Source: Liolophura sinensis
Taxonomy: Eukaryota > Mollusca > Polyplacophora > Chitonida > Chitonidae
Direction of reading: 5' to 3'
Length of the DNA stretch: 64,000 nt
Assembly: GCF_032854445.1 (NCBI RefSeq)
Contig: NC_088300.1
Span: 35,505,608 to 35,569,607 of the forward strand
The position numbers and the translations under genes are program-made. This document shows, piece after piece, positions 1 to 64,000 of the stretch; position 1 is the first letter of the stretch, and each line of letters opens with the position of its first letter. The notes under the pieces are model-generated. The model had not been told where the DNA came from. It searched no databases and worked only from the letters and a program-made list of their open reading frames with translations.

Positions 1-277
1 GACAAGGTATCACCATAACAAGTTACAAATCCAGTTTGAGTTTTGAACTCCTAACCTCCCATCTCTGTCCCTCTGTCAGGCATTGATCTGTAATTCCTTA
101 AAATATTGTTGGATATTGATAAAATTTTATGTACACATTCACTTTTTTGTCCAACGTATTAAGATCGAAAGTTTTGCATGTATTTTAGTAAATTTTATCT
201 GCAGCATTTACTCTTTGTTAGGATGTGTCTGGAATAATGCTTTAATGCAGCTACATGTTTTATTTTTCCCCCCTCAG
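1..277. other. Presumed intron, upstream of first visible exon
   Basis: A+T-rich sequence ending in a pyrimidine tract and CAG acceptor just before the EGF exon. A second acceptor-like site near 72-80 is followed by an early stop, so no exon is called here. The gene presumably continues to the left. Confidence 0.6.
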
Positions 278-424
278 GTAAAGCAGAATTGGCACAGTTC
301 TCGTGCAATGCTAGTACCTCTGCTGTGTACTGTAGTGTGAATGCTGAGTGTTACCTGGATGACTACCGTCACCACCGCTGTGTCTGTAAACCAGGTTTTT
401 CAGGCGTTAATTGTGAAATAGCAG
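278..424 (+). CDS. EGF-like domain exon (phase 1-1)
   Basis: Internal exon of 147 bases between a CCCTCAG acceptor and a GTCAGT donor. It encodes one EGF-like domain with six cysteines in the usual order, ending CVCKPGFSGVNC. The frame needs one base from an upstream exon outside the window, so this is not the start of the gene. The GFSG-N-C ending is typical of EGF domains. No Asp/Asn calcium-binding signature is obvious before the first cysteine. Confidence 0.85.
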
Positions 425-1088
425 GTCAGTTTAGCAATAATATCATAGGATTTCCCACAAAAATCACCCTGCTGTACAAATTTGGTAGAAAATCTTGTGA
501 AATTTCCCTAACAGTAATTCATATGATTGTGTACTTCATTTGATATTTCACCAACTAATCAAATTTCTGTAGCACACTGCATTTAGGAAGGCGATAGATA
601 TGTGAAAAATTTGGTGAAATTTTATTTGCTATAAGTATCATTTACTGTGGTCTATTTTCCACAGCATTCTAAATTAGATTTGTTCATGGTGACAGTAGAT
701 AAGCTTTTTTTTTTTTGGAGTAAGTTGATACGACCCCATAGTATATGGGGTCATAATGGGAGATTTGCTTCGATAATACCCTATTTCTTCTGAAATTTGG
801 GACACTTGCCCTGCTTATTTTAGCCAATTTATATGTAATTCTAGCAGGAATGAGTCTGTTGAGGAACCTTTTTTCCCACATGGTTAGACCATCTAGTGAA
901 CAGCATACCTTTATCTTTACTTGTCTAAAAGGCTGGTAAAGAAATGAAACATTCAACACTTCTAATGTCTGTCCCAAATTTTAGAAGTATTAGGGTAGTC
1001 AAGTCTTTTCAAATGTTCCTTATGTGTGTAAAATTTGATCTCTGTGCTTTGATTCTGAAAAGGATTTTTGTATTTTCTTCCTTTGTAG
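425..1088. other. Intron with no recognised content
   Basis: A+T-rich intron of 664 bases with a ten-base T run near 706-717. I see no repeat family or conserved exon in it. Confidence 0.6.
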
Positions 1089-1259
1089 AAAAAAAAGATG
1101 GACGTTGTACCCCAGTTAACACAACGGCAGTGATATTGAGTGATGTGAATGATGACGCATGTCCACCTACATGTATGTTTGATGCGGATTGCTCAGGGCA
1201 GGCAAAATGCTGTGGCTATAGCCAAAGGTGTGGAAAAACATGCTCCCAGCCACTGACCG
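1089..1259 (+). CDS. WAP (four-disulfide core) domain exon, eight cysteines
   Basis: 171-base exon, phase 1-1, acceptor CTTTGTAG and donor GTGAGT. All eight WAP cysteines are present: one near residue 6, then CPPTCMFDADC, KCC, and RCGKTC. WAP domains fold as four-disulfide cores and many inhibit serine proteases (family I17). Its partner copy across the N gap is not seen and would fall inside the gap. Confidence 0.88.
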
Positions 1260-1340
1260 GTGAGTTCAAACTGATCCAGTGCCCAGTGTGAATAGCCATT
1301 AATTAAAATTGTCAGAGCTCTTGGACAGAAAGCTCTTGGA

Positions 1341-1528
1341 CGGTGGAAACCGGGCAGAGCCCGGGGGAAATCCACGACCATCCGCAGGTTGCTGACAGAC
1401 CTTCCCACATACGGCCGGAGAGGAAGCCAGCATAAGCTGGTCTTGAACTCACAGCGACCACATTGGTGAAAGGCTTCTGGGTCACTATGCTGCGCTAGCG
1501 TGCTAACCGACTGAGCCACGGAGGGTCT
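1341..1528 (-). mobile_element. SINE-2 copy, truncated at its 3' tail
   Basis: On the minus strand this reads the tRNA-like head (GTGGCTCAGT, then GTTAGCACGCTAGCGCAGC) followed by the common SINE-2 body. The A+T-rich tail present in the sister copy at 16278-16532 is missing. Same family as 46796-47066 and 53645-53882. Confidence 0.75.
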
Positions 1529-1738
1529 TGCCAAATATTTTATGGAATGGGTTCCATCATGATTAGAGTTTGGATTAAAATTCCTAGGAACAGAGGAAAT
1601 GACAAATTAGGGTTAGAGAGTGAAAACATTATTACAGATTATGTGTTTTTATAGGAAATATTTAGGGATTGTGATATTATAAAAGTAGTATAGTGCAAAG
1701 TAGAAATGCATACATGAGAAATATGCCAGAAACAAATG

Positions 1739-1850
1739 GACGGCCGTGGGTTTCCCTAGGGCTTGATCTGCCCTTTTTCGTCTCACCATAATTCTGGCTA
1801 CCACCTTATGAGTTTGAGGACGGCGTAATACACAAATCAAATAAATAGTA
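1739..1850 (+). mobile_element. SINE-2 tail fragment
   Basis: Matches the 3' part of SINE-2: GGCCGTGGGTTTCCC, then a degraded TCACCATAATTCTGGC block, ending in a tail related to AAACACCAATCAAATAAATA. It has no tRNA-like head. The sister copy is at 16739-16851. Confidence 0.6.
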
Positions 1851-2102
1851 AGTTTAAAAATAATGTGATGCGTGCGTGTGTATTTAGTTCATGTATGAAT
1901 GAGTGCCAGTTGTAAATGTTCGCGTATGTGAGTGGAGTTATTACATCACCTGTTTCTCAAAGCAGTTATTATCACTTCATTACATGCATGTGTGCTATTG
2001 AACTTTGGTTTTTGTTACATGTATCTACTGTGCATATATGCAAATACATGTGCTGTACATGAATTGAAGTTCCAAACTATGTCATGTTTCTTTCATCCTC
2101 AG

Positions 2103-2486
2103 ATATTACAGTGTGTAACATACGAAGATTGGAAGCTGCACAAACCAATATGACTCTGACCCTTCTTAGAAGCCTTCAGACCGTCACTGTGTCAGAATTC
2201 TTTGGTAAAGTCTCCACTGACATTGTTGAAATGGTCAAGGGTTATTACCTTAAGTCTGGAAAAACAGAGAGTGAGTTGCAGACCATCCTTCATCTGGTAG
2301 GGGATAGGAGCATGGCTCAGTTTATGTCTTCTGCAGCCATAGACGGCCCAGTAATACCACCCAACTGTACGGGAGATGGGCGATTCTTCCCTGCCCAGTG
2401 TCGTGGGGACAACTGCACTTGTGTGAATGTTCTGACCGGCGATCCTTGGGGACCCTCAGCACCGCTCTCTGTTATTAACTGTGCAG
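2103..2486 (+). CDS. Thyroglobulin type-1 domain exon with long C1-C2 loop
   Basis: 384-base exon, phase 1-1, acceptor TTTCATCCTCAG and donor GTAAAA. The six Tg1 cysteines are visible: C1 at residue 5, then PPNC, FFPAQC, CTCVN (the CxCV signature), and a last C near the end. About 83 residues separate C1 and C2, much more than in ordinary Tg1 repeats, and look helical and hydrophilic. Tg1 domains include cysteine-protease inhibitors (thyropins, family I31). The sister exon at 17103 carries a frameshift. Confidence 0.85.
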
Positions 2487-2917
2487 GTAAAACTCCCGGG
2501 ACATTTCCATCTTTCTGTTGAACTTTTGTCGTGATTGATCCTATTGGTTTGTAACAACTCCCATTTCTGTCAGTTATGTCTTGGCCACGATTAATATGGC
2601 TGCAGTATTGCCCAATTGGCCATAATCATTCATTCGATTTTCGAATTTGTCATAATGGCATAGTCTTTTGTTGAAGATGTGTTCATCATTGCATTGATCA
2701 TAATGTTAACTCTTCCCATGTCCCTTAGCTGGATATACAGCTGCATACGTCTATCTCTTCCGTCCATTCATCTGTTTGCTGTGTCAATCAAGTATCAATC
2801 ACCAACTCTCAGTGTATCATATGTTGAATGGACACTTCCACATGTGTTTATATGTGTAAATGGCAGATATAAAACAGCAAAATTTTCTCAAATTGTGCTG
2901 TAACACATTGGTTTCAG
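2487..2917. other. Intron with no recognised content
   Basis: 431 bases with no repeat or exon I can recognise. It is closely copied at 17488-17919. Confidence 0.55.
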
Positions 2918-3046
2918 TCAAACCAGGGAACTGCAGTGCACAGGCAGGAGACCAGTGCAGTGTGCCTTGTACAAAGGATAATGAATGTCCAGGGATAGAG
3001 AAGTGCTGCAGTTTGACCTGTGGCCAGACTTGCCTGCCTCCCAAAG
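2918..3046 (+). CDS. Short WAP domain exon, eight cysteines
   Basis: 129-base exon, phase 1-1, acceptor TTGGTTTCAG and donor GTTTGT. It encodes a compact 43-residue WAP with all eight cysteines (NC, QCSVPC, DNEC, KCC, LTCGQTC). It directly follows a Tg1 exon rather than an EGF, breaking the usual domain order. Confidence 0.87.
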
Positions 3047-3222
3047 GTTTGTATTCTTGTTGAAAATAATCTTCCTGTACTTGACTTTGAGTTCATGACT
3101 TTGTAATATGTAGACATAGCAGATGCAGGTATGCCTGTTTATGCATGTGTCAACCTCACTAATATTTCTGACAATTAAAAAGAATATGCGTACTTGTGTA
3201 TGAATTACATGTATATTGAAGA

Positions 3223-3466
3223 AGGGGCCTCTGTGGTCTTGAGGTTAGCATGCTCATGCAAAACAATGACCCAGGAGTCTGAATTTAGGTCCAGCTCATG
3301 CTGGCTTCCTCTCCAAACATATGTGAGAATGTTTACCAGCTAGCTATTGATGGTCGTGGGTTTCCTTGGCTCTGCCTGGTTTTCCTCCCAACATAATACT
3401 GACATCATATAAGTTAAATATTCTGGAATATGATGTAAAACACCAGTCGAATAAATGAATAATTGA
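3223..3466 (+). mobile_element. Degraded SINE-2 copy
   Basis: Head (GGGGCCTCTGTGG, GGTTAGCATGC), body (AATGACCCAGGAGTCTG, CTCATGCTGGCTTCCTCTCC) and tail (AAAACACCAGTCGAATAAAT) of SINE-2 are all recognisable but diverged. The sister copy is at 18208-18451. Confidence 0.7.
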
Positions 3467-3690
3467 AATGCATACAAAGCATATATTTTCAGATGTTTTG
3501 GGCAGAAACAAATGCTGTCAATTCCTTGATCTTTATTGACGCAGTTTGTGTCATCAGTGTCTGCCCTTGACCTGGACAATCTGTTCTGCAAAACCTGCCG
3601 GTCAGTGTGCTACAGGTTTGAATGTTTTTCTTCCCTAAACCAGTAAATCTAATTATCTACTGTTGCCTCTTTATATGTTTATGTTATCAG

Positions 3691-3804
3691 AGTTGGCTTG
3701 CAGCAGTAGCCCTTGTCAAAACCAAGGTGTGTGTACGGCATTCGGAGTCGATCGCTATGCATGCGGGTGCCGTGCTGGTTTCTCTGGAGCCCACTGTGAA
3801 TCAT
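3691..3804 (+). CDS. EGF-like domain exon
   Basis: 114-base exon, phase 1-1, acceptor ATGTTATCAG and donor GTGAGT. It gives one compact EGF with six cysteines (ACSSSPCQNQGVC, then CGCRAGFSGAHC). The spacing CQNxGxC and GFSGxxC is classic. It lies directly before the first tandem unit. Confidence 0.87.
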
Positions 3805-4265
3805 GTGAGTGCCCAGTGGATAATGTAATTCTTCAACTTTTTCGAATGTTTGCAAGGTGTTTATTCAAGCATATTCAGAATAACTGTGTAGAATGGTTAA
3901 ATTACACTTTTTGTGAAGTCCTGAAATTGACCAATCCAACCAATTTAGTTTTGTCTCCAAAATCAACTTAAAAAATGTGTATAAAGTGGACTTAAAGTCA
4001 CTCTTTCATATGCTAAAAGTTTGAGGAAATTAAGTGTGTCACAATGACTCTGGATTTCACAGTGAATAATGCAACTATGTGTACATGTATACCATGTTCC
4101 AGTTCATTGAATCACGTAAATCCTTACATATCACACTAGGTTGTATCGCGTGACATAATTAAATAGATATATTAAAGTATATAAAGAAATAAATGAATGG
4201 CTATCTACAGACCAGCAGGCCATCCCTTTTTTTCATTGACGTCTCATTTCTTTTCTGTGGGGCAG
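3805..4265. other. Intron with no recognised content
   Basis: 461 bases, A+T-rich, copied at 18790-19250. The last 20 bases form the CTTTTCTGTGGGGCAG acceptor that every unit shares. Confidence 0.55.
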
Positions 4266-4564
4266 ATGTCGGCACTGCTTGCTCCAGAACGCTTAACCTT
4301 TGTGGGGCTGGTGGAACGTGCCAGCCTGTGGGCAATGAGAACTACAGGTGTATGTGTATGAGTGGCTACTATGGCGACCATTGCCAATTCTACAACGGGA
4401 CTGTGGGGACGGTCTGCACAAGGACGCCAACAATCTGTGAAAATGGCGGATCCTGTATGCCTGAAGGCACCAATGGCTACAGATGCATGTGTTTCTTTGG
4501 ATTCTATGGTCGAAATTGCGAGTATCACAATGGAACTGTACCCCCTCCTACTGGAGTCTGTCAG
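4266..4564 (+). CDS. u1 exon 1: double EGF-like domains plus first C6 cysteine
   Basis: 299-base exon entering in phase 1 and ending in phase 0. Two complete six-cysteine EGF domains follow each other, each closed by an N-glycosylation sequon (YNGT and HNGT). A short PPPTGVCQ linker then supplies the first cysteine of the C6 module before the splice. Variant residues here: LCGAGG, GDHC, GTVG, ENGG. Identical by eye to the u3 exon. Confidence 0.88.
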
Positions 4565-5002
4565 GTAATCTTGTTAAAGTAAAACAAACTTTAAATCTTT
4601 TCACTTTTTGAAATTCAGCTGTACAAAATAAGATGTGGCACAAGCAAGAATTAGGTATCATTCTAATAATGAAAACTATGGTGCATTGCGTTTCACCAAA
4701 TTTCCTTCTGTATTTGGCCTAAAATTTTGTCTGTGTATAAGTTACACATTTTGCATGTCTCTGATGGGTTTTTTTTGTTGTTTTTTTTTTTGGAAGATAA
4801 AATGATCTACTGGTATGCTTAAATCCTAGAAGTAATTATTTATTGTTTTTTTTTTACCTCTAAAATTGCAATTTTTCTCAGGCAAATTTGTAGAGCATAT
4901 ATGCAGTAGGTTACATGTTTCCTAAAACACATGCAGTTAGCATGCATAGTTTATCTTGGTTTATAGGCTTATGTATGTTGGATGTTGTTGTTTCACCTAC
5001 AG

Positions 5003-5099
5003 AATTTTTTCTGCCCCCTTGAGATGTACTGTGTAGCACAGGAGGAGTGTAAGGTGGGAGAGGGCAATAAGACATGCAGAACAACTCCTGTATGTAAAG
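5003..5099 (+). CDS. u1 exon 2: C6 cysteine module
   Basis: 97-base exon starting in phase 0 and ending in phase 1, acceptor TTTCACCTACAG and donor GTATGG. Five cysteines are spaced C-x5-C-x5-C-x8-C-x5-C; with the cysteine two residues upstream of the splice the module has six. I do not recognise the family. By eye the exon is identical in all eight units. Confidence 0.75.
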
Positions 5100-5157
5100 G
5101 TATGGCATACATACAAGTACATATAATAGACAATTTTCAAATACAGCTCTTACTAAC

Positions 5158-6020
5158 CAGTTGCCAGTGAGATAAGCACAGCTTCTGCTGACAGTTTGCC
5201 AGCAAGACACGATGCCTTGCCAGTGAGACACAAATACAGCGTCTGTTGGCCTTTTCCAGTGACACATAAATATAGGATCTACTGACCCTTTGTCATTGAG
5301 ACAGAAAAATACAGCTTCTGCTGAGCCTTTGTGAATGAGACAACAATACAGATTGTATTTGCTCTTTGTGAATGAGACACCAATACAGATTGTGTATGCC
5401 CTTGGTCAATGAAACATCAATACAGATTGTGTTTGCCCTTTGTCAGTGAGACACCAATACAGATTGTGTTTGCCCTTTGTCAATGAGACACCAATACAGA
5501 TTGTGTAGGCCCTTGGTCAATGAGACACCAATACAGATTGTGTTTGCCCTTTGCCAATGATACACCAATACAGATTGTGTTTGCCCTTTGTCAGTGAGAC
5601 ACCAATAGAGATTGTGTTTGCCTTTTGTCAGTGAGACAGAAAAATACAGCTTGTGCTGGGCCTTTACCAATGAGACACCAATACAGATTGTGTAGGCCCT
5701 TGGTCAATGATACACCAATACAGATTGTGTAGGCCCTTGGTCAATGATACACCAATACAGATTGTGTTTGCCCTTTGTCAGTGAGACACCAATAGAGATT
5801 GTGTTTGCCTTTTGTCAGTGAGACAGAAAAATACAGCTTCTGCTGGGCCTTTACCAATGAGACACCAATACAGATTTCGTTTGCCTTTTGTCAATGAGAC
5901 ACCAATACAGATTGTGTTTGCCTTTTTGTCAATGATACACCAATACAGATTGTGTTTGCCTTTTGTCAAGGAAACAGCAATACTTATAGGAGAGGCACTT
6001 GGCCAGTGAGACACAAGTAC
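5158..6020 (+). repeat. 37-base minisatellite, long form (u1)
   Basis: About 23 diverged copies of a 37-base unit built on GACACCAATACAGATTGTG plus TTTGCCCTTTGTCAATGA. Long form seen in u1, u3 and u6. It lies wholly in the intron after the C6 exon. Confidence 0.9.
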
Positions 6021-6493
6021 AGCTTATAACGTGGTGTCATATTACATGAAGTGTGAACCGTGGATTGATGCTGCTATTTCAATTAAATCAATCTGAGAAA
6101 ATCAAACAAGTTAACCTATGTACTACATGTATATGTGTTTTTCAGAATTTGAAGTTGAATGGTGTTACATGTAACATATAGGGCACTACAGAAATTTGGC
6201 AGAGCAAATTATTGGACCTTAATATCTCCTTAAGCTGCTAAATACAACATCTTATGTTTGTTTTTCTATGGACTTTGTTGTCAGTAATAAAGGAGTTACT
6301 ATTACTGTTGCTTTAAAACACCTCTTTCTCATTTCCGCTTTCGTATATCTGTTCCCTAATAAAGGCCAATCCATTTAGTTTTTTTCCAGCAATGGATGCT
6401 CATGCCATTACAAAGACAGGATGTATAGAGTTTGTATGTTAGATGATAATTTGTTTTGCTTGTTCTGATGTACTGGACATTGCATACTTTCAG

Positions 6494-6613
6494 CCAGAGA
6501 CATGTGCAGCACTAACCCCTGTATGTTTGGTGGTTCCTGCACCCAGGACAGCGTGCAGGGCTACAGGTGTTGGTGTCAGCAGGGATTTACAGGGAGAAAT
6601 TGTGGCATCCCGG
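6494..6613 (+). CDS. u1 exon 3: EGF-like domain
   Basis: 120-base exon, phase 1-1, acceptor ATACTTTCAG and donor GTAAGA. Read in the phase set by its neighbours it gives MCSTNPCMFGGSC then CWCQQGFTGRNC, a full six-cysteine EGF. The longest open frame over these bases is a different one, so a simple ORF view would miss this exon. Two silent differences from the other units. Confidence 0.85.
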
Positions 6614-7442
6614 GTAAGATTGCCAGTTGTCATTTGCTGTAATTCACTTCTGTATATATCGAAAGAGCCAGAAAAAAGGAAAACTATAACATTTTTAATT
6701 ATGCAGTGACTAAAATGTTTTATAGGTACACATAAGGTTTGATATTTGTACACCATGGATAAGACACTTTTCGCTTGACACTCAGTACTGAGAGGTTTAT
6801 ATACAGTAGCTAAGATTCAGAACTGGTTGGCCCAGTGTCAGTATAATGTGACTGGGAGGGTTGGCATGTCGGGTGTTTTCTGGGCAGCACTGGCGACATT
6901 GAACATTTTTTAAGCACGACTTAAAACCCCAAGCATACACTGTATATACATACATTAGACACCTTTCATGGAAATTTCAGAATCATCGGTCAAGTAGTAG
7001 CAATTTTTGACATGCATGTGTGAAATAGGATGTTAGACTGAGCAGGCATCTAGCTTCTGGGATTTGATGTTCCTGCATATGGTTGCTGTTAATCAAGTGA
7101 AAAATACAGCTCTTTTAATAATACTTTTTCAGATATACTGGAATTCTCACAAAATTGTCTAATGTCCTTCAAGTGATAGGAAGTGTGACATAAAACCGTT
7201 GCGTTTAAAAATCTGGAATGATTTCAAATTTTTTCTGAACAGCTTGTTATAAGTGTGTGCCTTTGTTTTTGTTTGTTTTTTTTTTTCGTTTTTTCATTAA
7301 TTGGAAAGGAAGTCAATGTGGAATACAAAATGGCAACTAATCTACATACATGTACTACTGTTGATTTTAAGCTGTGGCTTTTGTTGCCTGGTAAGAATTT
7401 TGCTTAGATATGTTGGTTGGTAATACCTATAATTGTTTTCAG

Positions 7443-7613
7443 CCCCACACCGAGGAGTTTGTGGGAAAGTGGACATAGTGAAACTGCTTCACAAGTTAGT
7501 GGCATCTCCATCATCACTAGGAGCAGACTGTGTGGTGGACTCTGACTGTGGGAGTGACCAGAAATGTTGTCTCTCAGACTCGGGGGTCAGGTGTGTCTGG
7601 CCAGAAGCTACAG
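7443..7613 (+). CDS. u1 exon 4: WAP-like domain with six cysteines
   Basis: 171-base exon, phase 1-1. It keeps C1 (GVC), C3 and C4 (DCVVDSDC), KCC and C8 (RCVWP). C2 and C7 of the standard WAP are absent; these two pair with each other in WAP structures such as elafin. Variant residues: APHRG and GSDQ. Confidence 0.82.
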
Positions 7614-8179
7614 GTGAGGAAGACTTATTGTAATAAGAGTGTGAAAACCCATTGACTTATAATGAAGTAGTATACGTTTATTATACACGTATGTACACGT
7701 CTGTTTTTTGAGTGGATGTCTTCTGATTTCGTTTACCATCATTTTTTTCCTGTCAGCATGAAAATCCTGTGGGTAACGTTGTTTTCATTCGTAACAAATC
7801 AAGGATAAGTATAGTTTTGGAGACTTGGGTACTTGTTGAACCAGTTTGTTGGTTCAATCTTTAAAATTTTGAAAAATATTTTAAAGTAAGCCTTTTTGCT
7901 CAGTACCACTAAAGTTGACATTATGGTTCATTATATTTGAGATTTCTGCAAGCCTTTATTGGGTATAAAACATTTGCATATCAAAGGAAAATATTGTGAT
8001 TTTGGTATTAATTTGGTTATTGGTTAAATTTATTACAGATGCTGTCTAGTTCTTTACCCCAGAACGTGGATTTCTGTGTGCTAATTTGTAACTGCGAATA
8101 TTTTGATGCTCTTTGACATCTTTTACATATGTGATCATCAGCACTAACCAACTTAGGTCTGTTTTGTTGTTGTTGTTAG

Positions 8180-8587
8180 GTGCGAGCTTGTGTGAACAGC
8201 AGAACTACACTATGATGATGGTGAAGGAAAGCTTGCGAAACCTGAGCCGTGTAGACAACGTTACGCTGTCACAGCTGATGATTTTTGCTGAGGATAATCG
8301 AGTTCAACGTTACATCTACCAGATGTACAAGGTGAATGTGTCTCAGCTCCTGGGCAGTCTGGGTGAACTACAAAGCCTAAGTGTGGGTGCTTTACTGAAC
8401 ATGTCAAGCCAGTATCTAGCCTTGCCTTACCCCAACTGTACATATGACAGCCGGGAGTTTGAGCCCGTGCAGTGTTCTAGATTTATGAATGGAAGCATCC
8501 AGCTGTGTTACTGTGCCGATGTTGAGACTGGAGAGATGGTAGGCCAGGTGACCTATTATCCGTGGAAACCCGTCTGCCATCGTCAAG
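8180..8587 (+). CDS. u1 exon 5: thyroglobulin type-1 domain
   Basis: 408-base exon, phase 1-1, acceptor (TTG)n-TTAG and donor GTCAGT. Six Tg1 cysteines: SLCEQQ, YPNC, FEPVQC, LCYCAD and KPVC. An 81-residue stretch lies between C1 and C2 and carries several N-glycosylation sequons (NYT, NLS, NVT, NVS, NMS). Variants: SRVDN, KVNVS, YDSREF, CHRQG. Confidence 0.88.
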
Positions 8588-8945
8588 GTCAGTTGTGCCA
8601 GTTCATTTAGATTGAGACCAGTCTAAGATTTATGTACAAGATGTAAAAATGTTGATTAATTGTGTTATGAAGCTGATAATGTTTTAGAAAACCGTTAAAG
8701 CTAAACCATGGCAAATAAGCTAAAAAAATGACCTGACTAGCCAAAATTTACATTTTTAGAGGCAGGTAAATATAAGAAACTAAAAACTTAAATATTTTCA
8801 GTTTGATATTATTCTGCCGTCTAAGCAAACCGAATGGTAAATGCAACTATATCACACTGGGTTGAATGGCGTGACATAAATGAATGGCTGTCAGAGCAGG
8901 TTTGAAGCTGATTCACTGACTTTTCATTTCTTTTCTGTGGGGCAG

Positions 8946-9244
8946 ATGTCGGCACTGCTTGCTCCAGAACACTTAACCTTTGTGGGTCTGGTGGAACGTG
9001 CCAGCCTGTGGGCAATGAGAACTACAGGTGTATGTGTATGAGTGGCTACTATGGCGACCGTTGCCAATTCTACAACGGAACGGCGGGGACAGTCTGCACA
9101 AGGACGCCAACAATCTGTGAAAATGGCGGATCCTGTATGCCTGAAGGCACCAATGGCTACAGATGCATGTGTTTCTTTGGATTCTATGGTCGAAATTGCG
9201 AGTATCACAATGGAACTGTACCCCCTCCTACTGGAGTCTGTCAG
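8946..9244 (+). CDS. u2 exon 1: double EGF plus first C6 cysteine
   Basis: 299 bases. Variants LCGSGG, GDRC, GTAG, ENGG: the first-EGF loop and the linker between the EGFs differ from u1. Donor is GTAAAT instead of GTAATC. Confidence 0.88.
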
Positions 9245-9681
9245 GTAAATCCTGTTAAAGTAAAACAAACTTTAAATCTTTTCACTTTTTGAAATTCAGC
9301 TGTACAAAATAAGATGTGGCACAAGCAAGAATTAGGTATCATTCTAATAATGAAAACTATGGTGCATTGCGTTCACTAAATTGCTTTCTGTATTTGGCCT
9401 AAAATTTTGTCTGTGTATAAGTTACACATTTTGCATGTCTCTGACGGGTTTTTTTTGTTGTTTTTTTTTTGGAAGATAAAATGATCTACTGGTATGTTTA
9501 AATTCTAGAAGTAACTATTTATTGTTTTTTTTTTACCTCTAAAATTGCAATTTTTCTCAGGCAAATTTGTAGAGCACATATGCAGTAGGTTACATGTTTC
9601 CTAAAATACATGCAGTTAGCATGCATAGTTTATCTTGGTTTACAGGCTTATGTATGTTGGATGTTGTTGTTTCACCTACAG

Positions 9682-9778
9682 AATTTTTTCTGCCCCCTTG
9701 AGATGTACTGTGTAGCACAGGAGGAGTGTAAGGTGGGAGAGGGCAATAAGACATGCAGAACAACTCCTGTATGTAAAG
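9682..9778 (+). CDS. u2 exon 2: C6 cysteine module
   Basis: 97 bases, phase 0 to 1, sequence the same as in u1. The upstream intron has TTTACAGGCT where u1 has TTTATAGGCT. Confidence 0.75.
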
Positions 9779-9839
9779 GTATGGCATACATACAAGTACA
9801 TATAATAGACACTTTTCAAATACAGCTCTTACTAACCAG

Positions 9840-10133
9840 TTGCCAGTGAGATAAGCACAGCTTCTGCTGACAGTTTGCCAGCAAGACACGATGCCTTGCC
9901 AGTGAGACACAAATACAGCGTCTGTTGGCCTTTTCCAGTGAAACATAAATATAGGATCTACTGACTCTTTGTCATTGAGTCACAAAAATACAGCTTCTGC
10001 TGAGCCTTTGTGAATGAGACAACAATACAGATTGTGTTTGCTCTCTGTCAGTGATACACCAATACAGATTGTGTTTGCCCTTTGTCAGTGAGACACCAAT
10101 AGAAATTGTGTATGCCGTTGTCAGTAATAAAGG
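9840..10133 (+). repeat. 37-base minisatellite, short form (u2)
   Basis: Roughly eight copies of the same unit as in u1, ending in GCCGTTGTCAGTAATAAAGG. Confidence 0.85.
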
Positions 10134-10353
10134 ATTTTAGTCTAGTTATTACTCCCCTTGTTATAAATTTAATGAAGAGGTGCTGTTTTGAAAACACCTC
10201 TTTCTCCTTACCTCTTTCGTATATCTGTTTTCTAATAAAGGCCAATGTGTTGTAAAGCAATTAGTTTTTTCCCTACAAGGATGTATAGAGTTTGTATGTT
10301 AGATGATCATTTGTTTTGCTTGTTCTGATGTACTGGACATTGCATACTTTCAG

Positions 10354-10473
10354 CCAGAGACATGTGCAGCACTAACCCCTGTATGTTTGGTGGTTCCTGC
10401 ACCCAGGACAGTGTGCAGGGTTACAGGTGTTGGTGTCAGCAGGGATTTACAGGGAGAAATTGTGGCATCCCGG
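10354..10473 (+). CDS. u2 exon 3: EGF-like domain
   Basis: 120 bases, phase 1-1, same protein as u1 exon 3. The following intron lacks the stretch that contains GAAAAAAGGAAAAC in most other units. Confidence 0.85.
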
Positions 10474-11160
10474 GTAAGATTGCCAGTTGTCATTTGCTGT
10501 AATTCACTTTTGTATATATTGAGAGAGCCAGGACTGGTTGGCCCAGTGTCAGTATAATTTGACTGGGAGGGTTGGCATGTCGGGTGTTTTCTGGGCAGCA
10601 CTGGTGACATTGAACATTTTTTAAGCACGACTTTAAAACCCCAAGCATACACTGTATATACATACATTAGACACCTTTCATGGAAATTTCAGAATCATCG
10701 GTCAAGTAGTAGCAATTTTTGACATGCATGTGTGAAATAGGATGTTAGACTGAGCAGGCATCTAGCTTCTGGGATTTGATGTTCCTGCATATGGTTGCTG
10801 TTAATCAAGTGAAAAATACAGCTCTTTCAATAATACTTTTTCTGATATACTGGAATTTTCACAAAATTGTCTAATGTCCTTCAAGTGATAGGAAGTGTGA
10901 CATAAAACCGTTGCGTTTAAAAATCTGGAATGATTTCAAATTTAGGAGGTTTTTCTGAACAGCTTGTTATATGTGTGTGCCTTTGTTTTTTTGTTTTTTT
11001 TTTTCGTTTTTTCATTAATTGGAAAGGAAGTCAATGTGGAATACAAAATGGCAACTAATCTACAAACATGTACTGCTGTTGATTTTAAGCTGTGGCTTTT
11101 GTTGCCTGGTAAGAATTTTGCTTAGATATGTTTGTTGGTAATGCCTATAATTGTTTTCAG

Positions 11161-11331
11161 CCTCACACCGGGGAGTTTGTGGGAAAGTGGACATAGTGAA
11201 ACTGCTTCACAAGTTAGTGGCATCTCCATCATCACTAGGAGCAGACTGTGTTGTGGACTCTGACTGTGGGAATGACCAGAAATGTTGTCTCTCAGACTCG
11301 GGGGTCAGGTGTGTCTGGCCAGAAGCTACAG
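11161..11331 (+). CDS. u2 exon 4: six-cysteine WAP-like domain
   Basis: 171 bases, phase 1-1. Variants ASHRG and GNDQ. Same loss of C2 and C7 as in u1. Confidence 0.82.
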
Positions 11332-11898
11332 GTGAGGAAGACTTACTGTAATAAGAGTGTGAAAACCCATTGAGTTACAATGAAGTAGTATACGTTTATT
11401 ATACACGTATGTACACGTCTATTTTTTGAGTGGATGTCTTCTACTTTCGTTTACCATCATTTTTTTCCTGTCAGCATGAAAATCCTGTGGGTAACGTTGT
11501 TTTCATTCGTAACAAATCAAGGATAAGTATAGTTTTGGAGATTTGGGTACTTGTTGAACCAGTTTGTTGGTTCAATCTTTAAAATTTTGAAAAATATTTT
11601 AAAGTAAGCCTTTTTGCTCAGTACCACTAAAGTTGACATTATGGATCATTATATTTGAGATTTCTGCAAGCCTTTATTGGGTATAAAACATTTGCATATC
11701 AAAGGAAAATATTGTGATTTTGGTATTAATTTGGTTATTGGTTAAATTTATTACAAATGCCAATCTAGTTCTTTACCCCAGAACGTGGATTTCTGTGTGC
11801 TAATTTGTAACTGCAAATTTTTTGATGCTCTTTGACATCTTTTACATATGTGATCATCAGCACTAACCAACTTAGGTCTGTTTTGTTGTTGTTGTTAG

Positions 11899-12306
11899 GT
11901 GCGAGCTTGTGTGAACAGCAGAACTACACTATGATGATGGTGAAGGAAAGCTTGCGAAACCTGAGCCATGTAGACAACGTTACGCTATCACAGCTGATGA
12001 TTTTTGCTGAGGATAATCGAGTTCAACGTTACATCTACCAGATGTACAAGGTGGATGTGTCTCAGCTCCTGGGCAGTCTGGGTGAACTACAAAGCCTGAG
12101 TGTGGGTGCTTTACTGAACATGTCAAGCCAGTATCTAGCCTTGCCTTACCCCAACTGTACATATGACACCCAGGAGTTTGAGCCTGTGCAGTGTTCTAGG
12201 TTTATGAATGGAAGCATCCAGCTGTGTTACTGTGCCGATGTTGAGACTGGAGAGATGGTAGGCCAGGTGACCTATTATCCGTGGAAACCCGTCTGTCGTC
12301 GTCAAG
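11899..12306 (+). CDS. u2 exon 5: thyroglobulin type-1 domain
   Basis: 408 bases, phase 1-1. Variants SHVDN, KVDVS (one N-glycosylation sequon lost relative to KVNVS), YDTQEF and CRRQG. Confidence 0.88.
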
Positions 12307-12452
12307 GTCAGTTGTGCCAGTTCATTTAGATTGAGACCAGTCTAAGATTTATGTACAAGATGTAAAAATGTTGATTAATTATGTTATGAAGCTGATAATG
12401 TTTTAGAAGACCGTTAAAGCTAAACCATGTCAAATAGGCTAAAAAAAAAAAG

Positions 12453-12545
12453 GTGTGCCTGGTTTCCTCCCACCTTTAAGCTGGCTACCGTCATATCAGT
12501 GAAATATTCTTCAGCATGGCGTAAAGCACCAGGGAAATAAATAAA
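12453..12545 (+). mobile_element. SINE-2 tail fragment
   Basis: CTGGTTTCCTCCCACC, GTGAAATATTCTTCAG and GGCGTAAAGCACCAGG are the family's 3' blocks; tail ends in AAATAAATAAAT. No head. Confidence 0.65.
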
Positions 12546-12587
12546 TCTAAGCAAATGGCAGAACACCATTCTAACGTTAGTAGGTCT

Positions 12588-12787
12588 CTCAGAATCAGTC
12601 AGGACTCAATGTTGTACTCGGGCGGGGTGGCTTCCTGGCCTTCGGTAAGTCGTCCCAGTGAAGCAGCACCAGCAAGAGTGGTATAATTCCGTCTTGCAAC
12701 AAGGAGGCACATTACATGCACTTCGTCATCATATGACTGAAAAATTGTGAAATATGACATTAAACCCCAAGCACTCACTCACTCACT
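12588..12787 (+). mobile_element. SINE-1 3' fragment
   Basis: Starts inside the SINE-1 middle (CGGGGTGGCTTCCTGGCC, CAGTGAAGCAGCACC, CAACAAGGAGGCACATTAC) and ends in ATTAAACCCCAAGCACTCAC plus a short (CACT)n tail. Confidence 0.7.
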
Positions 12788-12875
12788 TCTTACAAAGGTA
12801 TGGACACTGTTGACCTTGAAGAAATAATGCTTGGACATATGAATCAAATATCAATTCCTCCCAATCTTTTCCCAG

Positions 12876-13021
12876 ATGATGGTGACATTTGCTCAAGCAA
12901 GCCATGTTGGAATGGAGGAACATGTGTGCCATTGGGAAGCGACTATTACTGTGATTGTGCATGTGGGTATGAAGGCAGACATTGTGAGATGCATCGCCAG
13001 ACTGCCCCATCACTTTGCCAG
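12876..13021 (+). CDS. EGF-like domain with seventh cysteine, plus first C6 cysteine
   Basis: 146-base exon entering in phase 1 and ending in phase 0. One EGF (ICSSKPCWNGGTC, then CDCACGYEGRHC). The CAC gives one more cysteine than the EGF pattern needs. A SLCQ ending supplies C1 of the following C6 module. It takes the place of the double-EGF exon of the units and is close to the exon at 49175-49332. Sister copy at 43953-44098. Confidence 0.86.
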
Positions 13022-13801
13022 GTTAGTGGTTTAAGGTTAGATCTGTATTATTGCTGTGTATTAAGTCTGAAACGGAATGCATGACATGTGACATTATGGA
13101 AGCCGTATTGTAGGATTAATTAAGCAGCTGTTATTGCTAATTTTAAGTGCACAATCTTCAGTTAATTTTTTGGATTCGGTGTTGATTAGCTGTGAGATCT
13201 GTTAATCTTGTGTCGATCTATGCTTTCATTTTACCACTCTCAGTCATTACGTTCACTGAGCTGGGACTCGGACACTTTGGCCGCAATGTCTAATAAGTCC
13301 AAGCTGGACATCACAATGCTTTCTATAGTCATATTTTTATCCGTCCATTTGTCCATCCAGACAGCTTTACCAAACTTACTCCAAATGTACATGTAGACAT
13401 TGGAAAGAACTGCTGTCATTTTTTGTGACCATGACCAGTTTCCTCAAGATTATCTGGATATAAATTTTATGGAAGGCTCAAAAAAATTTCTCTTAAATGC
13501 TACCAGCAATTCTCTTCAAACTTGTACATTATAGCGTGTAATTAATCATGTAAATGACATTGACCTGTTATTTCAAAGTCATTGAACTTCTGTCACAAGG
13601 ACTTTGTGAACATATATTGTTTTTTGCACCTGTGCTTGCATGGTGTATTTAGTGCATTGCACATTATTTTTCTTTTTCTTTAGAAAATGGCTTTGAACTT
13701 AGTGTGTCTCTGACATTGTGTTCATCACCAAACAGAACACTGTATATAGAAATAGATAAGAAAGCTGATGATTCATGAATGCCTGTCTTTGGTTTTATCA
13801 G
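13022..13801. other. Intron with no recognised content
   Basis: 780 bases. Nothing matching SINE or minisatellite families seen. Copied at 44099-44878 with very few changes. Confidence 0.55.
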
Positions 13802-13901
13802 ATGAAGTACTGTTCTCCTGGGACACACTGTGTTGTAGAGCAGCAGTGTAGATATGTGGGACCAGGGGCTGAGGAATGTCAAGCTACTACTGTATGTAGA
13901 G
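13802..13901 (+). CDS. C6 cysteine module exon, second type
   Basis: 100-base exon, phase 0 to 1, acceptor GGTTTTATCAG and donor GTAAGA. Cysteine spacing C-x5-C-x5-C-x9-C-x5-C, the same frame as the unit C6 exon but with unrelated residues between the cysteines. It supports the cysteine spacing as the conserved feature of the module. Confidence 0.75.
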
Positions 13902-15467
13902 GTAAGAGATACTGAAAGGTATTTTTTTAGTTTTTGGTTCAATCTTTAAAATTTTTTAAAATATTCTAAAGTAAGCCTTTTTTGCCCAGTAGCTCATTAT
14001 ATGCGAGATTGTAGGTGGCTTGTATCTACTTGTTGATAAAACTAGTCTGTATGACTAAAATCTCCCCTGAGGAGACAGGATTAAATATTAAATAAATTAA
14101 GTATTCATGTTATGAAAGATGGGAGGAAGTTGACAGCCTTTAAATTATGCCAGAATGAACAAGAAATGTTCAGCTGCAGCGGTGCAAGTGCATGTGTGTA
14201 GGTGTTGCTTTGATCGCATTTTGACTTCATCATCTTGTGCGCTGGTAGGCCTGGTTTGCTAGTATGGATTCACGGTGTGCTAAATTCTGATATAACTTTA
14301 TATACGGAGAGCCCTGCAGTTTAAAAACGGATATTTGACGTGACACTCTACATGTGTAAAGTTACTGGGTAGTCATGCTGTTTTCTCCCAAATTCCCATT
14401 TATAACAAAATAATGATAATAAAACAAGGGCATGTACTAAAATTATTATGATTAAAACTGAGGAAAACATGAACTGTTGGTGGTAGGAGCATAGACGGAC
14501 GGCTGAGTGAAGCATGACTTTGTTTATTACATTCTTGAATGGTCAGCATAATCCCCTGACCTCCCCTGATGTAAGACCCACAGCTAACGCAATGAATCCT
14601 GGGATACACTTTCCATATCCCAGGGTGAAATTTTGGGTCATTTATTGTAAAGTAAGGTTGAGGTCTGTTTCACCCAAGGTGTTGGGAACAGTGCTTGTCA
14701 TTCAATCGTACTGGCCCGGATAGCACAGTTGGTAGAGCGTCTGATTCGGGAGCGGTAGATCCGGGTTCAATCCTCTATCGCGTCACACTTAAGACTTTAA
14801 AGAGGAAGTTGTAACTTCCTTTGCTTGGCATTCAGCATTAAGGGGATAGTACAACAACTGGTTGACTCGTATCAGTATAATGGCTCAGGCGGAGCAGCTT
14901 ACTTGCCTTCGTTCAGTTGTCTCAGTGAAGCAGCACTAGATAAAAGAACGGTGGAAATCTGTCCTGCAACAAGGAGGTACATTACATACACCCTAATGAT
15001 TCCTTTGTTGTCATATGACTGAAAAATTGTTGAGCATGACGTTAAACCCCAAGCACGCACTCATTCAATCGCTAGGACATAACAGATGTTAGTTCAGTCC
15101 CAGCTTTGGACAAAGGATGTTCGAAATTACATCTTCCTTTTTTCTTGTTGGCTGTAAACTGTCTCAGATTACATCAGTGCTTGTCTTTCAATTGCTAGGA
15201 CATGAAACATGTTAATTCAGTCTAAGCTTTAGACAGGAAATGTACGAAATTCCACCACTTAAACATTTCTGAAAACCTTGGTGGCTGGAAGTGGTGCACT
15301 GCTCTGATGGGGCAATGAGGTAATGTTACACGAAGTTTGTTAGGTATCCTGTTCCTTCCCTCATTGAGGCATACCTGTTGAGCAAATTCTCCAGATGGAA
15401 TTGGAGTAGTGTCATGAGTGGTTGAGGCTTTGATAATTATAAATGACAGTTTGTTTACCTGTTTCAG
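13902..15467. other. Intron with full SINE-1
   Basis: 1,566 bases. It holds a SINE-1 copy (14712-15066) and a near-repeat of CAATTGCTAGGACAT followed by GTTAATTCAGTC on its 3' side. Nothing else recognised. Confidence 0.6.
14712..15066 (+). mobile_element. SINE-1 copy, tRNA-derived head
   Basis: tRNA-like head with A box (TAGCACAGTTGGTAGAGC) and B box (GGGTTCAATCC), then a self-complementary AGGAAGTTGTAACTTCCT, the conserved middle, and the 3' end CATGACGTTAAACCCCAAGC. Most complete SINE-1 in the window with its sister at 45779-46133. Confidence 0.8.
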
Positions 15468-15587
15468 CGAATGCCACTTGCCAAAGCAACCCATGTTTAT
15501 TTGGATCGACCTGTATACCTGACAGTGTAATGGGATACAGATGTTCCTGCCGTCCTGGTTTCAAGGGTAGAAACTGTGGAAGCATTG
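15468..15587 (+). CDS. EGF-like domain exon
   Basis: 120 bases, phase 1-1, acceptor CTGTTTCAG and donor GTGAGA. ATCQSNPCLFGSTC then CSCRPGFKGRNC: a full six-cysteine EGF, a diverged relative of unit exon 3. Sister at 46526-46645. Confidence 0.87.
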
Positions 15588-15750
15588 GTGAGACATTTGC
15601 ACTATATAAAGTGAACTCAGTGCTTTGAATTTGTGCTCTTTATGCTAGTTACTATGAAACTAATTTTTTTAACCTGACCTGATATAATATGGTAATGAAA
15701 ATAGTACTATTGTTTGTGTAGTTTATCAAAAGTGTTCACAGTAACACATT

Positions 15751-15778
15751 GGGGGACTTCGTGGCTCAGTTGGTTAGC
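15751..15778 (+). mobile_element. SINE-2 head, cut by N gap
   Basis: GGGGGACTTCGTGGCTCAGT and GGTTAGC match the start of the SINE-2 at 46796, then run into N. Confidence 0.75.
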
Positions 15779-15978
15779 NNNNNNNNNNNNNNNNNNNNNN
15801 NNNNNNNNNNNNNNNNNNNNNNNNNNNNNNNNNNNNNNNNNNNNNNNNNNNNNNNNNNNNNNNNNNNNNNNNNNNNNNNNNNNNNNNNNNNNNNNNNNNN
15901 NNNNNNNNNNNNNNNNNNNNNNNNNNNNNNNNNNNNNNNNNNNNNNNNNNNNNNNNNNNNNNNNNNNNNNNNNNNNNN
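15779..15978. other. Assembly gap (200 N)
   Basis: Exactly 200 N, a round number that suggests a placeholder length. The left flank matches the sequence leading into 46802, the right flank matches the intron from about 1267. The true distance and content are unknown. Confidence 0.98.
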
Positions 15979-16277
15979 CAAACTGATCCAGTGCCCAGTG
16001 TGAATAGCCATTAATTAAAATTGTCAGAGCTCTTGGACAGAATATTCCTATAGGCACTCATCTTGCTGTGATAACAGTTTCACATGCGAATAAAGTAAAA
16101 GTAAGACGATGTAATAGCACATTGAGTCAGAGTACCAAGTAACTTGCAGATATCATTATGAATTGAAACCATGCACATTCATGTAGTAAAATGTTACCTA
16201 AGCCAGCAATATGAAAAGTGAAACTAAATTCTGTAGAGAAAGGATACAGAACCTTAGGGCATCAGAAAAACCGAAGT

Positions 16278-16532
16278 ATTTATTTATTTATTTGATTGGT
16301 GTTTTACGCTGTACTCAAGAATATTTCACTTATACGACGGCGGTGGGTGGAAACCGGGCAGAGCCCGGGGGAGATCCACGACCATCCGCAGGTTGCTGAC
16401 AGACCTTCCCACATACGGCCGGAGAGGAAGCCAGCATAAGCTGGTCTTGAACTCACAGCGACCACATTGGTGAAAGGCTTCTGGGTCACTATGCTGCGCT
16501 AGCGCGCTAACTGACTGAGCCACGGAGGCTCT
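16278..16532 (-). mobile_element. SINE-2 copy, full length
   Basis: On the minus strand it runs from the tRNA-like head through the body to the tail with (AAATA)n. The sister insertion at 1341-1528 lacks the tail, so the two sides of the gap differ by a deletion here. Confidence 0.8.
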
Positions 16533-16738
16533 TGCCAAATATTTTATGGAATGGGTTCCATCATGATTAGAGTTTGGATTAAAATTCCAAGGAACAGAGG
16601 AAATGACAAATTAGGGTTAGAGAGTGAAAACATTATTACAGATTATGTGTTTTTATAGGAAATATTTAGGGATTGTGATATTATAAAAGTAGTATAGTGC
16701 AAAGTAGAAATGCACACATGAGAAATATGCCAGAAACA

Positions 16739-16851
16739 AATGGACGGCCGTGGGTTTCCCTAGGGCTTGATCTGCCCTTTTTCATCTCACCATAATTCTG
16801 GCTTCCACCTTATGAGTTTGAGTACGATGTAATACACAAATCAAATAAATA
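16739..16851 (+). mobile_element. SINE-2 tail fragment
   Basis: Sister of 1739-1850 with a few substitutions. Confidence 0.6.
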
Positions 16852-17102
16852 GTAAGTTTAAAAATAATGTGATGCATGCGTGTGTATTTAGTTCACGTAT
16901 GAATGAGTGCCAGTTGTAAATGTTCCTGTATGTGAGTGGAGTTATTACATCACCTGTTTCTCAAAGCAGTTATTATCACTTCATTACATGCATGTGTGCT
17001 ATTGAACTTTCTTGTTACATGTATCTACTGCGCATATATGCAAATACATGTGCTGTACATGAATTGAAGTTCCAAACTATGTCATGTTTCTTTCATCCTC
17101 AG

Positions 17103-17487
17103 ATATTACAGTGTGTAACATACGAAGATTGGAAGCTGCACAAACCAATATGACTCTGACCCTTCTTAGAAGCCTTCAGACCGTCACTGTGTCAGAATTC
17201 TTTGGTAAAGTCTCCACTGACATTGTTGAAATGGTCAAGGGTTATTACTTTAAGTCTGGAAAAACAGAGAGTGAGTTGCAGACCATCCTTCATCTGGTAG
17301 GGGATAGGAGCATGGCTCAGTTTATGTCTTCTGCAGCCATAGACGGCCCAGTAATACCACCCAACTGTACGGGAGATGGGCGATTCTTCCCTGCCCAGGT
17401 GTCGCGGGGACAACTGCACTTGTGTGAATGTTCTGACGGGCGATCCTTGGGGACCCTCAGCACCGCTCTCTGTTATTAACTGTGCAG
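17103..17487 (+). pseudogene. Thyroglobulin type-1 exon with +1 frameshift
   Basis: Copy of exon 2103-2486 but 385 bases long. One extra G after CTGCCCAG at about 17399 shifts the frame just before C3. The shifted frame drops the CxCV signature and reaches TAA at about 17477. Only three other base changes were seen against the intact sister. It could be a real null allele or a sequencing or assembly error. Confidence 0.75.
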
Positions 17488-17919
17488 GTAAAACTCCCGG
17501 GACATTTCCATCTTTCTGTTTAACTTTTGTCGTGATTGATCCTATTGGTTTGTAACAACTCCCATTTCTGTCAAATATGTCTTGGCCACGATTAATATGG
17601 CTGCAGTATTGCCCAATTGGCCATAATCATTCATTCGATTTTCGAATTTGTCATAATGGCATAGTCCTTTTGTTGAAGATGTGTTCATCATTGCATTGAT
17701 CATAATGTTAACTCTTCCCATGTCCCTTAGCTGGATATACAGCCGCATACGTCTATCTCTTCTGTCCATTCATCTGTTTGCTGTGTCAATCAAGTATCAA
17801 TCACCAACTCTCAGTGTATCATATGTTGAATGGACACTTCCACATGTGTTTATATGTGTAAATGGCAGATATAAAACAGCAAAATTTTCTCAAATTGTGC
17901 TGTAACACATTGGTTTCAG
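17488..17919. other. Intron with no recognised content
   Basis: Copy of 2487-2917 with a handful of substitutions and one extra base. Confidence 0.55.
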
Positions 17920-18048
17920 TCAAACCAGGGAACTGCAGTGCACAGGCAGGAGACCAGTGCAGTGTGCCTTGTACAAAGGATAATGAATGTCCAGGGATAG
18001 AGAAGTGCTGCAGTTTGACCTGTGGCCAGACTTGCCTGCCTCCCAAAG
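17920..18048 (+). CDS. Short WAP domain exon, eight cysteines
   Basis: 129 bases, phase 1-1, same as 2918-3046 by eye. It lies downstream of the frameshifted Tg1 exon and would not be translated from a transcript that carries that frameshift. Confidence 0.85.
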
Positions 18049-18207
18049 GTTTGTATTCTTGTTGAAAATAATCTTCCTGTACTTGACTTTGAGTTCGTGA
18101 CTTAGCAGATGCAGGTATGCCTGTTTATGCATGTGTCAACCTCACTGATATTTCTGACAATTAAAAAGAATATGCGTACTTGTGTATGAATTACATGTAT
18201 ATTGAAG

Positions 18208-18451
18208 AAGGGGCCTCTGTGGTCTTGAGGTTAGCATGCTCATGCAAAACAATGACCCAGGAGTCTGAATTAAGGTCCAGCTCATGCTGGCTTCCTCTCC
18301 AAACATATGTGAGAATGTTTACCAGCTAGCTATCGATGGTCGTGGGTTTCCTTGGCTCTGCCTGGTTTTCCTCCCAACATAATACTGACATCATATAAGT
18401 TAGATATTCTGGAATATGATGTAAAACACCAGTCAAATAAATGAATAATTG
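18208..18451 (+). mobile_element. Degraded SINE-2 copy
   Basis: Sister of 3223-3466, with AAAACACCAGTCAAATAAAT in the tail. Confidence 0.7.
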
Positions 18452-18675
18452 AAATGCATACAAAGCATATATTTTCAGATGTTTTGGCAGAAACAAATGC
18501 TGTCAATTCCTTGATCTTTATTGACGCAGTATGTGTCATCAGTGTCTGCCCTTGACCTGGACAATCTGTTCTGCAAAACCTGCCAGTCAGTGTGCTACAG
18601 GTTTGAATGTTTTTCTTCCCTAAACCAGTAAATCTAATTATCTACTGTTGCCTCTTTATATGTTTATGTTATCAG

Positions 18676-18789
18676 AGTTGGCTTGCAGCAGTAGCCCTTG
18701 TCAAAACCAAGGTGTGTGTACGGCATTCGGAGTCGATCGCTATGCATGCGGGTGCCGTGCTGGTTTCTCTGGAGCCCACTGTGAATCAT
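18676..18789 (+). CDS. EGF-like domain exon
   Basis: 114 bases, phase 1-1, sister of 3691-3804 and the same protein. Confidence 0.87.
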
Positions 18790-19250
18790 GTGAGTGCCCA
18801 GTGGATAATGTAATTCTTCAACTTTTTCGAATGTTTGCAAGGTGTTTATTCAAGCATATTCAGAATAACTGTGTAGAATGGTTAAATTACACTTTTTGTG
18901 AAGTCCTGAAATTGACCAATCCAACCAATTTAGTTTTGTCTCCAAAATCAACTTAAAAAATGTGTATAAAGTGGACTTAAAGTCACTCTTTCATCTGCTA
19001 AAAGTTTGAGGAAATTAAGTGTGTCACAATGACTCTGGATTTCACAGTGAATAATGCAACTATGTGTACATGTATACCATGTTCCAGTTCATTGAATCAC
19101 GTAAATCCTTACATATCACACTAGGTTGTATCGCGTGACATAATTAAATAGATATATTAAAGTATATAAAGAAATAAATGAATGGCTATCTACAGACCAG
19201 CAGGCCGTCCCTTTTTTTCATTGACGTCTCATTTCTTTTCTGTGGGGCAG
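18790..19250. other. Intron with no recognised content
   Basis: Copy of 3805-4265. Confidence 0.55.
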
Positions 19251-19549
19251 ATGTCGGCACTGCTTGCTCCAGAACGCTTAACCTTTGTGGGGCTGGTGGA
19301 ACGTGCCAGCCTGTGGGCAATGAGAACTACAGGTGTATGTGTATGAGTGGCTACTATGGCGACCATTGCCAATTCTACAACGGGACTGTGGGGACGGTCT
19401 GCACAAGGACGCCAACAATCTGTGAAAATGGCGGATCCTGTATGCCTGAAGGCACCAATGGCTACAGATGCATGTGTTTCTTTGGATTCTATGGTCGAAA
19501 TTGCGAGTATCACAATGGAACTGTACCCCCTCCTACTGGAGTCTGTCAG
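19251..19549 (+). CDS. u3 exon 1: double EGF plus first C6 cysteine
   Basis: 299 bases; LCGAGG, GDHC, GTVG, ENGG as in u1. No difference from u1 noticed. Confidence 0.88.
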
Positions 19550-19986
19550 GTAATCTTGTTAAAGTAAAACAAACTTTAAATCTTTTCACTTTTTGAAATT
19601 CAGCTGTACAAAATAAGATGTGGCACAAGCAAGAATTAGGTATCATTCTAATAATGAAAACTATGGTGCATTGCGTTTCACCAAATTTCCTTCTGTATTT
19701 GGCCTAAAATTTTGTCTGTGTATAAGTTACACATTTTGCATGTCTCTGATGGTTTTTTTTTGTTGTTTTTTTTTTGGAAGATAAAATGATCTACTGGTAT
19801 GCTTAAATCCTAGAAGTAATTATTTATTGTTTTTTTTTTACCTCTAAAATTGCAATTTTTCTCAGGCAAATTTGTAGAGCATATATGCAGTAGGTTACAT
19901 GTTTCCTAAAACACATGCAGTTAGCATGCATAGTTTATCTTGGTTTATAGGCTTATGTATGTTGGATGTTGTTGTTTCACCTACAG

Positions 19987-20083
19987 AATTTTTTCTGCCC
20001 CCTTGAGATGTACTGTGTAGCACAGGAGGAGTGTAAGGTGGGAGAGGGCAATAAGACATGCAGAACAACTCCTGTATGTAAAG
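19987..20083 (+). CDS. u3 exon 2: C6 cysteine module
   Basis: 97 bases, phase 0 to 1, unchanged from u1. Confidence 0.75.
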
Positions 20084-20142
20084 GTATGGCATACATACAA
20101 GTACATATAATAGACAATTTTCAAATACAGCTCTTACTAACC

Positions 20143-21006
20143 AGTTGCCAGTGAGATAAGCACAGCTTCTGCTGACAGTTTGCCAGCAAGACACGATGCC
20201 TTGCCAGTGAGACACAAATACAGCGTCTGTTGGCCGTTTCCAGTGACACATAAATATAGGATCTACTGACCCTTTGTCATTGAGACAGAAAAATACAGCT
20301 TCTGCTGAGCCTTTGTGAATGAGACAACAATACAGATTGTATTTGCTCTTTGTGAATGAGACACCAATACAGATTGTGTATGCCCTTGGTCAATGAAACA
20401 TCAATACAGATTGTGTTTGCCCTTTGTCAGTGAGACACCAATACAGATTGTGTTTGCCCTTTGTCAATGAGACACCAATACAGATTGTGTAGGCCCTAGG
20501 TCAATGAGACACCAATACAGATTGTGTTTGCCCTTTGCCAATGATACACCAATACAGATTGTGTTTGCCCTTTGTCAGTGAGACACCAATAGAGATTGTG
20601 TTTGCCTTTTGTCAGTGAGACAGAAAAATACAGCTTGTGCTGGGCCTTTACCAATGAGACACCAATACAGATTGTGTAGGCCCTTGGTCAATGATACACC
20701 AATACAGATTGTGTAGGCCCTTGGTCAATGATACACCAATACAGATTGTGTTTGCCCTTTGTCAGTGAGACACCAATAGAGATTGTGTTTGCCTTTTGTC
20801 AGTGAGACAGAAAAATACAGCTTCTGCTGGGCCTTTACCAATGAGACACCAATACAGATTTTGTTTGCCTTTTGTCAATGAGACACCAATACAGATTGTG
20901 TTTGCCTTTTTGTCAATGATACACCAATACAGATTGTGTTTGCCTTTTGTCAAGGAAACAGCAATACTTATAGGAGAGGCACTTGGCCAGTGAGACACAA
21001 GTACAG
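20143..21006 (+). repeat. 37-base minisatellite, long form (u3)
   Basis: About 23 copies, aligning copy by copy with the u1 array. Confidence 0.9.
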
Positions 21007-21477
21007 CTTATAACGTGGTGTCATATTACATGAAGTGTGAACCGTGGATTGATGCTGCTATTTCAATTAAATCAATCTGAGAAAATCAAACAAGTTAACC
21101 TATGTACTACATGTATATGTGTTTTTCAGAATTTGAAGTTGAATGGTGTTACATGTAACATATTGGGCACTACAGAAATTTGGCAGAGCAAATTATTGGA
21201 CCTTAATATCTCCTTAAGCTGCTAAATACAACATCTTATGTTTGTTTTTCTATGGACTTTGTTGTCAGTAATAAAGGAGTTACTATTACTGTTGCTTTAA
21301 AACACCTCTTTCTCATTTCCGCTTTCGTATATCTGTTCCCTAATAAAGGCCAATCCATTTAGTTTTTTTCCAGCAATGGATGCTCATGCCATTACAAAGA
21401 CAGGATGTATAGAGTTTGTATGTTAGATGATAATTTGTTTTGCTTGTTCTGATGTACTGGACATTGCATACTTTCAG

Positions 21478-21597
21478 CCAGAGACATGTGCAGCACTAAC
21501 CCCTGTATGTTTGGTGGTTCCTGCACCCAGGACAGTGTGCAGGGTTACAGGTGTTGGTGTCAGCAGGGATTTACAGGGAGAAATTGTGGCATCCCGG
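21478..21597 (+). CDS. u3 exon 3: EGF-like domain
   Basis: 120 bases, phase 1-1; same protein as u1. Confidence 0.85.
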
Positions 21598-22425
21598 GTA
21601 AGATTGCCAGTTGTCATTTGGTGTAATTCACTTCTGTATATATCGAAAGAGCCAGAAAAAAGGAAAACTATAACATTTTTAATTATGCAGTGACTAAAAT
21701 GTTTTATAGGTACACATAAGGTTTGATATTTGTACACCATGGATAAGACACTTTTCGCTTGACACTCAGTACTGAGAGGTTTATATACAGTAGCTAAGAT
21801 TCAGAACTGGTTGGCCCAGTGTCAGTATAATGTGACTGGGAGGGTTGGCATGTCGGGTGTTTTCTGGGCAGCACTGGCGACATTGAACATTTTTTAAGCA
21901 GGACTTAAAACCCCAAGCATACACTGTATATACATACATTAGACACCTTTCATGGAAATTTCAGAATCATCCATCAAGTAGTAGCAATTTTTGACATGCA
22001 TGTGTGAAATAGGATGTTAGACTGAGCAGGCATCTAGCTTCTGGGATTTGATGTTCCTGCATATGGTTGCTGTTAATCAAGTGAAAAATACAGCTCTTTT
22101 AATAATACTTTTTCAGATATACTGGAATTCTCACAAAATTGTCTAATGTCCTTCAAGTGATAGGAAGTGTGACATAAAACCGTTGCGTTTAAAAATCTGG
22201 AATGATTTCAAATTTTTTCTGAACAGCTTGTTATAAGTGTGTGCCTTTGTTTTTGTTTGTTTTTTTTTTCGTTTTTTCATTAATTGGAAAGGAAGTCAAT
22301 GTGGAATACAAAATGGCAACTAATCTACATACATGTACTACTGTTGATTTTAAGCTGTGGCTTTTGTTGCCTGGTAAGAATTTTGCTTAGATATGTTGGT
22401 TGGTAATACCTATAATTGTTTTCAG

Positions 22426-22596
22426 CCTCACACCGAGGAGTTTGTGGGAAAGTGGACATAGTGAAACTGCTTCACAAGTTAGTGGCATCTCCATCATCAC
22501 TAGGAGCAGACTGTGTGGTGGACTCTGACTGTGGGAGTGACCAGAAATGTTGTCTCTCAGACTCGGGGGTCAGGTGTGTCTGGCCAGAAGCTACAG
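22426..22596 (+). CDS. u3 exon 4: six-cysteine WAP-like domain
   Basis: 171 bases; ASHRG, GSDQ. Confidence 0.82.
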
Positions 22597-23162
22597 GTGA
22601 GGAAGACTTATTGTAATAAGAGTGTGAAAACCCATTGACTTATAATGAAGTAGTATACGTTTATTATACACGTATGTACACGTCTGTTTTTTGAGTGGAT
22701 GTCTTCTGATTTTGTTTACCATCATTTTTTTCCTGTCAGTATGAAAATCCTGTGGGTAACGTTGTTTTCATTCGTAACAAATCAAGGATAAGTATAGTTT
22801 TGGAGACTTGGGTACTTGTTGAACCAGTTTGTTGGTTCAATCTTTAAAATTTTGAAAAATATTTTAAAGTAAGCCTTTTTGCTCAGTACCACTAAAGTTG
22901 ACATTATGGATCATTATATTTGAGATTTCTGCAAGCCTTTATTGGGTATAAAACATTTGCATATCAAAGGAAAATATGGTGATTTTGGTATTAATTTGGT
23001 TATTGGTTAAATTTATTACAGATGCTGTCTAGTTCTTTACCCCAGAACGTGGATTTCTGTGTGCTAATTTGTAACTGCGAATATTTTGATGCTCTTTGAC
23101 ATCTTTTACATATGTGATCATCAGCACTAACCAAGGTAGGTCTGTTTTGTTGTTGTTGTTAG

Positions 23163-23570
23163 GTGCGAGCTTGTGTGAACAGCAGAACTACACTATGATG
23201 ATGGTGAAGGAAAGCTTGCGAAACCTGAGCCGTGTAGACAACGTTACGCTGTCACAGCTGATGATTTTTGCTGAGGATAATCGAGTTCAACGTTACATCT
23301 ACCAGATGTACAAGGTGAATGTGTCTCAGCTCCTGGGCAGTCTGGGTGAACTACAAAGCCTAAGTGTGGGTGCTTTACTGAACATGTCAAGCCAGTATCT
23401 AGCCTTGCCTTACCCCAACTGTACATATGACAGCCAGGAGTTTGAGCCCGTGCAGTGTTCTAGATTTATGAATGGAAGCATCCAGCTGTGTTACTGTGCC
23501 GATGTTGAGACTGGAGAGATGGTAGGCCAGGTGACCTATTATCCGTGGAAACCCGTCTGCCATCGTCAAG
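23163..23570 (+). CDS. u3 exon 5: thyroglobulin type-1 domain
   Basis: 408 bases; SRVDN, KVNVS, YDSQEF, CHRQG. Same as the u6 domain in every variant position. Confidence 0.88.
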
Positions 23571-23928
23571 GTCAGTTGTGCCAGTTCATTTAGATTGAGA
23601 CCAGTCTAAGATTTATGTACAAGATGTAAAAATGTTGATTAATTGTGTTATGAAGCTGATAATGTTTTAGAAAACCGTTAAAGCTAAACCATGTCAAATA
23701 AGCTAAAAAAATGACCTGACTAGCCAAAATTTACATTTTTAGAGGCAGGTAAATATAAGAAACTAAAAACTTAAATATTTTCAGTTTGATATTATTCTGC
23801 CGTCTAAGCAAACCGAATGGTAAATGCAACTATATCACACTGGGTTGAATGGCGTGACATAAATGAATGGCTGTCAGAGCAGGTTTGAAGCTGATTCACT
23901 GACTTTTCATTTCTTTTCTGTGGGGCAG

Positions 23929-24227
23929 ATGTCGGCACTGCTTGCTCCAGAACACTTAACCTTTGTGGGTCTGGTGGAACGTGCCAGCCTGTGGGCAATG
24001 AGAACTACAGGTGTATGTGTATGAGTGGCTACTATGGCGACCGTTGCCAATTCTACAACGGGACGGCGGGGACAGTCTGCACAAGGACGCCAACAATCTG
24101 TGAAAATGGCGGATCCTGTATGCCTGAAGGCACCAATGGCTACAGATGCATGTGTTTCTTTGGATTCTATGGTCGAAATTGCGAGTATCACAATGGAACT
24201 GTACCCCCTCCTACTGGAGTCTGTCAG
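23929..24227 (+). CDS. u4 exon 1: double EGF plus first C6 cysteine
   Basis: 299 bases; LCGSGG, GDRC, GTAG, ENGG, donor GTAAAT. u2-like, unlike the u5 version. Confidence 0.88.
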
Positions 24228-24664
24228 GTAAATCCTGTTAAAGTAAAACAAACTTTACATCTTTTCACTTTTTGAAATTCAGCTGTACAAAATAAGATGT
24301 GGCACAAGCAAGAATTAGGTATCATTCTAATAATGAAAACTATGGTGCATTGCGTTCACTAAATTGCTTTCTGTATTTGGCCTAAAATTTTGTCTGTGTA
24401 TAAGTTACACATTTTGCATGTCTCTGATGGGTTTTTTTTGTTGTTTTTTTTTTGGAAGATAAAATGATCTACTGGTATGTTTAAATTCTAGAAGTAACTA
24501 TTTATTGTTTTTTTTTTACCTCTAAAATTGCAATTTTTCTCAGGCAAATTTGTAGAGCACATATGCAGTAGGTTACATGTTTCCTAAAATACATGCAGTT
24601 AGCATGCATAGTTTATCTTGGTTTATAGGCTTATGTATGTTGGATGTTGTTGTTTCACCTACAG

Positions 24665-24761
24665 AATTTTTTCTGCCCCCTTGAGATGTACTGTGTAGCA
24701 CAGGAGGAGTGTAAGGTGGGAGAGGGCAATAAGACATGCAGAACAACTCCTGTATGTAAAG
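24665..24761 (+). CDS. u4 exon 2: C6 cysteine module
   Basis: 97 bases, phase 0 to 1, unchanged. Confidence 0.75.
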
Positions 24762-24822
24762 GTATGGCATACATACAAGTACATATAATAGACACTTTTC
24801 AAATACAGCTCTTACTAACCAG

Positions 24823-25038
24823 TTGCCAGTGAGATAAGCACAACTTCTGCTGACAGTTTGCCAGCAAGACACGATGCCTTGCCAGTGAGACACAAATACA
24901 GCGTCTGTTGGCCGTTTCCAGTGATACATAAATATAGGATCTACTGACCCTTTGTCATTGAGACACAAAAATACAGCTTCTGCTGAGCCGTTGTCAGTGA
25001 GACACCAATAGAAATTGTGTTTGCCGTTGTCAGTAATA
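24823..25038 (+). repeat. 37-base minisatellite, shortest form (u4)
   Basis: About six copies; the array goes straight from CTGAGCCGTTGTCAGTGAG to the AATAAAGG end. Confidence 0.85.
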
Positions 25039-25262
25039 AAGGAGTTTAGTCTAGTTATTACTCCCCTTGTTACAAATTTAATGAAGAGGTGCTGTTTTGA
25101 AAACACCTCTTTCTCCTTACCTCTTTCGTATATCTGTTTTCTAATAAAGGCCAATGTGTTGTAAAGCAATTAGTTTTTTCCCTACAAGGATGTATAGAGT
25201 TTGTATGTTAGATGATAATTTGTTTTGCTTGTTCTGATGTACTGGACATTGCATACTTTCAG

Positions 25263-25382
25263 CCAGAGACATGTGCAGCACTAACCCCTGTATGTTTGGT
25301 GGTTCCTGCACCCAGGACAGTGTGCAGGGTTACAGGTGTTGGTGTCAGCAGGGATTTACAGGGAGAAATTGTGGCATCCCGG
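25263..25382 (+). CDS. u4 exon 3: EGF-like domain
   Basis: 120 bases, phase 1-1. Confidence 0.85.
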
Positions 25383-26212
25383 GTAAGATTGCCAGTTGTC
25401 ATTTGCTGTAATTCACTTTTGTATATATTGAAAGAGCCAGAAAAAAGGAAAACTATAACATTTTTAATTATGCAGTGACTAAAATGTTTTATAGGTACAC
25501 ATAAGGTTTGATATTTGTACAACATGGATAAGACACTTTTCGCTTGACACTCAGTACTGAGAGGTTTATATACAGTAGCTAAGATTCAGGACTGGTTGGC
25601 CCAGTGTCAGTATAATGTGACTGGGAGGGTTGGCATGTCGGGTGTTTTCTGGGCAGCACTGGCGACATTGAACATTTTTTAAGCACGACTTAAAACCCCA
25701 AGCATACACTGTATATACATACATTAGACACCTTTTATGGAAATTTCAGAATCATCCATCAAGTAGTAGCAATTTTTGACATGCATGTGTGAAATAGGAT
25801 GTTAGACTGAGCGGGCATATAGCTTCTGGGATTTGATGTTCCTGCATATGGTTGCTGTTAATCAAGTGAAAAATACATCTCTTTCAATAATACTTTTTCA
25901 GATATACTGGAATTTTCACAAAATTGTCTAATGTCCTTCAAGTGATAGGAAGTGTGACACAAAACCGTTGCGTTTAAAAATCTGGAATGATTTCAAATTT
26001 TTTCTGAACAGTTTGTTATATGTGTGTACCTTTGTTTTTGTTAGTTTTTTTTTCTTCGTTTTTTCATTAATTGGAAAGGAAGTCAATGTGGAATACAAAA
26101 TGGCAACTAATCTACAAACATGTACTGCTGTTGATTTTAAGCTGTGGCTTTTGTTGCCTGGTAAGAATTTTGCTTAGATTTGTTTGTTGGTAATACCTAT
26201 AATTGTTTTCAG

Positions 26213-26383
26213 CCTCACACCGAGGAGTTTGTGGGAAAGTGGACATAGTGAAACTGCTTCACAAGTTAGTGGCATCTCCATCATCACTAGGAGCAGACTG
26301 TGTGGTGGACTCTGACTGTGGGAATGACCAGAAATGTTGTCTCTCAGACTCGGGGGTCAGGTGTGTCTGGCCAGAAGCTACAG
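26213..26383 (+). CDS. u4 exon 4: six-cysteine WAP-like domain
   Basis: 171 bases; ASHRG, GNDQ. Confidence 0.82.
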
Positions 26384-26949
26384 GTGAGGAAGACTTACTG
26401 TAATAAGAGTGTGAAAACCCATTGACTTATAATGAAGTAGTATACGTTTATTATCCACGTATGTATATGTCTATTTTTTGAGTAAATGTCTTCTACTTTC
26501 GTTTACCATCATTTTTTTCCTGTCAGCATGAAAATCCTGTGGGTAACGTTGTTTTCATTCGTAACAAATCAAGGATAAGTATAGTTTTGGAGATTTGGGT
26601 ACTTGTTGAACCAGTTTGTTGGTTCAGTCTTTAAAATTTTGAAAAATATTTTAAAGTAAGCCTTTTTGCTCAGTACCACTAAAGTTGACATTATGGTTCA
26701 TTATATTTGAGATTTCTACTAGCCTTTATTGGGTATAAAACATTTGCATATCAAAGGAAAATAGTGTGATTTTGGTATTAATTTGGTTATTGGTTAAATT
26801 TATTACAGATGCTGTCTAGTTCTTTACCTCAGAACGTGGATTTCTGTGTGCTAATTTGTAACTGCAAATTTTTTGATGCTCTTTGACATCTTTTACATAT
26901 GTGATCATCAGCACTAACCAAGGTAGGTCTCTTTTGTTGTTGTTGTTAG

Positions 26950-27357
26950 GTGCGAGCTTGTGTGAACAGCAGAACTACACTATGATGATGGTGAAGGAAA
27001 GCTTGCGAAACCTGAGCCATGTAGACAACGTTACGCTGTCACAGCTGATGATTTTTGCTGAGGATGATAGAGTTCAACGTTACATCTACCAGATGTACAA
27101 GGTGGATGTGTCTCAGCTCCTGGGCAGTCTGGGTGAACTACAAAGCCTGAGTGTGGGTGCTTTACTGAACATGTCAAGCCAGTATCTAGCCTTGCCTTAC
27201 CCCAACTGTACGTATGACACCCGGAAGTTTGAGCCGGTGCAGTGTTCTAGGTTTATGAATGGAAGCATCCAGCTGTGTTACTGTGCCGATGTTGAGACTG
27301 GAGAGATGGTAGGCCAGGTGACCTATTATCCGTGGAAACCCGTCTGCCATCGTCAAG
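26950..27357 (+). CDS. u4 exon 5: thyroglobulin type-1 domain
   Basis: 408 bases; SHVDN, EDDRV, KVDVS, YDTRKF, CHRQG. The most distinct unit version, shared only with u5. Confidence 0.88.
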
Positions 27358-27715
27358 GTCAGTTGTGCCAGTTCATTTAGATTGAGACCAGTCTAAGATT
27401 TATGTACAAGATGTAAAAATGTTGATTAATTGTGTTATGAAGCTGATAATGTTTTAGAAAACAGTTAAAGCTAAACCAAGGCAAATAAGCTAAAAAAATG
27501 ACCTGCCTAGCCAAAATTTACATTTTGAGAGGCAGGTAAATATAAGAAACTAAAAACTTAAATATTTTCAGTTGGATATTATTCTGCCGTCTAAGCAAAC
27601 CGAATGGTAAATGCATCTATATCACACTGGGTTGAATGGCGTGACATAAATGAATGGCTGTCAGGGCAGGTTTGAAGCTGATTCACTGACTTTTCATTTC
27701 TTTTCTGTGGGGCAG

Positions 27716-28014
27716 ATGTCGGCACGGCTTGCTCCAGAACACTTAACCTTTGTGGGTCTGGTGGAACGTGCCAGCCTGTGGGCAATGAGAACTACAGGTG
27801 TATGTGTATGAGTGGCTACTATGGCGACCATTGCCAATTCTACAACGGGACGGCGGGGACGGTCTGCACAAGGACGCCAACAATCTGTGAAAATAGCGGA
27901 TCCTGTATGCCTGAAGGCACCAATGGCTACAGATGCATGTGTTTCTTTGGATTCTATGGTCGAAATTGCGAGTATCACAATGGAACTGTACCCCCTCCTA
28001 CTGGAGTCTGTCAG
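27716..28014 (+). CDS. u5 exon 1: double EGF plus first C6 cysteine
   Basis: 299 bases; LCGSGG, GDHC, GTAG and ENSGSC, where the others have ENGGSC. The Gly-to-Ser change sits next to C3 of the second EGF, in a position usually Gly. Confidence 0.88.
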
Positions 28015-28452
28015 GTAATCCTGTTAAAGGAAAACAAACTTTAAATCTTTTCACTTTTTGAAATTCAGCTGTACAAAATAAGATGTGGCACAAGCAAGAA
28101 TTAGGTATCATTCTAATAATGAAAATTATGGTGCATTGCGTTTCACTAAATTTCCTTCTGTATTTGTCCTAAAATTTTGTCTGTGTATAAGTTACACATT
28201 TTGCATGTCTCTGATGGGTTTTTTTTTGTTGTTTTTTTTTTTGGAAGATAAAATGATCTATTGGTATGTTTAAATTCTAGAAGTAATTATTTATTGTTTT
28301 TTTTTACCTCTAAAATTGCAATTTTTCTCAGGCAAATTTATAGAGCATATATTCAGTAGGTTACGTGTTTCCTAAAATACATGCAGTTAGCATGCATAGT
28401 TTATCTTGGTTTATAGGCTTATGTATGTTGGATGTTGTTGTTTCACCTACAG

Positions 28453-28549
28453 AATTTTTTCTGCCCCCTTGAGATGTACTGTGTAGCACAGGAGGAGTGT
28501 AAGGTGGGAGAGGGCAATAAGACATGCAGAACAACTCCTGTATGTAAAG
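28453..28549 (+). CDS. u5 exon 2: C6 cysteine module
   Basis: 97 bases, phase 0 to 1, unchanged. Confidence 0.75.
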
Positions 28550-28610
28550 GTATGGCATACATACAAGTACATATAATAGACACTTTTCAAATACAGCTCT
28601 TACTAACCAG

Positions 28611-28826
28611 TTGCCAGTGAGATAAGCACAACTTCTGCTGACAGTTTGCCAGCAAGACACGATGCCTTGCCAGTGAGACACAAATACAGCGTCTGTTGGC
28701 CGTTTCCAGTGATACATAAATATAGGATCTACTGACCCTTTGTCATTGAGACACAAAAATACAGCTTCTGCTGAGCCGTTGTCAGTGAGACACCAATAGA
28801 AATTGTGTTTGCCGTTGTCAGTAATA
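28611..28826 (+). repeat. 37-base minisatellite, shortest form (u5)
   Basis: Same as the u4 array. Confidence 0.85.
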
Positions 28827-29050
28827 AAGGAGTTTAGTCTAGTTATTACTCCCCTTGTTACAAATTTAATGAAGAGGTGCTGTTTTGAAAACACCTCTTT
28901 CTCCTTACCTCTTTCGTATATCTGTTTTCTAATAAAGGCCAATGTGTTGTAAAGCAATTAGTTTTTTCCCTACAAGGATGTATAGAGTTTGTATGTTAGA
29001 TGATAATTTGTTTTGCTTGTTCTGATGTACTGGACATTGCATACTTTCAG

Positions 29051-29170
29051 CCAGAGACATGTGCAGCACTAACCCCTGTATGTTTGGTGGTTCCTGCACC
29101 CAGGACAGTGTGCAGGGTTACAGGTGTTGGTGTCAGCAGGGATTTACAGGGAGAAATTGTGGCATCCCGG
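29051..29170 (+). CDS. u5 exon 3: EGF-like domain
   Basis: 120 bases, phase 1-1. Confidence 0.85.
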
Positions 29171-30000
29171 GTAAGATTGCCAGTTGTCATTTGCTGTAAT
29201 TCACTTTTGTATATATTGAAAGAGCCAGAAAAAAGGAAAACTATAACATTTTTAATTATGCAGTGACTAAAATGTTTTATAGGTACACATAAGGTTTGAT
29301 ATTTGTACAACATGGATAAGACACTTTTCGCTTGACACTCAGTACTGAGAGGTTTATATACAGTAGCTAAGATTCAGGACTGGTTGGCCCAGTGTCAGTA
29401 TAATGTGACTGGGAGGGTTGGCATGTCGGGTGTTTTCTGGGCAGCACTGGCGACATTGAACATTTTTTAAGCACGACTTAAAACCCCAAGCATACACTGT
29501 ATATACATACATTAGACACCTTTTATGGAAATTTCAGAATCATCCATCAAGTAGTAGCAATTTTTGACATGCATGTGTGAAATAGGATGTTAGACTGAGC
29601 GGGCATATAGCTTCTGGGATTTGATGTTCCTGCATATGGTTGCTGTTAATCAAGTGAAAAATACATCTCTTTCAATAATACTTTTTCAGATATACTGGAA
29701 TTTTCACAAAATTGTCTAATGTCCTTCAAGTGATAGGAAGTGTGACACAAAACCGTTGCGTTTAAAAATCTGGAATGATTTCAAATTTTTTCTGAACAGT
29801 TTGTTATATGTGTGTACCTTTGTTTTTGTTAGTTTTTTTTTCTTCGTTTTTTCATTAATTGGAAAGGAAGTCAATGTGGAATACAAAATGGCAACTAATC
29901 TACAAACATGTACTGCTGTTGATTTTAAGCTGTGGCTTTTGTTGCCTGGTAAGAATTTTGCTTAGATTTGTTTGTTGGTAATACCTATAATTGTTTTCAG

Positions 30001-30171
30001 CCTCACACCGAGGAGTTTGTGGGAAAGTGGACATAGTGAAACTGCTTCACAAGTTAGTGGCATCTCCATCATCACTAGGAGCAGACTGTGTGGTGGACTC
30101 TGACTGTGGGAATGACCAGAAATGTTGTCTCTCAGACTCGGGGGTCAGGTGTGTCTGGCCAGAAGCTACAG
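30001..30171 (+). CDS. u5 exon 4: six-cysteine WAP-like domain
   Basis: 171 bases; ASHRG, GNDQ. Confidence 0.82.
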
Positions 30172-30737
30172 GTGAGGAAGACTTACTGTAATAAGAGTGT
30201 GAAAACCCATTGACTTATAATGAAGTAGTATACGTTTATTATCCACGTATGTATATGTCTATTTTTTGAGTAAATGTCTTCTACTTTCGTTTACCATCAT
30301 TTTTTTCCTGTCAGCATGAAAATCCTGTGGGTAACGTTGTTTTCATTCGTAACAAATCAAGGATAAGTATAGTTTTGGAGATTTGGGTACTTGTTGAACC
30401 AGTTTGTTGGTTCAGTCTTTAAAATTTTGAAAAATATTTTAAAGTAAGCCTTTTTGCTCAGTACCACTAAAGTTGACATTATGGTTCATTATATTTGAGA
30501 TTTCTACTAGCCTTTATTGGGTATAAAACATTTGCATATCAAAGGAAAATAGTGTGATTTTGGTATTAATTTGGTTATTGGTTAAATTTATTACAGATGC
30601 TGTCTAGTTCTTTACCTCAGAACGTGGATTTCTGTGTGCTAATTTGTAACTGCAAATTTTTTGATGCTCTTTGACATCTTTTACATATGTGATCATCAGC
30701 ACTAACCAAGGTAGGTCTCTTTTGTTGTTGTTGTTAG

Positions 30738-31145
30738 GTGCGAGCTTGTGTGAACAGCAGAACTACACTATGATGATGGTGAAGGAAAGCTTGCGAAACC
30801 TGAGCCATGTAGACAACGTTACGCTGTCACAGCTGATGATTTTTGCTGAGGATGATAGAGTTCAACGTTACATCTACCAGATGTACAAGGTGGATGTGTC
30901 TCAGCTCCTGGGCAGTCTGGGTGAACTACAAAGCCTGAGTGTGGGTGCTTTACTGAACATGTCAAGCCAGTATCTAGCCTTGCCTTACCCCAACTGTACG
31001 TATGACACCCGGAAGTTTGAGCCGGTGCAGTGTTCTAGGTTTATGAATGGAAGCATCCAGCTGTGTTACTGTGCCGATGTTGAGACTGGAGAGATGGTAG
31101 GCCAGGTGACCTATTATCCGTGGAAACCCGTCTGCCATCGTCAAG
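30738..31145 (+). CDS. u5 exon 5: thyroglobulin type-1 domain
   Basis: 408 bases; same variants as u4, including EDDRV and YDTRKF. Confidence 0.88.
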
Positions 31146-31503
31146 GTCAGTTGTGCCAGTTCATTTAGATTGAGACCAGTCTAAGATTTATGTACAAGAT
31201 GTAAAAATGTTGATTAATTGTGTTATGAAGCTGATAATGTTTTAGAAAACAGTTAAAGCTAAACCAAGGCAAATAAGCTAAAAAAATGACCTGCCTAGCC
31301 AAAATTTACATTTTGAGAGGCAGGTAAATATAAGAAACTAAAAACTTAAATATTTTCAGTTGGATATTATTCTGCCGTCTAAGCAAACCGAATGGTAAAT
31401 GCATCTATATCACACTGGGTTGAATGGCGTGACATAAATGAATGGCTGTCAGGGCAGGTTTGAAGCTGATTCACTGACTTTTCATTTCTTTTCTGTGGGG
31501 CAG

Positions 31504-31802
31504 ATGTCGGCACGGCTTGCTCCAGAACACTTAACCTTTGTGGGTCTGGTGGAACGTGCCAGCCTGTGGGCAATGAGAACTACAGGTGTATGTGTATGAG
31601 TGGCTACTATGGCGACCATTGCCAATTCTACAACGGGACGGCGGGGACGGTCTGCACAAGGACGCCAACAATCTGTGAAAATAGCGGATCCTGTATGCCT
31701 GAAGGCACCAATGGCTACAGATGCATGTGTTTCTTTGGATTCTATGGTCGAAATTGCGAGTATCACAATGGAACTGTACCCCCTCCTACTGGAGTCTGTC
31801 AG
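31504..31802 (+). CDS. u6 exon 1: double EGF plus first C6 cysteine
   Basis: 299 bases; ENSGSC variant shared only with u5. Confidence 0.88.
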
Positions 31803-32240
31803 GTAATCCTGTTAAAGGAAAACAAACTTTAAATCTTTTCACTTTTTGAAATTCAGCTGTACAAAATAAGATGTGGCACAAGCAAGAATTAGGTATCATT
31901 CTAATAATGAAAATTATGGTGCATTGCGTTTCACTAAATTTCCTTCTGTATTTGTCCTAAAATTTTGTCTGTGTATAAGTTACACATTTTGCATGTCTCT
32001 GATGGGTTTTTTTTTGTTGTTTTTTTTTTTGGAAGATAAAATGATCTATTGGTATGTTTAAATTCTAGAAGTAATTATTTATTGTTTTTTTTTACCTCTA
32101 AAATTGCAATTTTTCTCAGGCAAATTTATAGAGCATATATTCAGTAGGTTACGTGTTTCCTAAAATACATGCAGTTAGCATGCATAGTTTATCTTGGTTT
32201 ATAGGCTTATGTATGTTGGATGTTGTTGTTTCACCTACAG

Positions 32241-32337
32241 AATTTTTTCTGCCCCCTTGAGATGTACTGTGTAGCACAGGAGGAGTGTAAGGTGGGAGAG
32301 GGCAATAAGACATGCAGAACAACTCCTGTATGTAAAG
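32241..32337 (+). CDS. u6 exon 2: C6 cysteine module
   Basis: 97 bases, unchanged; it lies within the interval where the unit switches from u5-like to u3-like. Confidence 0.75.
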
Positions 32338-32397
32338 GTATGGCATACATACAAGTACATATAATAGACAATTTTCAAATACAGCTCTTACTAACCA

Positions 32398-33262
32398 GTT
32401 GCCAGTGAGATAAGCACAGCTTCTGCTGACAGTTTGCCAGCAAGACACGATGCCTTGCCAGTGAGACACAAATACAGCGTCTGTTGGCCTTTTCCAGTGA
32501 CACATAAATATAGGATCTACTGACCCTTTGTCATTGAGACAGAAAAATACAGCTTCTGCTGAGCCTTTGTGAATGAGACAACAATACAGATTGTATTTGC
32601 TCTTTGTGAATGAGACACCAATACAGATTGTGTATGCCCTTGGTCAATGAAACATCAATACAGATTGTGTTTGCCCTTTGTCAGTGAGACACCAATACAG
32701 ATTGTGTTTGCCCTTTGTCAATGAGACACCAATACAGATTGTGTAGGCCCTTGGTCAATGAGACACCAATACAGATTGTGTTTGCCCTTTGCCAATGATA
32801 CACCAATACAGATTGTGTTTGCCCTTTGTCAGTGAGACACCAATAGAGATTGTGTTTGCCTTTTGTCAGTGAGACAGAAAAATACAGCTTGTGCTGGGCC
32901 TTTACCAATGAGACACCAATACAGATTGTGTAGGCCCTTGGTCAATGATACACCAATACAGATTGTGTAGGCCCTTGGTCAATGATACACCAATACAGAT
33001 TGTGTTTGCCCTTTGTCAGTGAGACACCAATAGAGATTGTGTTTGCCTTTTGTCAGTGAGACAGAAAAATACAGCTTCTGCTGGGCCTTTACCAATGAGA
33101 CACCAATACAGATTTCGTTTGCCTTTTGTCAATGAGACACCAATACAGATTGTGTTTGCCTTTTTGTCAATGATACACCAATACAGATTGTGTTTGCCTT
33201 TTGTCAAGGAAACAGCAATACTTATAGGAGAGGCACTTGGCCAGTGAGACACAAGTACAGCT
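32398..33262 (+). repeat. 37-base minisatellite, long form (u6)
   Basis: About 23 copies, matching the u1 and u3 arrays. Confidence 0.9.
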
Positions 33263-33731
33263 TATAACATGGTGTCATATTACATGAAGTGTGAACCGTG
33301 GATTGATGCTGCTATTTCAATTAAATCAATCTGAGAAAATCAAACAAGTTAACCTATGTACTACATGTATATGTGTTTTTCAGAATTTGAAGTTGAATGG
33401 TGTTACATGTAACATATAGGGCACTACAGAAATTTGGCAGAGCAAATTATTGGACCTTAATATCTCCTTAAGCTGCTAAATACAACATCTTATGTTTGTT
33501 TTTCTATGGACTTTGTTGTCAGTAATAAAGGAGTTACTATTACTGTTGCTTTAAAACACCTCTTTCTCATTTCCGCTTTCGTATATCTGTTCCCTAATAA
33601 AGGCCAATCCATTTAGTTTTTTTCCAGCAATGGATGCTCATGCCATTACAAAGACATGATGTATAGAGTTTGTATGTTAGATGATAATTTGTTTTGCTTG
33701 TTCTGATGTACTGGACATTGCATACTTTCAG

Positions 33732-33851
33732 CCAGAGACATGTGCAGCACTAACCCCTGTATGTTTGGTGGTTCCTGCACCCAGGACAGTGTGCAGGGTT
33801 ACAGGTGTTGGTGTCAGCAGGGATTTACAGGGAGAAATTGTGGCATCCCGG
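33732..33851 (+). CDS. u6 exon 3: EGF-like domain
   Basis: 120 bases, phase 1-1. Confidence 0.85.
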
Positions 33852-34659
33852 GTAAGATTGCCAGTTGTCATTTGGTGTAATTCACTTCTGTATATATCGA
33901 AAGAGCCAGAAAAAAGGAAAACTATAACATTTTTAATTATGCAGTGACTAAAATGTTTTATAGGTACACATAAGGTTTGATATTTGTACACCATGGATAA
34001 GACACTTTTCGCTTGACACTCAGTACTGAGAGGTTTATATACAGTAGCTAAGATTCAGAACTGGTTGGCCCAGTGTCAGTATAATGTGACTGGGAGGGTT
34101 GGCATGTCGGGTGTTTTCTGGGCAGCACTGGCGACATTGAACATTTTTTAAGCAGGACTTAAAACCCCAAGCATACACTGTATATACATACATTAGACAC
34201 CTTTTATGGAAATTTCAGAATCATCCATCAAGTAGTAGCAATTTTTGACATGCATGAGCAGGCATCTAGCTTCTGGGATTTGATGTTCCTGCATATGGTT
34301 GCTGTTAATCAAGTGAAAAATACAGCTCTTTTAATAATACTTTTTCAGATATACTGGAATTCTCACAAAATTGTCTAATGTCCTTCAAGTGATAGGAAGT
34401 GTGACATAAAACCGTTGCGTTTAAAAATCTGGAATGATTTCAAATTTTTTTCTGAACAGCTTGTTATAAGTGTGTGCCTTTGTTTTTGTTTGTTTTTTTT
34501 TTTCGTTTTTTCATTAATTGGAAAGGAAGTCAATGTGGAATACAAAATGGCAACTAATCTACATACATGTACTACTGTTGATTTTAAGCTGTGGCTTTTG
34601 TTGCCTGGTAAGAATTTTGCTTAGATATGTTGGTTGGTAATACCTATAATTGTTTTCAG

Positions 34660-34830
34660 CCTCACACCGAGGAGTTTGTGGGAAAGTGGACATAGTGAAA
34701 CTGCTTCACAAGTTAGTGGCATCTCCATCATCACTAGGAGCAGACTGTGTGGTGGACTCTGACTGTGGGAGTGACCAGAAATGTTGTCTCTCAGACTCGG
34801 GGGTCAGGTGTGTCTGGCCAGAAGCTACAG
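34660..34830 (+). CDS. u6 exon 4: six-cysteine WAP-like domain
   Basis: 171 bases; ASHRG, GSDQ. Confidence 0.82.
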
Positions 34831-35396
34831 GTGAGGAAGACTTATTGTAATAAGAGTGTGAAAACCCATTGACTTATAATGAAGTAGTATACGTTTATTA
34901 TACACGTATGTACACGTCTGTTTTTTGAGTGGATGTCTTCTGATTTCGTTTACCATCATTTTTTTCCTGTCAGTATGAAAATCCTGTGGGTAACGTTGTT
35001 TTCATTCGTAACAAATCAAGGATAAGTATAGTTTTGGAGACTTGGGTACTTGTTGAACCAGTTTGTTGGTTCAATCTTTAAAATTTTGAAAAATATTTTA
35101 AAGTAAGCCTTTTTGCTCAGTACCACTAAAGTTGACATTATGGATCATTATATTTGAGATTTCTGCAAGCCTTTATTGGGTATAAAACATTTGCATATCA
35201 AAGGAAAATATGGTGATTTTGGTATTAATTTGGTTATTGGTTAAATTTATTACAGATGCTGTCTAGTTCTTTACCCCAGAACGTGGATTTCTGTGTGCTA
35301 ATTTGTAACTGCGAATATTTTGATGCTCTTTGACATCTTTTACATATGTGATCATCAGCACTAACCAAGGTAGGTCTCTTTTGTTGTTGTTGTTAG

Positions 35397-35804
35397 GTGC
35401 GAGCTTGTGTGAACAGCAGAACTACACTATGATGATGGTGAAGGAAAGCTTGCGAAACCTGAGCCGTGTAGACAACGTTACGCTGTCACAGCTGATGATT
35501 TTTGCTGAGGATAATCGAGTTCAACGTTACATCTACCAGATGTACAAGGTGAATGTGTCTCAGCTCCTGGGCAGTCTGGGTGAACTACAAAGCCTAAGTG
35601 TGGGTGCTTTACTGAACATGTCAAGCCAGTATCTAGCCTTGCCTTACCCCAACTGTACATATGACAGCCAGGAGTTTGAGCCCGTGCAGTGTTCTAGATT
35701 TATGAATGGAAGCATCCAGCTGTGTTACTGTGCCGATGTTGAGACTGGAGAGATGGTAGGCCAGGTGACCTATTATCCGTGGAAACCCGTCTGCCATCGT
35801 CAAG
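35397..35804 (+). CDS. u6 exon 5: thyroglobulin type-1 domain
   Basis: 408 bases; SRVDN, KVNVS, YDSQEF, CHRQG, as in u3. Confidence 0.88.
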
Positions 35805-36162
35805 GTCAGTTGTGCCAGTTCATTTAGATTGAGACCAGTCTAAGATTTATGTACAAGATGTAAAAATGTTGATTAATTGTGTTATGAAGCTGATAATGTT
35901 TTAGAAAACAGTTAAAGCTAAACCATGGCAAATAAGCTAAAAAAATGACCTGACTAGCCAAAATTTACATTTTTAGAGGCAGGTAAATATAAGAAACTAA
36001 AAACTTAAATATTTTCAGTTTGATATTATTCTGCCGTCTAAGCAAACCGAATGGTTAATGCAACTATATCACACTGGGTTGAATGGCGTGACATAAATGA
36101 ATGGCTGTCAGAGCAGGTTTGAAGCTGATTCACTGACTTTTCATTTCTTTTCTGTGGGGCAG

Positions 36163-36461
36163 ATGTCGGCACTGCTTGCTCCAGAACACTTAACCTTTGT
36201 GGGTCTGGTGGAACGTGCCAGCCTGTGGGCAATGAGAACTACAGGTGTATGTGTATGAGTGGCTACTATGGCGACCGTTGCCAATTCTACAACGGGACGG
36301 CGGGGACAGTCTGCACAAGGACGCCAACAATCTGTGAAAATGGCGGATCCTGTATGCCTGAAGGCACCAATGGCTACAGATGCATGTGTTTCTTTGGATT
36401 CTATGGTCGAAATTGCGAGTATCACAATGGAACTGTACCCCCTCCTACTGGAGTCTGTCAG
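36163..36461 (+). CDS. u7 exon 1: double EGF plus first C6 cysteine
   Basis: 299 bases; LCGSGG, GDRC, GTAG, ENGG. Confidence 0.88.
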
Positions 36462-36899
36462 GTAAATCCTGTTAAAGTAAAACAAACTTTACATCTTTTC
36501 ACTTTTTGAAATTCAGCTGTACAAAATAAGATGTGGCACAAGCAAGAATTAGGTATCATTCTAATAATGAAAACTATGGTGCATTGCGTTCACTAAATTG
36601 CTTTCTGTATTTGGCCTAAAATTTTGTCTGTGTATAAGTTACACATTTTGCATGTCTCTGATGGGTTTTTTTTGTTGTTTTTTTTTTTGGAAGATAAAAT
36701 GATCTACTGGTATGTTTAAATTCTAGAAGTAACTATTTATTGTTTTTTTTTTACCTCTAAAATTGCAATTTTTCTCAGGCAAATTTGTAGAGCACATATG
36801 CAGTAGGTTACATGTTTCCTAAAATACATGCAGTTAGCATGCATAGTTTATCTTGGTTTACAGGCTTATGTATGTTGGATGTTGTTGTTTCACCTACAG

Positions 36900-36996
36900 A
36901 ATTTTTTCTGCCCCCTTGAGATGTACTGTGTAGCACAGGAGGAGTGTAAGGTGGGAGAGGGCAATAAGACATGCAGAACAACTCCTGTATGTAAAG
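36900..36996 (+). CDS. u7 exon 2: C6 cysteine module
   Basis: 97 bases, unchanged. Confidence 0.75.
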
Positions 36997-37056
36997 GTAT
37001 GGCATACATACAAGTACATATAATAGACACTTTTCAAATACAGCTCTTACTAACCA

Positions 37057-37346
37057 GTTGCCAGTGAGATAAGCACAGCTTCTGCTGACAGTTTGCCAGC
37101 AAGACACGATGCCTTGCCAGTGAGACACAAATACAGCGTCTGTTGGCCTTTTCCAGTGATACATAAATATAGGCTCTACTGACCCTTTGTCATTGAGACA
37201 GAAAAATACAGCTTCTGCTGAGCCTTTGTGAATGAGACAACAATACAGATTGTGTTTGCTCTCTGTCAGTGATACACCAATACAGATTGTGTTTGCCCTT
37301 TGTCAGTGAGACACCAATAGAAATTGTGTATGCCGTTGTCAGTAAT
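37057..37346 (+). repeat. 37-base minisatellite, short form (u7)
   Basis: Roughly eight copies. Confidence 0.85.
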
Positions 37347-37571
37347 AAAGGATTTTAGTCTAGTTATTACTCCCCTTGTTATAAATTTAATGAAGAGGTG
37401 CTGTTTTGAAAACACCTCTTTCTCCTTACCTCTTTCGTATATCTGTTTTCTAATAAAGGCCAATGTGTTGTAAAGCAATTAGTTTTTTCCCTACAAGGAT
37501 GTATAGAGTTTGTATGTTAGATGATAATTTGTTTTGCTTGTTCTGATGTACTGGACATTGCATACTTTCAG

Positions 37572-37691
37572 CCAGAGACATGTGCAGCACTAACCCCTGT
37601 ATGTTTGGTGGTTCCTGCACCCAGGACAGTGTGCAGGGTTACAGGTGTTGGTGTCAGCAGGGGTTTACAGGGAGAAATTGTGGGATCCCGG
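37572..37691 (+). CDS. u7 exon 3: EGF-like domain
   Basis: 120 bases; two silent changes (GGGTTT and TGTGGGATC) not seen in the other units. Confidence 0.85.
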
Positions 37692-38521
37692 GTAAGATTG
37701 CCAGTTGTCATTTGGTGTAATTCACTTTTGTATATATTGAAAGAGCCAGAAAAAAAGGAAAACTATAACATTTTTAATTATGCAGTGACTAAAATGTTTT
37801 ATAGGTACACATAAGGTTTGATATTTGTACAACATGGATAAGACACTTTTCGCTTGACACTCAGTACTGAGAGGTTTATATACAGTAGCTAAGATTCAGA
37901 ACTGGTTGGCCCAGTGTCAGTATAATGTGACTGGGAGGGTTGGCATGTCGGGTGTTTTCTGGGCAGCACTGGCGACATTGAACATTTTTTAAGCAGGACT
38001 TAAAACCCCAAGCATACACTGTATATACATACATTAGACACCTTTCATGGAAATTTCAGAATCATCCATCAAGTAGTAGCAATTTTTGACATGCATGTGT
38101 GAAATAGGATGTTAGACTGAGCAGGCATCTAGCTTCTGGGATTTGATGTTCCTGCATATGGTTGCTGTTAATCAAGTGAAAAATACAGCTCTTTTAATAA
38201 TACTTTTTCAGATATACTGGAATTCTCACAAAATTGTCTAATGTCCTTCAAGTGATAGGAAGTGTGACATAAAACCGTTGCGTTTAAAAATCTGGAATGA
38301 TTTCAAATTTTTTCTGAACAGCTTGTTATATGTGTGTGCCTTTGTTTTTGTTTGTTTTTTTTTTTCGTTTTTTCATTAATTGGAAAGGAAGTCAATGTGG
38401 AATACAAAATGGCAACTAATCTACATACATGTACTACTGTTGATTTTAAGCTGTGGCTTTTGTTGCCTGGTAAGAATTTTGCTTAGATATGTTGGTTGGT
38501 AATACCTATAATTGTTTTCAG

Positions 38522-38692
38522 CCTCACACCGAGGAGTTTGTGGGAAAGTGGACATAGTGAAACTGCTTCACAAGTTAGTGGCATCTCCATCATCACTAGG
38601 AGCAGACTGTGTGGTGGACTCTGACTGTGGGAGTGACCAGAAATGTTGTCTCTCAGACTCGGGGGTCAGGTGTGTCTGGCCAGAAGCTACAG
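38522..38692 (+). CDS. u7 exon 4: six-cysteine WAP-like domain
   Basis: 171 bases; ASHRG, GSDQ. Confidence 0.82.
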
Positions 38693-39258
38693 GTGAGGAA
38701 GACTTATTGTAATAAGAGTGTGAAAACCCATTGACTTATAATAAAGTAGTATACGTTTATTATACACGTATGTACACGTCTGTTTTTTGAGTGGATGTCT
38801 TCTGATTTCGTTTACCATCATTTTTTTCCTGTCAGTATGAAAATCCTGTGGGTAACGTTGTTTTCATTCGTAACAAATCAAGGATAAGTATAGTTTTGGA
38901 GACTTGGGTACTTGTTGAACCAGTTTGTTGGTTCAATCTTTAAAATTTTGAAAAATATTTTAAAGTAAGCCTTTTTGCTCAGTACCACTAAAGTTGACAT
39001 TATGGATCATTATATTTGAGATTTCTGCAAGCCTTTATTGGGTATAAAACATTTGCATATCAAAGGAAAATATTGTGATTTTGGTATTAATTTGGTTATT
39101 GGTTAAATTTATTACAGATGCTGTCTAGTTCTTTACCCCAGAACGTGGATTTCTGTGTGCTAATTTGTAACTGCGAATATTTTGATGCTCTTTGACATCT
39201 TTTACATATGTGATCATCAGCACTAACCAACTTAGGTCTGTTTTGTTGTTGTTGTTAG

Positions 39259-39666
39259 GTGCGAGCTTGTGTGAACAGCAGAACTACACTATGATGATGG
39301 TGAAGGAAAGCTTGCGAAACCTGAGCCGTGTAGACAACGTTACGCTGTCACAGCTGATGATTTTTGCTGAGGATAATCGAGTTCAACGTTACATCTACCA
39401 GATGTACAAGGTGAATGTGTCTCAGCTCCTGGGCAGTCTGGGTGAACTACAAAGCCTAAGTGTGGGTGCTTTACTGAACATGTCAAGCCAGTATCTGGCC
39501 TTGCCTTACCCCAACTGTACATATGACAGCCGGGAGTTTGAGCCCGTGCAATGTTCTAGATTTATGAATGGAAGCATCCAGCTGTGTTACTGTGCCGATG
39601 TTGAGACTGGAGAGATGGTAGGCCAGGTGACCTATTATCCGTGGAAACCCGTCTGCCATCGTCAAG
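39259..39666 (+). CDS. u7 exon 5: thyroglobulin type-1 domain
   Basis: 408 bases; SRVDN, KVNVS, YDSREF, CHRQG, as in u1. Confidence 0.88.
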
Positions 39667-40024
39667 GTCAGTTGTGCCAGTTCATTTAGATTGAGACCAG
39701 TCTAAGATTTATGTACAAGATGTAAAAATGTTGATTAATTGTGTTATGAAGCTGATAATGTTTTAGAAAACCGTTAAAGCTAAACCATGGCAAATAAGCT
39801 AAAAAAATGACCTGACTAGCCAAAATTTACATTTTTAGAGGCAGGTAAATATAAGAAACTAAAAACTTAAATATTTTCAGTTTGATATTATTCTGCCGTC
39901 TAAGCAAACCGAATGGTAAATGCAACTATATCACACTGGGTTGAATGGCGTGACATAAATGAATGGCTGTCAGAGCAGGTTTGAAGCTGATTCACTGACT
40001 TTTCATTTCTTTTCTGTGGGGCAG

Positions 40025-40323
40025 ATGTCGGCACTGCTTGCTCCAGAACACTTAACCTTTGTGGGTCTGGTGGAACGTGCCAGCCTGTGGGCAATGAGAA
40101 CTACAGGTGTATGTGTATGAGTGGCTACTATGGCGACCATTGCCAATTCTACAACGGGACTGTGGGGACGGTCTGCACAAGGACGCCAACAATCTGTGAA
40201 AATGGCGGATCCTGTATGCCTGAAGGCACCAATGGCTACAGATGCATGTGTTTCTTTGGATTCTATGGTCGAAATTGCGAGTATCACAATGGAACTGTAC
40301 CCCCTCCTACTGGAGTCTGTCAG
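40025..40323 (+). CDS. u8 exon 1: double EGF plus first C6 cysteine
   Basis: 299 bases; LCGSGG (u2-type) with GDHC and GTVG (u1-type). Confidence 0.88.
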
Positions 40324-40760
40324 GTAAATCCTGTTAAAGTAAAACAAACTTTAAATCTTTTCACTTTTTGAAATTCAGCTGTACAAAATAAGATGTGGCA
40401 CAAGCAAGAATTAGGTATCATTCTAATAATGAAAACTATGGTGCATTGCGTTCACTAAATTGCTTTCTGTATTTGGCCTAAAATTTTGTCTGTGTATAAG
40501 TTACACATTTTGCATGTCTCTGATGGGTTTTTTTTGTTGATTTTTTTTTGGAAGATAAAATGATCTACTGGTATGTTTAAATTCTAGAAGTAACTATTTA
40601 TTGTTTTTTTTTTACCTCTAAAATTGCAATTTTTCTCAGGCAAATTTGTAGAGCACATATGCAGTAGGTTACATGTTTCCTAAAATACATGCAGTTAGCA
40701 TGCATAGTTTATCTTGGTTTACAGGCTTATGTATGTTGGATGTTGTTGTTTCACCTACAG

Positions 40761-40857
40761 AATTTTTTCTGCCCCCTTGAGATGTACTGTGTAGCACAGG
40801 AGGAGTGTAAGGTGGGAGAGGGCAATAAGACATGCAGAACAACTCCTGTATGTAAAG
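40761..40857 (+). CDS. u8 exon 2: C6 cysteine module
   Basis: 97 bases, unchanged. Confidence 0.75.
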
Positions 40858-40917
40858 GTATGGCATACATACAAGTACATATAATAGACACTTTTCAAAT
40901 ACAGCTCTTACTAACCA

Positions 40918-41210
40918 GTTGCCAGTGAGATAAGCACAGCTTCTGCTGACAGTTTGCCAGCAAGACACGATGCCTTGCCAGTGAGACACAAATACAGCGT
41001 CTGTTGGCCTTTTCCAGTGATACATAAATATAGGCTCTACTGACCCTTTGTCATTGAGACAGAAAAATACAGCTTCTGCTGAGCCTTTGTGAATGAGACA
41101 ACAATACAGATTGTGTTTGCTCTCTGTCAGTGATACACCAATACAGATTGTGTTTGCCCTTTGTCAGTGAGACACCAATAGAAATTGTGTATGCCGTTGT
41201 CAGTAATAAA
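40918..41210 (+). repeat. 37-base minisatellite, short form (u8)
   Basis: Roughly eight copies, same structure as u7. Confidence 0.85.
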
Positions 41211-41432
41211 GGATTTTAGTCTAGTTATTACTCCCCTTGTTATAAATTTAATGAAGAGGTGCTGTTTTGAAAACACCTCTTTCTCCTTACCTCTTTCGTA
41301 TATCTGTTTTCTAATAAAGGCCAATGTGTTGTAAAGCAATTAGTTTTTTCCCTACAAGGATGTATAGAGTTTGTATGTTAGATGATGATTTGTTTTGCTT
41401 GTTCTGATGTACTGGACATTGCATACTTTCAG

Positions 41433-41552
41433 CCAGAGACATGTGCAGCACTAACCCCTGTATGTTTGGTGGTTCCTGCACCCAGGACAGTGTGCAGGGT
41501 TACAGGTGTTGGTGTCAGCAGGGATTTACAGGGAGAAATTGTGGCATCCCGG
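41433..41552 (+). CDS. u8 exon 3: EGF-like domain
   Basis: 120 bases, phase 1-1. Confidence 0.85.
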
Positions 41553-42239
41553 GTAAGATTGCCAGTTGTCATTTGCTGTAATTCACTTTTGTATATATTG
41601 AGAGAGCCAGGACTGGTTGGCCCAGTGTCAGTATAATTTGACTGGGAGGGTTGGCATGTCGGGTGTTTTCTGGGCAGCACTGGTGACATTGAACATTTTT
41701 TAAGCACGACTTTAAAACCCCAAGCATACACTGTATATACATACATTAGACACCTTTCATGGAAATTTCAGAATCATCGGTCAAGTAGTAGCAATTTTTG
41801 ACATGCATGTGTGAAATAGGATGTTAGACTGAGCAGGCATCTAGCTTCTGGGATTTGATGTTCCTGCATATGGTTGCTGTTAATCAAGTGAAAAATACAG
41901 CTCTTTCAATAATACTTTTTCTGATATACTGGAATTTTCACAAAATTGTCTAATGTCCTTCAAGTGATAGGAAGTGTGACATAAAACCGTTGCGTTTAAA
42001 AATCTGGAATGATTTCAAATTTAGGAGGTTTTTCTGAACAGCTTGTTATATGTGTGTGCCTTTGTTTTTTTGTTTTTTTTTTTCGTTTTTTCATTAATTG
42101 GAAAGGAAGTCAATGTGGAATACAAAATGGCAACTAATCTACAAACATGTACTGCTGTTGATTTTAAGCTGTGGCTTTTGTTGCCTGGTAAGAATTTTGC
42201 TTAGATATGTTTGTTGGTAATGCCTATAATTGTTTTCAG

Positions 42240-42410
42240 CCTCACACCGAGGAGTTTGTGGGAAAGTGGACATAGTGAAACTGCTTCACAAGTTAGTGGC
42301 ATCTCCATCATCACTAGGAGCAGACTGTGTTGTGGACTCTGACTGTGGGAATGACCAGAAATGTTGTCTCTCAGACTCGGGGGTCAGGTGTGTCTGGCCA
42401 GAAGCTACAG
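42240..42410 (+). CDS. u8 exon 4: six-cysteine WAP-like domain
   Basis: 171 bases; ASHRG, GNDQ. Confidence 0.82.
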
Positions 42411-42977
42411 GTGAGGAAGACTTACTGTAATAAGAGTGTGAAAACCCATTGAGTTACAATGAAGTAGTATACGTTTATTATACACGTATGTACACGTCTA
42501 TTTTTTGAGTGGATGTCTTCTACTTTCGTTTACCATCATTTTTTTCCTGTCAGCATGAAAATCCTGTGGGTAACGTTGTTTTCATTCGTAACAAATCAAG
42601 GATAAGTATAGTTTTGGAGATTTGGGTACTTGTTGAACCAGTTTGTTGGTTCAATCTTTAAAATTTTGAAAAATATTTTAAAGTAAGCCTTTTTGCTCAG
42701 TACCACTAAAGTTGACATTATGGATCATTATATTTGAGATTTCTGCAAGCCTTTATTGGGTATAAAACATTTGCATATCAAAGGAAAATATTGTGATTTT
42801 GGTATTAATTTGGTTATTGGTTAAATTTATTACAAATGCCAATCTAGTTCTTTTCCCCAGAACGTGGATTTCTGTGTGCTAATTTGTAACTGCAAATTTT
42901 TTGATGCTCTTTGACATCTTTTACATATGTGATCATCAGCACTAACCAACTTAGGTCTGTTTTGTTGTTGTTGTTAG

Positions 42978-43385
42978 GTGCGAGCTTGTGTGAACAGCAG
43001 AACTACACTATGATGATGGTGAAGGAAAGCTTGCGAAACCTGAGCCGTGTAGACAACGTTACGCTGTCACAGCTGATGATTTTTGCTGAGGATAATCGAG
43101 TTCAACGTTACATCTACCAGATGTACAAGGTGGATGTGTCTCAGCTCCTGGGCAGTCTGGGTGAACTACAAAGCCTGAGTGTGGGTGCTTTACTGAACAT
43201 GTCAAGCCAGCATCTAGCCTTGCCTTACCCCAACTGTACATATGACAGCCGGGAGTTTGAGCCCGTGCAGTGTTCTAGGTTTATGAATGGAAGCATCCAG
43301 CTGTGTTACTGTGCCGATGTTGAGACTGGAGAGATGGTAGGCCAGGTGACCTATTATCCGTGGAAACCCGTCTGCCGTCGTCAAG
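42978..43385 (+). CDS. u8 exon 5: thyroglobulin type-1 domain
   Basis: 408 bases; SRVDN and YDSREF (u1-type) with KVDVS and CRRQG (u2-type), and a private Tyr-to-His change (SSQHLALP). Confidence 0.88.
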
Positions 43386-43952
43386 GTCAGTTGTGCCAGT
43401 TCATTTAGATTGAGACCAGTCTAAGATTTATGTACAAGATGTAAAAATGTTGATTAATTGTGTTATGAAGCTGATAATGTTTTAGAAAACCGTTAAAGCT
43501 AAACCATGTCAAATAGGCTAAAAAAAAAGGTGTGCCTGGTTTCCTCCCACCTTTAAGCTGGCTGCCGTTATATCAGTGAAATATTCTTCAGCATGGCGTA
43601 AAGCACCAGGGAAATAAATAAATCTAAACAAATGGCAGAACACCATTCTAACGTTAGTAGGTCTCTCAGAATCAGTCAGGACTCAATGTTGTACTCGGGC
43701 GGGGTGGCTTACTGGCCTTCGGTAAGTCGTCCCAGTGAAGCAGCACCAGCAAGAGTGGCATAATTCCGTCTTGCAACAAGGAGGCACATTACATGCAATT
43801 CGTCATCATATGACTGAAAAATTGTGAAGTACGACATTAAACCCCAAGCATTCACTCACTCACTTCTTACAAAGGTATGGACACTGTTGACCTTGAAGAA
43901 ATAATGCTTGGACATATGAATCAAATATCAATTCCTCCCAATCTTTTCCCAG
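43386..43952. other. Intron with two SINE fragments
   Basis: Copy of 12307-12875 with a SINE-2 tail (about 43527-43626) and SINE-1 3' part (about 43666-43864). Confidence 0.65.
43666..43864 (+). mobile_element. SINE-1 3' fragment
   Basis: Sister of 12588-12787. Confidence 0.7.
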
Positions 43953-44098
43953 ATGATGGTGACATTTGCTCAAGCAAGCCATGTTGGAATGGAGGAACAT
44001 GTGTGCCATTGGGAAGTGACTATTACTGTGATTGTGCATGTGGGTATGAAGGCAGACATTGTGAGATGCATCGCCAGACTGCCCCATCACTTTGCCAG
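43953..44098 (+). CDS. EGF-like domain with seventh cysteine, plus first C6 cysteine
   Basis: 146 bases, phase 1 to 0; same protein as 12876-13021, including CDCACGYEGRHC. Confidence 0.86.
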
Positions 44099-44878
44099 GT
44101 TAGTGGTTTAAGGTTAGATCTGTATTATTGCTGTGTATTAAGTCTGAAACGGAATGCATGACATGTGACATTATGGAAGCCGTATTGTAGGATCAATTAA
44201 GCAGTTGTTATTGCTAATTTTAAGTGCACAATCTTCAGTTAATTTTTTGGATTCGGTGTTGATTAGCTGTGAGATCTGTTAATCTTGTGTCGATCTATGC
44301 TTTCATTTTACCACTCTCAGTCATTACGTTCACTGAGCTGGGACTCGGACACTTTGGCCGCAATGTCTAATAAGTCCAAGCTGGACATCACAATGCTTTC
44401 TATAGTCATATTTTTATTCGTCCATTTGTCCATCCAGACAGCTTTACCAAACTTACTCCAAATGTACATGTAGACATTGGAAAGAACTGCTGTCATTTTT
44501 TGTGACCATGACCAGTTTCCTCAAGATTATCTGGATATAAATTTTATGGAAGGCTCAAAAAAATTTCTCTTAAATGCTACCAGCAATTCTCTTCAAACTT
44601 GTACATTATAGCGTGTAATTAATCATGTAAATGACATTGACCTGTTATTTCAAAGTCATTGAACTTCTGTCACAAGGACTTTGTGAACATATATTGTTTT
44701 TTGCACCTGTGCTTGCATGGTGTATTTAGTGCATTGCACATTATTTTTCTTTTTCTTTAGAAAATGGCTTTGAACTTAGTGTGTCTCTGACATTGTGTTC
44801 ATCACCAAAAAGAACACTGTATATAGAAATAGATAAGAAAGCTGATGATATATGAATGCCTGTCTTTGGTTTTATCAG
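44099..44878. other. Intron with no recognised content
   Basis: Copy of 13022-13801. Confidence 0.55.
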
Positions 44879-44978
44879 ATGAAGTACTGTTCTCCTGGGA
44901 CACACTGTGTTGTAGAGCAGCAGTGTAGATATGTGGGACCAGGGGCTGAGGAATGTCAAGCTACTACTGTATGTAGAG
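44879..44978 (+). CDS. C6 cysteine module exon, second type
   Basis: 100 bases, phase 0 to 1, same as 13802-13901. Confidence 0.75.
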
Positions 44979-46525
44979 GTAAGAGATACTGAAAGGTATT
45001 TTTTTAGTTTTTGGTTCAATCTTTAAAATTTTTTAAAATATTCTAAAGTAAGCCTTTTTTGCCCAGTAGCTCATTATATGTGAGATTGTAGGTGGCTTGT
45101 ATCTACTTGTAGATAAAACTAGTCTGTATGACTAAAATCTCCCCTGAGGAGACAGGATTAAATATTAAATAAATTAAGTATTCATGTTATGAAATATGGG
45201 AGGAAGTTGACAGTTTTTCAAATTATGCCAGAATGTTCAGCTGCAGCGGCGCAAATGCACGTGTGTAGGCGTCACTTTGATTGCAATTTGACATCATCAT
45301 CTTGTGCACTGGTAGGCCTAGTTTGCTAGTATGGATTCACGGTGTGCTAAATTCTGATATAACTTTATATACGGAGAGCCCTGCAGTTTAAAAACGGATA
45401 TTTGACGTGACACTCTACATGTGTAAAGTTACTGGGTAGTCATGCTGTTTTCTCCCAAATTCCCATTTATAACAAAATAATGATAATAAAACAAGGGCAT
45501 GTACTAAAATTATTATGATTAAAACTGAGGAAAACATGAACTGTTGGTGGTAGGAGCATAGACGGACGGCTCAGTGAAGCATGACTTTGTTTATTACATT
45601 CTTGAATGGTCAGCATAATCCCCTGACCTCCCCTGATGTAAGACCCACAGCTAACGCAATGAATCCTGGGATACACTTTCCATATCCCAGGGTGAAATTT
45701 TTGGTCATTTATTGTAAAGTAAGGTTGTGGTTTGTTTCACCCAAGGTGTTGGGAACAGTGCTTGTCATTCAATCGTACTGGCCCGGATAGCACAGTTGGT
45801 AGAGCATCTGATTCGGGAGCGGTAGATCCGGGTTCAATCCTCTATCGCGTCACACTTAAGACTTTAAAGAGGAAGTTGTAACTTCCTTTGCTTGGCATTC
45901 AGCATTAAGGGGATAGTACAACAACTGGTTGACTCGTATCAGTATAATGGCTCAGGCGGAGCAGCTTACTTGCCTTCGCTCAGTTGTCTCATTGAAGCAG
46001 CACTAGATAAAAGAACGGTGGAAATCTGTCCTGCAACAAGGAGGTACATTATATACACTCTAATGATTTCTTTGTCGTCATATGACTGAAAAATTGTTGA
46101 GCATGACGTTAAACCCCAAGCACGCACTCATTCAATTGCTAGGACATAACAGATGTTAGTTCAATCCCAGCTTTGGACAAAGGATGTTCGAAATTACATC
46201 TCCCTTTTTCCTTGGTGGCTGTAAACTGTCTCAGATTACATCAGTGCTTGTCTTTCAATTGCTAGGACATGAAACACGTTAATTCAGTCTAAGCTTTAGA
46301 CAGGAAATGTACGAAATTCCACCACTTAAACATTTCTGAAAGCCTTGGTGGCTGGAAGTGGTGCACTGCTCTGATGGGGCAATGAGGTAATGTTACACGA
46401 AGTTTGTTAGGTATCCTGTTCCTTCCCTCATTGAGGCATACCTGTTGAGCAAGTTCTCCAGATGGAATTGTGTCATGGTTGAGGCTTTGATAATTATAAA
46501 ATGACAGTTTGTTTACCTGTTTCAG
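44979..46525. other. Intron with full SINE-1
   Basis: Copy of 13902-15467 with small indels near 45210-45300 and 46470-46490; holds the SINE-1 at 45779-46133. Confidence 0.6.
45779..46133 (+). mobile_element. SINE-1 copy, tRNA-derived head
   Basis: Sister of 14712-15066, one change in the A-box region (AGAGCATC against AGAGCGTC). Confidence 0.8.
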
Positions 46526-46645
46526 CGAATGCCACTTGCCAAAGCAACCCATGTTTATTTGGATCGACCTGTATACCTGACAGTGTAATGGGATACAGAT
46601 GTTCCTGCCGTCCTGGTTTCAAGGGTAGAAACTGTGGAAACATTG
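46526..46645 (+). CDS. EGF-like domain exon
   Basis: 120 bases, phase 1-1; sister of 15468-15587 with one Ser-to-Asn change at the end (CGNIG). Confidence 0.87.
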
Positions 46646-46795
46646 GTGAGACATTTGCACTGTATAAAGTGAGCTCAGTGCTTTGAATTTGTGCTCTTTA
46701 TGCTGTCTCAGTAGTTACTATGAAACTAATTTTTTTAACCTGACCTGATATAATATGGTAATGAACATTATCAAAAGTGTTCACAGTAACACATT

Positions 46796-47066
46796 GGGGG
46801 ACTTTGTGGCTCAGTTGGTTAGCGCACTAGCGCAGCGTAATGACCCAGGAGTCTCTCACCAATGCGGTCGCTTTGAGTTCAAGTCCAGCTCATGCTGGCT
46901 TCCTCTCTGGCTGTACGTGGAAAGGTCTGCCAGCAACCTGCGGATGGTCGTGGGGTTCCCCTGGGCTCTGCCCGGTTTCCTCTCACCATAATGCTGGCCG
47001 CAGTCGTATAAGTGAAATATTCTTGAGTACGGCATAAAACACCGATCAAATAAAAAAATAAATAAG
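46796..47066 (+). mobile_element. SINE-2 copy, full length
   Basis: Best complete + strand copy: tRNA-like head (GTGGCTCAGTTGGTTAGCGC), body with CTGCCAGCAACCTGCGGATG, tail GGCATAAAACACCGATCAAA followed by A/T-rich repeats. The same insertion is cut by the N gap at 15778. Confidence 0.85.
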
Positions 47067-47285
47067 TCAATTGTCATTTCTGGCAAGTGGGCATTCCTTT
47101 ATAATAGAAAGGTAGTATGAAAATACATTTGTACGTCTTAATGAAAGTAGTCATTGATTATGGCTTAACACCACATTGTTTGTATTGCTGCAGCCATACC
47201 GTTCTTTATGGAAGACCATCATTTCCTTCATCGTTCCTGGCCTTCAGACAATTAATCAGTAAAACGGCAATAATGTTTATTACAG

Positions 47286-47456
47286 AGACCACCCCAGGTG
47301 TATGTCCTCGGGCTGACACGGTGAAGCTATTAAACCTTTTAGTCACATCTCCAGCTTCCTTCAGAATGGACTGTTTGCTGGATTCAAACTGCACCCAGGG
47401 CTACAAGTGTTGTGAGTCTGAGACAGGGGCTTCTTGTATTCTGCCTTTAGCTACAG
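47286..47456 (+). CDS. WAP-like domain exon with six cysteines
   Basis: 171 bases, phase 1-1, acceptor TTTATTACAG and donor GTATGA. Same cysteine set as the unit WAP (VC, DCLLDSNC, KCC, SC), with C2 and C7 absent, but only about half of the other residues shared. The six-cysteine form is therefore older than the unit amplification. Confidence 0.84.
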
Positions 47457-47936
47457 GTATGATGCGCTTGGTTGCTTGTGCTTGGAATAAATGTTGACAA
47501 TGTTTATATGGTTAATTATCAGTTAAAATGGCAGCATTTCTAAATTCCAAATCTCTTTGTGAGACCTTGGTGACAGAAATTGGTGAATGGCTCTCACAAG
47601 GCTGTTTTGCCAGGTCTCATGTTCTGTGAAGTTTTATAGAGTTTTAAAATAAAGAAAACTACATGTATTTGTTCTGATGTTTTCTGTAGAAGTTTGGATT
47701 AAACCCTGTGGTACATATATTGAGAACTTTCAAGAATCATTCAATGTCAGTGTAAGGTTTTGTTTCTTGTAGTATTGCAGTCATATCCTGGCGATTGTGT
47801 AATTGATCAAAGAAAGTAAATTTTGTCCTAAGCTACATGAGAATATGTAACACTGGTAGAGCTTGCCTCACCCTTTATATTTTTATCAAATATTCTGGCC
47901 ACAGTACTTTTCCACTTTTGCATTTTTTTTATCCAG
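47457..47936. other. Intron with no recognised content
   Basis: 480 bases of A+T-rich sequence; no known repeat seen. Confidence 0.55.
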
Positions 47937-48347
47937 AAGAGAGCTTATGCCAGCGGCAGAAAATGACCTTAACTATTATGAATGAAACCTTGACAAACCT
48001 GAGTCGAGTTGACAACATTACCTACGGCCAGATAATGACATTTGCTCAGAACAACAACATCATGCAGTTCATCTCCCAGATGTTCCAGATCAATTTTGCT
48101 CAACTGCAAGAAAGTTCGAGTGAAGTACAGGGCCTCAGTATAGGCACACTTATAAATATGACTCGGTCATCTTTAGCCTTGCCTTACCCCAACTGTACGT
48201 ACGACAGGCAAGAGTTTGAGCCCGTGCAGTGTTTGAGATACACAAATGGAAGCATCCAGCTGTGTTACTGTGCCGATGTTGAGACTGGAGAGAAGCTGGG
48301 AAGCCAGGTGACCTATTACCCATGGAAACCCGTCTGCCCTCGTCAAG
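47937..48347 (+). CDS. Thyroglobulin type-1 domain exon
   Basis: 411 bases, phase 1-1, acceptor ATCCAG and donor GTCAGG. Clear diverged relative of the unit Tg1: the C-terminal half (LALPYPNCTYD, FEPVQC, QLCYCADVETGE) is nearly identical while the helical C1-C2 insertion has changed much more (for example NNNIMQFISQMFQ). One extra residue in GSQVTYY. Confidence 0.88.
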
Positions 48348-49174
48348 GTCAGGAAAGATGCCACAATACATTCTTTATAATATGATTGTTTCTGCTACTA
48401 CTCGGGGCTAAAAGTTCACTAGCCAACCAGTGGTTTGTCTGTAGTGCACTGATTGATCTTGGAACTCTAAAATCATTCATTTAATTTTTTCTCACTGTAA
48501 CCAATATGATTTCGACCAATCAGGTTGAATTCAGTCTCGCTGGATCAAGTGTGCACATGTGGCTTTAGGTCAGGAGGTTTGTCAGGTTTATGCACCCTGG
48601 GTGGAGGGCAATAGCACTTTCTCCACCCACACACCAGACCGCCTGTCAGGAAATCAAAATTCATTGTGGCATTTACAGCAAATCTATGCATATAAGAGCT
48701 CCTTTTACAACCTTTTGCATGGCCGGCAACATTCTTCCAAGTGGTGAATCAAGGCAGAAGTGGTTTAGGATATATCTGTCTTGAAATCTAATTAATGTAT
48801 GATATTAAAATTGGATAAGTTTTATAGGATCTGTTAAAAAAATGTAATTTAAACTTTCTAAAAGTTGCAAGGGGCTGTGAAGCTCCACCTGATGGTTTAA
48901 CGTCGTGTGCGATATCTGATGAATTTAGAAGACTGTCTTGGATAATATTTGGCCTGCATAGAAAGTAAATTGATATCCTGATAACACGGAGGTTTTCAAA
49001 ATTGCAGAATGCGTTGACAATTATTGTATGCAATTCTTTTGGGTAGCATAAAATAAGTAGGAGAATTGTCTGAACATTAATTTTTTAATTCATTGCGAAG
49101 GTATCTTTCTACTTGATTTTTTTTTTTTTTGACCTGTTTTGCCCTCCTGAAGGTGATCAATTGTGCTGTTGCAG
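48348..49174. other. Intron with no recognised content
   Basis: 827 bases. No SINE or minisatellite recognised. Confidence 0.5.
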
Positions 49175-49332
49175 GCTCGTGTGGGCCGAACATGGGCACA
49201 TGTTGGAATGGAGGCTCTTGTATGATGTCAGGGGCTGGGTACCGCTGTATGTGTGCCTGTGGGTACACAGGTCAACACTGTGAGTCCCCAGCCTGGGTGT
49301 CTACAACCCCACCTCCCACACACCCTTGTCAG
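49175..49332 (+). CDS. EGF-like domain with seventh cysteine, plus first C6 cysteine
   Basis: 158-base exon, phase 1 to 0, acceptor GTTGCAG and donor GTAAGG. EGF (CGPNMGTCWNGGSC, then CMCACGYTGQHC) again with the extra cysteine after C5, then a Pro/Thr-rich linker ending HPCQ, which gives C1 of the C6 module. Confidence 0.86.
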
Positions 49333-51279
49333 GTAAGGCATCCCATTGTCCATGATATTTTGTACAACAATGGTGAATGGTAGGCTAAAATTTGTGAACA
49401 GAAAAGTAAATAAATTATTTAAAAGAACAGACAACACTAGACCAAATGTATACATGTATTGATAAAGATTTTAAAGTTAAAAACAATGTCACATTTTTTT
49501 TTTTTTGTAATGTAGGATAACCGAGACGTCGTAGACCAAAGTGAGCAAAAACTGCTCATGTTGGGAAAATTGAATGGGTCGCCAGTCTCTCAGTTTTAAC
49601 CCATTTTTAACCAATCAAGGGCAAAACATTTCTAACACAACTGTTAACAGTCAGCTGTTTCACTGTTACATCACTTGTTACAAGTTCACCATTTTGCCAT
49701 GTAGAAGTGGCGTTTAATCAGCTGTTTTTTTCCTTCTGATTGCGGGGACAATTCTGATATACTTTCAAGCTATTTTTCAATGGGAAATTGGAAGTGGAAT
49801 GCATCTGGTGTTATTCCCCAAAGTTTCAACCAGGAAGCCACAATACTCGGTTTTTATTCTAATAATAAGGGGGACTGTACCTTGGTCAAGTGCCTGGCCT
49901 CTTACGGTACGTAGGGGACGTGTGACATCATATCTCTGTTTTTTCTAAATTGATGTATGCCATAGCGTCATAAGAATTTTAGATTAAAGGTGATTTATAG
50001 AGTTACTAAGCAATACCGATTTGGGTCTGTAAGGACCCCTCTTCTGAAATAACTTTCATTATATCTTTTTTTTTTTTTACTTTTAATTTAAAGTCGCGTT
50101 TCATCATTTGAGAGCATTTGAAGTGTGTCCGTATACTTACTTATACATAGGTGATTTTTTTAAAATCGTAAGTTTATGGTCAAGTGTACTTGATTTAAAG
50201 GAGTTTTATAGTCAGAGCATTGCATGATAAAAAACCCACTTTAGTGGGGGTTTTTTTATTCAAAGGCTATTAATCTTGTCAAAATTCTGAAAAAACAAAA
50301 AACAAAGTTCCAGTAATGCTGTGTTCACCAGTATGGGTGATTAGACAAGTTTGAAATCAATTTTTTATTGATGTTGAGAGGTTAAATATTTGTTTTTTTG
50401 ATTGACTGAACGTGGATTACACATCTTGTGGGAAATTTGAGATTTTCAAATATTGCCCTTTGCATTAACATCTGGCTTGTACTTGACATTTTTTATTGAT
50501 TTTCCTTTATTTTTGTATGCAGTCGAGGATACTCTTGTAACAGTTTGTGCAGTCTTCATTAGGGTTCATCACTTGTCTTATCCGCCAATATCGTGTGCAC
50601 ACTTGTATGTCTCAAGCTCTAAACATCCATCTGTAACTTGCCAAATGTTGGTGGTTTAACCCAGGCATTCTGGTTTCCTCCTGTCCATAAAACTGACTGC
50701 CATTGTATAGAGACAAAAATTCCTGAGTGCAGCATAACAAACAATCAAATAGATTCTTAAAGAGCTAAGACTTGTATGTCCTGAAAACAAAGTTAAATGA
50801 TATGGGTCAAGATAGTCAAAATTGCTTTCTTAAATTTTAAATAAAAATGCATTAGTTGTCTTGTTGTGAGTTTGGGAGGCTAACACGGAAGCGAAAGTTT
50901 TCTGTCAATTCCAATTTTGCCTGGTGTGACATCTTTCAAGAACACTTGACATCACCCATACCCTACGCGTGGCCACAAATGACATTGTACTCTCAAACGT
51001 ACATGATGTCATTGCAGCACAAGTGGCTGATTCATCGTCACATAAGGTATATTATCATGTCATATCAGGAAGTTTTACGGGAAACTGCAGAGGATTTTGT
51101 TTTTGAGGACCCTTCATAGGGGTTAAATAGTGTCATTGATTGAAATTTTTTTTTAACTGTTGTGCTAGCTTTATTCCATGGGGTATCCTTCAGTTCAGTT
51201 TAATATTTCTGCTTGGCATGCCTTGGGACTGAAGTAACACGTTAAATCCCTGACTTTTGATGCCTGTCTTGTTTGCTAG
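49333..51279. other. Large intron
   Basis: 1,947 bases. It contains a SINE-2-like tail (about 50660-50756), an A5C3 / G5T5 hairpin near 50230-50257, and a block near 50828-50935 that is a diverged relative of the 95-base repeat at 57921-58110. Nothing coding seen. Confidence 0.55.
50660..50756 (+). mobile_element. Decayed SINE-2 tail
   Basis: CTGGTTTCCTCC, then AAACTGACTGCCATTGTAT, then CCTGAGTGCAGCATAACAAA and CAATCAAATAG follow the order of SINE-2 3' blocks. Confidence 0.5.
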
Positions 51280-51361
51280 CATCACTACTGTGGGCAAGGC
51301 GAAAGATGTCAAACCAAATGGCATTGTAGCACTCCTGAGAACTGTTACGAGATGCCTTACT
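51280..51361 (+). CDS. C6 cysteine module exon, third type
   Basis: 82-base exon, phase 0 to 1, acceptor GTTTGCTAG. Cysteine spacing C-x5-C-x5-C-x5-C-x5-C (HHYCGQGERC, CSTPENCYEMPYC). Two donors six bases apart are both in phase: GTGAGC ending the exon at 51361, or GTGAAG ending it at 51367. With the first, the last Cys codon is split and is restored by the next exon's GT. Confidence 0.7.
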
Positions 51362-51367
51362 GTGAGC

Positions 51368-52024
51368 GTGAAGATTTCGGGTGTGTTTAGGACCGTTCTG
51401 TAAGTAACTTCATTGACTCTAATAGTTATTTCACTGCTGTGTATAAAATCCATTTGATCGTCATCAAACATGTGACCGGTTTCCTACCACCATGATGCTG
51501 GTCGCCGATAAAGTGAAATAGTCTTGATTACGGCGGATAATAAAAACACCAATCAAATAAATAAATAAATGAATCAATCAATGAGTTCAAATGAATCAAA
51601 TCATTAAACCATATGCATCAGTTTTATACTCTGACGAAGGATCTGTTTTAGATATTTCTCAAGTGTTTATCTCGAGTGGCGATTCAAGTTAGACATTAAT
51701 TGTTGGAGGACTTTATTGTGTGTATGGATATGTTGAAAAAATTTTGTGTATGTTTACTATAGTGAAATAGCTGTCAATAGTTGTACAACGTCTCAGTTCC
51801 ATGTATTACTGGATGAATCCTTAATATAGTAGCCTTATTAAACAACTGTAACTGTAATTTAAAGGTTCACTACTATTAGGTGTATACACAGTATATGCCG
51901 TCTATGATTGGTTTTTAGTGTATATTCATTTTAAGAACTGTTTGCAGTTTCCAATTTCTGTTCACCTGATGACTTTTTAGAGTTCAGTAGTGAAATGTTA
52001 TTTTTTTCCTTGATTGTTTGACAG
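51368..52024. other. Intron with SINE-2 tail
   Basis: Holds the fragment at 51470-51582. The EGF exon that normally follows a C6 exon is not found here. Confidence 0.6.
51470..51582 (+). mobile_element. SINE-2 tail fragment
   Basis: CCGGTTTCCTACCACCATGA, AGTGAAATAGTCTTGA, and AACACCAATCAAATAAATAA tail followed by AATCAATCAATG. Confidence 0.65.
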
Positions 52025-52201
52025 GTCAAAACCAAAGTTGCCCTCTAATACCTCTGTCCAGCGTTCCTGGTATAGTTGACTTGGCCTTCAGCTTCAACGG
52101 TAGCTGTCCTTCTGATTGTGTGCGAGACAGCCAGTGTGGAGACTCCATGAGGTGCTGTACTGTGGGGTGTCACTCACAGTGTACACCAACTGTGGCTCTA
52201 G
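52025..52201 (+). CDS. WAP domain exon, eight cysteines
   Basis: 177 bases, phase 1-1, acceptor TTTGACAG and donor GTAAGA. Full set: SCPLI, SCPSDC, DSQC, RCC, GCHSQC. The canonical eight-cysteine form here contrasts with the six-cysteine WAP 4.7 kb upstream. Confidence 0.87.
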
Positions 52202-52473
52202 GTAAGACGTTATTCAATGTTCATTGCATTTTTCTCATCGTTGTTAAATAATTGCAGCATGGAGAGATGTTCATGCTGTAATTATTCTTTGTGATCATTT
52301 TTTTTTGTGGCTTAACAGGAGGTTCATGTATATGAAGTATAGTTTTGTGGTCCCTGGATTTTCGCTTGTTGCCCCAACAGGATAAATTTGTATACATTTT
52401 TAGGTATTGTGAAGGGGGGGGGGGTCCGTGCTGGTGTCTGGTTAAGCTTTTTTTTTCAGCTCCTGTAAAATGT

Positions 52474-52657
52474 GCTCTCATATATGAAAGGTCAAGCTTT
52501 TTCTTTCACGTCCCTAATCTAAGGTATGGTGTGTAAATGTACATACTCAGATGGAAGGTTAAGTTGCTCTCATATATGAAAGGTCAAGCTTTTTCTTTCA
52601 AGTGCCTGATCTAAGGTATGGTGTGTAAATGTACATACTCAGATGGAAGGTTAAGCT
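52474..52657 (+). repeat. 92-base direct repeat, two copies
   Basis: GCTCTCATATATGAAAGGTC recurs at 52474 and 52566 with the following bases up to ATGGAAGGTTAAG nearly identical. Confidence 0.85.
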
Positions 52658-53644
52658 TTTTTAGCTCCTGTATATTGGGCACTTATACTTGGATTGAAGA
52701 TTACTTGAAGATTGAGGAACTTTTTTTTTATAGCTCCAACAAGCTTTTTTAATATTTTTTTCGCTGTTTAAGGGCTCAAAGATGGTGTGTGCATCTACAT
52801 AGGGCTTACTTTTGGAAGGTTGAACTTTTTTGTTGGTTTTTGTTTTATTGGCTTTGTGAATGTTCTTGTACATGATGTTTCTTTGACTTTTTTTTTTTTT
52901 TTTTGAGGTTTGTAACCTTCATCTATTTCTTGTAATCAAGAAAACCTTCATGTAGGGCTACAATGTTTGTACACAAGACCATCTACATGTACGATAACCA
53001 GGTCCCCTGGTGATTTTGCCAGATTTGTCATTTTTCTTTTTTGCTCACTTTGACTGTTCTCCTTTAAAAACAGATTTCTTTAGGCATTTCATATAGGAAT
53101 ACAGTTTCTTTTGCAAACACCTATCTAGAGAAGATTATTGTCCTTCTAGCTATTTTACTACATATGTGAAGTGTCAGACTTTACCAACTTTTTGGACTTT
53201 ATTTTCTCTGGTATGCACTTTATCTGTAGAAAACTTTTCCGCATCTGTATTAGTACTTGGAGCCTATGGTACTGATCGATGCATGTGCCTTCCTAGACTG
53301 CAAGGGAATGGTTAAACCACTCACACTGGCAGTGAGCATTTGCTCAGCCAATCACAGGATTGCATTAGCCATACATAATACACTGATAGCCAATTGTGGG
53401 TAGCGAGTACACGGATTGGCAAATGCAGATCATGATTTGCATATCAAAGAACATTGCCCACAAAAACACATTTTACCACTCCTTCGATTGACAACTTTAT
53501 AACATATGAAGTCACTACTCTGCAATCTTCATGCATACTGTATGATAAACATTCATATTCTGACAGTATAATAATTTTGGTCTTGATTTTCGATTTAATT
53601 GCAAGGTCTTAGCAGTGTCTTATTAGAGAATAATACCTGTGTAT

Positions 53645-53882
53645 GGGGGGCCACCGTGGCTCAGTTGGTTAGCACGCTAGCGCAGAGTAATGACCCAGAC
53701 CATGGCAGTCGCTGTGAGTTCAAATCTAGTTACGCTGGCTTACTCTCCAGCCATACGTGGGAAGGTAGCGGGTCTCCACCAGACTCTGCTCAGTTTGCTC
53801 CCACCATAATGCTGGTTGCCGTCGTATAAGCGAAATATTCTTGAGTATGGCATAAAACTCCAATCAAATAAATAAATAAATA
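53645..53882 (+). mobile_element. SINE-2 copy, nearly full length
   Basis: Head GGGGGGCCACCGTGGCTCAG and GGTTAGCACGCTAGCGCAG, body TCCACCAGACTCTGC and CCCACCATAATGCTGG, tail AAAACTCCAATCAAATAAAT. Confidence 0.85.
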
Positions 53883-54068
53883 TCTGTGTATGACAGTGTC
53901 ATTCTACTTTATTTTGGTTTAGAGGTGAATATTTGAATGTATCGCCTCCCTTGAACAGTATGCAGTTTTACAAACTCAGCTCAATCAGGCGAGCCCCGGT
54001 GAGCGCTCTGAATGCCTTGTTATATGCTTGTCATTAATGATGAGACGTACATCTATTATGGTATGGGG

Positions 54069-54478
54069 TTTTCTATCCCTAAACATTTGCTGTTAACACC
54101 GTGTCTACAAAACTGCTTCACATAGAACCTTTAAGCCAGAGGTGCGCTAGTTTTCCATCCCAAAACATTTGGCGTTAACACCATTTCCACAGAGCTGCTT
54201 GACATAGAACCTTTAAACCGGAGATGCGCTAGTTTTCCATCCCTAAACATTTCCTGTTAACACCATGTCTACAAAACTGTTGCACATAGAACCTTTAAGC
54301 TGGAGATGCTCTGGTTTTCCATCCCTAAACATTTGGTGTTAACATCGTGTCTACAAAACTGCTTCACATGGAACCTTTAAGCCGGAGATGCGCTAGTTTT
54401 CCATGCCTAAACATTTGGCATTAACACCATGTCTACAAAACATGCTTCACATAGAACCTTGAAACCGAATATGTGCTA
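54069..54478 (+). repeat. 82-base minisatellite, five copies
   Basis: TTTTCCATCCCTAAACATTT starts recur at 54069, 54151, 54233, 54315 and 54397, exactly 82 bases apart. The unit includes GTCTACAAAACTGCTTCACA and AGAACCTTTAAGCCGGAGAT. Confidence 0.9.
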
Positions 54479-54696
54479 ATTATTATTTACCACGCAGTTG
54501 ACCCAGTAGCCCATTGAAATTAATGGTTGCCGACAGCAGACTTTATATAGCTATGCCACTTTTTTGTAACTTTTTAGTTTTCCATATTGTTAGTACTGTA
54601 TCCACAGAACTGCTTAGCTTGAGCTTTTTTGACTTATGTCATTGACCCAGAAGCCTGCTGAAAGGTTCTGAAAGCTTGTTGTCCTTTAGTGACTTT

Positions 54697-54928
54697 TCGG
54701 GAGCAGTAGATCCAGGATCAATCCTGGGTTGAGTCACACCTAAGACTTTAAAAGAGGAAATTGTAACTTCCTCGCTTGGTGTTCAGCATGAAGGGGATAG
54801 TGCAACGACTTGTTGACCCGCATCAGTATAATGGATTGGGCGAGGCGGCTTACTTGGTGACTGTGACAGTTTCTAAAATACTCGTAATATTCTTCAGTAA
54901 AACAATAATCAAATAAATAAATAAAATA
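54697..54928 (+). mobile_element. Hybrid SINE: SINE-1 front, SINE-2-like tail
   Basis: Front is SINE-1 from the B box (GATCCAGGATCAATCC) through CATCAGTATAATGG and GGCGGCTTACTTGG. It then switches to AATATTCTTCAGTAAAACAA and ATCAAATAAATAAATAAA, which resembles the SINE-2 tail. Confidence 0.55.
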
Positions 54929-55571
54929 TATTCTTATCTTATTCATTTCAAATAGATCTCGTAGCCCATTGAATTTCTTCAGTATTGGACATGTTTTGCC
55001 AATATAGTTAATAACCCTTAAAGATTGGCCATTTCCTATTCAGCTAAAATACATCTAAATAGCTATAACATACAGGGTGTCAAAATGCATGTTGTTAATT
55101 GTGTTTCTTTAGGGACTTGGTCAAAGTAGATTGGAGTTATACCACTTCCAGCAACGTGGTGTACCTGTTTGTTGTCCACATGCCAGAGGGGTATTTTGGA
55201 GGCTTCCACTTTTGGAAGGCAGTGTTTATATCATTGATGCCTTTCAGAACATTGCATTTTATTTGTGTTGTTTTCTCCTGCCAGTTCATAACTACAGTGT
55301 ATATGAAATGTTCTGATCAGTACATAAGGCAAAGCAAATTGAAGTGTATGTGTACATTCTGGACAAAATGAATTAAAATTTATTTGCATGTTGTGGAAGA
55401 TAATTGTAGTGTTCATAATGAAATTTAGAAAATGATGTCATCCGTAATGACAAATAACTTTTTAGACACCTTTGTAATTTTTTTCTAGATAATTATTATG
55501 TTTACCTTGAGACTTCAGTTAGTGTGACCAGTAAGAGATGAGATTTGTAATCGACTGGTGTTTGTTTTCAG

Positions 55572-55958
55572 GCCAGACGGAGTGTCAGCGTAAAAACTAC
55601 ACAATGCTGCTGTTAAGTGAGGCTATAAAAGCAGTAGAGAAGTACAGCTCACTTACCATTTCTCAGCTGCTGATGGCTGGCCACAACATGACTATTGTGG
55701 AGGAGCTAGGTCGTGAATTCTGGTCAGAGTGGGATCTGGAGAGAGTTCAGCGGGACTATGGCGGGGTCTCAATTTCCGTCGCTCTTCAATTATTGAAGGC
55801 GGACTACTCATTCCCAACCGCACACTGTCTGCCAAACGGAGACTTTGTCACCAGACAGTGTGCTGTGCGTGTTGACGGAACTGTCGTGGGCTGTTTCTGT
55901 GTGGATCGTAGAGGGATTGAGAGACCAAGAACTCGCAACACAGTAGGCAACTGTAGAG
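55572..55958 (+). CDS. Thyroglobulin type-1 domain exon
   Basis: 387 bases, phase 1-1, acceptor TTTGTTTTCAG and donor GTAGGG. Six cysteines: TECQRK, AHCLPNGDFVTRQC, GCFCVDRRG and NC. The N-terminal KNYTMLLLSEAI resembles QNYTMMMVKESL of the unit Tg1, so the long C1-C2 insertion is a family feature. Confidence 0.87.
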
Positions 55959-56353
55959 GTAGGGTCATACTATGACAATTTGTCGCAACGAATGTTTGTC
56001 TTTATTATAATCAAAGTCAATTGTAACTTTTGTTTTGACCACAATTGCCAGAACTGATGTTTTCTTTGATGGATACATTTACCATTGTTGTCCTGTTATT
56101 TGTTTGTGTGTGTGTGTGATCAGGTATTATTCTGTTGTTTTTTGTTTTTTTTCTTTTTTAATTTGTTATTCTCTTATTTATTTTTTTGCTATATTTTTGG
56201 TGTTAAAAATCTGTTTGATACATGTTTAGGGTTTCTTTTTTTTTAAGGTGAGAGATAAAGGATTCCATAACTCTATATTATGTTACATGTGATAGGCACA
56301 TTCATACTAAGCGACCCTAATCTATAGTGTAAAACTTTCGTTGTTCTTGTCAG
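55959..56353. other. Intron with no recognised content
   Basis: 395 bases, T-rich with a (TG)n run near 56105-56118. Confidence 0.55.
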
Positions 56354-56475
56354 ATTTAACCTGTCAGCTGGGGTGGTGTCCTCAAGGCCAGACCTGCCAA
56401 ACCCTGGATGAGTATGGACGTTACACCTGTGTGTCTAACACCACCACAGTGGCTCCTTCTACAGATCCCTGTGCG
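56354..56475 (+). CDS. Reduced EGF-like domain with four cysteines, plus first C6 cysteine
   Basis: 122-base exon, phase 1 to 0, acceptor CTTGTCAG and donor GTGAGA. It keeps C1 to C4 of an EGF (TCQLGWCPQGQTC, YTCV) but has Ser where C5 should be and no C6. A Thr/Ser-rich linker (NTTTVAPSTDPCA) follows and gives C1 of the next C6 module. N-x-T sequon at the linker start. Confidence 0.78.
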
Positions 56476-56639
56476 GTGAGACTATTCACAATTACAAACT
56501 TAATCAGATCTGTGCAGAGTTGTAATTTTTGGGTATTCAGTGTGTAGTAGTGTCTTATTAAACTGAAATCATCGATCCTTTCACTCTGTGACATTTCCAT
56601 GGGGGGTTTTTAAGAAATTTTCATGCTTTTTTTTTGCTT

Positions 56640-56780
56640 CTTTGGCTGTGCCTTTAAGACAGGCCTCTGGCACTTCAGATTTCGCCTTTTATAAACCTAA
56701 CTGACAGCATATAAGGGATGCATTCTTGAGTACGGCTGCACCGTATAAACGTCAATCAATTAAATAATAAATGAAATGCA
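56640..56780 (+). mobile_element. Decayed SINE-2 tail
   Basis: GCATTCTTGAGTACGGCTGC and CGTCAATCAATTAAATAATA are the recognisable 3' blocks. Confidence 0.45.
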
Positions 56781-56930
56781 GAGTGGCCAAGGGACATAAT
56801 CCTGAGAGAAGCTGTAGCCAAGCATTGAGAATGTGTATATAGCTGAGTGGTAGACTTACATGCATATGTAGACCTGTGTTACATACTTAAGTATATTAAA
56901 TGTTTCAAACAAAATTTTATCTGTGAAATA

Positions 56931-57382
56931 AGTCCAGCATAAGTGTATCATAAAAGTGCACCTGCTTGTAATACATTTAAATATGTGATTCAGCATAAGT
57001 GTGTCATGAAGGTGCAGCTGCTTGTAATACATATGTATATGTGATCCAGCATAAGTGTGTCATGAAGGTGCAGCTGTTTGTAATACATATGTATATGTGA
57101 TTCAGCATAAGTGTGTCATGAAGGTGCAGCTGCTTGTAATACATGTGAATATGTGATCCAGCATAAGTGTGTCATGAAGGTGCAGCTGCTTGTAATACAT
57201 ATGTATATGTGATCCAGCATAAGTGTGTCATGAAGGTGCAGCTGCTTGTAATACATATGTATATGTGATCCAGCATAAGTGTGTCATGAAGGTGCAGCTG
57301 CTTGTAATACATATGTATATGTGATCCAGCATAAGTGTGTCATGAAGGTGCAGCTGCTTGTAATACATATGAATATGTGATA
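56931..57382 (+). repeat. 56-base minisatellite, eight copies
   Basis: Unit begins CCAGCATAAGTGTGTCATGA and contains AGGTGCAGCTGCTTGTAATA plus a short (AT)-rich CATATGTATATGTGAT. First copies diverged, later copies nearly identical. Confidence 0.92.
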
Positions 57383-57414
57383 ATTTCAGTTGATGAAGAA
57401 ATCACTGTTTTTAG

Positions 57415-57499
57415 GGTTACTTCTGTGGTGAGAGGCAAAAATGTGTTTCACAACGGAGCTGTGTGGGTACCAGCTGCAGACTTGTCCCCATGTGTTATG
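57415..57499 (+). CDS. C6 cysteine module exon, fourth type
   Basis: 85-base exon, phase 0 to 1, acceptor ACTGTTTTTAG and donor GTAAGG. Spacing C-x5-C-x5-C-x4-C-x5-C (GYFCGERQKC, CVGTSCRLVPMC). It was found by phase and cysteine spacing; the longest open frame over these bases is another one. Confidence 0.7.
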
Positions 57500-58656
57500 G
57501 TAAGGCAAAAACCATTAATACTGAATGTAGGTAGATATGAAGTAATCAGTTGTTTGTTATGGGAGAACACCAGAATAGCATTGTCCTATAACTTGCACAA
57601 GTGGCTAGGAAAATGATTCCTTTGAGACAATAACTTGTCCATGTATTTCTGTAGAAAACACATGAAAGTCAGACCTCAGTTCCACACACTCAAGCCTGTA
57701 GGTAATTACCATTGTCACCAAGGTGTTGGCATCGTTCATTCACTGCATGATATTATGTAGCCAGGGTTGCTTAATTCTGATAAATCTTATCCTGACTTTA
57801 CCTTGAGTGTTGGAACACTTGAGTCTTCGTACTCAGGCAGTTTGGTAAAGAGCTACTACAGCATGAAGACATGTATATCTTAAAAGCAGGCTTACATGAT
57901 AAAGATCGAGGTAGTCTTAACTGCTTTCCTAAAATGTAACAAAATGGCAGTGAGAACAGCGGTCTCTAGTCTTGGAGGATAGTACGGAAACAAAAGGTTT
58001 CTGTGATTTCCGTTACTGCTTTCCTAAAATGTAACAGAATGGCAGTGAGAACAGTTGTCGTTAGTCTCGGAGGATAGTACGGAAACAGAAGTTTTCTGTA
58101 ATTCCAGTTTTGCCTGTTGTGATGTCTTGCAGTGTTATTCGTCAAAAATCTATTTGAATCGTGACGTTAGTTCTGTTCCCAAGGGTTTTCTTCAAATTGT
58201 TTAGAACTGAAATAGCACTTTTGTTACGTCGACGTGACAGCATAATATTAGTCTCCAGTCACTAAGATTGTGATCAGCTGTATCAAATGCAAAAAAAAAA
58301 AATTTTTTTTCTTCAGTTTTCTTCATGCAGCTTGTACCAAAGTGTAATACTTTTTAATTTTCCTGTTTGGATTTTTTTTGTCAAGCAGGAGTTTTTTTTT
58401 TCTCCCCTTGTACAACTGTATCCAAAACATACCTGTAAATTGTTGTCTGACATCATAGACTTAGAGAAGAGAATCTTCAAAATTAATGTACCTGTAGCTT
58501 GGTTCCAAAGGCAGGGAAGAGTTCCTCTGTAAATATATTGTGGTGAACAGAACCAATCAAGAAACCTGGATAGAATGATCTTCCTCCAATTAAATTCCAG
58601 TGGAATTATTTGAACTAGTTCAACTTTTTCTGTAATGTAGAATTTATTGTTTTCAG
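57500..58656. other. Intron with 95-base direct repeat
   Basis: 1,157 bases. Apart from the repeat at 57921-58110 and A/T homopolymers near 58290-58400 I see nothing. Confidence 0.55.
57921..58110 (+). repeat. 95-base direct repeat, two copies
   Basis: CTGCTTTCCTAAAATGTAAC starts at 57921 and 58016. The following AATGGCAGTGAGAACAG and GGAGGATAGTACGGAAACA blocks match. A diverged third relative lies near 50828-50935. Confidence 0.85.
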
Positions 58657-58773
58657 GTGTGTGCGATTTTGATCTTCGCTGTCAGCATGGAGGCCAGTGT
58701 GTGACAAACAGCTTTGGGAGCCCCTACTGCTTGTGTCGTCATGGATTTGGGGGTGTTGTCTGTGAGAGACCAA
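58657..58773 (+). CDS. EGF-like domain exon
   Basis: 117 bases, phase 1-1, acceptor TTGTTTTCAG and donor GTGAGT. VCDFDLRCQHGGQC then CLCRHGFGGVVC: a full six-cysteine EGF. The reading frame is open only over the exon, so no long ORF marks it. Confidence 0.86.
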
Positions 58774-60773
58774 GTGAGTCTGGACACAATATGTGAAACT
58801 GTGGCTTGGTTTGTCAAAGCTGACTCCAAATTTGTGACAACGAATATCATTGAAATCAAACAAGTCATCCGAGTAACTTTTTAGGAGTATTACTTTTCTG
58901 TTACTGTTAAAAGATTTTAGTCTGCTAATGCCCTAGCTAGTCTTAGTGTCATTTGAGTAAAGTATTATTAAATATATTACCACAGTAACTAATTAATGGT
59001 ATATTAAAATCAGGCCCTCAGTAAAAAGTGGGTAACAAGCTGTTGTTTTTGAAGTTTGGCTGCTCGGCCAGTAGGTAGGTTTTTTTTTTTAGCTTGAAGA
59101 ATTCCAGACAACACCTTCATTTTTATTCATGAATTCAAACGAGGAAAGAACATGTATAAAGCAATAATTGTTACAAAACTGTTACATTCTGAAACTGTCT
59201 CAGAGCGTATTTCTGTGAAACAGGCAAGTTGACGACAGCTTCTCCAACTGCCAGCTACACTACATTGAATGCAGTTTTGTGTTGTCTGTTCACAGCCCAT
59301 AAATAAATCTAACAAATCATCACACAAGTGTATTTCAGCAATAAAGACCCAACTGACAAGTACCTATCATTAAGTTCCTGTAAAATGCTGGGGAAGTTTT
59401 CCAGCCGTCAACAAAGTCGTCTTCATCCTATTTCAGAAGGGTTCTATTTTCCCGCCATTTCATTTCGGAAACTGTCAGTTACACACTTTACCTTACTTGG
59501 GGCAAAGTTTCCGAAATTAATACATTTTTAAACCACGTTCTCGCGTTGTTATGACAGGGTTTTACCACGTCTGTACATCATTAAATTTACATTCCACCTC
59601 TAAAGATAGGCGAGAACTCTCCGGACATACCTGATTTCATAAAATGGCAATCATAAACTCAGTGTGCACGGGTTGAACATTGTGTTTGCATATGTAGAAT
59701 TGGATGCCCATTAACCAACTTCATATTGCAACAGTTTTAAACATTGAGTTAATGCCAGGCTAATTCCACTCCTACACATTTTCTGGGATCTCACAGTCAA
59801 GTGCCTTACAGGTAACTGACAACTTACAGAATTCAACAGTGACTTGTTAGATGAACTTATTTTCATTGACTTGCCCCATGGGGGAAAAAAGGAGTCAACA
59901 CGAATATAAAACCTCCCGTCAAATTTAGAGTCGCAGGTTCAAGTTGCTCATACAATTCACAGGCCTAGTGGAGAGCCTGTGCATTTTTTTTGGAACTTAA
60001 GTTTGACCTTGTTACTAAGCCATTTCAGTAAAGCCATTGTAAAGTCATGTACAGGTAGGTGTGTTAAAGAGATGCGCACAACACTTACATTTAATCTATT
60101 TACCACAGGTAAAATTCAAAACAAATATGAAAAACAATAGGTGATCGGATCCCTACAAAAACATGCTGAAACTTCAGAGGTTAAGGCTTGCCCAGAGCTG
60201 GGCGACGGTGCGATTTGCATATCAATACAGTTCTGCTGTTTATAATTGAATACACTAGACTGACCCCTTCTCCTACACAAAGAATGCTACTGGTAGATCA
60301 TTCAGAGCCTGGGTGGTGAAGACATACATATGTACTGATGCGACAAATTTAGTGGGGGAAAATGGATTTTCTTATGAGAGGAAACACGTAATGCTGAGTC
60401 TGATTTCTGTAAGTTGAAACAGTACATTGTCTCGTGTTTAACATTGCTGTGGTTCAACCTACATAAAGGACACACACAAAAAAAATTCTAAGACACCTCC
60501 CCTGCCCCACCCTTCCCAAAGTTTGATTCATCCTGATTTTAATGGGTAGGTCAAGGTACCTGCAACAGAAAATTTTTTAATAATCCCCCCAGGTGTAATG
60601 TAGTGTTAGAGAAGTGGGAATTCATAGGGATTGAAGCAAATTTTGCAACGTTATTTTGTGATTTAATTCATGAGAGGTTATGCTTATATTAGACACAGTC
60701 TCGAAGCACTCCTTTGTACATGTGTTCTGTGAGCAATTTTCTGAAGTATTTAAAATTTTTTTGTTTGGCACAG
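58774..60773. other. 2-kb intron of different texture
   Basis: No SINE or minisatellite seen. The middle part is less A+T-rich than other introns. A minus-strand AATAAA lies at about 59121-59127 next to a T run, and CTTAC motifs that would be minus-strand donors occur further right. No coding call is justified. Confidence 0.45.
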
Positions 60774-60932
60774 TCCTGAAGCTTGGTGTGTGTCCGGTGA
60801 ACATCACCAAACTAAATCTGGAGCTAGGACAGCGCTGTGCCCATGAGTGTACCTCAGACTGGCAGTGCCCCGGGGTTCAGAAGTGCTGTATGGATGGATG
60901 TATGGGGAGGTGTACTGACCCCACCATGACTG
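60774..60932 (+). CDS. WAP domain exon, eight cysteines
   Basis: 159 bases, phase 1-1, acceptor TTTGGCACAG and donor GTAAGG. Full set: VCPVN, RCAHEC, DWQC, KCC, GCMGRC. Confidence 0.88.
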
Positions 60933-61368
60933 GTAAGGTCATTCAAAGCAGCAAGGGCTACTGCAAAAGGGTATTTGTTTTCCAAGAAAGATTTACTTTT
61001 GTTGGCGTAATACATCTTCCAGATCTTCTTAGGCCACTGTCCTTTTAGAAATTTAAATACTAGCAGTTCAAATCCAGATCTGGCTGGTTGCTGTTAAAGA
61101 CGCACATTTTGTTGTCATCTTATGGTATGACATTGTTCATCTGTCCATCCATCCATCTGTAATCTTCTAGGTCGCTGCTGTATCTTTAGTTCCGCGTCAG
61201 GTAGAGTCCACTTTATGTCTCTGCCATCAGGCCAGTGGAAAATGAGCCCTGTTCCTTTGAAATTTATATAGTCATGCCCCTTTTTGTGTTATATTTGTTT
61301 TTCATGTCAGCATTGTGTTGGAAGAATTGCTTCATTTAATAACACTTAAAAACGAAGACAGGTCTTGT

Positions 61369-61920
61369 GCATTTTGATCATACTGTGCCTTGACAGGCAT
61401 ATCCAAAGCTCACTGTACCTGGTGAAGGTCAGTAGTTAGTGACTGGTTCCTTCCACCCATAACCTTGCCTGCTTCTGTAGAAGTGAATAAAGCATTTTGA
61501 TCATACTGTGCCCTGACAGGCATATCCAAAGCTCATGTACTGTACCTGGTGAAGGTCAGTAGTTAGTGACTGGTTTCTTCCACCCATAACCTTGTCTGCT
61601 TCTGTAGAAGTGAATAAAGCATTTTGATCATACTGTGCCCTGACAGGCATATCCAAAGCTCATGTACTGTACCTGGTGAAGGTCAGTAGTTAGTGACTGG
61701 TTTCTTCCACCCATAACCTTGTCCGCTTATGTAGAAGTGAATAAAGCATTTTGATCATACTGTGCCCTGACAGGCATATCCAAAGCTCATGTACTGTACC
61801 TGGTGAAAGTCAGTAGTTAGTGACTGGTTTCTTCCACCCATAACCTTGTCTGCTTCTGTAGAAGTGAATAAAGTATTTTGATCATACTGTGCCTTAAAAG
61901 GCATATCCAAAGCTCACATC
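61369..61920 (+). repeat. 123-127-base minisatellite, about 4.4 copies
   Basis: GCATTTTGATCATACTGTGC recurs at 61369, 61492, 61619, 61746 and (as GTATTTTG) 61873. Confidence 0.92.
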
Positions 61921-61974
61921 CTTCACCTCGTCAGTGAATGTTGTATGTTCATCAATGTTAAACACTAAACAGAT

Positions 61975-62280
61975 AGATCCAATAAGGGTGGTAGATCCAG
62001 TGTCAATCCTGTGCCGGGTCGCACCCAAGACCTTAAAAGAGGAAGCTTCCTGACTTGGCGTTCATCATTAAGGGGATATTGCAACGGTTGTCTTGTATCA
62101 GTATAATGGCTCTGGTAGGGAGGCTTACTTATAAGCCGTCTCATTGAAGCAGCACTAGATAAAAGAGCAGTTGAAATCCATCCTGCAACAAGGAGGCACA
62201 TTACATACAGTCTGAGGACTCCTTCATCGTCATGTAACAGAAAAATTGTTAAGTACGATGTTAAACCCTAAGCACTCACT
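61975..62280 (+). mobile_element. SINE-1 copy lacking the A box
   Basis: Starts near the B box (GGTAGATCCAGTGTCAATCC), then AGAGGAAGCTTCCTGACTTG, the conserved middle and ACGATGTTAAACCCTAAGCA. The first half of the tRNA-like head is absent. Confidence 0.75.
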
Positions 62281-62428
62281 GCACAAAACAGATAAATTAA
62301 ATAAAAATTTTTTTAGCGCAATTTTACTTAAATAAAATAAGCTGACGGAATTCTGAATGGGATAAAAGTTTGACAAACATTTGCTTTTCTGTGTATAGTT
62401 TTTTTTTTGTTGAATTTTTTTTTATAAG

Positions 62429-62839
62429 ATTTGTCCCCCTGTAATCAAGAGAGAGCTGTGAAGCAGCAGTCATTGGATGTAATCAACAATCTAGCCACAA
62501 AACCAGGAGCTACAGTTGGAGATCTTTTAATCAATTCTGCGAACAACACCCATGTGTGGTCCCTTATTGCCAGCCTAGCAGGGCATTGGATGATTGAACT
62601 TTACTACAGTGAGGTCACACTTATCCCGTTTGCCCAACTTAAGACCATGATACAGACCAACTTAAGTATCCCATACATCAGCTGCCAAGCCGATGGTCGG
62701 TACGAGACACGTCAGTGTGTGGGCACAAATGACCAGCGCAATACCACCAGTTGCTTCTGCGTCAACCAGCTGGGATGGGAATTGATCTCCTCTCGTGTTT
62801 TCTCAGAGAATGGTGACCTAAACATCAACTGTTCTTCAG
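62429..62839 (+). CDS. Thyroglobulin type-1 domain exon (last visible exon)
   Basis: 411 bases, phase 1-1, acceptor TTTATAAG and donor GTATGT. Six cysteines: SPCNQE, SCQADGRYETRQC, SCFCVNQLG and NC, with the long C1-C2 segment. The exon ends in phase 1, so at least one more exon must lie beyond the window. Confidence 0.87.
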
Positions 62840-64000
62840 GTATGTAAACAGAAGTGTCACAATCTGTGTTTGTGCGTGTGAGAGATAGGGAGGGAGGGAG
62901 AGAGAGAGAGAGAGAGAGAGAGAATGGTAGAGGACCCAACATCAACTGTTCTTGAGATGTGTAAACAGAAATGTGTGTGAGAGAGTGAGAAAGTGATGAA
63001 GACCTCAGTATGAACTTTTCTTCAGTCATGGGAAGAGCGTGTCACAGTCGGTTTCCAGTCTAATTGTGAACAGAAATGTCACAGCCTGTGTGTGTGTGTC
63101 TTAGAGAGTGATGGAGACCTCAGCATGAACTTTTGTTCAGGTGTGTAAGCAGAATGTCACAATCTGTGTTTGGGTGTCTTAGAGACCTCAACATGAATTT
63201 TTGTTCGGGTGTGTAAGCAGAAATGTCACAATCTGTGTTTGGGTGTCTTAGAGACCTCAACATGAATTTTTGTTCAGGTGTGTAAGCAGAAATGTCACAA
63301 TCTGTGTTTGTGTGTCTTAGAGACCTCAACATGAACTTTTGTTCAGGTGTGTAAGCAGAAATGTCTCAGTCTGTGTGTGTGTGTTGTAAAGAGTGATAGA
63401 GACCTCAACATGAACTTTTGTTCAGGTGTGTAAGCAGAAATGTCTCAGTCTGAGTTTGTGTGTCTTAGAGACCTCAACATGAACTTTTGTTCAGGTGTGT
63501 AAGCAGAAATGTCTCAGTCTGTGTGTGTGTGTTGTAAAGAGTGATAGAGACCTCAACATGAACTTTTGTTCAGGTGTGTAAGCAGAAATGTCTCAGTCTG
63601 AGTTTGTGTGTCTTAGAGACCTCAACATGAACTTTTGTTCAGGTGTGTAAGCAGAAATGTCTCAGTCTGTGTGTGTGTGTTGTAAAGAGTGATAGAGACC
63701 TCAACATGAACTTTTGTTCAGGTGTGTAAGCAGAAATGTCACAATCTGTGTTTGTGTGTCTTAGAGACCTCAACATGAACTTTTGTTCAGGTGTGTAAGC
63801 AGAAATGTCTCAGTCTGTGTGTGTGTGTTGTAAAGAGTGATAGAGACCTCAACATGAACTTTTGTTCAGGTGTGTAAGCAGAAATGTCTCAATCTGTGTG
63901 TGTGTGTTGTAAAGAGTGATAGAGACCTCAACATGAACTTTTGTTCAGGTGTGTAAGCAGAAATGTCTCAGTCTGAGTTTGTGTGTCTTAGAGACCTCAA
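62840..64000 (+). repeat. 69/79-base minisatellite derived from the exon-intron junction
   Basis: A GA-rich stretch (62886-62924) is followed by diverged copies and then, from 63184, regular copies of 69 bases (ending TGTGTGTCTTAGA) and 79 bases (ending GTAAAGAGTGATAGA), often alternating. Each starts GACCTCAACATGAAC and contains TTGTTCAGGTGTGTAAGCAG. The array runs off the window. Confidence 0.93.

What the first reader, a model, noticed from the sequence alone, without database searches (positions are those of the whole stretch)
5003..57499. Unrecognised six-cysteine module with fixed spacing, split by the only phase-0 intron
Four unrelated-looking exon types (5003, 13802, 51280, 57415 and their copies) share C-x4-C-x5-C-x5-C-x(4-9)-C-x5-C. 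The first cysteine always comes from the end of the preceding EGF exon (VCQ, LCQ, PCQ or PCA) and the splice is always in phase 0. Residues between cysteines are hardly conserved, so the spacing is the signature. I cannot assign it to a named family.
Basis: partly seen in the sequence, partly recalled or inferred. Interest (0 to 1): 0.8.

Follow-up and report, generated by a model that had tools for sequence, protein, structure and literature searches.

The report
Six-cysteine variant of a four-cysteine module
A stretch of animal DNA that seems to encode one giant protein of EGF and protease-inhibitor-type pieces carries a small six-cysteine unit that looks like a lengthened form of a known four-cysteine unit, and bacteria have a unit of the same cysteine layout.

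Summary
Twelve exons of four types encode C2-C6 of C-x4-C-x5-C-x5-C-x(4-9)-C-x5-C. All 12 start in phase 0 and end in phase 1, and C1 closes the preceding exon. Flanks add four exons. Corrections: D follows a four-cysteine exon, not EGF; C3-C4 varies (4-6); Gly at C2+3, Val at C3+1 and Pro at C6-2 are each in 6 of 8 types. Pfam and NCBIfam give no usable match.

Best reading: a lengthened form of the known four-cysteine C4C/CREMP/follistatin-like hairpin. Four-cysteine exons nearby have the same phases, two of four the same borders, so two extra cysteines probably staple a longer hairpin. An unnamed bacterial unit (8 of 195 and 5 of 377 genomes) has all six cysteines, sits beside four-cysteine forms and often Kazal or Kunitz domains, and matches the animal profile. 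But beyond cysteine positions only the first half, C1-C3, matches (0 of 100 permutations as good); the second half does not (31 of 100). So the core is probably shared; whether the extra pair is shared or was gained twice is open. Disulfides, splicing and function are inferred.

The parts
5003..5099 (+). module exon type A copy 1 (C2-C6), phase 0 in, phase 1 out
9682..9778 (+). module exon type A copy 2
13802..13901 (+). module exon type B copy 1
19987..20083 (+). module exon type A copy 3
24665..24761 (+). module exon type A copy 4
28453..28549 (+). module exon type A copy 5
32241..32337 (+). module exon type A copy 6
36900..36996 (+). module exon type A copy 7
40761..40857 (+). module exon type A copy 8
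44879..44978 (+). module exon type B copy 2
51280..51367 (+). module exon type C; weakest predicted splice sites (missed by the scans)
57415..57499 (+). module exon type D
4266..4564 (+). double-EGF exon (phase 1 to 0) ending in C1 of type A; equivalent exons 8946-9244, 19251-19549, 23929-24227, 27716-28014, 31504-31802, 36163-36461, 40025-40323
12876..13021 (+). EGF-type exon (phase 1 to 0) ending in C1 of type B; second copy 43953-44098
49175..49332 (+). EGF-type exon (phase 1 to 0) ending in C1 of type C (preferred another acceptor, 49153)
56354..56475 (+). unsplit four-cysteine (C4C-like) exon plus Thr/Pro linker ending in C1 of type D; not EGF

Best explanation
The module is a lengthened form of the four-cysteine C4C module (the follistatin/EGF-N-half-like hairpin known from avian CREMP and slime-mould SP75). 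In the four-cysteine form the chain runs C1-x4-C2-x5-C3-(short hairpin)-C4. In the six-cysteine form the hairpin between C3 and the last cysteine is longer and carries one extra cysteine on each strand, C4 and C5, about five residues from C3 and C6. The likely bonds are C1-C3, C2-C6 and a cross-strand C4-C5 staple, with the variable 4-9-residue stretch as the hairpin tip. In this stretch of DNA, taken here as one gene, the module sits, one phase-0 intron after C1, among EGF, WAP, antistasin-like, thyroglobulin-1 and LDLa exons of a giant, presumably secreted or cell-surface mosaic. I think its main job is that of a rigid, disulfide-locked spacer that sets inhibitor-type and EGF domains apart, with the tip loop free to vary. 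Shown: exon anatomy, phases, conserved positions, the four-cysteine sister exons, a bacterial unit of the same layout. Inferred: that the exons form one gene, splicing, disulfides, fold, secretion and function.
For: Shared gene anatomy: 16 of 16 six-cysteine exons start in phase 0 three codons before C2, and 15 of 16 end one codon plus one base after the last cysteine (E: two codons). The four split four-cysteine exons are also phase 0 in and phase 1 out; S2 and S3 have exactly the same borders and S1 the same 3' border. This makes C6 of the long form equivalent to C4 of the short form and C4-C5 an added pair. Spacing is symmetric in 6 of 8 types (C3-x5-C4 and C5-x5-C6), and the largest length variation lies between C4 and C5. 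AlphaFold2 gives a two-stranded hairpin: type B exon without C1, strands 10-20 and 23-32, mean pLDDT 91; bacterial unit, strands 11-16 and 28-33, pLDDT 82. The bacterial profile hits four-module CREMP 9pgb (E 6.8e-7 for the whole chain, first 15 positions). RhTx 2mva is hit over the first four cysteines by the type E sequence, the animal profile and the bacterial profile (E 0.26, 0.076, 0.025). Animal versus bacterial unit: hhalign 88.8%, E 2.5e-6 for a single comparison, end to end; EGF or WAP of this locus versus the bacterial unit scores 9.3, against 24.5. The animal short form scores 25.5 against the bacterial six-cysteine profile and 20.5 against the animal one, over the first 15-17 columns, as expected if all share the C4C core. 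Bacterial proteins place four- and six-cysteine forms side by side (L140, L164, L167, by eye).
Against: S1 has its intron three codons after C1, and S4 has C1-x1-C2 and a different 3' border, so only two of four short exons match fully. pTM is low (0.42, 0.39), two of five type B models were poor (pLDDT 51 and 47), the modelled exon lacks C1, and no coordinates were available to check sulfur distances. Foldseek found no solved-structure match for the bacterial model and only E >= 3.9 for the type B exon. The CREMP hit is significant only summed over modules; single modules have E 1.1 to 11. The animal profiles did not hit CREMP. No transcript evidence. For the bacterial link: with cysteines and Gly held, 1 of 150 permuted animal profiles scored as high as the real one against the 10-row set (0 of 150 against 20 rows); the six-type alignment A3 matched less well (51%, E 1.5e-4); the half that makes the module special, C3 to C6, shows no match beyond cysteine positions (31 of 100 permutations as good); and the seed was found with a pattern that imposed type F's spacing and the Gly.
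Confidence: 0.6

Rival explanations
1. The module is a complete C4C or antistasin-N-subdomain unit (C1-C3, C2-C4) followed by a separate small disulfide loop C5-x5-C6, so the extra pair sits after, not inside, the hairpin.
For: The first four cysteines C-x4-C-x5-C-x(4-6)-C fit RhTx (two disulfides) and the start of the antistasin domain pattern C-X4-C-X5-C-X4,6-C-X-C-X4,5-C quoted in PMC12838937 (passage). Antistasin-like exons occur in the same locus.
Against: Shared exon borders put the last cysteine of the short form at C6, not C4. Predicted strands span C3 to C6. C4-C5 is 4-9 residues here against 1 in antistasin. No antistasin-type chain was listed at E<=10 by the animal or bacterial profile.
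Confidence: 0.22
2. The module is itself a protease-inhibitor domain, whose tip loop between C4 and C5 (or the C-x3-P-x-C end) is presented to proteases, like the inhibitor-type domains beside it.
For: Company kept: WAP, antistasin and thyroglobulin-1 in the animal locus; Kazal or Kunitz above the Pfam cut-off in 5 of 10 bacterial carriers scanned (13 located) and Kazal below the cut-off in one more, none in four. Loop residues differ between animal types, as inhibitory loops often do.
Against: The tip varies in length and sequence with no shared reactive-site pattern; EGF and four-cysteine units are equally close neighbours. No direct evidence.
Confidence: 0.2
3. Animals and bacteria share only the C4C core (C1-C3 half); the extra cysteine pair was gained separately in each, so the six-cysteine forms are convergent.
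For: C3-C6 half: no similarity beyond cysteine positions, 31 of 100 permutations as good. Bacteria share an APCPP core that the animal types lack and mostly C3-x6-C4. Presence in bacteria is sparse (8 of 195, 5 of 377, 0 of 4 genomes).
Against: Same six cysteines, with Pro two before C6 in many rows of both; C1-C3 half similar beyond cysteines (0 of 100); similar company of four-cysteine forms and inhibitor-type domains.
Confidence: 0.5
4. Artefact: some of these exons are not used (decoy or degenerate exons in a tandemly duplicated locus).
For: No transcripts; exon C has weak splice sites; the EGF exon before type E is broken by frame changes in the assembly; six of nine changed codons between D and D' alter the residue.
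Against: All six cysteine positions and both phases are kept in four types in the window. D versus D': all five exon cysteines kept, dN 0.118 and dS 0.321, exon identity 73/85 against 71/114 upstream and 82/106 downstream. Skipping only the module exon would shift the frame.
Confidence: 0.07

Closest known systems
C4C / CREMP module (avian eggshell membrane protein; slime-mould SP75), PMC3068167 (abstract, sections 22-23 and passages read)
   Same: C-x4-C-x5-C start; modular use; the four-cysteine exons of this locus have C-x4-C-x5-C-x8-10-C, as quoted for CREMP (x8) and SP75 (x6-10)
   Different: Six cysteines instead of four, a longer predicted hairpin with an extra C-x(4-9)-C, phase-0 split after C1; CREMP repeats have strong residue conservation
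Follistatin N-terminal / EGF-like hairpin (Pfam FOLN PF09289, EGF PF00008)
   Same: C-x4-C-x2-G-x2-C start; follistatin 1lr7 is listed by the bacterial profile at E 5.4
   Different: No FOLN or EGF hit on the module in the animal queries; no C-x-C, no C5-x8-C6
TILa (Pfam PF12714), C-terminal part
   Same: Weak matches: type A E 0.31; the bacterial four-cysteine forms of L140 E 0.002, 18.6 bits
   Different: All below the 27-bit cut-off; type A match covers only the first half of the module
Antistasin domain, N-terminal part (pattern in PMC12838937, passages read)
   Same: C-X4-C-X5-C-X4,6-C then two more cysteines; antistasin-like exons in the same locus
   Different: C4-C5 spacing 1 versus 4-9; no profile hit to antistasin-type chains at E<=10
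RhTx, PDB 2mva (PMC4589873, passages read)
   Same: Spacing of the first four cysteines; two disulfides; weak hits
   Different: Stand-alone 27-residue venom peptide, four cysteines only
Unnamed bacterial C-x4-C-x2-G-x2-C-x6-C-x4-C-x5-C repeat (L073, L138, L139, L162-L167)
   Same: All six cysteines, Gly in most rows, Pro near C6, tandem use, mixed with four-cysteine forms and inhibitor domains
   Different: APCPP core in most rows, C3-C4 mostly 6, some rows with a shorter C1-C2, no residue similarity in the second half beyond cysteine positions

Membership tests
C4C/CREMP/FOLN-like four-cysteine module | C-x4-C-x5-C-x(6-10)-C | tested here: not met
   Six-cysteine exons: first three cysteines fit, then C-x(4-6)-C-x(4-9)-C-x5-C. 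The four-cysteine units S1-S3, 56354 and 73231 do fit.
C4C/CREMP/FOLN-like four-cysteine module | Profile hit to FOLN or a CREMP chain | tested here: inconclusive
   FOLN not reported for the animal queries, only E 4.7 for a bacterial repeat. CREMP 9pgb hit by the bacterial profile over 15 positions, significant only as a sum of modules; not hit by the animal profiles.
C4C/CREMP/FOLN-like four-cysteine module | Disulfides C1-C3 and C2-last | not testable with these tools
   No coordinates or mass data; connectivity inferred.
EGF | C-x-C between C4 and C5, Pfam EGF hit | tested here: not met
   C4-C5 is 4-9; no EGF hit above cut-off on the modules.
TIL / TILa | Pfam TIL or TILa hit above cut-off | tested here: not met
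   Only TILa E 0.31, 11.6 bits against 27, type A.
EB module | Pfam EB hit | tested here: not met
   None listed up to E=10; HMMER filters drop most weak matches.
Antistasin | Pfam antistasin hit on the module; C4-x-C5 | tested here: not met
   Antistasin hit only on the upstream exon of S4 (protein 7); C4-C5 spacing differs.
Bacterial six-cysteine repeat (unnamed) | Profile match beyond cysteine spacing over the whole unit | tested here: inconclusive
   Whole unit yes (1 of 150 permutations as good); split in halves, C1-C3 yes (0 of 100), C3-C6 no (31 of 100).
Bacterial six-cysteine repeat (unnamed) | APCPP core between C4 and C6 | tested here: not met
   Absent from 8 of 8 animal types.

The most novel reading that the evidence does not exclude
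An uncatalogued six-cysteine domain family is shared by bacteria and animals. It arose from the four-cysteine C4C module by gaining a C-x(n)-C staple in the hairpin, is used in both inside multi-inhibitor proteins, and is itself a protease-binding element.
Probability: 0.1. Interest if true: 0.75.

Novelty: new variant of a known kind. Interest (0 to 1): 0.45.

Why it matters
It would put a name to a small module that the libraries searched here miss, and it links eggshell and spore-coat four-cysteine repeats, a bacterial repeat often found beside Kazal or Kunitz domains, and a giant animal mosaic. The exon borders offer a direct view of how a disulfide may be added to an existing mini-fold: both forms sit in one locus with the same intron phases. 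Whether bacteria gained the same extra pair separately becomes a testable case of parallel stapling.

Tried and rejected
Other homes in the same genome: single-sequence searches with types A, B, D, E and F (C and G not tried) found confident matches only at this locus. Three weak hits elsewhere (E 1.2-2.5) were fetched and showed no module exon. Single 30-residue queries are insensitive, so this does not show that the module is confined to this locus.

Known families: Pfam, NCBIfam, solved-structure sequences, fold search: no assignment. Scytovirin (E 2.2), icos-1 (E 0.084), Kartesh 2 (E 0.04) and, for bacterial repeats, zf-CCCH_tandem (E 0.091) and DUF5637 (E 0.16) rejected as weak and partial.

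Judged by eye, nearly all were low-complexity or other Cys-rich repeats, and only L073 was taken further. Four other genomes from that list had no match to the bacterial profile (0 of 4). Rows left out of the 10-row set A4: two of five L139 copies and the hits of L142, L143 and L144. The 20-row set still lacks the two L139 copies, L142 and L144, and one doubtful match each in L141 and L164.

Literature searches (open-licence library only; only 79 and 94 asked for the spacing) showed no description of the six-cysteine spacing in what I saw. PMC4500399 (passages) only compares its proteins with CREMP. The Markov control models dinucleotides, not Cys-rich coding DNA. In one search my attempt to compute the borders of the EGF exon at 3644 failed; only the printed sequence was used.

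Full report
What is there. The window lies on contig 6 of an unnamed 609 Mb genome. Module, WAP, EGF, antistasin-like and LDLa exons were predicted on the + strand from about 13.2 kb upstream of the window to about position 103,000 in window coordinates, about 39 kb past its end. That they form one gene is assumed. In the window, 12 exons of four types (A x8, B x2, C, D) give five cysteines each. Each is preceded by a phase-1-to-0 exon whose last cysteine completes C-x4-C-x5-C-x5-C-x(4-9)-C-x5-C. Flanks give four more exons: D' at 73928-74012, E at -5967, F at -10639 and G at -13235. C1 was found for D' and read for E; it was not found for F and G.

More than chance. A scan for phase-0-to-1 exons with five suitably spaced cysteines returned 14 of the 16 known exons from 124 kb, two readings of one EGF exon and four low-complexity readings. 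It returned nothing on the minus strand and nothing in 6 of 6 Markov sequences. C and D were missed for weak splice scores. D and D' are diverged copies: the exon is 73/85 identical, the 120 bases upstream 71/114 and downstream 82/106; dN 0.118 and dS 0.321, six of nine changed codons altering the residue, all five exon cysteines kept. This is mild evidence for selection on the protein.

The upstream partner of D is a four-cysteine exon with a Thr/Pro linker, not EGF. Outside the window the same kind of phase-0 junction follows antistasin-like exons (80069, 86359, 98092), of which 98092 hits Pfam antistasin, 80069 does not and 86359 was not scanned. C3-C4 varies from 4 to 6 once F and G are included. 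Gly at C2+3, Val at C3+1 and Pro at C6-2 are each present in 6 of 8 types.

The four-cysteine sister form. Exons -254, 81406, 89889 and 98877, with the cysteine of the exon before, give C-x4-C-x5-C-x(8-10)-C (98877: C1-x1-C2). They too start in phase 0 and end in phase 1. At 56354 and 73231 the same unit is unsplit. The pattern is that of CREMP module a (C-X4-C-X5-C-X8-C-X6) and of the slime-mould SP75 repeat (C-X4-C-X5-C-X6-10-C), as stated in PMC3068167 (abstract, sections 22 and 23, and passages read). Two of the four short exons share both borders with the long ones and a third the 3' border, so the last cysteines of the two forms probably correspond. The long form is then the short form with an extra cysteine on each side of a longer hairpin. 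The equal C3-x5-C4 and C5-x5-C6 spacing (6 of 8 types) and the variable middle fit a cross-strand staple.

Models. AlphaFold2 on the type B exon (without C1, five-row alignment) gave strands 10-20 and 23-32, mean pLDDT 91, pTM 0.39, with two of five models poor. On the bacterial L073 unit it gave strands 11-16 and 28-33, pLDDT 82, pTM 0.42. Both are read as hairpins spanning C3 to C6. Foldseek gave no match and nothing better than E 3.9. Bond partners were not measured.

Relatives elsewhere. A spacing pattern based on type F, and on my memory of bacterial repeats, led to one clear bacterial protein, L073. The unit was found in 9 of 195 genomes of that phylum at E<=0.01 with the single sequence, 8 of 195 at E<=0.001 with the profile, 5 of 377 of the phylum of a Myxococcales record at E<=1e-4 and 0 of 4 others. 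L138 has three and L139 five tandem copies; L140, L164 and L167 carry four-cysteine forms beside the six-cysteine one, judged by eye. Three bacterial stretches scanned had no Pfam or NCBIfam match above cut-off; the four-cysteine part of L140 touches TILa at E 0.002, below cut-off. Ten of the 13 located carriers were scanned whole: five have Kazal or Kunitz domains above the Pfam cut-off, one a Kazal hit below it, four nothing.

How far the match goes. hhalign of the eight animal types against ten bacterial units: 88.8%, E 2.5e-6 for one comparison, score 24.5, end to end. With six of the animal types (A3) it was weaker: 51%, E 1.5e-4. Controls on the animal side: non-cysteine residues permuted, 0 of 60 reached 24.5 (max 20.3); columns permuted, 0 of 60 (max 19.0); EGF and WAP profiles of this locus, 9.3 each; but the animal four-cysteine form scored 25.5 over the first 15 columns alone. 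With cysteines and the Gly column fixed, 1 of 150 reached the observed score. Against a 20-row bacterial set: score 23.5, 0 of 150 with cysteines fixed (max 23.3) and 0 of 150 with cysteines and Gly fixed (max 22.8). Split in halves, C1-C3 scores 17.6 with 0 of 100 permutations as good, while C3 to the end scores 9.5 with 31 of 100 as good. So the shared residues lie in the C4C core. For the C3-C6 half only the cysteine layout and the Pro near C6 agree, and the bacterial seed was selected for that layout. The bacterial APCPP core is absent from the animal types. I therefore hold a shared core as likely, and give about even odds to the extra pair having been gained twice.

Function. The locus mixes WAP, thyroglobulin-1 and antistasin (each at least once above the Pfam cut-off), EGF and LDLa domains; the first three families include many protease inhibitors (established knowledge). 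Half of the bacterial carriers scanned share that company. I commit to a structural role, a disulfide-locked spacer with a free tip, and give direct protease inhibition 0.2. A point from gene anatomy: dropping only the module exon shifts the frame, while dropping it with its partner exon does not, so splicing could remove EGF plus module as one unit.

Verdict. A real feature, not named in the Pfam-A, NCBIfam and solved-structure searches made here. Best called a new six-cysteine variant of the C4C/CREMP/follistatin-like hairpin module. Nothing I saw (open-licence papers, mostly listings) describes the six-cysteine spacing.

Noticed in passing
4847-43142: Eight copies of a repeated block, mostly 3.7-4.7 kb apart; the 300-base stretches shown are 97-100% identical: recent duplication, gene conversion or an assembly effect.
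   Followed up: partly
about window -6780 to -6600 (L002): The EGF exon before module E reads in three different frames, as if two single-base changes broke it: assembly error or decay.
   Followed up: partly
102969-103130, 105668-105811, 107714-107969 (L006, L011): A further cysteine-rich unit near the end of the locus; the two copies tested had no Pfam match.
   Followed up: no
57100-57400: A short tandem repeat lies directly upstream of module exon D (by eye); the acceptor score of D is low.
   Followed up: no
15779-15978: A 200-base run of N inside the repeat array.
   Followed up: no
L162:988-2187, L163:988-2514: Bacterial proteins with Kunitz/BPTI domains (three stretches in L162) beside the six-cysteine unit.
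   Followed up: partly
L140:676-1788: C-terminal region resembles the NCBIfam eight-cysteine-cluster domain TIGR04289 (E 2.8e-6, below cut-off).
   Followed up: no
about 55535-55970: Thyroglobulin type-1 domain (Pfam E 4.9e-7) just upstream of the four-cysteine exon that precedes module D.
   Followed up: partly
window 3644-3824 and copy 18629-18809: An EGF exon called with phases 2-0 although 1-1 borders look possible; left unresolved.
   Followed up: partly
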